The notes beneath the pieces were generated by a model. That model saw only the letters and a program-made list of their open reading frames with translations, was not told the DNA's origin and ran no database searches. Position numbers and translations under genes: made by a program. A stretch of 41,092 bases of DNA from a virus: positions 1 through 41,092 of IMG/VR virus record IMGVR_UViG_3300046796_000084; one strand, given 5' to 3'. The first letter of the stretch is position 1. Each line of letters starts with the position of its first letter. This document shows, piece by piece, positions 1 to 41,092 of the stretch.

Positions 1-339
1 AACGTGCGTACCGAGGCATACTGGCGCTTCCGTGAAGCGCTCGACCCATCGCAGCCACAAGGCTCCAACATCATATTGCCCATCGATCCCGAACTGGTGT
101 CCGACCTTTGTGCGCCGCGTTACGAGGTGACGTCCAGAGGCATCCGGCTGGAGAGCAAGGAGGATGTGTGCAAGCGCCTCAATCGATCTCCCGATCGGGG
201 GGATGCCGTAGTCATGGCGTGGTGGGACGGTTACAAGGTGGAACAGCTTGCTGGCGGGGAGTGGAAGAACGTCAAAGGCGGTAGAATGACGCCACAAGTG
301 ATAATGGGCCGGGGGGCACTCGCACGGAGGCACAGATGA
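1..339 (+). CDS. terL: Terminase large subunit, C-terminal fragment
   Basis: This is the last 112 residues of a terminase large subunit; the reading frame is open through base 1, so the ATPase domain and most of the nuclease domain lie outside the window. The stretch YWRFREALDP, then LPIDPELVSDLCAPRYEVTS, RGIRLESKEDVCKRL and GDAVVMAWW is the characteristic end of phage TerL proteins (the end of the RNase H-like nuclease domain). TerL cuts concatemeric DNA and powers its packaging through the portal, which is encoded three genes downstream. A GTG at base 4 is not a real start, because the conserved sequence clearly continues upstream. The stop overlaps the next start as ATGA. The family assignment is from recognised conserved sequence and is confident. 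Confidence 0.9.
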   Translation, partial: NVRTEAYWRFREALDPSQPQGSNIILPIDPELVSDLCAPRYEVTSRGIRLESKEDVCKRLNRSPDRGDAVVMAWWDGYKVEQLAGGEWKNVKGGRMTPQVIMGRGALARRHR

Positions 340-815
340 TAACGTACCAAAGCGAGGCGTTTGAAAGTGTGCTGGATGAGATGAGTCCTATGCTGGAAGC
401 TCACTGGAGGGAACTGACGCACTCCCCGGGTACACCGCTGAACGTCAATTACGAACTGTATCGGAACGCTGACGCCAACGGCGGTTTGATGATCTTCACC
501 GCGCGGGATACTGAACAGAACGACAAGATGATCGGGTACTCGGCGGTCTTTATCCACCAAGGGGTGCATTGCGTGGACGAATGGCAAGCGACGCAGGACG
601 TGTTCTATGTCAGACCCGAGTATCGTGGAGGCATGGTCGGCACCCGGCTGATTCGACTCGCAGAGGAACACTTTGCAGTAATGGGGATACACTTGGTTTT
701 TAACCATACGAACCTGAAGGACATGAAGTTGGGTCACTTGCTGGAGTTCTTGGGGTATGAACCGATCTCAATAATTTATCAAAAAAGGATATCAAAATGC
801 CACCAGCAGTCGTAG
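336..815 (+). CDS. GNAT-like acetyltransferase family protein
   Basis: A 159-aa protein resembling the GNAT-fold proteins found between terL and portal in many podoviruses. Residues about 85-115 (DVFYVRPEYRGGMVGTRLI, then RLAEEHF) match GNAT motif A, with the R-G-G-x-V-G acetyl-CoA pyrophosphate loop. The later part (HLVFNHTN to LGHLLEFLGYEP) matches the usual C-terminal motif B region. The substrate is unknown; the position suggests a role in late gene expression or virion maturation, which is inference. The start at 336 has a GGAGG site and overlaps the terL stop. The 3' end runs 19 nt into the next gene, whose ATG at 797 has its own AAGGA site. Confidence 0.75.
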   Translation: MITYQSEAFESVLDEMSPMLEAHWRELTHSPGTPLNVNYELYRNADANGGLMIFTARDTEQNDKMIGYSAVFIHQGVHCVDEWQATQDVFYVRPEYRGGMVGTRLIRLAEEHFAVMGIHLVFNHTNLKDMKLGHLLEFLGYEPISIIYQKRISKCHQQS

Positions 816-1081
816 CAGCCGTCGCTGCCGCAGCGACCGGAGCCATAATCAGCAAGGCCATGTCCAAATCTCCAAGAGAACCAGCGGCGTTGCCAGAACC
901 CGCGGCTATTGAAGAACCCAAGCTTGAGCCAGTGAAGGCCGTCATGCCGACTATCGATACCAAGTCGGTCGAGGAGGCGCGCCGGAGATCGTTGCTGCGC
1001 CAAACACAACGACAAGGCCGGGAAAGCACGATCCTGACCGAGGGCAAGGGACCTTCCGATAGCTTGGGGGGAGGATACTAA
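797..1081 (+). CDS. Small head/tail-region protein with hydrophobic N terminus
   Basis: A 94-aa protein. Residues 1-22 are Ala/Val-rich and hydrophobic and could be a membrane-interacting or buried helix. The middle is Pro/Glu-rich. The C-terminal part, RRRSLLRQTQRQGRESTILT followed by a Gly-rich end, resembles a short motif (RRR...GR-STILT) seen in small structural-module proteins next to phage portals. No enzymatic motif is visible. It overlaps the end of the GNAT-like gene and is followed after 1 nt by the next gene, so the terL-to-portal genes are probably co-translated. The function is unknown; a minor virion or portal-associated role is only inferred from context. Confidence 0.6.
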   Translation: MPPAVVAAVAAAATGAIISKAMSKSPREPAALPEPAAIEEPKLEPVKAVMPTIDTKSVEEARRRSLLRQTQRQGRESTILTEGKGPSDSLGGGY

Positions 1082-1082
1082 G

Positions 1083-1469
1083 ATGGCAACGACACCGAAA
1101 AAACCGACGACGTTATTAAGCCCCAACGATCCGACCCTCGGCAGCACTTACGAGGCGGGGGTGGAACGCGCCCGGCGCGTAAATGCACAGAAGCTGTTTG
1201 AGGAAACAGGCGTGGAGCCAACAGACCCGAACGCCCCGACGCAAACTGAAGCGCCTGATCCTTACGAGGATGTTAAATTGCTGCAGGAGTTTGGTTTTAT
1301 CTCTAAAGATGCTGATCCTGCTCAAGTTCAGAAGGTACAGAACGATTACGGTGGGTTCACTTACGCGCCTATAGGTGGCTCTATCGTGGATTTTGATGAG
1401 GCGGGGTTACAAAGGCTGCGCGACCAACGGAAACCTAAGACTGCTCCGAGCACCTTATTAGGAGGATAG
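1083..1469 (+). CDS. Hypothetical protein upstream of portal
   Basis: A 128-aa, mostly hydrophilic protein of unknown function. It has a Thr/Pro-rich N terminus, an acidic middle (EAPDPYEDVKLLQEFGFI) and a basic C terminus ending in STLLGG. That ending is reminiscent of the STIL...GG end of the preceding small protein, although the two are otherwise not clearly alike. It begins 1 nt after the previous stop behind GGGGGAGG, and its stop is 1 nt before the portal ATG, so it belongs to the same translational unit. No membrane segment, signal peptide or catalytic motif is apparent. Confidence 0.6.
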   Translation: MATTPKKPTTLLSPNDPTLGSTYEAGVERARRVNAQKLFEETGVEPTDPNAPTQTEAPDPYEDVKLLQEFGFISKDADPAQVQKVQNDYGGFTYAPIGGSIVDFDEAGLQRLRDQRKPKTAPSTLLGG

Positions 1470-1470
1470 C

Positions 1471-3114
1471 ATGCAGGACACCATCGAATTCCACCTAAAG
1501 CAGGGGGGCAAGTTGTTCGACAGCAGATCATCCCTGCTCTCGTTGTGGCAAGAGATTGCCGACAACTTTTATCCCGAGCGCGCGGATTTCACGACGATCC
1601 GCAATGTGGGGCAGGAGTTCGCTGACCATCTGACGACCAGCTACCCCCTGCTTGCACGACGCGATCTCGGCAACGCGCTAGGCTCCATGTTGCGGCCTAC
1701 CAGCAAGGAGTGGTTCAGGCTGCGAACTTCACAGAATTGGGAGAACTTGGGAACGGAAGCCCGGGCATGGCTCGAATGGGCGTCAAGCGTTCAAAAAAGA
1801 GCGATGTACAACAGACGGGCGCAGTTTACACGCGCTACCAAAGAAGCCGACCATGACTTCGCCACCTTTGGCCAAGCCGTCATCCAGACATCGCTCAACA
1901 AAAACGCAGACGGCCTATTATATCGTTGCTGGCACCTGCGCGATGTGGCATGGCGCGAAAATGACGAGGGCATGGTCGATACCGTGTACCGGAAATGGAA
2001 GCCCACGGCGCGCGAACTCTCTGTCCTGTTCCCCGGCAAGGTACACCAAAGCGTCACAGACAAGCTTGAGAGCGATCCGTTCTGCGAGTTCAACGTGTGG
2101 CACTGCATCGTGCCGTCCGATTATATGCCCGATGGCAGACCCGCTCGTACGCCATTCAAGTCGTACTATATCGACGTGGATAACAAACATATCATGGAGC
2201 AGGTCGGCATCTTCACCATGGAGTACGTCATACCGCGCTGGCAAACCGTGTCCGGGTCACAGTACGCCTATTCCCCCTCCACGGTCGCAGCGCTGCCGGA
2301 CGCCCGGCTGATACAGGCGATGACGCGCGTCCTGCTTGAGGCCGGGGAGAAAGCTACCAATCCGCCGATGATCGCAGTGCAGGAAGCCCTGCGGTCAGAT
2401 ATAAGCATCTATGCTGGTGGCGTAACATGGGTCGATTCTGAGTATGACGAGCGCATGGGAGAGGTTTTGCGTCCGTTGACACAGGACACCCGGGGAATCC
2501 CTCTAGGGCGCGACATGGCGCGAGACACTCAGCAGATGATCGCGGAGTGTTTTTTCCTCAATAAGCTGTCCATGCCCCCATCCGAGCGTGAGATGACCGC
2601 ATACGAGGTTGGCCAGCGTGTGCAGGAATACATTCGTCAAGCGATGCCGCTGTTCGAGCCTATGGAAGCAGAGTACAACGCACCGATCTGCGAGAACACG
2701 TTTTCGCTCATGCTGCGCGCGGGGGCCTTTGGATCACCTATGGATATGCCGCGCGAACTTCAGGGCATGGGCTACGAGTTCGCCTTCGAATCACCGCTGC
2801 ACGACGCGACCGAGAGACAGAAAGGTCAACGCTTCCTTGAGGCCAAGAGCATGATGGCCGAGGCAGTTGCGATCGACCCATCGGCTTCCGCGATCATCGA
2901 CGTCAAGATCGCCTTCCGCGACGTGCTTCAAAGTATCGGGACGCCATCCAAGTGGATGCGTTCCGAGAATGATGTTGCTGCGATCGAGCAACAGCAGCAG
3001 CAGCAGCAACAAACTGCGCAATTACTTGACCAGATGCAGCAAGGCAGCGACATCGCCAAGACCATGGCTGAGGCACAGGCGCAGCAACCAACACAGGCAC
3101 AAGCCGTTGTGTGA
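1471..3114 (+). CDS. Portal (head-tail connector) protein, T7 gp8-like
   Basis: A 547-aa protein of the size and sequence type of podovirus head-tail connectors. The N-terminal part has the typical helical segment (SLWQEIADNFYPERADF), then LTTSYPLLARRDLGNALGSMLRP and W-x-x-R motifs, followed by the wing/stem region with TAYEVGQRVQEY, seen in T7-like portals. Twelve copies would form the DNA gate at the special vertex, contacting terminase during packaging and the adaptor protein (7886-8524) afterwards. The C terminus is unusual: a run of eight Gln (residues 507-514) precedes an Ala/Gln-rich tail, which may be a flexible barrel extension. The start has a GGAGG site 6 nt upstream. Confidence 0.9.
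   Translation: MQDTIEFHLKQGGKLFDSRSSLLSLWQEIADNFYPERADFTTIRNVGQEFADHLTTSYPLLARRDLGNALGSMLRPTSKEWFRLRTSQNWENLGTEARAWLEWASSVQKRAMYNRRAQFTRATKEADHDFATFGQAVIQTSLNKNADGLLYRCWHLRDVAWRENDEGMVDTVYRKWKPTARELSVLFPGKVHQSVTDKLESDPFCEFNVWHCIVPSDYMPDGRPARTPFKSYYIDVDNKHIMEQVGIFTMEYVIPRWQTVSGSQYAYSPSTVAALPDARLIQAMTRVLLEAGEKATNPPMIAVQEALRSDISIYAGGVTWVDSEYDERMGEVLRPLTQDTRGIPLGRDMARDTQQMIAECFFLNKLSMPPSEREMTAYEVGQRVQEYIRQAMPLFEPMEAEYNAPICENTFSLMLRAGAFGSPMDMPRELQGMGYEFAFESPLHDATERQKGQRFLEAKSMMAEAVAIDPSASAIIDVKIAFRDVLQSIGTPSKWMRSENDVAAIEQQQQQQQQTAQLLDQMQQGSDIAKTMAEAQAQQPTQAQAVV
2989..3012 (+). repeat. CAG/CAA trinucleotide repeat in portal gene
   Basis: Eight consecutive Gln codons, one CAA, five CAG and two CAA, encode the poly-Gln run near the portal C terminus. 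The pure (CAG)5 core could slip in replication while keeping the frame. It lies in the likely disordered tail. Confidence 0.85.
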
Positions 3115-3135
3115 TAACTAAAAGGAGCAGTAAAG

Positions 3136-3546
3136 ATGAATACAACAACAAAAACTTGCAATGACCATGAATTAGCTAACTACATCGGAACTAAGCTGAT
3201 AAAAGCCAAGGTACTGACCCGTGGAGAGTTTCACGATCTCGCGGGCACAACTTTGCCAGCGGGTGAAGACGGCGACGATGAAGGTTTTCTTGTCGTACAC
3301 ATAGGTTATGCCCCAAATCTTCCGGGGTATGAAGGCTATGTTAGCTGGCTGTCCAAAGCGCAGTTCGTGAAGGCTTACCATCGTACAGACGGCCTCAGTT
3401 TTGGCTTGGCTGTTGAAGCGGTACGCAAGGGCAAGAAGATCGCCCGTGCAGGATGGGCAGCTAGTAAACATTTGGCGTCGAATGACGCTGCATGGACTGT
3501 TACTAAAGCCGATATCCTTGCAGAAGATTGGAAGGTCGTAAGCTAA
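3136..3546 (+). CDS. Two-part protein ending in a shortened DUF2829 (Tad2-like) domain
   Basis: A 136-aa protein. Residues about 12-82 (YIGTKLIKAKVLTRGEF, DDEGFLVVH, GYVSWLSKAQFVKAYH) form a module that I recognise as commonly preceding DUF2829 in phage proteins. Residues about 86-136 resemble DUF2829, the family of the anti-Thoeris protein Tad2: LSFGLAVEAVRKGKKIARAGW at the start and DILAEDWKVV at the end. The middle of the domain, about 25-35 residues that include the usual PWLASQTD segment, is missing, so ligand binding may be altered or lost. It follows the portal gene with an AGGAG site. The family link is confident; the anti-defence role is inferred. Confidence 0.7.
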   Translation: MNTTTKTCNDHELANYIGTKLIKAKVLTRGEFHDLAGTTLPAGEDGDDEGFLVVHIGYAPNLPGYEGYVSWLSKAQFVKAYHRTDGLSFGLAVEAVRKGKKIARAGWAASKHLASNDAAWTVTKADILAEDWKVVS

Positions 3547-3547
3547 G

Positions 3548-3652
3548 GTGGAAGGTGCCCCAGACGGGGCGTTGATCAAGAGGGAGGTTCAAAAACTCTT
3601 TATCAACGGCGATAGAATCTCAGAGAAATCCATCACACATCTGGAGCAATAA
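3548..3652 (+). CDS. Possible 34-aa micro-ORF (weak)
   Basis: An open frame from GTG 3548 to TAA 3652 fills most of the gap between the first Tad2-like gene and the Bbp19-like gene. It would encode a charged 34-aa peptide ending KSITHLEQ. A GGGAGG lies inside it at about 3591, and a TTG at 3572 is another possible start. A GCCCC-AGAC-GGGGC hairpin sits at 3557-3570 without a following T-run. No homology is recognised, and the gap could equally be untranslated. Confidence 0.2.
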   Translation: MEGAPDGALIKREVQKLFINGDRISEKSITHLEQ

Positions 3653-3670
3653 TATTTTAGCACTATCTTT

Positions 3671-3955
3671 ATGGCCCCAAAGAAATTCGTAGAACCGCCA
3701 GCGTGTAACCCCGCCCCGTATGAGCTACCGGATATCTCAGCGCTACAAGCGCTGGCGGCAGGAGCGGCGGATTCTGAACAACAGAAGCGCGCGCTCGATT
3801 GGGTCATTACCCACGCCGCCGGGACCTACGATCTCGAGTATCGGAGCGACGCACGGGATCATGCTTTTGTCAGCGGTAGGCGCTTTGTGGGCCTACAAAT
3901 CGTGAAGATGTTGAAGTTAAATTTGATGAAATTCAAGGAGAACAAACAGTCATAA
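3671..3955 (+). CDS. Bbp19-like phage protein
   Basis: A 94-aa protein. The core of about 45 residues, RALDWVITHAAGTYDLEYR followed by DARDHAFVSGRRFVGLQIVKML, matches the family named after Bbp19 of Bordetella phage BPP-1: an aromatic/Asp-rich turn, then H-x-x-A-F-x-x-G-R-R leading into an amphipathic helix. The role is unknown; in relatives it lies in the head gene region, as here. The start has a poor ribosome site (GGAGC about 22 nt upstream). An in-frame stop at 3650 rules out a longer ATG start, so translation may be weak or coupled. Confidence 0.6.
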   Translation: MAPKKFVEPPACNPAPYELPDISALQALAAGAADSEQQKRALDWVITHAAGTYDLEYRSDARDHAFVSGRRFVGLQIVKMLKLNLMKFKENKQS

Positions 3956-4039
3956 ATGAACCATCTGGTAGATGTGGCCGACGGCTTTCGTAAAACCGGC
4001 CGTTGGGACTATAAGTGGTGCCGCCGGAGCGCCTTTTAA
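3956..4039 (+). CDS. Possible 27-aa micro-ORF (weak)
   Basis: ATG 3956 directly abuts the stop of the Bbp19-like gene and opens a 27-aa frame that is rich in aromatic and basic residues (WDYKWCRR near the end). The nearest AGGAG is about 17 nt upstream, so it would depend on translational coupling. Nothing similar is recognised. Confidence 0.2.
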   Translation: MNHLVDVADGFRKTGRWDYKWCRRSAF

Positions 4040-4074
4040 TCTACCAAATCCGGCATAAATTTAAGGAGATTAAA

Positions 4075-4263
4075 ATGCCTGAATTCAAACCGGGTACCGT
4101 CGTGAAACTCCCGTCTTCTGATCAGTTAATGACGGTGCAACAAGTACGAAAGCACTTCTTAGGTGATGAATGTAGAACGATCCAATGTATTTGGATAACC
4201 GAGGGGCTTCTCAGATCAGGCGAGTTTCCTGAGACTGTGTTGAAGGTCGTGGAATTGAACTGA
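4075..4263 (+). CDS. DUF2158 / YodC-like small protein
   Basis: A 62-aa protein whose pattern fits DUF2158 (YodC-like): F-x-x-G-x-V-V-K-L followed by MTVQQV, then IQCIWI and a final GEFPETVLKVV strand. These are small single-domain beta-rich proteins of unknown function found in bacteria and phages. The start at 4075 is preceded by AAGGAGATTAAA, which is decisive over an upstream in-frame ATG at 4015 that has no ribosome site. It lies between a Bbp19-like gene and a Tad2-like gene, in what looks like an accessory cluster inserted between portal and scaffold. Confidence 0.6.
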   Translation: MPEFKPGTVVKLPSSDQLMTVQQVRKHFLGDECRTIQCIWITEGLLRSGEFPETVLKVVELN

Positions 4264-4268
4264 AAAAC

Positions 4269-4370
4269 TTGGGCTACTTTCTGACCGGGATGTTTATCGG
4301 CACGACGATCGTGCTGGTGTGTAAAGCCGTAGAACTTTATTTTATTTTAAGACTGATTTATAACTACTAG
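4269..4370 (+). CDS. Possible tiny membrane protein
   Basis: A short frame open from 4233 to a TAG at 4370, with TTG 4269 or ATG 4290 as the start, encodes 33 or 26 residues. The product is strongly hydrophobic (YFLTGMFIGTTIVLV), then ends in KAVELYFILRLIYNY, which looks like a single transmembrane helix. The frame lies in the gap between the DUF2158 and second Tad2-like genes. The ribosome site is weak, so coupling from the DUF2158 stop at 4261-4263 would be needed. A holin-like or accessory membrane role is conceivable but has no support beyond hydrophobicity. Confidence 0.4.
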   Translation: MGYFLTGMFIGTTIVLVCKAVELYFILRLIYNY

Positions 4371-4381
4371 GAGCATTAAAA

Positions 4382-4630
4382 ATGAACAGAGATTTATCAT
4401 TTGGGGGCGCTATTGCCTCACTGCGTAAAGGGGACAAGGTCGCGCGTAAAGGATGGAATGGGAAGGGCTTGTGGCTTGAGTTACAACTGCCGGACGCCAA
4501 CAGTAAGATGACTTTGCCTTACATCTACATCAACTATCCGAGTGACGCGGTTAATACCCCCGGAGCGCGGGTTCCTTGGTTGGCCAGCCAAACAGACATG
4601 CTTACAGACGATTGGCACGTCGTAGCTTAA
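4382..4630 (+). CDS. DUF2829 protein, Tad2-like anti-Thoeris candidate
   Basis: An 82-aa full-length DUF2829 protein: LSFGGAIASLRKGDKVARKGW, then NGKGLWLELQL, a short loop with YIYINYP, and the hallmark PWLASQTDMLTDDWHVV at the C terminus. Tad2, a characterised member of this family, binds and sequesters the cyclic ADP-ribose-type signal (gcADPR) made by Thoeris ThsB, so that ThsA stays inactive. This copy keeps every segment I recognise as conserved and has the usual family length, so it is the best candidate of the three here for an active sponge. A TAGGAGC site lies 8 nt upstream. Family membership is confident; Thoeris inhibition is inference from the family. Confidence 0.8.
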   Translation: MNRDLSFGGAIASLRKGDKVARKGWNGKGLWLELQLPDANSKMTLPYIYINYPSDAVNTPGARVPWLASQTDMLTDDWHVVA

Positions 4631-4660
4631 ACCCGATTCCATAACAACTAGGAGCATTAA

Positions 4661-5584
4661 ATGCCAGACGAAAACGCAGCACCCGAAACGACGGGGGACC
4701 CTGCGGGAACAGCAGAAGCCACCGGAACCGAAACGACAACAGAAACGGGCACCACTACCTCAACAGAAACATCCGCAGCAGGAACGCCAACTACGACAGA
4801 AGCGCCCGTCTACGAGGATTGGGCAACCAAGCGCTCGAAGTACGCTAACGGCGACGCCAAGCTATTAGCCCGGCTATCTCGATACTCCTCCGAGAAGGAT
4901 GCGATGGATGCCCTTATCGCAGCGCAGAACCGGATATCGAGTGGGGAACTCATGTCCGCGCTGCCGGAGAACCCAACGCCGGAAGAACTTCAAAACTGGC
5001 GCGTGGAGAACGGGCTACCGGCGACGCCAAACGATTACGGCGTCAAGTTGCCGGACGGTACCGATCCGATAACGGCTGCGGACTTCTTCAAGACCGCGCA
5101 CGACATGAACATGACCCCGGCGCAGGTATCGAAGATGGTCGAGTGGCGTCAGGCGATTGATCAGAAGATGGCTGACGATCGCGCGGAGCAGGATCGTGCT
5201 TCGCAAAACGCGGGGGAGGAAGTTCTCCGAAAGGATTGGGGCAGCGAGTACAAGCTGAACATCAATCTGATAACCGGCTTGCTTGATACCGCTCCCGCTG
5301 GCGTCAAGGATCAAATCATGGGAGGCCGGTTGGCCGACGGCACCAAGATCGGGAACGATCCGGCCACGTTGCGCTGGCTGGCTTCCCTCTCGCGCGAAAT
5401 CAATCCGATGGCGACCGTGGTGCCCGGTTCCGGCGTAAATTCTGCGCAAGCGATCGAGAACGAACTGCAGAACATGCAGAAGATGATGGGCGATCCTACA
5501 TCGGAATACTGGAAGGGGCCAAAGGCCGAGGCGATGCAGCAGCGGTACCGCGATCTCCTCACGGTTCAGAAAAAAGTGGCATAA
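4661..5584 (+). CDS. Capsid scaffolding protein
   Basis: A 307-aa acidic protein directly upstream of the major capsid gene, as expected for a podovirus scaffold. Residues 1-50 are a low-complexity Thr/Glu/Ala tail. The remainder is helical and charged: YANGDAKLLARLSRYSSEKD, then ALIAAQNRISSGEL, the PENPTPEELQNWRVENGLP segment typical of phage capsid-assembly scaffolds, and a helical C terminus (ALQQR-type: AEAMQQRYRDLLTVQKKVA) that would bind the capsid. It would direct procapsid assembly and then leave. A TAGGAGC site sits 7 nt upstream, the same site sequence as for the preceding Tad2-like gene. Confidence 0.8.
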   Translation: MPDENAAPETTGDPAGTAEATGTETTTETGTTTSTETSAAGTPTTTEAPVYEDWATKRSKYANGDAKLLARLSRYSSEKDAMDALIAAQNRISSGELMSALPENPTPEELQNWRVENGLPATPNDYGVKLPDGTDPITAADFFKTAHDMNMTPAQVSKMVEWRQAIDQKMADDRAEQDRASQNAGEEVLRKDWGSEYKLNINLITGLLDTAPAGVKDQIMGGRLADGTKIGNDPATLRWLASLSREINPMATVVPGSGVNSAQAIENELQNMQKMMGDPTSEYWKGPKAEAMQQRYRDLLTVQKKVA

Positions 5585-5588
5585 GGTA

Positions 5589-5617
5589 TTGACAACCCTA
5601 GCTAGTCGGCGTACTTT
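5589..5617 (+). promoter_or_regulatory. Candidate sigma-70 promoter before capsid gene
   Basis: A perfect TTGACA at 5589-5594 is followed after 17 nt by TACTTT at 5612-5617, a weak -10. It lies just after the scaffold stop in the 174-nt gap before the major capsid gene and could boost capsid expression. The weak -10 makes this tentative. Confidence 0.35.
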
Positions 5618-5638
5618 CGCGGCACAACACCGACTAGC
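5601..5638 (+). repeat. 9-bp inverted repeat in capsid gene leader
   Basis: GCTAGTCGG at 5601-5609 and CCGACTAGC at 5630-5638 form a perfect 9-bp stem with a 20-nt loop. No T-run follows, so it is not a standard terminator. It overlaps the candidate promoter and could be an operator, an RNA-processing site or a stabiliser of the capsid mRNA. The rest of the gap, to 5758, shows only the AUGGAGGG ribosome site of the capsid gene. Confidence 0.55.
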
Positions 5639-5758
5639 AAGGCTCCATAGGTTTTGTTTGACTAATCCTCCCCGGAGGGCACCTAGTTAAGCAGGTCAGC
5701 GTGGATACCCCAAGCGAACGGATATGAAGCTATATCTTTAACTTATGGAGGGTAGACC

Positions 5759-6592
5759 ATGTCTGACCACGCATATCAAACGCAGTACCGACAAGAATTT
5801 ATCGCCGGGTTCGAGCAAAGGCAATCCTTAGTTCGCAACACCGTCACTACCGAGTCCGTCATAAAGGGTAATCAGGCCGTATTTCTGGTCGCTGACTCCG
5901 GCAACGCACAGGCTGTAACCCGTGGGTTGAATGGCCTGATCCCTGCTCGTTCCGATAACCTGAACCAGAACACCGCTACCTTGCTTGAATGGCACGATCT
6001 GGTACGTCGTACTCAGTTCAATATCTTCGCGTCCCAAGGCGATGGCCGCAGGATCATGCAAGAAACCACGATGGCCGTTATCAATCGTAAAGTCGATGAG
6101 GACATCATCAACGAGTTGGCTACCGCTACGCAAGACACCGGCGCGACACAAACAGGTAGCTTGGCGCTGGTCATGTACGCCCAAGCTGTCCTCGGTAATA
6201 ACGCTGTCCCTTTGGATGGCAATATCTCCGCGCTGATTACCCCCGCGTTCCATGCGTACTTGATGCAGACCAAGGAATTCGCAAGCGTGGATTATGTGAA
6301 CAACAAACCGTTCACGAACCAGTTGTTACAATACCGTTGGGCAGGGATCAACTTCATCGTTCACCCTAACCTTCCGGGCAAGGGCACCGCTGCGGAGAAG
6401 ACCTTCATGTATCACAAGAACGCCATCGGCCAAGCCATTAACACCGGCGGAATCGATACAGCGGTTGACTACGAGAAAGAGCACGACTACTCGTATGCGC
6501 GTAGCACCGTGTTCATGGGTTCCAAGCTGCTTCAGAACTCAGGCGTTGTACAGATGCTCCATGACGGTTCTGCCTTTAACCCTAACCTTTAA
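5759..6592 (+). CDS. Major capsid protein
   Basis: A 277-aa protein that forms the icosahedral shell. It matches the short podoviral capsid protein type (as in BPP-1-like phages) that begins with a helical MSDHAYQTQYRQEFIAGFEQRQS segment. That is followed by a beta-rich part with GLIPARSDN, LEWHDLVRRTQFNIFASQGD and the axial helix region MQETTMAVINRKVDEDIINEL. A C-terminal domain carries WAGINFIVHPNLPG and the ending FNPNL. It follows the scaffold gene and has a GGAGGG ribosome site. The 174-nt leader with promoter-like and hairpin sequences, and a terminator one gene downstream, suggest separately boosted expression. Confidence 0.85.
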   Translation: MSDHAYQTQYRQEFIAGFEQRQSLVRNTVTTESVIKGNQAVFLVADSGNAQAVTRGLNGLIPARSDNLNQNTATLLEWHDLVRRTQFNIFASQGDGRRIMQETTMAVINRKVDEDIINELATATQDTGATQTGSLALVMYAQAVLGNNAVPLDGNISALITPAFHAYLMQTKEFASVDYVNNKPFTNQLLQYRWAGINFIVHPNLPGKGTAAEKTFMYHKNAIGQAINTGGIDTAVDYEKEHDYSYARSTVFMGSKLLQNSGVVQMLHDGSAFNPNL

Positions 6593-6604
6593 GGAGAACA
6601 CGAC

Positions 6605-6991
6605 ATGACATACGCATTAGACAATCCACCAGCGCTTATCAGCTTCCCGATCGCAGGACCGGGTCGTATCTGGATTTATCGTTCCACCGATCCCGCTGCA
6701 ACCGTCGCCGGTGTTGATTACATCATCAACGGCCAGCAATTAGGCATGCAGGTCGGTGACATCGTGATCGTAACGGATACCGATACTGGAACGGCGATCA
6801 CGTTCCATAGAGTCGCGGTAGCTTCTACCACTACGAAAGGGGTCACTCTTTCCGCTGGTACTGCGATCGCCGCAGACGTGGCAGCGTCTCCTCCTGTTGG
6901 AGAGCAGCCCACCCCCGGAAACGAACTTCCAGAAGGGCCACCTCCTGTGATCGATAACACGCTTCCGCCAGAGGAACCTCCTGCCGAGTAA
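6605..6991 (+). CDS. Capsid-associated protein, possible cement or decoration protein
   Basis: A 128-aa protein directly after the capsid gene. Residues about 10-100 look like a small beta-sandwich (YIINGQQLGMQVGDIVIVTD, ITFHRVAVASTTTKGVTLSAG). The last 35 residues are Pro/Glu-rich and probably extended (NELPEGPPPV, NTLPPEEPP). Many podoviruses have a capsid-stabilising or head-fibre protein in this position, so a decoration role is plausible but is inference. The AAGGAG site is strong, and a terminator follows the stop, so it is likely made at capsid-like levels. Confidence 0.6.
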   Translation: MTYALDNPPALISFPIAGPGRIWIYRSTDPAATVAGVDYIINGQQLGMQVGDIVIVTDTDTGTAITFHRVAVASTTTKGVTLSAGTAIAADVAASPPVGEQPTPGNELPEGPPPVIDNTLPPEEPPAE

Positions 6992-7025
6992 CAACTGCTT
7001 TCTTGTCTGTCATGGTAGGATATTC

Positions 7026-7052
7026 GGGCGCTCTTAAAACAGCGCCCGTTTT
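7026..7052 (+). terminator. Rho-independent terminator after capsid genes
   Basis: A 7-bp stem GGGCGCT/AGCGCCC (7026-7032 with 7041-7047) around an 8-nt loop is followed by GTTTTC. It would end or attenuate transcription after the capsid and capsid-associated genes, separating them from the tail genes. Confidence 0.75.
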
Positions 7053-7075
7053 CATACAATTAGAGGAAGATGAAC

Positions 7076-7573
7076 ATGACCGAAACCGCACAAACAGAAG
7101 AAGCAAAAGTCCCTGTTAAGAAAACCATCAAGACCTTAGCCCCCAAGCTGACTCCCGACCGTTTCAAGGCGGCTGAATTTGTCCGCGTTATCTACGCTGT
7201 TACCCCCGCTGTAAATACCGAACTAGATCATATTTTGAAGCCTGAATACTGGTCGCATGTCGCAGCCAGCTTGAGTCCTTTGTCGCGGATCGAAGTCGTG
7301 GCTGAAGACAACTCATGGTTCGCTGAGTTGATCGTTCTGTCCAGTGGCCTGAATTGGGCGAAGGTCAAGCTGCTCAGGTACATTCCTCTTGTGGATGGGT
7401 TCCCCGAGGAGAAGAAGCAGCAGGAGGACGATTTTGAAATACTCTACGCCGGGGTGAAGGCGCGTTTCCGCGTGATCCGCAAGAGTGACCGCGCGACGGT
7501 GAAGGAAGGTTTCCCGTCCCATCAGGAAGCGCTCAAGTGGGTGCGGGAGTACGAAATCAGCGCGCTTATCTAG
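7076..7573 (+). CDS. Hypothetical protein between capsid and tail genes
   Basis: A 165-aa soluble protein. The N-terminal 25 residues are Lys/Thr/Glu-rich. The rest is mixed alpha/beta: FVRVIYAVTPAVNTELDHIL, then a WFAELIVLSSGLNWAKVKLL stretch and a C-terminal FEILYAGVKARFRVIRKSD followed by SHQEALKWVREYEIS. The final 45 residues read like a small substrate-binding fold (beta-beta-helix) in which a repeated sequence element pairs with an aligned helix. ATG 7076 is preferred to ATG 7070 because AGAGGA is 8 nt from the former and only 2 nt from the latter. A minor virion or head-completion role is possible; I do not recognise the family. Confidence 0.55.
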   Translation: MTETAQTEEAKVPVKKTIKTLAPKLTPDRFKAAEFVRVIYAVTPAVNTELDHILKPEYWSHVAASLSPLSRIEVVAEDNSWFAELIVLSSGLNWAKVKLLRYIPLVDGFPEEKKQQEDDFEILYAGVKARFRVIRKSDRATVKEGFPSHQEALKWVREYEISALI

Positions 7574-7582
7574 GAGACAGGC

Positions 7583-7870
7583 ATGGTTAATGGGAAACGT
7601 AAAGAAGTAGCCAAGTGCGGTCCGGCGGGGGCGCTTACAGTGGAAGACCTTCATAAACTGATTGATAGGGACGATTATCACCAGTTTGTAGGCACGCATA
7701 CCGTGGCTTGTTGCCTGACTCTAAAGAACGGTTTTACCGTTGTAGGCGAAAGCACGATGTACGCCCCTGAACTTTTTAGTTATGAAATAGCGTTTAAACG
7801 CGCCTTTGATAGCGCTGTTGAAAAATTGTGGGTACTCGAAAGGTACCGGCTGCAACGCGCTAAGTGCTAA
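7583..7870 (+). CDS. N4 gp49 / Sf6 gp66 family protein
   Basis: A 95-aa protein matching the widespread phage family named for N4 gp49 and Sf6 gene 66 (Pfam Phage_gp49_66). The signature is visible as HTVACCLTLKNGFTVVGES, then a Tyr/Pro loop (MYAPELFSYEIAFKRAFD) and a final KLWVLERYRLQ. Members are small, have unknown function and occur in many proteobacterial phages, usually next to structural genes. AGGAGACAGGC precedes the ATG, and only 15 nt separate it from the adaptor gene. Confidence 0.8.
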   Translation: MVNGKRKEVAKCGPAGALTVEDLHKLIDRDDYHQFVGTHTVACCLTLKNGFTVVGESTMYAPELFSYEIAFKRAFDSAVEKLWVLERYRLQRAKC

Positions 7871-7885
7871 ACAAGGAGAACTGCC

Positions 7886-8524
7886 ATGGCCAATGATAAG
7901 TTAAGCTTATACAACGATGCCCTGAACATGATGGGGGAGCGTACTCTTGCTTCCCTCAATGAGAACAGGGAGCCTCGCCGGGTACTTGACGTCAACTGGC
8001 CAAAGGCGGTTAAGTATTGCCTTGAGCAGGGGCAGTGGAAGTTCGCGCTTCGTACTTCCAAACTGACCTTCTCCCCGAATGTTAATCCTGCTTTCGGCTA
8101 TCGCCACGCTTTCGAGCGCCCGGATGATTGTGTGCGTACCGCCAAGATGTGTACCGATGAATACTTGAACGTGCCCTTGTTGAGCTACGGCGAGGAAGCG
8201 GGATGGTGGTTCGCTGATCTTGAGGAGATTTTCACAAGCTATGTCTCCGATCACGTTGACTTTGGCAATGACCTCGGTAACTGGCCGGAGACTTTTACTA
8301 AATATGTGGCCACTCATCTTGCCTCTGAATCCGCCTTGCGGATCACCCAAAGTGAGAAGATGGTTCTGAAGCTTGAAAAAGACCTCAAGACTGCGAAGAA
8401 AAACGCTCTCTCGAAGGACGCCCTGCAAGGCCCGACGCAGTTTTTACCCCAAGGGACTTGGGTCGGTTCACGGCAGGGTGATCGCAGAGGGGATCGTGGA
8501 AGCAGGAGTAGACTAATTGGCTAG
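7886..8524 (+). CDS. Head-tail adaptor (tail tubular protein A, T7 gp11-like)
   Basis: A 212-aa protein of the T7 gp11 type. It starts KLSLYNDALNMMGERTLASL, followed by LDVNWPKAVKYCLEQGQWKFA, the conserved C-x-E-x-x-x-W/F segment of these adaptors. A C-terminal helix-rich end runs KYVATHLASESALRITQSEK. Twelve copies would form the ring under the portal that bridges it to the nozzle. It overlaps the nozzle gene by 8 nt. The basic, Arg/Gly-rich C-terminal tail (SRQGDRRGDRGSRSR) is notable and may contact DNA or the portal. The ribosome site is AAGGAGAAC. Confidence 0.85.
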   Translation: MANDKLSLYNDALNMMGERTLASLNENREPRRVLDVNWPKAVKYCLEQGQWKFALRTSKLTFSPNVNPAFGYRHAFERPDDCVRTAKMCTDEYLNVPLLSYGEEAGWWFADLEEIFTSYVSDHVDFGNDLGNWPETFTKYVATHLASESALRITQSEKMVLKLEKDLKTAKKNALSKDALQGPTQFLPQGTWVGSRQGDRRGDRGSRSRLIG

Positions 8525-11189
8525 GCAGAATATAGAACGCCTAGCGTTCAACCGGGGGGTAATCAGCCCCCTCGCTCTCGCCCGGGTAGATGTCAAGCGC
8601 GTGGCCTTGAGTGCCGAGATACAAGTGAATTGGATGCCCCGGGTACTTGGGCCTATGTCCCTCCGCCCGGGGTTTCAGTTTATTGGGGGCACCCATCTTC
8701 ATCGCCCCGCTCGGCACATCCCTTTTGTCTTTTCAGTAAACGATACGGCCATCATCGAACTGACCGATCGTTTGATGCGGGTGCTTGTGAACGACGAGGA
8801 AGTAACGCGCCCGGAGAATGCCGACAGCATCCTGATCAACGGGGATTTCAATGTTGATCTCGCCGGGTGGACTGACTTCGATCAGGGCAGTTTCGCGACA
8901 TCCGCATGGGTCGCTGGCGGGTTCATGTCGCTCTTGGGCGATGGCACCCTAGGCGCTGTCCGGGAGCAGACCGTGAACCTCTTGGGCAGCGGGGAGCACG
9001 CCTTGCGGGTTGTGGTCAGGTCGGGGGTGTTGGTTTTACGCGTGGGGTCAATCACTGGCGGGAACGAATACATACCGGATACCTACCTAGGCCCCGGGGT
9101 ACATTCCCTTGCCTTTACCCCGACGGGTAATTTCTATGTGCGGCTGCTTAACCGGAACGACTCCTTCACGGTAGTGGATTCGGTTACGCTCGAAACGCCC
9201 GGGTCGATGATGGTTCCGACGCCATGGGCTGAGTCTGACTTATCCAAGATCAGGTATGTGCAGTCGGGGGACACCATCTTTGTGGCCTGTGAGGGCGTCC
9301 CTCCGACGAAGATCGAGCGTCGGGGGAAGACGAGTTGGTCTGTTGTGGCCTTCCTGCCGGATGATGGTCCCTTCATGGTGGAGAACCTGACGTCGATTAC
9401 GATGGCGTCAACGTCAATCACCGGACAGACCACGCTGAACGCTTCCGGGGCGTACTTCACTCCGGCGAATGTCGGCTCCCTTTTCAGTTTGCAGTCGAGC
9501 GGTCAGGTGCGGGATAAAGCGATTTCGGCTGCGAACGTGTTCACTGATCCGATCGAGATTACAGGGCTGACTATTGACCGGAACCTACATATCGCAACGT
9601 CAGGAACGTGGGTTGCGACGCTCACCTTGCAGCGCTCGGTCGGCGCTCCGGGAGGGTGGATCGACGTCACGAACTACACCACTAATCAGAATGTTGATTA
9701 CAACGACGGCCTCGATAACCAGATCGTGTACTACCGCTTGGGCGCTAAGACGGGCAACTTCACTTCCGGCATGGCCTTGGTAACGTTGTCCTTTCCCCAC
9801 GGCTCGATCACGGGCGTTATCAGGACGACGGCCTATATCAGTTCTACTCAGATGATAGGCGACATCATTAGCGATATCGGCTCCCTTGTTCCTGTCACTA
9901 CATGGGCGGAAAGTGCGTGGTCTGTGCGTCGCGGATTTCCCTCTGCCGTGGCCATCCATGAGGGTCGGCTATGGTGGGCGGGTAAGGACAGGATATGGGG
10001 TTCTGCCAGTGATGCCTACTACACCTATGGCCTCGCTACTGTTGAGGGCGACGCTGGCGCGATCTCCCGTTCGATCGGGATCGGTCCCGTCGATACGATC
10101 AACTGGCTGATCTCCGCTGAAGGCTTGATCATGGGCGGCTTTGGCAGCGAGTTCATATGTCGGTCGAGCAGTCTGGACGAGCCGATCACCCCGTCGAATT
10201 TCAAGATCAAGAGGGGCACAACCGTAGGCTCCGCGCAGGTCGATCCTATCCTCATCGATGCAAGCGTCATGTTCGTGGATCGTACCCTCGGGCGCGTGTA
10301 TGAACTGACCACGGAGTCCTTCGGGGCGACCTATGCCATCAAGGAACTGACAGCGCTTACTCCCGAGATCGGACGCCCGGGGGTAGTGCGTACAGCAGTA
10401 CAGCGCAAGATTGATACGCGGATACATTGTGTACTCGCCGACGGTTCTGCGGTCGTGATGATCTTCGACAAGCTGGAGGAAGTTAATTGCTGGGTAAAAG
10501 TCCAGACTTTCGGTGCTATTGAAGACGTTGTAGTGCTCCCTTCAGCAGGTTCCGAGGAGGACATTGTCTATTATGTCGTGCGGCGCAACATCAACGGGCA
10601 GACACGACGCTATCTGGAGAAGTGGGCGTTGACCAGCGAGTGCGAAGGCGGCGCGCTGAACAAGCAAGCCGACTCGTTCATCGTTTTTTCAGGGCCTGAA
10701 CCGGCGCAGTTGATCACCGGGTTAGATCATCTGGAGGGCGAGTTCGTTGTCGCGTGGGGGGATGGCCGCGATCTCGGGGGCGGTCAGGTTATCAACGGCG
10801 CGATAAGTTTGCCCGTTCTGGTGAATTACGCAGTCATCGGCGTTTCTTACTCGGCTACCTTCGTGAGCACCAAGCTGGCTTATGCAGCGCAAAGCGGCAG
10901 CGCGCTCACGCAGAAGAAGCGCCTCGATCATCTCGGGCTGATCCTTCGCAATACACACTACCAAGGACTGCAGTACGGCGATTCGTTCTACGCCCTTGAT
11001 GACTTGCCGCTGGTCGAAGAAGGGAGCGTGACCCCGGCAGATACGATTTGGGATTCTTACGACGCTGACTCGGTCGAGTTCAATGGGGTTTATGACACTG
11101 ATTCCCGGCTGCATCTCAGGGCAAACTCTCCGCGTCCTTGCACGGTACTCGCTGCGGTATTCAGCATGAGCACATACGAAAAGTTATGA
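8517..11189 (+). CDS. Tail nozzle protein (tail tubular protein B, T7 gp12-like)
   Basis: An 890-aa beta-rich protein in the position and of the size expected for the podoviral tail nozzle, which closes the DNA channel and contacts the cell envelope. The start is typical (FNRGVISPLALARVDVKR, then NWMPRVLGPMSLRPGFQFIG, HIPFVFSVNDTAIIELTD). The middle shows propeller-like repeats, with AIHEGRLWWAGKDRIWGSASD and TINWLISAEGLIMGGFGSEF, and the C-terminal third contains RRYLEKWALTSECEGGALNKQ. TTG at 8517 is the start: the aligned N terminus begins there and it overlaps the adaptor stop. Confidence is high because of the order adaptor, nozzle, ejection proteins. Confidence 0.85.
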   Translation: MARQNIERLAFNRGVISPLALARVDVKRVALSAEIQVNWMPRVLGPMSLRPGFQFIGGTHLHRPARHIPFVFSVNDTAIIELTDRLMRVLVNDEEVTRPENADSILINGDFNVDLAGWTDFDQGSFATSAWVAGGFMSLLGDGTLGAVREQTVNLLGSGEHALRVVVRSGVLVLRVGSITGGNEYIPDTYLGPGVHSLAFTPTGNFYVRLLNRNDSFTVVDSVTLETPGSMMVPTPWAESDLSKIRYVQSGDTIFVACEGVPPTKIERRGKTSWSVVAFLPDDGPFMVENLTSITMASTSITGQTTLNASGAYFTPANVGSLFSLQSSGQVRDKAISAANVFTDPIEITGLTIDRNLHIATSGTWVATLTLQRSVGAPGGWIDVTNYTTNQNVDYNDGLDNQIVYYRLGAKTGNFTSGMALVTLSFPHGSITGVIRTTAYISSTQMIGDIISDIGSLVPVTTWAESAWSVRRGFPSAVAIHEGRLWWAGKDRIWGSASDAYYTYGLATVEGDAGAISRSIGIGPVDTINWLISAEGLIMGGFGSEFICRSSSLDEPITPSNFKIKRGTTVGSAQVDPILIDASVMFVDRTLGRVYELTTESFGATYAIKELTALTPEIGRPGVVRTAVQRKIDTRIHCVLADGSAVVMIFDKLEEVNCWVKVQTFGAIEDVVVLPSAGSEEDIVYYVVRRNINGQTRRYLEKWALTSECEGGALNKQADSFIVFSGPEPAQLITGLDHLEGEFVVAWGDGRDLGGGQVINGAISLPVLVNYAVIGVSYSATFVSTKLAYAAQSGSALTQKKRLDHLGLILRNTHYQGLQYGDSFYALDDLPLVEEGSVTPADTIWDSYDADSVEFNGVYDTDSRLHLRANSPRPCTVLAAVFSMSTYEKL

Positions 11190-11200
11190 GGGGAAATTAA

Positions 11201-11803
11201 ATGGGCGAACAGGTAGGGTCAGCGGTCGCCGGAAGCGCCGCACAAGCCGCCATCGGGGGCATGGCGTCGGGGGTCAAGGCCGGGGGGCAGATAGCTGGTG
11301 GCGCTGCCGCGCGGCGCGCGGGGGAGGCGAAGCAGAAAGCTTCCGAGTTTACCGCGCAGCAGCTTGAGCAGAACGCGGGGCAACAACAGGCAGCAAGCCA
11401 GCGCGCAGCGCAAGAGGAATTGCGCAAGAGTATGTTGCTTCAGTCGCGCGCTATAGCGGTTGCTGCAGCTTCAGGCGGGGGTGCGCTTGATCCTACCGTT
11501 GTAAGGCTTGTGGGTAGCCTCTCGAAAGAAGGCCAGCTTGCTTTCGATACTGCGATTTATGGCGGCGAGGAGCGCGCCCGGGGCATGGTCAACCAAGCGA
11601 AAGCCACGCGGTACGAAGGCGCGCAGCAAGCCCTTGCCGGGCGTGAGGCGGAGAAGGCCGCACGAATCGGTGCCGGTAGCACGATCCTGTCAGGCGCGAT
11701 GAAGGATTGGGGTTCTGGTGGTTTTAATTTCGGTGGCGCGCCAGCCGACGACTCCGAGGTCGTGGTGAAAGCACCGATCTACGAGCGCTCATTTTACGAT
11801 TAG
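11201..11803 (+). CDS. Ejection (internal virion) protein, T7 gp14-like
   Basis: A 200-aa, Ala/Gln-rich helical protein. Residues 1-40 are small and glycine-rich and could span a membrane (AVAGSAAQAAIGGMASGVKAG). A coiled segment follows (AKQKASEFTAQQLEQNAGQQ), then LLQSRAIAVAAASGGGALDPTVVRL, the most conserved stretch of gp14-like core proteins. The end is Gly-rich. In T7, gp14 is ejected first and sits in the outer membrane as part of the DNA translocation channel; a similar role is inferred here from sequence character and from its place before two giant ejection proteins. GAGGGGAAATTAA precedes the ATG. Confidence 0.75.
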   Translation: MGEQVGSAVAGSAAQAAIGGMASGVKAGGQIAGGAAARRAGEAKQKASEFTAQQLEQNAGQQQAASQRAAQEELRKSMLLQSRAIAVAAASGGGALDPTVVRLVGSLSKEGQLAFDTAIYGGEERARGMVNQAKATRYEGAQQALAGREAEKAARIGAGSTILSGAMKDWGSGGFNFGGAPADDSEVVVKAPIYERSFYD

Positions 11804-11812
11804 GAAACAGAC

Positions 11813-14800
11813 ATGGCCGTCTTACCGGGAGCACAAGCAAGGTCTACGCCCGAACCTTCTACCTCAGTCGCGCAATATCGTGGCGGCATCGCAGAGAGCG
11901 CACAGCTTGCGACTGCGGAGTCGGTACAGTCTCTCGGGGGAGAACTTATCCAGAGGGCAGACGAGCATCGTAGGCAGTTAGACGAACTGCGCGTGATCGA
12001 AGCGGCCACCGCGCTGCGTCAAGGTGAACTTGATCTTACCTTCGATCCCCAGCACGGTTATCAAAACATCCGGGGCGGGGACGTGGTCAAGCGTCCGATC
12101 GTGGAGGAGTACGGCCAGAAGCACAAGGAGCTATCCGACAAGATCACCTCCACACTAAGCCCTCGCCAGCAGGAACAGTTCAAGCGGCACTCTGCCGGAT
12201 CGGGCGTGAACTTTCAGGCACAGGTCATGCGGCACTCCATGGCGGAGTCCGAGAAGTATGGCGGCGATGTTTATAAGGCTGACTTGTTATCCCGCGCTGC
12301 GACCGCGTCGGCGTCGTACAAGAACCAGTTGATCACTGCGCAGCAGATCAACGGCGTGGATGAAGCGACCAATTACCGCATGCAGACCCTCGGGGTGAAT
12401 GAAATCTCCCCCGCCCTCCGCGATGAGTTCGTGAAGGGCGCACGGGGAACAGTTCATACCGCTGTCATCGATGCCGCACTCAAGGCCGGGGACACCGAGT
12501 ACGCCGATTCTTACTTCAAGGCGAACGGCAAGGACATGACTCTCGCGCAGTCCGACGCGGTCAAGGCGCAACTGCAACCGGCTACCGACTTCGCGAAGGC
12601 CAAAGGCATCGCGACTGAAGCGTTCCAGAAGAATCTGGCCGATCCAAAATACAACGCCACGGCGGATATTCTTGAGAAGTCCGGCACGAATAACCGCGTC
12701 GCAAGCGCAGCACATTCAATGTATCAGCAGTTCGTGCAGGAGAAGAAGCTTGCGGATACCGAGGCGCAAGGCACGGTGCTCAACACCTTCTACACCACGC
12801 CCGATCGCGCGACCATGAACTCGATTGTCGCAACCAAAGAGTTCAATGCGCTCAACGATACACAGAAGGCTGCGGTACGTCACACCATGCAGACGAGCGT
12901 GACCGCTGCCGAAAGTTTGGTGGCCTCTCAAACATGGCAGCAGGAGAGCCACGAAGCCATAAGAGAGAACAGGGAAGCCGCCGCCGCGAAGCGCGCTCAA
13001 GATGCTTTGAGCAATGACCCGGCGGTTATCGCGCGAGTCAACGCTGAGTTCAACGATCCAAACTTCAGGAAGAAAACGCCTGAGTATTTCTTGGGACTAG
13101 CGCCCGAGATCGGGATCGACTACGCCAAGCACTTGATTGCTGCACAGGCCAAAGCGGATAAGGAGTTCAATTCCTTCAAGATGAACCGCTACGAAGTTGA
13201 TTCAGTCAAGACGGACTCGATCAAAAAGAATAAGAGCCAAGACAGAGCGGTTAATGAGATGGCCGAACTGCGCGGTCGTCAGTTCTATGAACAAAACGGT
13301 CGGCCTCCGACGCTGGAAGAACAGAAGAACATCATGCTTGAAATTGTCACTCAGAAGGTCGAAGTGCCGGGGCTGTTCTACGGCTTCAATGAAGAAGCAC
13401 TGTACAAGCTGCCTCCAGCACAGCGCGCAGCTTACGATAGCCTTATACAAGCAGCGAGGAACGCAGGGCGACCAGACCCAACCGGCGAACAACTGGCAAA
13501 GGCGTGGAAGGTCATCGAGCCACGGTTGAAAACAGCAGGGCAGAACGCGGCCACCTTGGGCATACCGCCGGTACCTCCAACGACGAAGGTAACGCCCTCG
13601 ACAACCGGGGCACCGGCAACGGGCGCGGGTACCGCCACAACCACGACAGCGGGTACGCCAGCCGCGTCGACTGAAGCGGTGAAAGCGCCCGAACCAACGG
13701 TAACGGCAACCGTACCTACGTTCGCGCTCGGGGGATCGGCACCGTCAACCGGGGTAGCGCCGGGGTTAGGCTCCGGCGGGGGTGCAGCGGCGTCTAAACT
13801 CACGCCTATGCCTGACGCGATCACGAAGAATATCGAGGTAGCGAAGACCGCAGCACCGGCAAGAGCGACAACGCCAGCACCGGTAGCGACCAAAGCAGAA
13901 ACCAAGGCTCCGGCAGCGAATGAAGTTACGGCAACGATCAAGCCCCCCGCACCGGCGAAGGATGGTCTGGTCGAGAAGGGCAACATCGATCTCAAGAATC
14001 GTCCGATCGTGGAGGCCAACGACGGCAAGGTAAGCACTGTGCGCTCGATAAGTGTTGGTATCGATGGCAAGGAAGTTCTCATACCGACCGTCATCAATGG
14101 GGAGATTGTGAGCGACAAGGCCGCGATCGAGCACTACAAGAAGACGGGGGAGCACTTAGGCAAGTTCGAGACAGTGGAAGCGGCTAATACCTATGCCGAG
14201 AAGTTGCACAAGACTGAGGAAGCGCGGGTAGCGGAAGTTCGCAAGGCTTACGGGATATCGGAGAAGCCCTCCTTGGAAAAGCCAAAGCCAAAGTCAGCGG
14301 CCGTAGCCCAAGCGGAAACCGTTAAAGCTGAAGCAGCTACCGTCAAGGCCAAGGCCAAGGCTGCGGCTGACGCAGCAACGGCTGAACGCAAGGCGGCAGC
14401 GGCCAAGATCGACAAGACGCGCGCTGCAGAGAAAGCAGCAGCGGACGCCCTGACCGCCGAGATCGAGACGAAGAACAAGGCGGAAGCAGCGAAGCCCAAG
14501 TCTGAAACTATTATATCGGCTGCTTCTCCGGTGCCGAAAGTGGAGGTGAAGGAACTTGAGAAGGAAGCCCAAGTATTCAAGAAGGCTATCACTGAGAAAG
14601 CTGACGAAGCTGGCAGTAGTGATACCGCCAAGGCGATAGCGGAGAAGGCCGCGCTGGGCGCTGCTAAAGAAAAGCAGATGATCGATGAGGGCACCATTAA
14701 GGGCGGGGGAACTATCCTGCAACCACAAAAAACAGCAGGGGCTACCAAGCAGAAGCCGATCAGCTTCTCGGCGGCAAAGCGCGTTTCCGGCGAGGCTACT

Positions 14801-15172
14801 TATCAACTTCACGAAGGCACCTCACACAAGCACGGGTATGTATCCATCAATGCGCAACCCGGGGAGGATGTCCGCGCAATACAGGGCGGGGTCGTCATCT
14901 TTGCGGGGCAAGCCAACCGCTCCCACGGCAATGTCGTGATGGTAAAGCACACCGATGGGACGACGGCCGTCTACGGAAACAACAGCGAAACCTTGGTCAA
15001 GGCGGGTAAGTTAGTAAACAAGGGTGAGCACATCGGGGTAACAGAGGGCGGAGAAACCCGTTTTGAACTTGTTCATACAGGTAAGGACGGGCGCACTGTT
15101 TGGGACGACCCAAGGCCGATGATGGGCATGGGCGCTCCTAAGCCAGCGCCCAAAGCTAAAGGTAAAAAATAA
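11813..15172 (+). CDS. Large ejection protein with degenerate M23 (LytM) domain
   Basis: A 1119-aa internal virion protein. Residues 1-580 are helical. Residues about 585-720 are a Thr/Ala/Pro/Gly linker. A module starting GNIDLKNRPIVEANDGKVST (about 723-800), known from podoviral ejection proteins, is followed by an Ala/Lys coiled coil (about 815-930). Residues about 985-1105 resemble an M23 peptidase: HGYVSINAQPGEDVRAIQGG and GNVVMVKHTDGTTAVYG are recognisable. The metal ligands are not: the Asp of HxxxD is Ser1011, the His of YAH is Asn1056, and HLHFE is E1081-T-R-F-E. It is therefore probably a binding domain rather than an active enzyme. It overlaps the next gene as TAATG. Confidence 0.75.
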   Translation: MAVLPGAQARSTPEPSTSVAQYRGGIAESAQLATAESVQSLGGELIQRADEHRRQLDELRVIEAATALRQGELDLTFDPQHGYQNIRGGDVVKRPIVEEYGQKHKELSDKITSTLSPRQQEQFKRHSAGSGVNFQAQVMRHSMAESEKYGGDVYKADLLSRAATASASYKNQLITAQQINGVDEATNYRMQTLGVNEISPALRDEFVKGARGTVHTAVIDAALKAGDTEYADSYFKANGKDMTLAQSDAVKAQLQPATDFAKAKGIATEAFQKNLADPKYNATADILEKSGTNNRVASAAHSMYQQFVQEKKLADTEAQGTVLNTFYTTPDRATMNSIVATKEFNALNDTQKAAVRHTMQTSVTAAESLVASQTWQQESHEAIRENREAAAAKRAQDALSNDPAVIARVNAEFNDPNFRKKTPEYFLGLAPEIGIDYAKHLIAAQAKADKEFNSFKMNRYEVDSVKTDSIKKNKSQDRAVNEMAELRGRQFYEQNGRPPTLEEQKNIMLEIVTQKVEVPGLFYGFNEEALYKLPPAQRAAYDSLIQAARNAGRPDPTGEQLAKAWKVIEPRLKTAGQNAATLGIPPVPPTTKVTPSTTGAPATGAGTATTTTAGTPAASTEAVKAPEPTVTATVPTFALGGSAPSTGVAPGLGSGGGAAASKLTPMPDAITKNIEVAKTAAPARATTPAPVATKAETKAPAANEVTATIKPPAPAKDGLVEKGNIDLKNRPIVEANDGKVSTVRSISVGIDGKEVLIPTVINGEIVSDKAAIEHYKKTGEHLGKFETVEAANTYAEKLHKTEEARVAEVRKAYGISEKPSLEKPKPKSAAVAQAETVKAEAATVKAKAKAAADAATAERKAAAAKIDKTRAAEKAAADALTAEIETKNKAEAAKPKSETIISAASPVPKVEVKELEKEAQVFKKAITEKADEAGSSDTAKAIAEKAALGAAKEKQMIDEGTIKGGGTILQPQKTAGATKQKPISFSAAKRVSGEATYQLHEGTSHKHGYVSINAQPGEDVRAIQGGVVIFAGQANRSHGNVVMVKHTDGTTAVYGNNSETLVKAGKLVNKGEHIGVTEGGETRFELVHTGKDGRTVWDDPRPMMGMGAPKPAPKAKGKK

Positions 15173-18100
15173 TGGCCGATATCGATTATCTGTCAGTGCT
15201 GGATCAGGTCACGGGCGGCTCCGCTACCGGCACCACTACAGAACCTTCGGCTGGTTTGCCTCCGGTTAAGGCTCCCGTCCTTCCTGTAACCGCACCGGCT
15301 GAAACTGCCATGGCTCCGGTACCTCGTACAGGCGCGATCGATTACCTGTCCATTCTGGACGAGGTCAGCAGCGACGTAAAAAAGAACACTCCCGATCCTC
15401 AGAAGATACACGAAGCCATTCTGACCTCTGCCGGGAAGAACCCTGACGAGGAGGCCAAGCGCCGGGAGATCGCCCGGCAGCTAGGCGTGGAGCCGGGTTC
15501 CTTACCGGCTTCCACGAAGGAAGCGCAGGAGATGCTGTTCCGCAAGAACAACGATCCTGCGGAGATGGCGCAGAAGACTCCGGCCACCGCGAAGTGGATG
15601 GAGAACAACGCAGCCGTCGGTCGGGGGGATGAAGGCTCCCTCAAGAAGATGGAGGTGGACTACAACATAATGAAGTATTTCGGTCAGACCTTGGAAACTG
15701 GAGGGCACAACATCGCCGCCGCAGCTACCAAGACCGCATCGATGCTTTTGAACTTCGTGGGTATGGGCGGCGACGCTGTTCTATCCGATGAGCAGATCGC
15801 GATCATCACCAAAGGGGATAAGGCTGAGTTTGAGAGGATACGTGCCGCCCTTCACCCGCTTGAGGAGATCGCCAGAAGTCAACAGGCGAAGGGCGAAGCA
15901 GTCATGCAAGGCGTGGACCCGGAGATGAAGGCAAGAACCGCTCCGCTCGAATACTTTACGCTCGACCCCCGGAAGGCTGCGTACTTCGACGGGGTCAAAG
16001 TGTTGGGCGATGTCTTCCAATCCCTGCCAAGTAGCTTGATGTTGATGGTCGCGGGGGCGGCAACAAGGGGCGCTGCGATCGCTGCGCGGACAAAGGCGCT
16101 GCTTGAGGGGGCTACATTAACGGAGGCGCGGGATTTAGCCATCGCCGCTGCCGTTAAAGCGGGTACCGCGATCGCGGGGATAGGTGAGGGCTTGGTGGCC
16201 TACGGTCAGCAGTCCACCAGCGTTGCATCCAAGATCGAGAAAATGGCTTTTGACAGAATCGCCAAGTCACCGGAGTTTCAGGAATACATCGCGCTCGGGT
16301 ATGACCCGGAGGTTGCAAAAACGCTCACGGCGGGTCGGGCTGGTGAAGCTTCCGGCTTGATGAGTCTGGTCACGACCGGTGCGATCGCTGGCGTCGGCGG
16401 TAGGTTCTTGGGCAAGATCATAGGCGAGGGCGGCGCTCTCTTACCCCGGGCGCTCAAGGGTGGCGCGATCGAGGGCGGAGTAGAAGCACCCCAAAGCGGC
16501 TTCGAGCAGTTTGAAGAAAACGTCGCGACCAAGATTTACGCAAACCCGGCGCAATCACTCACGGAGAACGTAGCTGAAGCCACGGCGCAGGGCGCGATCC
16601 TCGGTCCCGTGGTCGGGGGACCTATGGCCGGGGCGTTCGGCAGCAATGTCTCGAAGGCGGATCAGGCACAGCAGGACCGTGCGACGCTGGAGGCGATCGT
16701 GAGCGCTTCAGCGGACAACGCGATCCTTTCCCGGTCGCCCCAAGCTTTCCAGAACTTCATCGACTTGATGACCGAGGAAGGGAAGATGGCCGAGGTGTAC
16801 GTCGACACTGAAACCTTGGGCGAGATATTCAGGCAGACGGGCGTGAACGGGGAAGAACTGGCAAAGACCATGCCGGATGTTTTCGCGCAGATGAACGACC
16901 CCTTGAACGAAGGCGGCTCCATTCGGATCACGACCGGCGATCTGATCGCCAACGTCAGAACCCCCGAGGTTCTTGACTCGATACTGAACAACTCCAGAAT
17001 CACGCCCGAGGGGATGACGTTCATCGAATCGGAGGTTTTCTTCCAGACGTTCAAGGAACAGGCAGCGGTCGCCGCAGCGAAGCAGGACTCACGGAAACAG
17101 CGCGAGATCGAACTGCGGGATATCCGCAACGAGATCGCAGACCAGCTAGTTGCTACCGGGCGCTACGACAAGTTCACGGCTAGAGCCAATGCCATACCGC
17201 TCTCAGAGTTCTACGCGGTGCAGTCACAACGTTTTGGGATGTCTCCGGCGGAGATGTTTGCTCAGTACCCTTATCAGGCACAGGCGGGAACTACAGCGCA
17301 AACTGAAGGGTTTGATCAAGCTGATAGAACACAAGCAAAAGTCGGTGGGGAAACCGCAGGGTCAAATGGGTACTTCTATAAAGGCGGACAGTTTTTACCG
17401 AGCACGAAAGCCGAACCGGGTAAATGGAAAGTCGGTAAAAAATGGATCGTATCTGGAAAAGAACTCGTCCCCCCCGGTGTTTTCGAAAATCAACCAACGC
17501 CCTTCAGCCGGTCTTTATTCTCGATGATCCAAGGTTTCGCTGTAACGGGCGATTCAGGTAAGTTAGAACTTAACCCTCGTCTTACCCAAGTTAACGGCGA
17601 CACCCTCATAAGGCCCGGGGTGAAAGGCGTGTTGGGCAAGGAAGAACTCTCGTTACAAGAGATGTTCGACGCCTACAACAACGGTCAAAGGTGGTTCGAC
17701 GTTAACCCTGACGCTGAGATAACTACTTCAAACATCCTTAAACAGGGCGATCTTCTTGGAGGATATGATCCTAGCGGGATGATGACGACCTTCTTCGAGG
17801 GCGCGAACCTGTCCACTGTGATCCATGAGAGCGGGCACTTCTACCTCGACGTCATGGGGAAACTCGCCGCCCGGCCAGATGCTCCGCAAACAGTAATCAA
17901 CGATTTCAACGCGATCATGGATTGGTTCGGGGTGACGGCTGAACAATGGAACTCGATGTCCGTCGCTGAACAGACCCCGCACCATGAGCAGTTTGCGGAG
18001 TCCTTCGAGTTGTGGATGCTGGAGGGCAAAGCGCCGACGCTCAAGATGCAGCCGGTGTTCGTGCGCTTTAAGAACTGGATGTTGAGGGTCTACCAATCGG

Positions 18101-21100
18101 CGGAGGCTTTCCTCCGGTCACATCCTGCGGCCGGTAATCTGAACGACGAAGTGCGCGCTGTCTTCTCCCGCCTGATCGCAAGCGAGGAAGCGGTTGCGGA
18201 GGCCGAGGCCGCGCGCGGATATGTGCCCATCTTCCAGACGGCTGAACAGGCCGGGATGACAGAAGCCGAATACGCGGAGTATCTACGGCTCGATGAGGCC
18301 GCGACCCAAGAGGCCGTGGACACGGTACAGCGCCGCGCCATGCGCGACATGAAGTGGCTATCCAACGCCCGGAGCAAGGTACTGAAGCGTATCCAAGCGG
18401 AGGCCAAGGCGCTCCGCGACGTAATCCGGGCAGAGGTGACACAGGAGGTAATGAACGAGCCGATCAATCTTGCGCGGCATTTCCTGCGTACCGGCGAGAT
18501 GATCGATGCGGCTACGGGCACCGTAACCCGCGCTGACAATTTCAAACTGAATACCGCCGCCATGAAGGAACTCTCCCCCGACGGGAAGATACCGCCGTAC
18601 ATGAAGCACTTGGTATCGCCCGACGGCGTTCACCCGAACTTGGTGGCCTCCATGTTCGACTTCGATTCGGCGGAGCAACTATTCTTCAATCTGGTCACGG
18701 CGGAAGACGCGCAGACCAAGATCGACGGGCTGACCGACGCGCGCATGCTGGAGCGCCACGGGGAGATGGTCGACGCCCAAGCGATCGAGGAAACCGTCAA
18801 CGCTGCCATAGTGAACGAAGCCCGTACACGGTTCTTGGCCACCGGGTTGAGTATCCTCCTGAACGGCAGTGTTCCTGCGTCGCAGCTTGCCAAAGCCGCG
18901 AAGATCGCGGCGCAGGACGCGATCGCCAAGGTCAAGGTGCAGGACTTGCGCCCCAAGCAATACGAAGCGGCAGAATCCCGGGCGAACAAGGAAGCGCTGA
19001 AGTATGCAGCTTCAGACCCTGCACGGGCGATCCGCGCGCAGCGGACAGCGATAATCAACAACGCGCTCTACAAGGAAGCCATCGCCGTGCAGGAGGAGGT
19101 CGAGAACGACATCGTGCGCATGAAGGCCATGTCGCGTCCCTCCGCGCAGAAGGCCATGGGCGGGGAACATCTCATCCAACTTAATGCCCTGCTTGAACGC
19201 TTCGGCGTCAAGAGCCGTCAGACGTCGCAGACCGCAGTCGCACCCCGTCGTGATCTCGGGACGTACATACAGGCTACGGCTGACCAGAACGCGGCTATCG
19301 CGCCTACCGTCGCGCCGTGGATCGTCAGCGAACAGATATCGCAAGACTACAACACGCTCTCGATCACGGAGTTCCGCGAGTTGATGGACGCCGTGAAATC
19401 GATCGGTATCCTCGCAAGGCGGGAGCGCGATCAGTATATAAAAATCCGCGACCAGACCTTCGCGGAGGACAAGGCGACGGTACTGCAGCGCCTCCGGCAG
19501 TTCCACGGGAAACTATTCAATCCGAACGGCTCGATCAAAAAGGAGACTTATCAGAGCACTTCACAGAAGTCAGGGCTTTCGAGATTGGCCGGTGAGTTCG
19601 GCGCGCTGTTGATGAACGCAGAGGCCATCGTTCATGCGTTGGAAGGAGGTGAGTTCGGGGCGCTGCATGAGATGTTGCTCGGGCGCATGAGTGAGCGGAC
19701 TGAGTGGAAGGCTACCCGGATGGAGGGTTTGCTCAAGAAGATCAAGGAACTTTACAAACCGTACAACCGTCTTGATCGCCGGGCGTTCAGCCGGGCGAAC
19801 ATCGTTCCCACTACGCTCAAGGACGCCAACGGCGCTCCGATCGTGCTGACCCGCGAGGAGGTCACAGTCATAGCGCTCCTGCACGGTAACGTCGAGGGAC
19901 GGCAGCGCATGGAGGCCGCTTACGGCTGGAATGAGGACAAGCAACGGGAGATCATCGATCTGCTCGATGCGCGCGACGTCAAGCTTGTAAACGGGATATG
20001 GGAGATATTCGATAAGGATATCTGGCCTGAACTGGCGGCGCTGGATGAGCGCACCCGGGGGAAGGCAGCGCCCAAGGTAGAGGCCATGCCTTACCAGACC
20101 AAGAACGGGGGCATGACCGGCGGATATTTCAAGTTGAAATACGACTCGGAGCGGGGCGCAGCAGCCACCGGCGCTGGGGCAATCGATCAGATGCTCGGAG
20201 GCGACGCCGGAGGGATGGCTCCACGCACAGCGCAAGGCGCAAGTATCGCGCGGGTAGAAACCAGCAACAAACCGCCCAAGCTGACCATGAATATCTTTGC
20301 CGATACCGTGAGCGAAACCGTACATGACATCGCCTTCCGGGAGGCCGTGGCGGATACCTACAGGCTCCTGAAGGATGAGGATATCCAGACGGTTATCAAG
20401 AGGGCGTCATCGGAAAAAGAATACCGCGCCTTGGTCGGGCGTATCGAGAGCATAGCTACGCGCGCGCATCAACCGAACTCACCGTTCGAGCGCTTCTTCA
20501 ATCAGGCGCGCAAGAACACGGTCACGGTATTGTTGTCCGGCTTCTATACCGCATTGCAGAACGTGCTCAATTTGGCTCCTTTGGCTGCAAGAGTCGGCGT
20601 GGCCAACACAGCGCTGGAGGCCATGCGAATGACCAGCGTACTCGGTCCTGCGGCATACCGCTTCGCCGTGGAGAGTTCACACTACCTGCGCAACCGGCAC
20701 TTGAGTTACGACCGCGCCTTGCAGGAGGAGTCGAAGAAGCTGACCATCAACGAGCCTTTGATGCCAGCCATGTCGACTTGGTTGTGGCTAATGGGCAAGA
20801 CTGACCAGCTAATGAGCGCGATCGCATGGAATGCCGCGTACAAGAAAGGCATGCGGGACTACGCGAACAACCACGACAAGGCCGTGTTGTTTGCCGATCA
20901 TGTTGTCCGGCAGACGCAAGGCTCCGGGCGGGAACTGGATATCTCGCAGATGCAGGAAGGTCCGTATCGCCAATTGCTGACCATGTTCTACAGCTTCGCC
21001 GGTTCTCAGTTGAACCTGCAAATCCGGGCTGGCGTCATCGCCAAACGGAACTGGAACGAGGGGGAAAAACTCAAGGCTATTATGGTATTTATGAAGACCT

Positions 21101-21549
21101 TGGCCATGGTCGTGATACTCCCGGCGATTCTGAACGATCTGGCCTTGAGTCTTATGCGGGGTGATCCGGGGGAGGAAGAACCAGAGGATTGGGTCAAGCG
21201 CTTCGGGCGGGACGCCATGCTGTACCAGATGAGTTTCATCCCGGTCTTGCGCGAGATCGGCCCTTATGTGTGGCGCAGTTTCGATGACGATCTCGCTTCC
21301 TTCGGATACAAGATGTCGCCGGTCGTATCGGCGGTAGAAGGGGCGCGGCTCGGTGTGAAATCCGGTATAGACCTTTACAAGGATGAGGGCGATGAAAAGA
21401 GCGTAGGCAACGCTATCATGGGCGTAAGCTACCTGCTCGGACTGCCCGGTACCCCGATCAAGAACGCCGTGGTCGGCACCGGCGCGTTCATGGACGATAC
21501 CGGCGGACCGCAGGGAATACTATTCGGCCCACCTAAAGAGCGGAAATAA
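15172..21549 (+). CDS. Giant ejection protein with HExxH metallopeptidase-like motif
   Basis: A 2125-aa protein, the largest in the window, in the position of T7 gp16-type ejection proteins. A short motif occurs twice near the start: IDYLSVLDQV (residues 4-13) and IDYLSILDEV (56-65), separated by a Pro/Ala linker. Residues about 285-345 are hydrophobic and Ala-rich. HESGH at 885-889, with the downstream acidic run HHEQFAESFE (937-946), fits a zinc metallopeptidase domain of the kind carried by large polyvalent phage proteins. Long helical regions follow, then hydrophobic FMKTLAMVVILPAILNDLAL (about 1973-1992). It would be ejected ahead of the DNA and may form an inner-membrane channel; peptidase activity is inferred from the motif only. 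Confidence 0.75.
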   Translation: MADIDYLSVLDQVTGGSATGTTTEPSAGLPPVKAPVLPVTAPAETAMAPVPRTGAIDYLSILDEVSSDVKKNTPDPQKIHEAILTSAGKNPDEEAKRREIARQLGVEPGSLPASTKEAQEMLFRKNNDPAEMAQKTPATAKWMENNAAVGRGDEGSLKKMEVDYNIMKYFGQTLETGGHNIAAAATKTASMLLNFVGMGGDAVLSDEQIAIITKGDKAEFERIRAALHPLEEIARSQQAKGEAVMQGVDPEMKARTAPLEYFTLDPRKAAYFDGVKVLGDVFQSLPSSLMLMVAGAATRGAAIAARTKALLEGATLTEARDLAIAAAVKAGTAIAGIGEGLVAYGQQSTSVASKIEKMAFDRIAKSPEFQEYIALGYDPEVAKTLTAGRAGEASGLMSLVTTGAIAGVGGRFLGKIIGEGGALLPRALKGGAIEGGVEAPQSGFEQFEENVATKIYANPAQSLTENVAEATAQGAILGPVVGGPMAGAFGSNVSKADQAQQDRATLEAIVSASADNAILSRSPQAFQNFIDLMTEEGKMAEVYVDTETLGEIFRQTGVNGEELAKTMPDVFAQMNDPLNEGGSIRITTGDLIANVRTPEVLDSILNNSRITPEGMTFIESEVFFQTFKEQAAVAAAKQDSRKQREIELRDIRNEIADQLVATGRYDKFTARANAIPLSEFYAVQSQRFGMSPAEMFAQYPYQAQAGTTAQTEGFDQADRTQAKVGGETAGSNGYFYKGGQFLPSTKAEPGKWKVGKKWIVSGKELVPPGVFENQPTPFSRSLFSMIQGFAVTGDSGKLELNPRLTQVNGDTLIRPGVKGVLGKEELSLQEMFDAYNNGQRWFDVNPDAEITTSNILKQGDLLGGYDPSGMMTTFFEGANLSTVIHESGHFYLDVMGKLAARPDAPQTVINDFNAIMDWFGVTAEQWNSMSVAEQTPHHEQFAESFELWMLEGKAPTLKMQPVFVRFKNWMLRVYQSAEAFLRSHPAAGNLNDEVRAVFSRLIASEEAVAEAEAARGYVPIFQTAEQAGMTEAEYAEYLRLDEAATQEAVDTVQRRAMRDMKWLSNARSKVLKRIQAEAKALRDVIRAEVTQEVMNEPINLARHFLRTGEMIDAATGTVTRADNFKLNTAAMKELSPDGKIPPYMKHLVSPDGVHPNLVASMFDFDSAEQLFFNLVTAEDAQTKIDGLTDARMLERHGEMVDAQAIEETVNAAIVNEARTRFLATGLSILLNGSVPASQLAKAAKIAAQDAIAKVKVQDLRPKQYEAAESRANKEALKYAASDPARAIRAQRTAIINNALYKEAIAVQEEVENDIVRMKAMSRPSAQKAMGGEHLIQLNALLERFGVKSRQTSQTAVAPRRDLGTYIQATADQNAAIAPTVAPWIVSEQISQDYNTLSITEFRELMDAVKSIGILARRERDQYIKIRDQTFAEDKATVLQRLRQFHGKLFNPNGSIKKETYQSTSQKSGLSRLAGEFGALLMNAEAIVHALEGGEFGALHEMLLGRMSERTEWKATRMEGLLKKIKELYKPYNRLDRRAFSRANIVPTTLKDANGAPIVLTREEVTVIALLHGNVEGRQRMEAAYGWNEDKQREIIDLLDARDVKLVNGIWEIFDKDIWPELAALDERTRGKAAPKVEAMPYQTKNGGMTGGYFKLKYDSERGAAATGAGAIDQMLGGDAGGMAPRTAQGASIARVETSNKPPKLTMNIFADTVSETVHDIAFREAVADTYRLLKDEDIQTVIKRASSEKEYRALVGRIESIATRAHQPNSPFERFFNQARKNTVTVLLSGFYTALQNVLNLAPLAARVGVANTALEAMRMTSVLGPAAYRFAVESSHYLRNRHLSYDRALQEESKKLTINEPLMPAMSTWLWLMGKTDQLMSAIAWNAAYKKGMRDYANNHDKAVLFADHVVRQTQGSGRELDISQMQEGPYRQLLTMFYSFAGSQLNLQIRAGVIAKRNWNEGEKLKAIMVFMKTLAMVVILPAILNDLALSLMRGDPGEEEPEDWVKRFGRDAMLYQMSFIPVLREIGPYVWRSFDDDLASFGYKMSPVVSAVEGARLGVKSGIDLYKDEGDEKSVGNAIMGVSYLLGLPGTPIKNAVVGTGAFMDDTGGPQGILFGPPKERK

Positions 21550-21564
21550 CTTAAGGAGAAAATC

Positions 21565-23061
21565 ATGGCAGGACAACAGGACAGGATAGCAGGACTGATC
21601 GGAACGCTAGGGATGAAGGCTCCGTGCCGGGTGGCCAGCAATGTAAACCTAACGTTGTTCGGTGCTCAGATAGTCGATGGTGCCGGGCCATTTACGGACG
21701 GGGAACGCATACTGGTCAAGGCGCAGACCAACCCGATCGAGAACGGCATCTATCTCTATAACACCACGGCCGAGTGGGAGCGCGCGCCTGACTTCGACGG
21801 TTCGCGGGACATCATGCGCGGGACGTGCATCCCGGTTCCGGGGGGCGTTACCAACCCCAACACTCTCTGGATGCTCACTCAGCCAAATGCTCCCATCATC
21901 GGCACCTCTCCCCTTACGTTTGTATTGATCGCGGGGGCATCGTACTTAGGCAGCGGGGGCAGCGGCGGGGGAGGACAAGCCCTTAACGTCAGCCCGTTCA
22001 TGCTGACGATGCTCGATGATATCGATGCGGGGGTAGCGCGCGCAACAATCAACGCGGCCAATCTGACAGGTGACATAGGCACGGATTTCAGGGTCAGGAA
22101 CCTGTTTGTAAGGGACGCTGTCTTCCTCCCCAGCGGAAGCGTGGTGAACCCCTCCGGGTACCTCGGCCTCGGCAATAACAATCCCCTAAGCTGGCTCCAC
22201 GTTGCGGACGTAGCGACCTCTCCGAACCGGCATGCCGCTCGGATAGAGCGCGTGGCCAACCATACAGGGGGCGCAGCGGGGACGGTAGCTGCAGCCCTGC
22301 AAGTGCTGAACATCGTCCAAGCTTCCACGACGAATCGTGAGTTCGGGGTTTACTCAATACTTGAGAATTACGCGCTGGGGAACTACAACATCTCGGGGTA
22401 CTTCGGGGTAAACAAGCGCGCTGCCGGGCATTCTCAAGCGGGGGCGTTCGAGGCCAAGGACTTCACGACGCTGCCCGACCCCTCGGGGACCCTCAACGCC
22501 ATAACCGCTTCCCTGTACGCCAACGGTACAGACGCCTTCGGTACCCGTATCGGTATCGAACTGGTGACGCTCCGGGCGAACCCCGGCGGGACGATTGCGA
22601 CGATAACCGCCGGGCTACGGATCGGTGCCTACGATGGTGATCCGGGCGGGTCTTACTTCATAAACGGTATCCGGCTGAACTCCGATATGCAGACCGGGAT
22701 ACTTATTAACACCTCCGGCGCTCACACCATCCACGGTATATGGGACGCCAGCAATAAGCCCATCGGTATCAAGTTGTCCGGTACCTACAGCACCGGCGCA
22801 ATAGTTCTGAACGCCGGGGGGAAACTTCTGTTCGATCCGCAAGGTGCTTGTGTAAGCGCTAATGCCTCCTTCAAGGACATCGTCGGCTTTGAAAATTGCT
22901 GGGTAAACTTCCAACAGGGCTTCGGCGTAAGCGGCGGTGCGACCAACATCGCCGCTTCAGCTACTGCCGGGAACAGTGGGGGCCTCCCGGTGCAGACGAG
23001 CGGCTACTTGAGATTTAAGATCGATGGTGTTATCTATAAGCTGCCTTACTACAACAACTAA
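21565..23061 (+). CDS. Tail fibre or tailspike protein
   Basis: A 498-aa receptor-binding candidate. The N-terminal ~115 residues carry a common phage tail motif: PCRVASNVNLTLFGAQIVDG, then GERILVKAQTNPIENGIYLY, WERAPDFDGSRDI and NTLWML. A Gly/Ser linker (about 132-142, SGGSGGGG) leads to a beta-rich body with GYLGLGNNNPLSWLHVAD, GTRIGIELVTLRANPGGTI and GIRLNSDMQTGILINTSGAH, which look like parallel-beta or trimeric fibre repeats. No hydrolase motif is visible, so binding rather than depolymerase activity is favoured. Its place after the ejection genes and its strong TAAGGAG site fit the tail module. No reverse transcriptase or template repeat is next to it. Confidence 0.75.
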   Translation: MAGQQDRIAGLIGTLGMKAPCRVASNVNLTLFGAQIVDGAGPFTDGERILVKAQTNPIENGIYLYNTTAEWERAPDFDGSRDIMRGTCIPVPGGVTNPNTLWMLTQPNAPIIGTSPLTFVLIAGASYLGSGGSGGGGQALNVSPFMLTMLDDIDAGVARATINAANLTGDIGTDFRVRNLFVRDAVFLPSGSVVNPSGYLGLGNNNPLSWLHVADVATSPNRHAARIERVANHTGGAAGTVAAALQVLNIVQASTTNREFGVYSILENYALGNYNISGYFGVNKRAAGHSQAGAFEAKDFTTLPDPSGTLNAITASLYANGTDAFGTRIGIELVTLRANPGGTIATITAGLRIGAYDGDPGGSYFINGIRLNSDMQTGILINTSGAHTIHGIWDASNKPIGIKLSGTYSTGAIVLNAGGKLLFDPQGACVSANASFKDIVGFENCWVNFQQGFGVSGGATNIAASATAGNSGGLPVQTSGYLRFKIDGVIYKLPYYNN

Positions 23062-23071
23062 AGGAGATTAA

Positions 23072-23338
23072 ATGTTTCAGATAAATGTGACCGAGGAGGA
23101 CGTGCAATTCATTAATGAAGCAGCCAGCATCTTGATGCCGATGTATAAGGCGCAGCAGTTTTTAGGGCGGATCAATGGGCAGGTGCAAAGATGTAATCAG
23201 GAGATGCAGGAAAAAGCGAAGATGGATCAGGATGTTTTGGTCGCTGACAGAATAGCAGCGGCGCTCAAAGAAAATAACAATCGTGTCGTGGATTTTCCTC
23301 ACGGAGAAGAACATAAGCCATCGACTATTTTAGATTAG
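23072..23338 (+). CDS. Small hypothetical protein after tail fibre
   Basis: An 88-aa protein, helical and charged, without a membrane segment. It begins MFQINVTEEDVQFINEAASI, has a Gln/Met-rich middle (GQVQRCNQEMQEKAKMDQDV) and ends with a Asn/His-rich tail. The family is not recognised. Position suggests a tail-fibre assembly helper or an accessory protein. An AAAGGAG site lies 6 nt upstream, and the fibre stop is 10 nt before the ATG. Confidence 0.5.
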   Translation: MFQINVTEEDVQFINEAASILMPMYKAQQFLGRINGQVQRCNQEMQEKAKMDQDVLVADRIAAALKENNNRVVDFPHGEEHKPSTILD

Positions 23339-23355
23339 ATAGGAGAAACTAAAAC

Positions 23356-23637
23356 ATGGGTATCTTTAAAGGAACATTCGCAGGAGCAATGGACTCATTA
23401 CGCGAGGGCAAGCATGTCGCCCGGCGCGCGTGGGATGAAGACTATGGGTATCTGGAATTCGTGGCCGAGGTGCCGGAGACAGGTGCGCAGGCGCACGTTG
23501 TTCGGATCACGCCCGACGGTGAACGGCACTCTTGGCCAGCAGAAACCGTTCTCTCTTTGCCGATCACGTTTACGGCAGACGTGATCCTCGCTCACGACTA
23601 CTATGTTGTGGAAGACGAAAGCGAACCTAAGTGCTAA
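23356..23637 (+). CDS. Divergent DUF2829 (Tad2-like) protein
   Basis: A 93-aa protein with the DUF2829 outline: TFAGAMDSLREGKHVARRAW at the start, aromatic positions Y-G-Y-L-E-F, and a final TADVILAHDYYVVED that corresponds to the family's TA-DI-A-DW-VV ending. The sequence between is different from the second copy, with a longer hairpin-like stretch (VRITPDGERHSWPAE) in place of the usual PWLASQTD. It is the third family member in this window and the last plus-strand gene of the late region. It may bind a different nucleotide signal, or be an inactive relative. The stop overlaps the stop of the convergent TraR-like gene. Confidence 0.6.
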   Translation: MGIFKGTFAGAMDSLREGKHVARRAWDEDYGYLEFVAEVPETGAQAHVVRITPDGERHSWPAETVLSLPITFTADVILAHDYYVVEDESEPKC

Positions 23638-23825
23638 GGTAGCTTAAGCCTGTCACGGCAGGGCGCGCAAGCGCCCCGTACCAGCCGCAAGGAGTGTTCG
23701 CCGCAGAGGGGGCACTCCCCCTCCTCCCCCTTCGGTATCTTCGCAGCAGCCGCCCTGACCGCAGCGACCGCTACGGTATTCGTTAGTTCTACCCTCTCCC
23801 CTGTTATGTCCGCATGATCAGCCAT
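23634..23825 (-). CDS. TraR/DksA-family C4 zinc-finger protein
   Basis: A 63-aa protein with the typical TraR-type start (MADHADITGERVEL), an Ala-rich helix, and a C4 zinc site made of C-P-L-C and C-A-P-C with about 14 residues between. TraR and phage relatives bind in the secondary channel of host RNA polymerase and reprogramme promoters, for example silencing stringently controlled ones. The start is ATG 23825, overlapping the upstream stop as TAATG and preceded by GAGAGGAAATTC; a longer in-frame ATG at 23843 sits on the ribosome site itself. It is the last gene of the long minus-strand operon. Confidence 0.8.
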   Translation of the reverse strand: MADHADITGERVELTNTVAVAAVRAAAAKIPKGEEGECPLCGEHSLRLVRGACAPCRDRLKLP

Positions 23826-24034
23826 TAGAATTTCCTCTCCCATTTAACGCGGGTACAGTGGTTGGCCAAGGCGTCGGCAATGCCTGTCTCAGCGGTATTG
23901 AGGTCTACGTCACAAGCATAGAACTGAACCGGCATGAAGTGCTTGGCATCCTCTTTTGATGGATGGATCAGGTACCCCAACAAGAACGCGAACACCATCC
24001 CCGTGCATACTGCTAATTGTCCTGTTAATGTCAT
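23825..24034 (-). CDS. Small single-span membrane protein
   Basis: A 69-aa protein. Residues 1-23 (MTLTGQLAVCTGMVFAFLLG) form a probable signal-anchor helix followed by a soluble ~45-aa domain with two Cys (FYACDVDLN and NHCTRV) that could form a disulphide outside the cytoplasm. The family is not recognised. Candidates include a lysis accessory or an envelope-targeted protein, which is inference. An excellent CTAGGAGGAATTAAGC site precedes the ATG, and the stop overlaps the TraR-like start. Confidence 0.55.
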   Translation of the reverse strand: MTLTGQLAVCTGMVFAFLLGYLIHPSKEDAKHFMPVQFYACDVDLNTAETGIADALANHCTRVKWERKF

Positions 24035-24050
24035 GCTTAATTCCTCCTAG

Positions 24051-24155
24051 TTATTTAGTCCTGTGACGCCACACATCCCACAACACGTACAGTGCGATCA
24101 CGATCCATATCCCCCATAGTCCAATCCCTACCAGTTCTCCATTGGTCAGATTCAT
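24051..24155 (-). CDS. 34-aa single-span membrane peptide
   Basis: A very short gene between the helicase and the 69-aa membrane protein. ATG 24155 overlaps the helicase stop as ATGA and has AGGAGG 6 nt upstream, a strong argument that it is translated. The product is MNLTNGELVGIGLWGIWIVI, then ALYVLWDVWRHRTK: an outward N terminus, a Trp/Ile-rich transmembrane helix of about 20 residues and a positively charged C-terminal tail. That topology resembles small holin-like or membrane-regulator peptides. With its neighbour it forms the only membrane-protein pair in the early operon. Confidence 0.6.
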   Translation of the reverse strand: MNLTNGELVGIGLWGIWIVIALYVLWDVWRHRTK

Positions 24156-25576
24156 TCCTGCCTCCTTTTCATTGCCTCCAGTAGCACCTCCATAACGCTT
24201 TTCTTACCGTCGGTCCGGGCGATCACATCCTCATCTATCGTCCCCCGGGCGATGATATTGTGAACGAAAACCGATCTCTTGAAACCTTCCTGTTCCTGCC
24301 GGACGGGGCCTATCCGTTCAAGAATCTGCAGCCGATTCTCAAGGTTCCAATCGTGCGTGAAGTACACCAGTGTGCGGCCTCCATGTTGAAGGTTCAGCCC
24401 ATGGCCAGCCGATTTTGGGTGCAGGAACAGGAGAGGTATCTTGCATGCGTTCCAATCGGCTTGGGTCTTCGGGCTGTCATCGAACACGCGGCCAGCCGGG
24501 AAAGCCTTGAGCAACCGGGCGAGATCGCTCCTGAAGTGGTAGGCGACAAGTATGGGTTCACCCCCGGACTCCTCGATGATCTCCTCTAGCGCCTGAAGCT
24601 TGATGTCGTGAACCTCCTTCCAATCCTTCGATTTCGGGTGGTAGTCATCATCAACATCCGGGTCGAGATACACAGCGCCGGAGGCTAGCTGCAACAGCTT
24701 CTGCGTCTTGCTGGCAGCGTTGACCGCTTCGACTTGCCTCTCGCCTAACTGGATGAACATCTTCTTCTCCATCTCACGGTAGAGTTTTCTCGCCTTCGGC
24801 GGGATGTCGACATAGATGTTGTTGACGATCGGCTCCTCCAGATCAAACCAATCCTTCATGTCGATGGTCAGGCACACGTCCTTGAGGCGTTCCTGAATCT
24901 CGGCCTGTGCGTGGGGCATCGGCACCAGTGGACCCTCACCGTACTCCGGCGGCCTGAACCAGCGCTGCTTGAAAGCCTCGTAGCTATGCCCTAGGCGCGC
25001 TCCCTGATCGACGAACCAAAGCTGACCCCACAAGTCGAGCAGCCCGTTGGGGGATGGCGTACCCGTCAGGAGATCGATCTGCTTGATCTTGGTATGCGCG
25101 ATGCTGCCCAAGGCGCGCGCACGGGCGCCGCCCTGCTTCAGACGGAAGGACTTCAGCCGGGTGCTCTCATCGATCACGACATGCTCGAACGGCCACTTCG
25201 ATCCGTAGTATTCAACCAGCCATACGAGGTTTTCGAAATTGATCGTATATACGCTGGCGTCATACTTCAGCGCCCGGCGGCGCTCATCCTCTGAACCCAT
25301 GATCGGCATGACGGTGATCTGTTTGAGGTGCGACCACTTCCTCGCCTCCTCCGGCCACGTTGTCGTGGCCACGCGTTTCGGTGCGATGACGAGCACCGGC
25401 TTGTCATTCCCGGCGATGAAGCGGATGTCGATCGCGGTGTACGTCGCAACCGTCTTGCCTGATCCCATCCCTGCCCATGTGCAGCAGCGGGGCAGGCGTA
25501 GCTGGTGCTGCACGATCATGCCCTGATAGGGGCGGGGCGTGTACAGCTTGCGCGGCGGCAATATGATCCGGCTCAT
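24152..25576 (-). CDS. SNF2-type superfamily 2 helicase
   Basis: A 474-aa DNA-dependent ATPase/helicase. Motif I is GMGSGKT (about residues 37-43), motif Ia is VLVIAPKRVATTTWPEE, motif II is VVIDEST, motif III is LLTGTPSPN, and the C-terminal RecA lobe has LVAYHFRSDL and QILERIGPVRQEQ (motif VI). These are the marks of short phage SNF2-like helicases, which lack the extra domains of chromatin remodellers. It probably acts in phage DNA replication or recombination, as it sits next to nuclease and polymerase genes. The start overlaps the stop of the HslV-like gene as ATGA. Confidence 0.85.
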   Translation of the reverse strand: MSRIILPPRKLYTPRPYQGMIVQHQLRLPRCCTWAGMGSGKTVATYTAIDIRFIAGNDKPVLVIAPKRVATTTWPEEARKWSHLKQITVMPIMGSEDERRRALKYDASVYTINFENLVWLVEYYGSKWPFEHVVIDESTRLKSFRLKQGGARARALGSIAHTKIKQIDLLTGTPSPNGLLDLWGQLWFVDQGARLGHSYEAFKQRWFRPPEYGEGPLVPMPHAQAEIQERLKDVCLTIDMKDWFDLEEPIVNNIYVDIPPKARKLYREMEKKMFIQLGERQVEAVNAASKTQKLLQLASGAVYLDPDVDDDYHPKSKDWKEVHDIKLQALEEIIEESGGEPILVAYHFRSDLARLLKAFPAGRVFDDSPKTQADWNACKIPLLFLHPKSAGHGLNLQHGGRTLVYFTHDWNLENRLQILERIGPVRQEQEGFKRSVFVHNIIARGTIDEDVIARTDGKKSVMEVLLEAMKRRQE

Positions 25577-26064
25577 CTCGGCACCCTGAGTGAATTGAGG
25601 TGATAAGTAACCATGCCTTCTCCGGTACGATGGTCGAACTCACTGGCTGTTTGGACTGCGGTCATTGCCTCGTAGCCAAGGTTCATCGTCGCCAAGGCGT
25701 AGTCACGGCCTGATCCGATGGCGTGGTACGGAAAAGTCGCCCCCCGAGAACGCGAAAACCGAGTGACCTTCTGGTAGGCGCTGCCGGACATGTACCATGC
25801 GTTGCCTTCGACGTTGCAGACCATAATGCTTATGTCGCTCTTGTCTGGATCATAGTCAGGGTAGCCAAGTTGCAGGACGTCAAACAGCCCCTCGTCTTTC
25901 ACCGTGCGCCAATACCTCTCGACGAGGTGAACAGACCCGGCGAAGCCGATGTAGTAATCAAGGCCACGGCGTATCTTGTCCTCTACCGTGGACGTCAAGC
26001 CCCAAGCATCGACGCACAGGGTATCCGCCACGATCATGCTGCCGTCAAACGCGATGGTTGTCAT
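25573..26064 (-). CDS. HslV/proteasome-like Ntn hydrolase
   Basis: A 163-aa protein from ATG 26064, which has GAGGGGG 7 nt upstream. After Met removal the sequence begins TTIAFDGSMIVADT: a catalytic N-terminal Thr1 and the A-D-T strand typical of HslV/proteasome beta subunits, with a Lys (about residue 29) in EDKI at the position of the family's active-site Lys. GFAG (about 38-41) and HAIGSGRDYALATM, the GxG...A helix, also match. No ATPase partner (HslU) gene is present here, so it would act alone or with host HslU. Other phages carry such HslV-like proteins; their targets are not known. Confidence 0.7.
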   Translation of the reverse strand: MTTIAFDGSMIVADTLCVDAWGLTSTVEDKIRRGLDYYIGFAGSVHLVERYWRTVKDEGLFDVLQLGYPDYDPDKSDISIMVCNVEGNAWYMSGSAYQKVTRFSRSRGATFPYHAIGSGRDYALATMNLGYEAMTAVQTASEFDHRTGEGMVTYHLNSLRVPR

Positions 26065-26299
26065 TGTCGACCCCCTCGAACAATCTCTTGCGGATATCAT
26101 CGAGCACTACCCTGCGCAGATTATTGTGAATGAAGTCGAGCATCGACGGTGGGGTCAACTCGTACCGATCGATGTTTAAGTACACCTCGGCGTGAAACAA
26201 TTCCCCCTCGATCTCAACTTCCAACTCGGACTGATAGCCGAGCACATCACCCCCCGCTCCTCTGACCGGGGAAAAGCGAACCTCCTTTGATACCCTCAT
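26045..26299 (-). CDS. Hypothetical protein in replication operon
   Basis: An 84-aa protein with a beta-rich first half (EVRFSPVRGAGGDVLGYQSE, LEVEIEGELFHAEVYLNID) and a helical second half. The family is not recognised. The start overlaps the VRR-NUC stop as ATGA, and its 3' end overlaps the HslV-like start by 20 nt, so it is translated within the operon. No enzymatic motif or membrane segment is visible. Confidence 0.5.
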   Translation of the reverse strand: MRVSKEVRFSPVRGAGGDVLGYQSELEVEIEGELFHAEVYLNIDRYELTPPSMLDFIHNNLRRVVLDDIRKRLFEGVDNDNHRV

Positions 26300-26595
26300 C
26301 TTTTAATCTCCTCAAAAATCTCCTCGAAAAAATCCTCGATAGCTTCATAGCTGTCCAGTACACGGACATCCACCCCTTGCAATCTCAAACGCGCAATCTC
26401 TCGCTGTTGATGATCTTCCAACTCCCCCTCCGGGCGCTTCAGTTCAACTAAGTGCGCCCCGTTAAAGGCCACGAACCAATCCGGTGCTCCCTTCCTTTGG
26501 TACCACGTCACCTTGCGAACTAATGCGCCATACTGCTTGGCCACCTTCAGCAGATAGTCCCTGATATCTCCTTCCAGAATCGGCTTGTCCTTCAT
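26296..26595 (-). CDS. VRR-NUC domain nuclease
   Basis: A 99-aa protein that is almost entirely one VRR-NUC domain, a PD-(D/E)xK nuclease fold. The catalytic residues are visible as the acidic residue near the start (LEGDIRDYLL), then RKGAPDWFVAF (the P-D), and HLVELKRPEGE (E-x-K), followed by HQQREIARLRLQGVDVRVL and a C-terminal acidic helix. Such stand-alone proteins are believed to cut branched replication or recombination intermediates. The start at 26595, three nt after the polymerase stop with an AAAGGGA site, is preferred to an in-frame ATG inside the polymerase gene. Confidence 0.8.
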   Translation of the reverse strand: MKDKPILEGDIRDYLLKVAKQYGALVRKVTWYQRKGAPDWFVAFNGAHLVELKRPEGELEDHQQREIARLRLQGVDVRVLDSYEAIEDFFEEIFEEIKR

Positions 26596-26597
26596 GG

Positions 26598-28664
26598 CTA
26601 TCCCTTTCGGTAACGATAAGTCTCGAAGCCCTTGGCCGCTAACGGTATGTCCGGTGCCCACCTCGGATTGGCAGACAGTATCCGGCTCAGTCCCTCCGCG
26701 CTGAACTCGTCACTGTCAGGCACCTCAGTGATGAACTCGTCATGTACTTCCAACACGATCCTGTACCCTGCCTGTTCGATGTTGAACTTCGAGCAGTAGA
26801 AGACATCCCGCGCGAACGCTTGGGTAATGTTCTCCACCAGCTTGCCCCCGTAGGTACTGATCTTTCCCCACTTGTGACTGAACTGGTTGACGCCGTCGTA
26901 GCTGATCTTGCCCTTGTCATCTACCCTTGGTGCCGGGTAGCAGAGCGCGCGACCGGAGGGCAGGATGATCCTGAGCCATTCGCCGGTGCGCCTCATCCGT
27001 ACACGGCGGCAGGTAAACGATATGCCCGGCTCCCTGATCGCCATGATTGTCGCTTCCCGAACGTCCTGCCAAAACGCGACGATCTCGGGGTGTTGCGCCC
27101 TCCACATGCGCTTCAATGAATCACAGGCGCAGAACACGTCAAGGCTCAGGCCGTAGGTCGTGCGTTTGGTTTTCTTGCACCAGTACCAGAACTTGACCGC
27201 CTCGTTCCAGACGCTCTCCGGTATGCTGGGTATGGCCATCCGTGACATGTGATCGAGATCAATGCGGTACGTCGCGGCTCCCGTGAGGAAGGCACCGACC
27301 CCTCCCTCGTAACCTAGCATCAACTCCATGACCTTACCGATCTGACGCTTGTCACCTATCGCTTCCGAGGGCGGTACCCCGAAGGCTTTGCCATAGGAAA
27401 CCTGATACAAGTCCTCAGTCAGCCCCGCGTCGTAATCCATGAAGGCTTGCAGCTTCCACTTCTCTTTGGCCAAGTACGCCACGCCACGACCCTCGATGTT
27501 AGACAGATCAGATACGACCAGCTTCATGCCCGGAGCCGCCACGATGCACCCCCGCAGCGCGTTAGAAGTGATCGACATGACGTTAGGGTAGATGATGTCA
27601 GCGCAGTCGGCCTTGATCGCCTCTATACCCACATCGATCTCCTCTGCCTTCATGTCCGGCCTTGGGAAGTTCTGCGGCTGCACGGTGCGCCCCGCTGCCC
27701 TGCCGGTACGTCCTGCGCCGTCGAACTGTATGGTGCCGCACAGACGGCCGTTAGTTTGCCCTTTAATAATCTTGTTATACTTTGCCGTGCTGGTGGTCGA
27801 AGTCTGAAGTCTTACCCTGACCAACTCCTTCAGGGCTTCCGGGATTTCTGGATCAGCCAGCACTTTTTCTAAAGTGTCTTTGGTCATGTCGGGAAGCGAG
27901 AACCCGTACTCCTCAAGGATGTACGCTAGTAGAACGTCTCGCTGCGTAGCACTCTCAACCGCGCCGTTGGTCATCTCATTGGTTCGGCATTTGAGAGCCT
28001 TCTGTTCCAGATTGACGGCACGGAGCGCGGCGTGAGCGAGGCCAAGATCAACGGTAAATCCCCGGTCGTTGATTTCCTGATCCAGATGCCAGAGCGCTAA
28101 TTCATTTCCCTTGTAATTCCAGATTGGCATCTTCCGCGCGATCTCGCGCATGGCTGCGGTATCGTTAATCGCGTACTTCATAAAAGTAGCCCAATCTTCG
28201 GGGTGCGTGAAGCGCGTCGCACGGCGTATCTTGACGTTCTTTGGACGAGGTTTGCAGAATAGATGGATCAGTCGGGTGCCGTCCTTCATCTTGGCTAGGT
28301 CATCTTCCACCTTGAATATCTGGCAAAGCTTGTCTAGAGAGCCGGGCAGCGCTAGCGACAGCGCTTGCACCATCGTGTCCCGCCAGCGCGGGATCGGTAT
28401 TTGAATCTTGGTATTGCTGGCATAGCGCAGCACGTTGCGGTCGAACATGCTGTTGTGCGCAGTCACAAGCCGCTCGGGATCGCGCAGCGCGCACATGAGA
28501 TCGGGCACGTCATACGGGTGCTCACCGGCGGTCAGATCAAGCCCTAGCACGGGGCCATCGTCGATGGCATAGGTCAGGATCATCACCTCGCAAGTGGTAG
28601 CGTAGGCGTAGGTACCATTAGCGATCGGTATGCTGTTGAATGTTTCGGTATCGAGCCAGATCAC
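26598..28664 (-). CDS. DNA polymerase, family A
   Basis: A 688-aa replicative polymerase with a proofreading exonuclease. ExoI is WLDTETFN at residues 3-10, exoII AHNSMFDRNVL, exoIII KYAINDTAAM. Polymerase motif A is VVSDLSNIEGRGVAYLA, motif B is KRQIGKVMELMLGYEGG and motif C is LEVHDEF. There is no 5' nuclease domain, as in T7-type enzymes, but the length and the LGYEGG version of motif B resemble the family found beside DUF2815/DUF2800 proteins rather than T7 itself. The start is GTG 28664, giving MIWLDTET and preceded by TAGGAATT. Together with the primase-helicase (37886-39862) it would form the replisome. Confidence 0.9.
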   Translation of the reverse strand: MIWLDTETFNSIPIANGTYAYATTCEVMILTYAIDDGPVLGLDLTAGEHPYDVPDLMCALRDPERLVTAHNSMFDRNVLRYASNTKIQIPIPRWRDTMVQALSLALPGSLDKLCQIFKVEDDLAKMKDGTRLIHLFCKPRPKNVKIRRATRFTHPEDWATFMKYAINDTAAMREIARKMPIWNYKGNELALWHLDQEINDRGFTVDLGLAHAALRAVNLEQKALKCRTNEMTNGAVESATQRDVLLAYILEEYGFSLPDMTKDTLEKVLADPEIPEALKELVRVRLQTSTTSTAKYNKIIKGQTNGRLCGTIQFDGAGRTGRAAGRTVQPQNFPRPDMKAEEIDVGIEAIKADCADIIYPNVMSITSNALRGCIVAAPGMKLVVSDLSNIEGRGVAYLAKEKWKLQAFMDYDAGLTEDLYQVSYGKAFGVPPSEAIGDKRQIGKVMELMLGYEGGVGAFLTGAATYRIDLDHMSRMAIPSIPESVWNEAVKFWYWCKKTKRTTYGLSLDVFCACDSLKRMWRAQHPEIVAFWQDVREATIMAIREPGISFTCRRVRMRRTGEWLRIILPSGRALCYPAPRVDDKGKISYDGVNQFSHKWGKISTYGGKLVENITQAFARDVFYCSKFNIEQAGYRIVLEVHDEFITEVPDSDEFSAEGLSRILSANPRWAPDIPLAAKGFETYRYRKG

Positions 28665-28690
28665 TTTTAAATTCCTAGTTAAAGAAGTAA

Positions 28691-28711
28691 GAGGAACCTT
28701 TAGGGTTCCTC
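28691..28711 (-). terminator. Hairpin before polymerase gene, possible attenuator
   Basis: An 8-bp stem GAGGAACC/GGTTCCTC (28691-28698 with 28704-28711) around a 5-nt loop. On the minus strand it is followed by TTACTTCTTTAAC, a partial T-run, 26 nt before the polymerase GTG. It could weaken read-through into the polymerase gene. Confidence 0.5.
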
Positions 28712-28750
28712 GTACATGGTCGTTGGGCTGATTTCCGGTTTTTAATTTAA

Positions 28751-28868
28751 GGTGCCACGCGGTTTATGCACAGTAAACGAAGCTGTGTTACACGAGATGG
28801 GTTCCGTATACCTAGCTCATCAGCCCCCATCAGGCGTGTGACCAACACGCTCATTTTAGGAAGGCACC
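28751..28868 (-). ncRNA. Cloverleaf-like structured intergenic element
   Basis: The 216-nt gap between the DUF2815 gene and the polymerase gene contains four exact inverted repeats that nest as a closing stem and three hairpins: 28751-28756 with 28863-28868 (GGTGCC/GGCACC), 28769-28773 with 28783-28787, 28796-28801 with 28826-28831, and 28834-28839 with 28845-28850. No reading frame with a start and ribosome site fits. It is not a tRNA: the T-loop consensus and arm lengths do not match. As the flanking genes are on the minus strand, it is most likely part of that mRNA, as a leader of the polymerase gene or a processed RNA. Confidence 0.4.
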
Positions 28869-28880
28869 CCCGTTAAAATT

Positions 28881-29459
28881 CTATATGAGATCGTCAACAT
28901 CACCATCATCCTCGTCGCCGCTGTCCGAGAGATCGGGGAAGGAGTCAGCCGGTGCCGGTGCGCCGCCGCCAAAGGCGTCGCCGTCTGAATGAAACTGGAC
29001 GCCGGTCAGGGTAGCGTTTATCCGCTTGCCGAACTTGGCATCATCCTGCGCCCATATATCGACGATGGCGTTGACGTAGCAACCGGCATAGGGTTTCCCG
29101 TCGTTGGCAGTCAACGGCTGGCGACGGCCATCGATCACGGTCGGGCGGTTCTTGTTGTACGAACTCAAGAAGTATTTATCTTCGAAGCCTTGGAATACTT
29201 GCCCGGCGCTGCTCGTCTTCTCGCGCTCACCGTAGGCAACTTTCTCCTTGCGCTTCAGTTCTTCCAGAGTCTTCTCACCCTTGGCTTTCCACTTGGTCGT
29301 AGCCACCTCCTCCATAGCTGCCTCGATAGCCTTGGCATTTTTGCTGTCCGGGTCGATGATGAACGTCGCACCGTAGCGCGGGGTACCTTCGTCAATCGAC
29401 TTCGCCTCAAACAGGTTAGGAAAGGCCAGCCTTACTTTATTCAAAGTTACCATTGCCAT
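28881..29459 (-). CDS. DUF2815 family ssDNA-binding protein
   Basis: A 192-aa protein of the DUF2815 (Enc34-like) single-strand DNA-binding family. It begins VTLNKVRLAFPNLFEAKSID and has YGATFIIDP, the aromatic-rich GFEDKYFLSSYNKNRPTVID, and YAGCYVNAIVDIWAQD, the core OB-fold strands. The C terminus is very acidic (DSGDEDDGDVDDL), as in T7 gp2.5, where that tail recruits replication partners. It is followed downstream by the structured gap and the polymerase gene. The start, with GGAGAAGAAAC, gives MAMVTLN; an internal ATG two codons later is a less likely alternative. Confidence 0.8.
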   Translation of the reverse strand: MAMVTLNKVRLAFPNLFEAKSIDEGTPRYGATFIIDPDSKNAKAIEAAMEEVATTKWKAKGEKTLEELKRKEKVAYGEREKTSSAGQVFQGFEDKYFLSSYNKNRPTVIDGRRQPLTANDGKPYAGCYVNAIVDIWAQDDAKFGKRINATLTGVQFHSDGDAFGGGAPAPADSFPDLSDSGDEDDGDVDDLI

Positions 29460-29497
29460 GTTTCTTCTCCTTGAGATTAACTATTACAGATTATCGA

Positions 29498-30829
29498 TTA
29501 CAGTAAATCGTCCACACTTTCAGACTTGTCACTGATTACTTCAAACTGCTCTGCGACATGCGTCAATGCAGGGCGCTTGTCGGTCGCAGGTACTACAGTC
29601 TTACCACCCGGCTTGCGGGTAATAAGTCCTTGCAGCTTCGGCCATTGGCGGTCGCCAATGATCTTCGCTTTGAACAGCTTCTCAGCTTGCGGCGCCGTCA
29701 CAAGCTTCTTGTTGTACATGTGTTCTTCCTTGATCTTCATGCGCTTCAATTCAGCTTCGGCAGCGGCAACATTGACCCACTCCCGGTTGCCCTCGTTACC
29801 TTGAACTACCTTCCAATCGGCAAGCTGGCCGTTCTGTTCCAGAAGATACCAATCCCGCGTATCCTCGACGGCCTTGACCCATTGCTTCACCAGAGGCAAG
29901 CAGTTGGCCATGCTGTTGAGTTGCTCCGGCGTGTAGCTTTTGACGAAGTGATCCACTTGGCCAATCATGGTCGCACCGGGCACGCCCTCCATCCCCTCCT
30001 GAATTTCCTCGAACTGAGATATGACGAGGGCATCGGTCGCCTTATTGAACGCCGGACACTGAAGCTTGGCACGGCAGAACTTGCACTGCGCCTCACCGGG
30101 GGTCAGGTACTTTTCAGCGATCGAGCCATCCTCCTCCCGGAAGACTGACCAGACTCGGTTTGCGGCAAGCTTCACCTCATCCGCGAAGTCCATCAACTCA
30201 TCGATCTCCATCACGAACTCAGCCGGATCGTCAAACACGCGAGGCTGGTGGATAACCATCCTGACCCGCTTGAAGTCCTGCACCAGACTGTGTTCGTTGT
30301 ACGCAGCCAAGGCGTAGATCATCAACTGCCGATTGCCGACCACGGATACCGGCGTGTGGCCGTATTTCAGATCGATGATGACCAGTTCCTCCGGCTTGAC
30401 GATGTGCGTGTCTAGAGTGCCGACTGCCTCCGGCTCCCCCGTGAGGTGTGAGATATCGAGCGCGTACTCAACGTACACCTCGCCCTCCTCGCCGTGATTG
30501 AGAACGTAGTCCATGTACGACTGAATGTAGTCAACCATATCCTGATCGACCTCGAACTCATTGCGCGCCTTGATACCGGCAACGCCACCAAGTTTCCATG
30601 TACATGTATCTTCATTATCTGCGCTCACCCCCACGGCGATGATTTTGCCTAAGTGAACATTCGCATTGACCTCCGCGATCAAACTTTCGGAAGCCAAGAA
30701 GTGAGCAGCCGTGCCTTCATCCGCAGCCTTCGACGGATGATCGGGCAACCCCTTCTCCATGTGCATCTTGCCGACGCAGACCATCCAGCCATCTGCGCCG
30801 GATGGCGACAACTTCGCATGGGCACCCAT
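29498..30829 (-). CDS. DUF2800 protein, Cas4-like PD-(D/E)xK nuclease
   Basis: A 443-aa protein of the DUF2800 family. The N terminus HAKLSPSGADGWMVCVGKMH and DEGTAAHFLASESL are typical, and the nuclease core shows EPEAVGTLDTHIV, IIDLKYGHTPV (D-x-K) and RQLMIYALAA, the Q-x-x-x-Y helix of RecB/Cas4-like exonucleases. Cys residues in CKFCRAKLQCPAF could form part of an iron-sulphur cluster, as in Cas4, AddB and RecB-like proteins; one further Cys would be needed nearby. It probably processes DNA ends in replication or recombination with the DUF2815 protein. The start overlaps the preceding stop as TAATG. Confidence 0.8.
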   Translation of the reverse strand: MGAHAKLSPSGADGWMVCVGKMHMEKGLPDHPSKAADEGTAAHFLASESLIAEVNANVHLGKIIAVGVSADNEDTCTWKLGGVAGIKARNEFEVDQDMVDYIQSYMDYVLNHGEEGEVYVEYALDISHLTGEPEAVGTLDTHIVKPEELVIIDLKYGHTPVSVVGNRQLMIYALAAYNEHSLVQDFKRVRMVIHQPRVFDDPAEFVMEIDELMDFADEVKLAANRVWSVFREEDGSIAEKYLTPGEAQCKFCRAKLQCPAFNKATDALVISQFEEIQEGMEGVPGATMIGQVDHFVKSYTPEQLNSMANCLPLVKQWVKAVEDTRDWYLLEQNGQLADWKVVQGNEGNREWVNVAAAEAELKRMKIKEEHMYNKKLVTAPQAEKLFKAKIIGDRQWPKLQGLITRKPGGKTVVPATDKRPALTHVAEQFEVISDKSESVDDLL

Positions 30830-31302
30830 TACTTTGCCTCTTTTGCTTTGTTGATAGCTTTGGACAGCGCGATCTCAAGATCAACGTACCGATCGGCGGG
30901 GACTTTAGGCAAGCGATCGCCGCCGAACTTGCTGATCAATGCGATCGTAGCGTCACGTCCGACCAAGCTGCCAAGTTCGGTAACTAATACGCCCAAGGAT
31001 TTCTGCGTAACTTTCTCGGGATTGTCATCGCCCTCAGCGTCTGGATCGGAATCAGGAGCGGGTACAGCCTTTGGTTTTGCAGCAGCCGCAGGGTCAGCGC
31101 CCTTCGGTTTAGCGGGGGTCTTTGCCGGTTTCTCTTGAGCTTCGTTTTTGGCAGCAGAGTTTTCTGGTGGACCTTCCTTGAGAAACGGAAGGGTTGGAAT
31201 CTTCGCGATCAGTCTTTCGAGATTAGTGTTTAGTTTTCCGAATGTTACGTTCAGACCTTCGAGATTAGCGTTTATTTTTCCTAATTGATCTTCGAGTGAC
31301 AT
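30829..31302 (-). CDS. Hypothetical protein with coiled coil and C-terminal helical motif
   Basis: A 157-aa protein. Residues 1-38 form a heptad-patterned coiled coil (LEDQLGKINANLEGLNVTFG), residues 40-100 are a Pro/Ala/Lys/Asp linker, and the last ~50 residues (LVTELGSLVGRDATIALISK, FGGDRLPKVPADRYVDLEIA) match a small C-terminal domain seen in diverse phage replication-region proteins, of the pattern GR-A---L--KFG---L--VP---Y. The function is unknown. It stands directly upstream of the DUF2800 gene (stop/start overlap) and may be its partner. AGGAAAGGAAGC precedes the ATG. Confidence 0.55.
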   Translation of the reverse strand: MSLEDQLGKINANLEGLNVTFGKLNTNLERLIAKIPTLPFLKEGPPENSAAKNEAQEKPAKTPAKPKGADPAAAAKPKAVPAPDSDPDAEGDDNPEKVTQKSLGVLVTELGSLVGRDATIALISKFGGDRLPKVPADRYVDLEIALSKAINKAKEAK

Positions 31303-31393
31303 GGTGCTTCCTTTCCTAGTAGTGGTTAAAGATTAGAGATTATCAATACGAACTCCTAGTTTAGCAGCAGCTAAGAATTCGTCAAGTCTTATT

Positions 31394-31651
31394 TCAGCGT
31401 ACTCGCTCTAGATGGCGCTCCGACGCGTAGATGCCCTCCTCACATTGCGGCCTTGCCAGCACATTTTCCATGCGCAGCGACGTCCGCAGTCTGCGTATGC
31501 GGTTTGCATGGCACTGAGCAAGCGCCGCGTAGTGGTCGACGTGCGTCATGGCGTGGAGGAAATCGTGCTCGGCATGCTGCAACTCATTCGACATCTGCTC
31601 CTTGAGCGACGGCTCTACCAGCTTCAATAGTTTCTTTACTATCCCGATCAT
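31394..31651 (-). CDS. Small helical hypothetical protein
   Basis: An 85-aa protein, mostly one long helical stretch: MIGIVKKLLKLVEPSLKEQM, then LQHAEHDFLHAMTHVDHYAA and RIRRLRTSLRM. The middle resembles a family of small phage proteins of the pattern L--AE-DLL-A----EY, of unknown function. ATG 31651 is chosen because it follows the upstream stop with GGGGGGC 8 nt before it; an earlier in-frame start lies inside the upstream gene. The ~90 nt after it, to 31303, hold only a weak TTTAGC/GCTAAG hairpin. Confidence 0.55.
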   Translation of the reverse strand: MIGIVKKLLKLVEPSLKEQMSNELQHAEHDFLHAMTHVDHYAALAQCHANRIRRLRTSLRMENVLARPQCEEGIYASERHLERVR

Positions 31652-31653
31652 TT

Positions 31654-31845
31654 TTAGTGCCCCCCTTCGGCTTTTTTGGCTTCTTCCATGACTACCCACT
31701 TCGCCCGTTCCAGTGCGCCCACCATGACAAGACGACCGTGGTCCAGTTCAACGCTTTCAGCTTCGGTAGTCAGTCTTCCGTCCTCGAACAGCTTGATCTC
31801 GATCCTCAGTTTAAGCTTTGCTTCACCCATTTCTGCTTCACTCAT
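31654..31845 (-). CDS. Small hypothetical protein
   Basis: A 63-aa, mixed beta-helix protein: GEAKLKLRIEIKLFEDGRLT, a strand pair, then MVGALERAKWVVMEEAKKAE. The family is not recognised. It starts just 1 nt after the stop of the Cys-rich gene upstream and ends 2 nt before the next start. It is a typical early small protein, with no catalytic or membrane feature. Confidence 0.5.
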   Translation of the reverse strand: MSEAEMGEAKLKLRIEIKLFEDGRLTTEAESVELDHGRLVMVGALERAKWVVMEEAKKAEGGH

Positions 31846-32064
31846 TTAGTTCTCCTCGATAATGTCAAACATATTGGTCACGTCACAGGTGTGAAAATTA
31901 TCCCCGTCCCGCAACCGCCAGCCCTGCTCTGTCTCCTCCCAAAACAAGTTCTTCTTACCGCAGCGACGACACTTTAAGTTAGGTCGATCCTTAACGTAGT
32001 AATACTTATCTTTATCGTCGAAGCCGTACCAACGATCAAGCATCTCGTCAGCGATATCGCCCAT
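31846..32064 (-). CDS. Cys-rich mini-protein (third in array)
   Basis: A 72-aa protein with CRRCGKKNLFWEETEQGWRL, then HTC, so a possible zinc knuckle made of C-x-x-C and H-T-C. It ends with VTNMFDIIEEN. The octapeptide MFDIIEEN also occurs in the primase-helicase (about residues 306-313), with near-identical DNA. It is the last of three Cys-containing proteins that alternate with the ETLEQ paralogs upstream. The family is not recognised. Confidence 0.55.
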   Translation of the reverse strand: MGDIADEMLDRWYGFDDKDKYYYVKDRPNLKCRRCGKKNLFWEETEQGWRLRDGDNFHTCDVTNMFDIIEEN

Positions 32065-32067
32065 AGG

Positions 32068-32379
32068 TCAACCCCCCATATTGTTTAATTGAGGAAAAAA
32101 AAGGGGGTAGTTGCGCTGCTCGATGTCATCCTGACAGCGCTGCGCCCCGTTCCTGCGGCCTGATCGGTAGGCCATGCTGCTCATTATCATGGCCGTCTTT
32201 ACCCTCTCACAGATCGCGATGCACTCTGCGCGCTCGTCCCTGATCGCCCGGTCGAACAGGTAGCACAAGTCCCTGAACGAGGCGTCGTGCATGACCTCCT
32301 CCAACGGCGGCATACTATTGTCGGGCATCTCTTGAAATATGCGGTACACATACTGCTCGATGGTTTCGCCGGGGTTCAT
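32068..32379 (-). CDS. ETLEQ-family paralog A3
   Basis: A 103-aa protein, one of three relatives in a 1.2-kb array. The shared N-terminal motif appears as ETIEQYVYRIF, followed by FRDLCYLFDRAIRDER, then a Cys/Ala-rich helical second half (AECIAICERVKTAMIMSSM and RRNGAQRCQDDIEQR) that aligns with that of paralog A2. The second half is reminiscent of helical domains common in small phage proteins. The start lies in the second copy of a 16-nt junction repeat and overlaps the previous stop. No function is known. Confidence 0.6.
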   Translation of the reverse strand: MNPGETIEQYVYRIFQEMPDNSMPPLEEVMHDASFRDLCYLFDRAIRDERAECIAICERVKTAMIMSSMAYRSGRRNGAQRCQDDIEQRNYPLFFPQLNNMGG

Positions 32380-32606
32380 AGCTGATCCTTGTCTTCTGGT
32401 GTAGACAACGGGTACGGGCCGGTATCGCTGCCATCAATCACAGCTACTAATCCACACGCTGCCAGTTGTATGTGAAAATTACGCCTTGTGATTTCTTCCC
32501 GTTCAGGGGTAAGCGTGGCACAGTCAAAACAAACCATAGAGTGCTTAGGGCCGTATGGCCTCAGATCGGTTGTTATCCCGCAGTAATAACATTTTGGAGT
32601 TGTCAT
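32376..32606 (-). CDS. Cys-rich mini-protein (second in array)
   Basis: A 76-aa protein with a treble-clef-like zinc site at the N terminus: PKCYYCGITTDLRPYGPKHS, then MVCFDCATLTPE, i.e. C-x-x-C and C-x-x-C about 20 residues apart. The rest is NFHIQLAACGLVAVIDGSD. It ends KDQL, exactly like the unrelated gene before it, because both ends lie in copies of a 16-nt repeat. It stands between ETLEQ paralogs A2 and A3. Cytoplasmic; the function is unknown. Confidence 0.55.
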   Translation of the reverse strand: MTTPKCYYCGITTDLRPYGPKHSMVCFDCATLTPEREEITRRNFHIQLAACGLVAVIDGSDTGPYPLSTPEDKDQL

Positions 32607-32618
32607 AGCTGATCCTTG
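32376..32618. repeat. 16-nt direct repeat flanking the second Cys-rich gene
   Basis: TCATAGCTGATCCTTG occurs at 32376-32391 and 32603-32618, 227 nt apart. On the coding strand each copy holds the last four codons and stop of one gene (K-D-Q-L), a possible ribosome site (AAGGA) and the ATG of the next gene. Confidence 0.9.
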
Positions 32619-32893
32619 ATCCGGCGCTCGATAGCCTCACGGCAATACTCGGCAGCGCACATGTACCCCGCTACGAACGTCTTGCTGTGCCCTGCGATCT
32701 TGCCGATCCTTATCTTCGTACACTCCGCTGCGCTGGCCATCCTCTCCTCCTTGAGGACTGCGCCGACCAAGGCGCACATCTGCCCGAACGGTCTACTCGC
32801 CAGCGCTTTCTCGAACGACGTAACCTCATAGCCGAGCACCTCATTCGCTACCCGGTAAACTTGCTGCTCTAGGGTTTCCCTTTCTCCGGTCAT
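32603..32893 (-). CDS. ETLEQ-family paralog A2
   Basis: A 96-aa protein: ETLEQQVYRVANEVL, then TSFEKALASRPFGQMCALVG, LKEERMASAAECTKIRIGKI and a C-terminal helix (YMCAAEYCREAIERRIKDQL). The first half matches A1 and A3; the second half matches A3. ATG 32893 is chosen because it places ETLEQ at the same position as in the paralogs and follows GGAAAGGGCGACGCC. The family is not recognised and the function is unknown. Confidence 0.6.
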   Translation of the reverse strand: MTGERETLEQQVYRVANEVLGYEVTSFEKALASRPFGQMCALVGAVLKEERMASAAECTKIRIGKIAGHSKTFVAGYMCAAEYCREAIERRIKDQL

Positions 32894-33093
32894 GGCGTCG
32901 CCCTTTCCTTGTCCGACATGGCGTAGCTTTTGCCGCACTCGGAGCACTTCCAGCATTGAACCAGCTTGCCGGGACCGCCACGGGATATCGTCACCGGATG
33001 TTCGTCACCGGGGAAGTCCGGTACGCCGGTAAAGGTCTGTTGCAGCGCTACGCCCTTGACCAGTTCCACGTTGCACTTCTCACATTTGTTCAT
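32890..33093 (-). CDS. Zinc-ribbon mini-protein (first in array)
   Basis: A 67-aa zinc-ribbon protein: NKCEKCNVELVKGVALQQTF, then TGVPDFPGDEHPVTISRGGP and KLVQCWKCSECGKSYAMSD. Two C-x-x-C pairs (plus a further Cys in C-W-K-C-S-E-C) could bind zinc. This is a family of small phage proteins that I recognise, with conserved QQTFTG and GGPGKL segments and no known function. The start at 33093 overlaps the stop of paralog A1 as ATGA, with GGGGGCGACGCC upstream. It ends in ATP, as A1 does, because both lie in copies of a 14-nt repeat. Confidence 0.7.
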   Translation of the reverse strand: MNKCEKCNVELVKGVALQQTFTGVPDFPGDEHPVTISRGGPGKLVQCWKCSECGKSYAMSDKERATP

Positions 33094-33103
33094 GGCGTCG
33101 CCC
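32890..33103. repeat. 14-nt direct repeat flanking the zinc-ribbon gene
   Basis: TCATGGCGTCGCCC occurs at 32890-32903 and 33090-33103, exactly 200 nt apart. On the coding strand each copy holds the codons A-T-P-stop of one gene and the overlapping ATG of the next, together with a G-rich ribosome site. Confidence 0.9.
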
Positions 33104-33287
33104 CCGTCACAAAGCGGTCGCGCTCCTCTCGGGCGGCGTCGTCCATCGCCTCCCTGAACGCCAAGCACATGTGCCTGAAATCTACGGTACCGGCGATGGC
33201 CTCGAAGGACGACATGTGGTGCCCCTTCGGTGTGTGCTTGGCTATGTACCTGTAAACCTTCTGTTCCAGTGTCTCGTTCTTGTTCAT
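33090..33287 (-). CDS. ETLEQ-family paralog A1 (short form)
   Basis: A 65-aa protein: NETLEQKVYRYIAKHTPKGH, then MSSFEAIAGTVDFRHMCLAF and REAMDDAAREERDRFVTGATP. It aligns with the first halves of A2 and A3 and stops where their second halves begin, so it is a one-domain version. ATG 33287 has GGAGGGGAGGAGATT upstream and aligns with the paralogs; ATG 33317 overlaps the upstream stop but lacks such a site. The function is unknown. Confidence 0.6.
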   Translation of the reverse strand: MNKNETLEQKVYRYIAKHTPKGHHMSSFEAIAGTVDFRHMCLAFREAMDDAAREERDRFVTGATP

Positions 33288-33313
33288 AATCTCCTCCCCT
33301 CCTGAGTTAATTG

Positions 33314-33802
33314 TCATGGCTTCTTCTCCCTGCCTTTCCCAACATGGAACGCTTCCCCCTTCGATAGCGCCAGCCGGTTGGCCTTCTCGGTTTCCCTGTG
33401 CATCTCAATCATCCGGCGCTCCGGCACCACCTCCATCAAGGCGTAGTAGGTATCCATCACCCGGCGGATCGCTTGCATACCCGTACCCGTCAGGAGCGTC
33501 AGGTCGTCCGCTTGCCAGTGCTTGTAAGCGTCGACCAGCGCCCTTCGCGCGATCTGGATGTCATCCTGCATCGCGTCGTGCGCCTCCAAGGTCGTGACGT
33601 TGTGATGGTAGAACCGATGGGTCATCTCGACGGCATCGGATACCAGCGCCAAGTCCTCGACATCCGCACCGGCACCTTTCTCGATCCTGTCCAGCGCGAT
33701 GTACATCTTCGTCAGTTGATGACTCTTGCGCTCGGGCGAGATCGGCTTGTCTGGATCGGCAAGCAGTACGTCCATCAAGCTATATGTCAGCTTCCGCTTC
33801 AC
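33314..33802 (-). CDS. Helical hypothetical protein
   Basis: A 162-aa, almost wholly helical protein. It begins MKRKLTYSLMDVLLADPDKP, has KMYIALDRIEKGAGADVEDL, HRFYHHNVTTLEAHDAMQDD and a long helix around VMDTYYALMEVVPERRMIEM, and ends in a basic tail (GKGREKK). The family is not recognised. The start is GTG 33802, preceded by GGGGAGGGCGCACC and overlapping the previous gene by 23 nt. It may be a host-interaction or DNA-associated protein; nothing decisive is visible. Confidence 0.5.
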   Translation of the reverse strand: MKRKLTYSLMDVLLADPDKPISPERKSHQLTKMYIALDRIEKGAGADVEDLALVSDAVEMTHRFYHHNVTTLEAHDAMQDDIQIARRALVDAYKHWQADDLTLLTGTGMQAIRRVMDTYYALMEVVPERRMIEMHRETEKANRLALSKGEAFHVGKGREKKP

Positions 33803-34160
33803 GGTGCGCCCTCCCCAAATTGAACATGATGGTGTCCAGACTAGCGCTCTTGAGAGGTTTATCCGGTTTGGCCGAAACCTTCTCCTCCCCCCGGCGAACG
33901 TAGCCCCCTAACGGAAGCTTCACGACCTTGTACATGCGGCACCGCTTGGTACCGAGAACACCCCGCGTAGTGCTGACGATCTTGATCGCCCCGCCACGCT
34001 TCAGGCCGCAGAACAGAACCCCTATCCGGTTGCGATCCTTGGCCTTGTCCTCACCGAGCAATTCCTCAAAATCAAGGTGACTGAACTGACGACGCAAGCC
34101 GAATTCCTCCTCGATCTTCGCCCTTACTTTTTGCAATAATCCGTCAGATTTATTAGCCAC
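33780..34160 (-). CDS. Hypothetical basic protein, possible nucleic-acid binding
   Basis: A 126-aa protein with a basic, mixed core: QKVRAKIEEEFGLRRQFSHL, then RNRIGVLFCGLKRGGAIKIV, TKRCRMYKVVKLPLGGYVRR. The arrangement of a helix, a Gly-rich turn and beta strands would allow a winged-helix-like fold, but this is only a guess. The start is GTG 34160 with CAGGAGCC upstream, overlapping the preceding stop by 8 nt. No known family is recognised. Confidence 0.45.
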   Translation of the reverse strand: MANKSDGLLQKVRAKIEEEFGLRRQFSHLDFEELLGEDKAKDRNRIGVLFCGLKRGGAIKIVSTTRGVLGTKRCRMYKVVKLPLGGYVRRGEEKVSAKPDKPLKSASLDTIMFNLGRAHREAEADI

Positions 34161-34596
34161 AGTCAGGCTCCTGAAGCATTGTTGTCAGGGTATTCAAAGC
34201 GCTCTGCGCGATCTGCACTTGACGTCGCATCTCCCTGCGGCGTTCAGCTTTGCCATCCTCCGACAACAATTGATTGGGTATTGATTGCAGGGGGACAAGC
34301 AGCTTCCAGAGGGGAGAGTTAAGTTCAGCCGGGTCAGTGAGCGGGACAGCGGTACCTTCTCTCAGAACCTCCAAGCGCAGCCCTTCATGCCACATCTTCC
34401 CCAAGGTATCGATCGGCAAACCGTTGGGCAATTGCTGCCTCGGTATGGCGTAATACTCGACACTCTCGGCAAAATCAGCATGCGCTTTCGTGACCGGGGT
34501 ATCCCGGAGCGTTCCCTTCACGAAGTTGATTTTTATCCCTTCGCGCATCCAGCTAGTCAGTATGTTTCTTGCTGCCTGTGATAAATACCAATTCAT
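34153..34596 (-). CDS. Hypothetical protein
   Basis: A 147-aa protein: NWYLSQAARNILTSWMREGI, then FAESVEYYAIPRQQLPNGLP, LEVLREGTAVPLTDPAELNS and a basic C-terminal helix (EDGKAERRREMRRQVQIAQS). ATG 34596 is preferred over a longer in-frame start because ATAGGAGATTTAAA lies directly upstream. The family is not recognised. It sits between the DUF551 neighbourhood and the basic protein at 33780-34160. Confidence 0.45.
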   Translation of the reverse strand: MNWYLSQAARNILTSWMREGIKINFVKGTLRDTPVTKAHADFAESVEYYAIPRQQLPNGLPIDTLGKMWHEGLRLEVLREGTAVPLTDPAELNSPLWKLLVPLQSIPNQLLSEDGKAERRREMRRQVQIAQSALNTLTTMLQEPDCG

Positions 34597-34631
34597 TTTA
34601 AATCTCCTATTTAAGTTGTTTGTAATCAGGC

Positions 34632-35036
34632 TCAACCACAACGCACTTCCCTCTCAACGACATCTCCAATGATCTCGTAAGGCCATGTGACAGCGTCAGC
34701 AAATATCTGCGCCTTGTCCTGCGTGACATACGACCACATCCTGCCATCGCGATATCTAACCATCACCATGTACCAAGTCTCGGTTTTCAACTGGTCACGG
34801 CAGCTATGAACCCTGAAGTTCTCCTTCTTGAATACCCGGTTACTAAAATCCCAAGTTTGACCAACGAGCCATAGATTAACTTGTTCAATATAACCATCGA
34901 ACCGCTCACCATCTGCTTGCCGCTTGGTAAAATCGTCGCGCCATGTCTGATCTTCTTCCGGCAGGGGCAAGGGCAAAGCTTCTTCCGTCAACACTGTTAA
35001 ACCTACGGCTCTTAAGCCCTCTATAAGGTCTTTCAT
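34632..35036 (-). CDS. Small protein carrying the repeated 'IGDVVEREV' domain
   Basis: A 134-aa protein. Its last ~75 residues (GQTWDFSNRVFKKENFRVHS, ETWYMVMVRYRDGRMWSY and IIGDVVEREV at the end) align with the C terminus of the 385-aa protein two genes upstream: K-K-E-N-[FY]-R, Y-M-V-M-V and I-G-D-V-V-E-R-E-V are shared at the same spacing. The N-terminal part starts MKDLIEGLRAVGLTVLTEEA. ATG 35036 overlaps the DUF551 stop as ATGA. The family is not recognised; the pair probably arose by duplication. Confidence 0.55.
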   Translation of the reverse strand: MKDLIEGLRAVGLTVLTEEALPLPLPEEDQTWRDDFTKRQADGERFDGYIEQVNLWLVGQTWDFSNRVFKKENFRVHSCRDQLKTETWYMVMVRYRDGRMWSYVTQDKAQIFADAVTWPYEIIGDVVEREVRCG

Positions 35037-35269
35037 CGCGGCACCTTCCCTTCTTTTGGGGGCAATGGGAGTTCCATCCAATAGGTAACATCCCTCCAAT
35101 CAATTTCATCATAGGTATCAACTTCCCAATATTGAAATGCGTCCCATGTATCCTCAAAATCAGGGCGCTCCCACGCGAGAATTGCAATTCTCAGCTTGTC
35201 CTTCCAGACAATTAGAACTTCTTCACCCTCTTTAGGAAGGCTGTCTTTCACGCTAGTCCATAAATTCAT
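35033..35269 (-). CDS. DUF551 family protein
   Basis: A 78-aa protein with the DUF551 signature: W-T-S-V-K-D-S-L-P near the start, GEEVLIVWKD, a Trp-rich middle, and DVTYWMELPLPP at the end. It is a common small phage and prophage protein of unknown function. It is sandwiched between the two genes that share the IGDVVEREV domain and overlaps both, ATGA at each side, so the three are co-translated. The N-terminal segment is unusually close to the consensus. Confidence 0.8.
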   Translation of the reverse strand: MNLWTSVKDSLPKEGEEVLIVWKDKLRIAILAWERPDFEDTWDAFQYWEVDTYDEIDWRDVTYWMELPLPPKEGKVPR

Positions 35270-36423
35270 AGCGGTACCTCCCTCTCAACAACATCACCGA
35301 TCATAATGTGCTCACCCGTAGAGGCCATGCGCTTGTACATTTGCGTAAGTGTTTCACCGCTTTTGCTGTACACACAGTTCACGCGCTTGCTATTCGTCCA
35401 TAGCACCATGACCATGTACCGCCTCTCGGTTCTAATTGTCGACGCCGGTACCTCACGGTAGTTCTCCTTCTTGTCGATGAACGCCTGAGTACCGCTCTCC
35501 CAAGTACCCCCGCAGAGGTGCTCGTACTTGGTACCGTCTTCCTGTTTGTTCAGGCAATCCAAGCGCCACATGAGGTCATTCATGTCTCCAGAGGCATTGA
35601 TTACCTGTTCCCCGAATGCCTCCTTGATAGCGCTTAACGCCAGTTCTTTAACCACTTCAGGGTCTGCCAATCCATTGATATCAGATACCTTATCCGCCAA
35701 TCTCTCCATATCGGAGAGCAGCTTCTGAGCGCGTTCCGGGCGCATACCGATCCCGGTCAACTCTGCGATCGCTCTTGTTCTCAGTCCCTCCACATCCGGC
35801 TCATCTGGCGTACCGAACTGCTCCTCAAGCGCCGCCTCGATCACCTTGTTGAACTCTCCCCCGAAATCCCGCTTGAGATGCTTCATCGGGATATCCCCGT
35901 CCTCGCGCAGCTTGATGAACTTCTTGACTACCCGGTTAAGATTGTTTACCAGTGCTTCCGCTTTCGGGAGATCGAATCCCACCTCGACGAAACTCTCGAC
36001 GGATTTCTGAACGTCTATCCGGCCTGTTTCCTCATCGAGCACCAGTTCGATCTTCTTCAACTTGATGTCCTCCACGCCCTCCTTGTCCAGCGGAGCTTCC
36101 GCCCTCCGGTACTCCTCCTCACCCCCCAAGAACATGAACGATCCCGACTTCCAAGTACCGTCAGTACGACGTGATTCGAACGCGACCCCAAGTTCCTGAT
36201 CGATCATGTTCTTAGTGCGCCAGTGTTCAGGATTACCATTGAGGATGGCGCGGCAGACGATAGCCTTGACCTCGTTCTCATCGATCCCCCCTCTGCGTTT
36301 GAATACTTCCGTGATGTATTCATCCAGCCTCTCGGCTAATATTTCCGCCGCCTTCGGGTCCCAATCCCTGTGATTCACCAGCTTATCAAGCATCTGTTGT
36401 ACCGCTTCACTCCCCGCTCCCAT
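35266..36423 (-). CDS. Hypothetical protein with internal repeat and shared C-terminal domain
   Basis: A 385-aa protein from ATG 36423, preceded by AGAGGAGAGCAAAAA. A segment DGTWKSGSFMFLGGEEEYRR near residue 90 resembles GGTWESGTQAFIDKKENYRE near residue 320, a probable internal repeat. The middle is helical, with two EAL--QFG/AFGEQV-type repeats (KVIEAALEEQFG, LALSAIKEAFGEQV). The C terminus (RYMVMVLWTN to IGDVVEREVPL) is shared with the 134-aa protein downstream. An upstream in-frame ATG at 36444 is less likely. The family is not recognised. Confidence 0.55.
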   Translation of the reverse strand: MGAGSEAVQQMLDKLVNHRDWDPKAAEILAERLDEYITEVFKRRGGIDENEVKAIVCRAILNGNPEHWRTKNMIDQELGVAFESRRTDGTWKSGSFMFLGGEEEYRRAEAPLDKEGVEDIKLKKIELVLDEETGRIDVQKSVESFVEVGFDLPKAEALVNNLNRVVKKFIKLREDGDIPMKHLKRDFGGEFNKVIEAALEEQFGTPDEPDVEGLRTRAIAELTGIGMRPERAQKLLSDMERLADKVSDINGLADPEVVKELALSAIKEAFGEQVINASGDMNDLMWRLDCLNKQEDGTKYEHLCGGTWESGTQAFIDKKENYREVPASTIRTERRYMVMVLWTNSKRVNCVYSKSGETLTQMYKRMASTGEHIMIGDVVEREVPL

Positions 36424-37024
36424 TTTTTGCTCTCCTCTTTTCAATTTCCTCTTTCAAATAATCAGTCACATCCTTCTTGGTATAAAAATCATGCTTCCCC
36501 TTCAGGAACAAGGAGCCGCCAATCTTTATATCGCCGTACAGATGAACCTCGTCTGTGATCCTGCAATTGCCTTCCAACACCACCTTGTCGGCAATGTACG
36601 AAGTCCCCGCAAGGAGCGCGTTGCCCCTCACAAGGGTGCTGTCCATTGCCCACGCCGCGTTTCTTATCTGACCATTCTCATACGCCGCCGCTTGCTGCGC
36701 GATCCAGCACCGGCCAGCGTGAGCCAGCCGCTCATCGTCTGATACCCAACCGCCCAAGTCCCCCGCCCTGACGTTGCCGAAATCACGGATGGCGCGTATC
36801 TGGTACAGGGTCACACCATGGAGTACCCGGGTGTTGTTCGTCAGGATGTACTTCACCCCGAGATCAACCGGCTCACAATAGCGCTCCTTCACCGGGCGCT
36901 GCTCCGGTTCGGGTACTGCCGCCTCCCTCGGCGGCTTGACATACTTAGGCGCCATTGCCTTCTCCTTCTTGGCCACGTCTTCCCGCAGGTTCCGGTAGCC
37001 GTGCCGCTTCATAATGTTTTTCAT
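36407..37024 (-). CDS. Hexapeptide-repeat (left-handed beta-helix) protein, YdcK-like
   Basis: A 205-aa protein. After a basic N-terminal 50 residues, it has YILTNNTRVLHGVTLYQIRA, IRDFGNVRAGDLGGWVSDDE, and then stepwise turns (AGRCWIAQQAAAYENGQIRN, STLVRGNALLAGTSYIADKV, GNCRITDEVHLYGDIKIGGS) typical of a left-handed parallel beta-helix. The same layout is known in bacterial YdcK-type proteins and in many phages; substrates are unknown. ATG 37024, with GCGAGGCCACC upstream, is preferred to ATG 37045. The end overlaps the next gene by 17 nt. Confidence 0.65.
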   Translation of the reverse strand: MKNIMKRHGYRNLREDVAKKEKAMAPKYVKPPREAAVPEPEQRPVKERYCEPVDLGVKYILTNNTRVLHGVTLYQIRAIRDFGNVRAGDLGGWVSDDERLAHAGRCWIAQQAAAYENGQIRNAAWAMDSTLVRGNALLAGTSYIADKVVLEGNCRITDEVHLYGDIKIGGSLFLKGKHDFYTKKDVTDYLKEEIEKRRAKNGSGE

Positions 37025-37051
37025 GGTGGCCTCGCAAAAAGCCAATGATAT

Positions 37052-37462
37052 TTAATTCTCCCTCACGCCGTCGTCCCATTGTTTGTGATCCCAACCGTAG
37101 TGATCGCAAATCTTGACCAAATTGTCCTTGCCATAGAACTGATAGTTATTAAGATTGCCAAGATCATCCCCAGCCAGCCATATCCATGAGGTGTAGTGCG
37201 ACATGCTGCGCGCTGCACTGATTCCCCTGCCATTGTTGGCTTTTTCCCAAGCGAACGGCATGTAGTCCAGCATTATTTTCAGGACTGATTCCTTGTCCCT
37301 CGGTACCGGCTCACCGAATTGTTCTGCCGTTGCGTCCTCGATCAGGTACGGTTTAGCTGCCTCAAACGTCAAAGCAGCGATCAGATCGTTCTGCTCAAAC
37401 CCCAAAAAATCACGTTTTTCTATCTCTGCTATCCGCGCCACAATTTCTGCATCCGTTCTCAT
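37052..37462 (-). CDS. Hypothetical early protein
   Basis: A 136-aa acidic protein and the first gene of the long minus-strand operon. The N terminus is helical (DAEIVARIAEIEKRDFLGFE, QNDLIAALTFEAAKPYL). The C-terminal half is aromatic (ARSMSHYTSWIWLAGDDLGN, YQFYGKDNLVKICDHYGWDH), with the W-I-W-L-A-G-D-D pattern common in a small family of phage proteins of unknown function. AAGGGGAAC precedes the ATG, and the promoter region lies just upstream. As the first gene it should be strongly expressed early. Confidence 0.55.
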   Translation of the reverse strand: MRTDAEIVARIAEIEKRDFLGFEQNDLIAALTFEAAKPYLIEDATAEQFGEPVPRDKESVLKIMLDYMPFAWEKANNGRGISAARSMSHYTSWIWLAGDDLGNLNNYQFYGKDNLVKICDHYGWDHKQWDDGVREN

Positions 37463-37507
37463 TTAAAAGTTCCCCTTCTCTGTTAAAAAATTAAAAAACG
37501 CCTGAAA

Positions 37508-37538
37508 ACTATATCATGCTATTATTACCTTGTGTTAA
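37508..37538 (-). promoter_or_regulatory. Candidate early promoter for minus-strand operon
   Basis: On the minus strand TTAACA (37538-37533) is followed by TATAGT (37513-37508) with a 19-nt spacer, or GATATA (37515-37510) with 17 nt. The region is AT-rich, lies just upstream of the first gene of the operon and faces away from the HTH gene. Confidence 0.45.
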
Positions 37539-37551
37539 ATATTTTTATCTA

Positions 37552-37580
37552 TTGATAATCCTTAATGGATCGTATAGGAT
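37552..37580 (+). promoter_or_regulatory. Candidate promoter for HTH and primase-helicase genes
   Basis: TTGATA (37552-37557) and TAGGAT (37575-37580) are spaced by 17 nt, a plausible sigma-70 promoter reading to the HTH gene, whose ATG at 37623 has AAGG upstream. Confidence 0.45.
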
Positions 37581-37581
37581 T
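37557..37581. promoter_or_regulatory. Candidate operator overlapping the plus-strand promoter
   Basis: AATCCT (37557-37562) and AGGATT (37576-37581) are a perfect 6-bp inverted repeat spaced by 13 nt. It lies between and over the -35 and -10 of the plus-strand promoter, as expected for a site bound by a dimeric repressor such as the HTH protein just downstream. Confidence 0.45.
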
Positions 37582-37622
37582 CTCATTCCGTTTTAACTTA
37601 ATCACAAAAAGGTTTTTTAAGC

Positions 37623-37880
37623 ATGAACTACCAAGCACTGAGCAAATGGATGCGCAATGCTACGCCGGAGCAGCGTGAGGAACTGGCGGAAGCGGCAGAG
37701 ACAAGCGTCGCCTACCTCTACATCATCGCCGGGGGGCACCGCGATAACTTCCGACTGCGATTAGCCCACAAGATAGCGGCAAAAACTTATGAGATGCACA
37801 AGATCACGAACGGGGAGTTGCCCTTCGTCAGCCTTGATGATCTTTATGCCTTAACGGACAGACGCACAACTGAAAGGTAA
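37623..37880 (+). CDS. Small HTH transcription regulator, Cro/YdaS-like
   Basis: An 85-aa protein of the small helix-turn-helix regulator type. ALSKWMRNATPEQREELAEA is the N-terminal helix pair, AETSVAYLYIIAGGHRDNFR is the turn and recognition helix, matching the TSV-YLY-IAGG pattern of YdaS/Cro-like proteins, and a third helix follows. The C terminus (GELPFVSLDDLYALTDRR) may mediate dimerisation. It probably binds the inverted repeat at 37557-37581 and regulates both divergent promoters; that is inference from position. A ribosome site AAGG is 9 nt from the ATG. Confidence 0.7.
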   Translation: MNYQALSKWMRNATPEQREELAEAAETSVAYLYIIAGGHRDNFRLRLAHKIAAKTYEMHKITNGELPFVSLDDLYALTDRRTTER

Positions 37881-37885
37881 ATCCC

Positions 37886-39862
37886 ATGCGCCAACACTAC
37901 GGGGCTTCTCCCGGTGCGTGGGATCACTTTGACCTTGTTCTAGGGCTAGGGGCTGACCTCCTGCCCGTTGCGGCCAATCCAAACGCAGGGATTTCCCCTA
38001 CATCAACGCTCAAGGCCATCGGCAAGGTGCCGAGCGTTTACAACAGCAACGGTCAGGCCGTGGGCATGCCGAAGTGGACTGAGCACCAGACCACGGAAGC
38101 CGAGATCACGCGATGGTCAAAGAACCCCGAGCTTGGCCTGTGCATGCAGACCCGGCGCATCCGCGCGATCGACGTGGATATCGGTGACGAGAACTTGGCC
38201 AGCGACGTGTACGAGGCGCTTAACGTGTTCGGGCACTTCCCCCTCCGCACACGAAGCAACTCTCCCAAATTCCTAGTCCTGCTTGACGTCGAAGGCATCC
38301 TGCCCAAGCGCCGGTTGAAGACTGAGCACGGCTTCATAGAATTCCTAGGCACTGGTCAACAGTGCCTTCTTGATTCAACTCACACAAGCGGGGTCAGATA
38401 CGAGTGGCCGGAAGGCTGGCCAACACACATCACGGCGCTGACCCTGACCGAATTCAACTCGTTGTGGAAGGAGCTTGAGGCGCGCTTCGCGGTCGAAGAA
38501 TCGGTCGAATCATCGCTGCCTACCAAGGCGCTGCGCCTCTCCGAAGCGGTCGCCAACGATCCCATAGTGCAAGCGCTGAGTGAGCGCGGTCAGATCATCG
38601 ACCAGCGCGCGGACGGCATGCTCAGTATCGTCTGCCCCTTCGTGGATGGTCACTCCATGTCCGGCGGCACCACGGAAACCGTGTACTACCCTCCCCATAC
38701 CGGCGGCTACGTCGAGGGGCACTTCCATTGCCTCCACGCAAGCTGCGCTCACCGTACCGACACAGAGTTCAAGGAGGCGATCGGCATCCGCGTGGCGGAC
38801 ATGTTCGACATCATCGAGGAGAACGCGCAGGACTCGTTCGACGTGAGCGATCTGCTCGGTGTGGACCCGGCTGACACCCTTCCTTCTCACCGCTTCGCGT
38901 TCAAGCATGCGTCCGAGTTCGTCACCGGCGCGCAGCCGTCATGGATCATCAAGGACGTGCTGCCCATGGACGAAGTCGGCATGATCTACGGCGAATCAGG
39001 CAGCGGCAAGAGCTTCCTAGCGCTCGACATGATGTGCGCGGTCGCGCAGGGCATCGATTGGAGGGAGCACAAGATCAAACAGGCGGGATCGGTCGCATAC
39101 GTTGCGGCTGAGGGGTCAATGGGGGCGAAGAACCGCATCAAGGCGTACATGCAGCGCCATGATCTCGACATCGAGGACGTCCCGCTGTTCGTGCTCGGGG
39201 ATTCCCCCAACCTGTTGGAAACCAAGGATACAACCGACCTCATCAAGAGCCTGAAGAAGCTGCAGAAGGTACCGGGTACGCCCCCGCTGCTCGTTGTGGC
39301 CATCGATACCGTCGCTTGCGTCATGCCGGGAGGCGATGAGAACTCAAGCCGGGACATGGGGCGGATCATCTCCAACAGCAAGCTGGTGCATAAGCACACA
39401 GGCGCGCTGGTCTTGCTTATCCATCACTCCGGCAAGGACGCATCGAAGGGCGCGCGTGGCTGGTCAGGGGTGCGCGGCGCGCTCGGTGTGGAGATATGCG
39501 TGACCCGCGACGGTAACGAGCGCGTGGCCGAAATCGAGAAGCAGAAGGACGGAGAGGAAGGCGCTGAGTACGGCTTCACTTTGGAATGGGTTGAGGTGGG
39601 CGAGGATGAGGACGGGGAGCCGGTAGGTAGTTGCTTTGTGAAGGAGGGCGAGGTCACGCCCAAAGCGCAGCGCAGAACGTCGGTGGGGGATGCGGCCCAT
39701 ACCGTGCTTGATGGCGTTAAGGAGTACCACGATAGTCGCGGCGAGTGGCCGTCGGTAGCCGAAGTGCATGCAATGGAGTGGGGCAGAACAGGGCTTGATA
39801 AGCTTGAGAAAGCAAATCAGGTAGTCATTGTGGATGGGCGGGTAGAGATAAATAACCCGTAA
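37886..39862 (+). CDS. Primase-polymerase/helicase fusion
   Basis: A 658-aa replication initiator-type protein. Residues about 1-190 are a bifunctional primase-polymerase domain: LPVAANPNAG, VGMPKWTEHQ, the catalytic acidic pair AIDVD at 95-98, and GFIEFLGTGQQCLLDSTHTS. A central region with CPFVDGHSMSGGTTETVYYP and CLHASCAH may hold a zinc site. The C-terminal RepA/AAA-type helicase has Walker A GESGSGKS (369-376), Walker B LLVVAIDT, and LLIHHSGKDASKGARGWSGV, the sensor region of RepA-type hexameric helicases. It primes and unwinds for the family A polymerase. AAGG lies 9 nt upstream. Confidence 0.85.
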   Translation: MRQHYGASPGAWDHFDLVLGLGADLLPVAANPNAGISPTSTLKAIGKVPSVYNSNGQAVGMPKWTEHQTTEAEITRWSKNPELGLCMQTRRIRAIDVDIGDENLASDVYEALNVFGHFPLRTRSNSPKFLVLLDVEGILPKRRLKTEHGFIEFLGTGQQCLLDSTHTSGVRYEWPEGWPTHITALTLTEFNSLWKELEARFAVEESVESSLPTKALRLSEAVANDPIVQALSERGQIIDQRADGMLSIVCPFVDGHSMSGGTTETVYYPPHTGGYVEGHFHCLHASCAHRTDTEFKEAIGIRVADMFDIIEENAQDSFDVSDLLGVDPADTLPSHRFAFKHASEFVTGAQPSWIIKDVLPMDEVGMIYGESGSGKSFLALDMMCAVAQGIDWREHKIKQAGSVAYVAAEGSMGAKNRIKAYMQRHDLDIEDVPLFVLGDSPNLLETKDTTDLIKSLKKLQKVPGTPPLLVVAIDTVACVMPGGDENSSRDMGRIISNSKLVHKHTGALVLLIHHSGKDASKGARGWSGVRGALGVEICVTRDGNERVAEIEKQKDGEEGAEYGFTLEWVEVGEDEDGEPVGSCFVKEGEVTPKAQRRTSVGDAAHTVLDGVKEYHDSRGEWPSVAEVHAMEWGRTGLDKLEKANQVVIVDGRVEINNP

Positions 39863-39867
39863 AAAGT

Positions 39868-39918
39868 TGAACCCTCCATATCAGTGACTCTCGGGGAGAT
39901 CAGTAATAGGAGGGTTCA
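39868..39918. repeat. 10-bp inverted repeat after primase-helicase gene
   Basis: TGAACCCTCC (39868-39877) and GGAGGGTTCA (39909-39918) are perfect inverted repeats with a 31-nt loop that holds two ATCAGT copies. There is no T-run, so it is not a standard terminator; it could be a protein-binding or processing site. It begins 5 nt after the stop. Confidence 0.65.
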
Positions 39919-39969
39919 GGCTGACGATAGCGGACTGATCCGAAACCTTCAGCGCGCATAATACACTAT

Positions 39970-40003
39970 TTTGCGCGGTGTGGGATTTTGCGCGGTGTGG
40001 GAT
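39970..40003. repeat. Tandem 17-nt repeat
   Basis: TTTGCGCGGTGTGGGAT occurs twice, head to tail and without mismatch (39970-39986 and 39987-40003), in the gene-free block after the primase-helicase gene. It resembles a pair of short iterons. Confidence 0.9.
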
Positions 40004-40074
40004 GCTTCACCATGGGTCGGGCGCGGGAAAATCGAGGTCGATTTTTGGGTCAAAAAATCCAAAAAGCATAAAAA

Positions 40075-40141
40075 CCCTGCGCGCCCCGTCCTGCGCCCTT
40101 CGCCGGGTGCTGTCGCCCTGCGCGCCCCGTCCTGCGCCCTT
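40075..40141. repeat. Direct 26-nt GC-rich repeat
   Basis: Two identical 26-nt copies (40075-40100 and 40116-40141), starting CCCTGCGCGCCCC and ending CCTGCGCCCTT, are separated by 15 nt. They lie 70 bp after the 17-nt tandem repeat. The remaining bases of the 347-nt gap, to 40209, hold a terminator and no credible gene. Confidence 0.9.
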
Positions 40142-40158
40142 TGCAGGGTAGCGCCCAT

Positions 40159-40182
40159 AAAAAAGCGCCCCAAGCGGGGCGC
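40159..40182 (-). terminator. Rho-independent terminator for right-end genes
   Basis: On the minus strand a 7-bp stem GCGCCCC/GGGGCGC with a 4-nt loop (40165-40182) is followed by six T. It lies 27 nt after the last minus-strand gene of the right end and would stop transcription before the primase-helicase gene. Confidence 0.85.
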
Positions 40183-40209
40183 GTCTGGTGCTGCTGTCCT
40201 GCTGGTGCT

Positions 40210-40485
40210 CTAACAATTCCCCTCGACAATATCGCCGCAAGCAATCCATAAAACGCGCTGCAAATTCTGCTCATGGTCAGCCAGTTCTACATCGTCCCAT
40301 GCGCCCCACTGGTCAAGCTCCCGCTTTAGCACTTCCCTGTCGATCTTGTTTAGCTGCCGCCTGATTCGCGGCCTGTTGCTTAGTTCCAGAATGTCAGCGT
40401 CACACGATCCGCTATGCGCCCCTTGCGCTGCTTCTGCCTTCGTTATTTGCAAGCTTATTATGCCGCTACCGTTTAGCCAGTGCAT
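40210..40485 (-). CDS. Small hypothetical phage protein
   Basis: A 91-aa protein with an N-terminal strand region and a conserved C-terminal half: IDREVLKRELDQWGAWDDVE, then LADHEQNLQRVLWIACGDIV, the pattern G-A-W-[DS]-x-x-E-L-x-D-H-x-x-N-x-x-R-x-L-W-x-A of a small protein family common in phages and prophages of beta- and gammaproteobacteria. The function is unknown. A GGGAGGG site precedes the ATG, 2 nt after the previous stop. Confidence 0.65.
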   Translation of the reverse strand: MHWLNGSGIISLQITKAEAAQGAHSGSCDADILELSNRPRIRRQLNKIDREVLKRELDQWGAWDDVELADHEQNLQRVLWIACGDIVEGNC

Positions 40486-40487
40486 GA

Positions 40488-40703
40488 TTAAGCGCCCTCC
40501 CGCTGCTGGTCTACCTGATTAACTAATACCCTGCATAAGCGCTCTATTTCGTCGTCATGGATTGCCAGCGCTGCGTTTGCCGTATCCACTGGATTGATTG
40601 CCCCTTTTATATACATATCCGGCGCGCGCTCTATTGCTTTAATCTTGCGCCGCTGCGCCCGGCGCGCTTTCAATGCCTTTAATAGCTGCTTGTGAATATT
40701 CAT
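40488..40703 (-). CDS. Small hypothetical protein
   Basis: A 71-aa, strongly basic N terminus (KQLLKALKARRAQRRKIKAI) followed by an acidic helical C terminus (NAALAIHDDEIERLCRVLVN). The family is not recognised; a nucleic-acid contact by the basic helix is possible. GGGATTTTAAAA before the ATG resembles the leader of the next gene to the right. The stop is 2 nt before the next start. Confidence 0.5.
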   Translation of the reverse strand: MNIHKQLLKALKARRAQRRKIKAIERAPDMYIKGAINPVDTANAALAIHDDEIERLCRVLVNQVDQQREGA

Positions 40704-40727
40704 TTTTAAAATCCCAAAGTGATTAAG

Positions 40728-40937
40728 TTAAAAACGTCCGACAATAACGTGCGAATTGTCCGCCGTGAGTTTTATCGCTATGCCGCCGCCCCTGTTGTTA
40801 TGCACTACTCCATGCCAGCCTAATAAAACCATGACCGCACGCGCTTGTTTAAAATTATCAAGATGAAAAAAGCGCCCTCTGTACTGAAAAGCCTTCCCGT
40901 TTAGCTTGCGCGGCCTGTTGTTTGTCGTAATTTCCAT
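40728..40937 (-). CDS. Small hypothetical protein
   Basis: A 69-aa basic, beta-rich protein: RPRKLNGKAFQYRGRFFHLD, then ARAVMVLLGWHGVVHNNRGG and GIAIKLTADNSHVIVGRF. The family is not recognised. The leader GAGGATTTTAAAAA is nearly identical to that of the neighbouring small gene. A terminator-like hairpin lies upstream (40967-40986), so this gene either has its own promoter or depends on read-through. Confidence 0.5.
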   Translation of the reverse strand: MEITTNNRPRKLNGKAFQYRGRFFHLDNFKQARAVMVLLGWHGVVHNNRGGGIAIKLTADNSHVIVGRF

Positions 40938-40961
40938 TTTTTAAAATCCTCAATCAAAGTT

Positions 40962-40986
40962 AAAACGGGGCGCGACATTGCGCCCC
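40962..40986 (-). terminator. Terminator/attenuator hairpin between small right-end genes
   Basis: On the minus strand a 7-bp stem GGGGCGC/GCGCCCC (40967-40973 with 40980-40986) with a 6-nt loop is followed by GTTTT. It lies 18 nt after the stop of the partial gene. The same stem letters occur in the terminator at 40165-40182, in a different orientation of arms. Confidence 0.7.
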
Positions 40987-41004
40987 GGTGCTAGTGCTAC
41001 CGTG

Positions 41005-41091
41005 TTATCGCGCCCAAAAAGTTTGGCCGTTAAAATCTACGCTTGAATAGTCCTGTTTCGCTTCGTCCGCTGCGCTCTCGTAGTCAATAAC
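41005..41091 (-). CDS. Partial small protein at window edge
   Basis: The last 28 residues of a minus-strand gene that starts beyond the window: the frame is open from base 41091, encodes VIDYESAADEAKQDYSSVDF followed by NGQTFWAR, and ends with TAA at 41005. A terminator follows. The identity cannot be given; it continues the array of small right-end genes. Confidence 0.5.
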   Translation of the reverse strand, partial: VIDYESAADEAKQDYSSVDFNGQTFWAR

Positions 41092-41092
41092 C

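What the first reader, a model, noticed from the sequence alone, without database searches (positions are those of the whole stretch)
3136..23637. Three DUF2829 (Tad2-like) genes in one phage
Copies at 3136-3546 (shortened domain behind a separate N-terminal module), 4382-4630 (full canonical domain) and 23356-23637 (divergent middle) share F-G-x-A-x-x-x-L-x-x-G-K-x-V-A-R-x-x-W and a D-x-L-A/T-x-D-W/Y-x-V-V ending. Tad2 sequesters the gcADPR-type Thoeris signal. Three unequal members could be sponges for different nucleotide signals, or one active sponge with decoys that host defence evolved around.
Basis: partly seen in the sequence, partly recalled or inferred. Interest (0 to 1): 0.75.

Follow-up and report, generated by a model that had tools for sequence, protein, structure and literature searches.

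The report
Phage kit for soaking up alarm signals

Summary
In detail: three Tad2-like genes lie at the stated places, and they are the top three of 957 open frames with an independent profile. They are unequal. Copy 2 (4382-4630) is a complete canonical Tad2. Copy 1 (3136-3546) is an N4 gp49-type fusion whose Tad2 domain has lost its core, both pocket loops included. Copy 3 (23356-23637) is a divergent Tad2-fold protein without the pocket motifs. A sibling phage keeps all three under purifying selection; none of 99 other sponge-gene records examined has three separate copies.

It is the most diverged of 45 genes compared between the siblings (52% identity against a median near 97%). Tad2 and Acb4 genes cluster in other phages (22 of 26 records within 1 kb).

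The N-terminal module of copy 1 is promiscuous. Other phages fuse it to Tad2, Acb4, RyR/RyDEP and crAss001_48 domains; one 456-aa frame holds four modules. Three of these partners are tested signal binders.

Best reading: a multi-part counter-signalling kit, with copy 2 and Acb4 as the probable working sponges. Nothing supports 'decoys'. No binding was tested here.

The parts
3136..3546 (+). Copy 1 (136 aa): N4 gp49-type protein, N-terminal module plus core-deleted Tad2 domain
   Evidence: PF11195 33.1 bits in two stretches; phrog_872 E 5.6e-31; AF2 pLDDT 88; 96% identical in sibling, dN/dS 0.20
3175..3387 (+). N-terminal module of copy 1 (residues 14-84; GYxSWSPK-type), no Pfam model and no PDB fold match
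   Evidence: alignment; 80 IMG/VR relatives fused to Tad2, crAss001_48 or gp49_66; fused to RyR in Yersinia phage TG1
3388..3543 (+). Tad2 remnant of copy 1: alpha1-beta1 joined directly to alpha3-beta5; about 33 residues (beta2 to beta4 and the pocket loops) missing after residue 109
   Evidence: alignment with full-length fusions; secondary structure of AF2 model; AF2 model matches Tad2 chains only weakly, E 0.01
3671..3955 (+). Bbp19-like late gene of the BPP-1-type operon (context)
   Evidence: blastp 7e-5 to Bordetella phage BPP-1 Bbp19
4075..4263 (+). Small DUF2158-like gene in the same variable cassette as copy 2
   Evidence: PF09926 16.8 bits, below cut-off; dS 1.76 to sibling
4382..4630 (+). 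Copy 2 (82 aa): complete canonical Tad2; probable working sponge
   Evidence: PF11195 73.8 bits; PDB SptTad2 E 1.6e-13, HgmTad2/AcrIIA7 8e-12, SPO1 Tad2 1e-9; dN/dS 0.07
4360..4380 (+). First copy of a 21-nt repeat (ribosome-binding leader of copy 2)
   Evidence: the repeat finder D1, 95% identical to 4641-4661
4641..4661 (+). Second copy of the 21-nt repeat (leader of the putative scaffold gene); the two flank copy 2
7583..7870 (+). Acb4-family (PF13876, Phage_gp49_66) gene: probable cyclic-dinucleotide sponge
   Evidence: PF13876 53.4 bits, cut-off 27; nearest PDB sequence 9e4w Acb4, E 0.03; 52% identical to the sibling allele, dS saturated
23356..23637 (+). Copy 3 (93 aa): divergent Tad2-fold protein without NGKG and SQxD motifs
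   Evidence: PF11195 21.7 bits; custom HMM E 5e-6; foldseek to Tad2 TM 0.76 by target; 98.9% identical in sibling, dN/dS 0.02

Best explanation
The phage carries a multi-part kit against nucleotide alarm signals, dispersed as cargo genes in a BPP-1-like late operon and downstream of the tail fibre. Copy 2 is a working Tad2 sponge: tetramers trap an ADP-ribose-type Thoeris signal in pockets built from the NGKG loop and the W-ASQTD segment. The Acb4-family gene at 7583-7870 is a second sponge, for CBASS cyclic dinucleotides. Copy 1 cannot trap a ligand the Tad2 way, because the pocket-building core has been deleted; it is kept for its N-terminal module, a building block that other phages attach to Tad2, Acb4, RyR/RyDEP and crAss001_48 domains. 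Copy 3 keeps a Tad2-like fold but not the pocket motifs, and either binds something else or has another task. Shown: homology, anatomy, purifying selection, gene linkage, domain fusions. Inferred: ligand binding, tetramers, anti-Thoeris and anti-CBASS activity, and any role of the N-terminal module.
For: Profile and structure matches of the three copies. Pocket elements as described in review PMC12043709 are present in copy 2, absent in copies 1 and 3. PF13876 is the Acb4 family, 8 of 8 tested homologs bound 3'3'-cGAMP (PMC11722364); the window has one. Acb4 is the most diverged gene between siblings, copy 2 fourth by identity and third by dS, as expected of arms-race cargo. Synteny with Bordetella phage BPP-1 shows copies 1 and 2 and Acb4 as extra genes among conserved late genes; a 21-nt repeat flanks copy 2. 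Tad2-Acb4 linkage: 22 of 26 records within 1 kb; 19 of 22 after removing near-duplicates, 1.1 expected. The N-terminal module is fused to Tad2, crAss001_48 and Acb4 (69, 10 and 4 of 80), to several in one frame, and to RyR in phages of three genera; viral RyR proteins bind or degrade 2'/3'cADPR (PMC13232231).
Against: No binding, structure or phage-challenge data for any protein of this phage. The contact residues of Tad2 could not be checked one by one (the primary structure papers are not held); only structural elements and motifs were compared. The Acb4 match to the solved Acb4 is weak by sequence (E 0.03). Tad2 genes in other phages are not regularly in late operons: portals are the commonest neighbour family, but only in about 5 of 40 loci. 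Linkage and fusion show functional association, not activity. The linkage sample was partly chosen by the N-terminal module.
Confidence: 0.66

Rival explanations
1. All three Tad2-like proteins are active sponges with different ligands.
For: All three are kept in the sibling under purifying selection (copy 1 0.20, copy 2 0.07, copy 3 0.02). Characterised Tad2s differ in ligand (gcADPR, His-ADPR, cyclic dinucleotides). Copy 3 still has a predicted Tad2 fold.
Against: Copy 1 lacks the beta2-beta4 core and both pocket loops and departs from 15 of 49 conserved positions of its family (next worst 6, median 1). Copy 3 lacks NGKG and SQxD.
Confidence: 0.13
2. Copy 1 is a partner subunit: its retained alpha1 and N-terminal module join copy 2 in a mixed oligomer, so that a one-chain N-module-Tad2 sponge has been split into two chains.
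For: Most relatives carry module and full Tad2 in one chain (69 of 80); here they are two genes 0.8 kb apart, both kept in the sibling. Tad2 dimers interlock along alpha1 (PMC12043709), which copy 1 keeps, and AF2 folds the remnant with high confidence.
Against: One lineage only; no complex was modelled; dimer-forming beta2 and alpha2 are gone; the two genes diverge at different rates (dS 0.13 versus 1.16).
Confidence: 0.12
3. Copies 1 and 3 are repurposed or fading cargo with no part in counter-defence; only copy 2 (and Acb4) matter.
For: Pocket motifs lost in both; copy 1 is the most deviant member of its family in the set examined; copy 3 has no homolog outside the sibling in IMG/VR, phage records or the genome contigs searched.
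Against: Purifying selection on both, strongest on copy 3; the remnant of copy 1 shows 10.5 synonymous against 7.5 non-synonymous changes where neutrality would give about 36 non-synonymous.
Confidence: 0.25
4. Copies 1 and 3 are decoys that distract a host defence which senses Tad2 sponges.
For: Panoptes shows that hosts can sense sponges, and SptTad2 triggered it slightly (PMC12657218).
Against: Panoptes senses ligand removal, not the sponge protein, so a protein without a pocket would not act on it; no host is known; nothing tested supports it.
Confidence: 0.03

Closest known systems
Tad2 (SPO1 gp34.65, SptTad2, HgmTad2/AcrIIA7, MoTad2; PF11195)
   Same: Copy 2: full profile match, GWNGKG and W-ASQTD segments, length; best PDB sequence match SptTad2.
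   Different: Copy 1 has lost the core; copy 3 lacks both loop motifs; neither can be called a Tad2 sponge by anatomy.
N4 gp49 family (phrog_872; N-terminal module plus Tad2)
   Same: Copy 1 has the same two-part layout and 55% identity to the nearest intact relative, L006.
   Different: Copy 1 has an internal deletion of about 33 residues or more and 15 departures at conserved positions, shared only with the sibling.
Acb4 (SPO1 gp1.3; PF13876)
   Same: 7583-7870 matches PF13876 above cut-off; nearest solved sequence is Acb4.
   Different: Weak pairwise similarity to SPO1 Acb4; ligand untested.
SPO1 (Tad2 plus Acb4) and SpaA1 (P60 plus P61) as multi-sponge phages
   Same: SPO1 carries Tad2 and Acb4 (PMC11722364); SpaA1 carries a canonical and a divergent Tad2-like gene side by side.
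   Different: Three separate Tad2-like genes plus Acb4 in one small podophage; no other record examined has three separate Tad2-like genes except the sibling.
RyDEP (viral RyR R12 domain; PF02026)
   Same: Acts on 2'/3'cADPR; in phages of Yersinia, Escherichia and Pectobacterium it is fused to the same N-terminal module as copy 1.
   Different: No RyR domain in this phage.
Bordetella phage BPP-1 (Rauchvirus)
   Same: Order TerL-GNAT-portal-Bbp19-scaffold-head-tail; DNA polymerase 57% identical.
   Different: None of the Tad2-like or Acb4 genes has a match among the BPP-1 late genes compared.

Membership tests
Tad2 (PF11195), copy 2 | Full-length profile match over the curated cut-off | tested here: met
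   73.8 bits, cut-off 25, profile 2-73
Tad2 (PF11195), copy 2 | Pocket loops: beta1-beta2 (NGKG) and beta4-alpha3 (W..SQxD) | tested here: met
   GWNGKG and PWLASQTD aligned with solved Tad2s; individual contact residues not checked
Tad2 (PF11195), copy 2 | Tetramer; binds ADPR-type or cyclic-dinucleotide signal; blocks Thoeris | not testable with these tools
   needs protein and phage assays
Tad2 (PF11195), copy 1 | Profile match over the curated cut-off | tested here: met
   33.1 bits, but as two stretches with profile 25-56 missing
Tad2 (PF11195), copy 1 | Intact core and pocket loops | tested here: not met
   beta2 to beta4 absent; AAS for NGK; VTKAD for ASQTD
Tad2 (PF11195), copy 3 | Profile match over the curated cut-off | tested here: not met
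   21.7 bits against 25; homology still significant: E 3e-4, custom HMM E 5e-6
Tad2 (PF11195), copy 3 | Tad2 fold | tested here: inconclusive
   top 21 PDB matches are Tad2, TM about 0.6 by query and 0.76 by target, but pLDDT 65 and the alignment held Tad2s
Tad2 (PF11195), copy 3 | Pocket loop motifs NGKG and SQxD | tested here: not met
   DEDYG and FTADV instead
N4 gp49 / phrog_872 (copy 1) | N-terminal module followed by Tad2 | tested here: met
   phrog_872 E 5.6e-31; N4 gp49 33% identical by tblastn
Acb4 (PF13876), 7583-7870 | Profile match over the curated cut-off | tested here: met
   53.4 bits, cut-off 27, profile 1-81
Acb4 (PF13876), 7583-7870 | Tetramer binding 3'3'-cGAMP | not testable with these tools
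   family-wide property reported for 8 of 8 homologs (PMC11722364)

The most novel reading that the evidence does not exclude
The GYxSWSPK N-terminal module is a general accessory part of phage proteins that trap or destroy nucleotide immune signals. It recurs with Tad2, Acb4 and RyDEP, so its fourth frequent partner, crAss001_48 (PF21825), is an unrecognised signal sponge family, and frames such as the 456-aa N-module-Tad2-Acb4-crAss001_48 one are single-chain sponges for several signals. Copy 1, with its Tad2 core removed, is a natural test of what the module does alone.
Probability: 0.42. Interest if true: 0.78.

Novelty: new variant of a known kind. Interest (0 to 1): 0.55.

Why it matters
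If right, one domain-fusion pattern links three separately discovered sponge families (Tad2, Acb4, RyDEP) and points to at least one more (crAss001_48) that can be tested at once with purified protein and a signal panel. It also shows that 'Tad2-like' annotation alone does not mean a working sponge: in this phage one of three copies keeps the pocket. None of the held open-access papers found in nine literature searches describes these fusions, but the primary Tad2 papers and two recent sponge papers (Tal 2026, Hadary 2025) were not available, so priority is uncertain.

Tried and rejected
Recent duplication within the phage: rejected; copy 2 is 64% identical to a Pseudomonas phage PaBG protein and copy 1 55% to an intact fusion, but the copies share only about 29-40% with each other. 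Sequencing or assembly artefact in copy 1: rejected; the same 136-aa form is in an independent sibling record. NCBIfam and PADLOC gave no match for the copies, nor PADLOC for the Acb4-family gene. Nucleotide search of phage records: no relative. Copy 3 relatives in genome contigs: none. Rule 'Tad2 genes sit in the head operon': not general. crAss001_48 as a form of Acb2: not supported; its profile finds no Acb2 among solved structures. Promoter scan of the cassette: nothing above chance. A reference to G039 for its 168-aa Acb4-Tad2 frame was taken in a wrong frame and gave no Pfam match (protein 4); the fusion there rests on both matches reporting the same 168-aa open frame length.
Full report
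WHAT WAS CLAIMED. Three DUF2829/Tad2-like genes in one phage, unequal, possibly sponges for different signals or one sponge plus decoys.

CONTEXT. The window is a whole IMG/VR virus record of 41,092 bases, without tRNAs. It begins inside what reads as the C-terminus of a large terminase and runs GNAT acetyltransferase, portal, Bbp19-like, putative scaffold, head and tail genes, then a leftward replication block. The order is that of Bordetella phage BPP-1 (terminase, GNAT, portal, Bbp19, protease/scaffold, head, tail), and its DNA polymerase is 57% identical to BPP-1's. A sibling, IMGVR_UViG_3300043473_000044 (G001, 55,741 bases, about 92-98% nucleotide identity over most of the shared length), carries all three genes. 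In the sibling the distance from copy 2 to the Acb4 gene matches the window only if the record is joined end to end, so it looks circular and the window is probably a fragment of a roughly 56-kb genome (inference). The host is unknown.

OBSERVATION CHECK. Pfam PF11195 matches copy 2 over its whole length (73.8 bits), copy 1 in two separated stretches (33.1 bits) and copy 3 weakly (21.7 bits, below the curated cut-off of 25 but E 3e-4 over the whole library). A profile built only from other phages' Tad2 domains ranks exactly these three at the top of 957 stop-to-stop frames, and copy 3 (22.8 bits) exceeds all 2000 shuffles of itself (best 7.6).

COPY 2. It matches the solved sponges SptTad2 (E 1.6e-13), HgmTad2/AcrIIA7 (8e-12) and SPO1 Tad2 (1e-9). 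It keeps GWNGKG and PWLASQTDMLTDDW, which by position correspond to the beta1-beta2 loop and the beta4-alpha3 segment that build the gcADPR pocket according to the review PMC12043709. It has a strong ribosome-binding site, and a 21-nt direct repeat shared with the leader of the next gene flanks it, like an inserted cargo gene. Between the siblings it is 89% identical with dS 1.16 against about 0.2-0.3 for neighbouring late genes, and dN/dS 0.07: an allele exchanged by recombination (inference) and kept functional.

COPY 1. It belongs to the N4 gp49 family (phrog_872, E 5.6e-31). Its relatives carry a full Tad2 after the N-terminal module; copy 1 jumps from GW-AAS straight to a shortened ending and lacks the stretch that carries beta2 to beta4. 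AF2 folds module and remnant confidently (pLDDT 88), and PDB matches are only to Tad2 and weak (E 0.01). Copy 1 departs from 15 of 49 conserved family positions (next worst 6, median 1), the YN..RGW motif of the module included. The same form is in the sibling, and the remnant evolves under constraint (10.5 synonymous against 7.5 non-synonymous changes). So it is a kept gene, not a Tad2 sponge by anatomy.

COPY 3. A Tad2 fold is likely: the top 21 PDB matches are all Tad2 chains, with the caveat of pLDDT 65 and a Tad2-seeded alignment. It lacks both loop motifs. It is 98.9% identical in the sibling with dN/dS 0.02 and has no other homolog found. Divergent Tad2 domains beside canonical ones also occur elsewhere: SpaA1 P60/P61 and single frames with a degenerate plus a canonical domain.

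HOW UNUSUAL. Of 100 IMG/VR records examined for PF11195, only the sibling has three separate Tad2-like genes; the rest have one, none, or two domains in one frame. Records may be fragments and the set was chosen by similarity to these genes, so this is a rough rate.

THE MISSED SPONGE. The gene at 7583-7870 matches PF13876 (53.4 bits, cut-off 27). The Acb4 paper identifies PF13876 as the Acb4 family, with 8 of 8 tested homologs binding 3'3'-cGAMP (PMC11722364). It is the most diverged of 45 genes compared between the siblings (52% identity, saturated dS, flanking genes 93-95%), an allele swap typical of arms-race genes (inference). Tad2 and Acb4 genes cluster: 22 of 26 records with both have them within 1 kb; after removing near-duplicates 19 of 22 against 1.1 expected. 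The sample was partly chosen by the N-terminal module, and some pairs are fusions.

THE N-TERMINAL MODULE. Eighty IMG/VR relatives of the module carry Tad2 (69), crAss001_48 (10) and PF13876 (4) domains; a few carry an unnamed WHCNIAM-type domain, and one (L159) stands alone. Multi-domain frames include module-Tad2-crAss001_48 (L160, L177), module-Acb4-Tad2 (L165), Acb4-module-crAss001_48 (L158) and a 456-aa module-Tad2-Acb4-crAss001_48 frame (L133). A search of viral structure models led to Yersinia phage TG1, where the module (hhalign probability 97%, E 1.5e-11) precedes a RyR domain (PF02026, 41 bits); 14 records of Yersinia, Escherichia and Pectobacterium phages carry that fusion. Viral RyR proteins (RyDEP) bind or degrade 2'/3'cADPR (PMC13232231). 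So three of the four named partners are tested nucleotide-signal binders, which makes crAss001_48 and the module itself candidates for the same business. The latter is inference.

MECHANISM. Copy 2 most likely removes an ADPR-type Thoeris signal and the Acb4 homolog a cyclic dinucleotide; late expression, close to head genes, would coincide with the moment some Thoeris systems sense the major head protein (PMC12043709). The late timing is inferred from gene order only, and Tad2 genes elsewhere are not regularly in late operons. Copies 1 and 3 are conserved but lack the pocket; partner subunit, module-only function or other tasks remain open. The decoy idea has no support.

VERDICT. Observation confirmed; interpretation partly supported; the stronger finding is a counter-signalling kit with a shared modular part.

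Noticed in passing
L133 3037-4257 (IMGVR_UViG_3300048913_000259): One open frame (456 aa stop to stop) carries the N-terminal module, Tad2, Acb4 (PF13876) and crAss001_48 (PF21825): a four-module putative sponge protein.
   Followed up: partly
L213 1465-2109, minus strand (Yersinia phage TG1): The same N-terminal module fused to a RyR (RyDEP-family) domain; 14 phage records carry this fusion.
   Followed up: partly
L132 and L108 (Rhodoferax phage P26218 gene 06): The module is also followed by a domain with a WHCNIAM motif that has no Pfam match.
   Followed up: no
L159 3043-3222: A stand-alone N-terminal module with no partner domain.
   Followed up: no
window 7583-7870: The Acb4-family allele is only 52% identical between two siblings whose flanking genes are 93-95% identical, which suggests allele replacement.
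   Followed up: yes
window 23072-23338: Small gene just upstream of copy 3, second most diverged between siblings (77%), no family match; possibly a lysis or another cargo gene.
   Followed up: no
window 35033-35269, minus strand: DUF551 gene overlapping its neighbour on the same strand; no tblastn match in the parts of the sibling that were fetched.
   Followed up: no
L020, L195, L199: Phage proteins with a degenerate Tad2 domain directly followed by a canonical one; in L020 and L195 an N-terminal helix-turn-helix-like region precedes them.
   Followed up: partly
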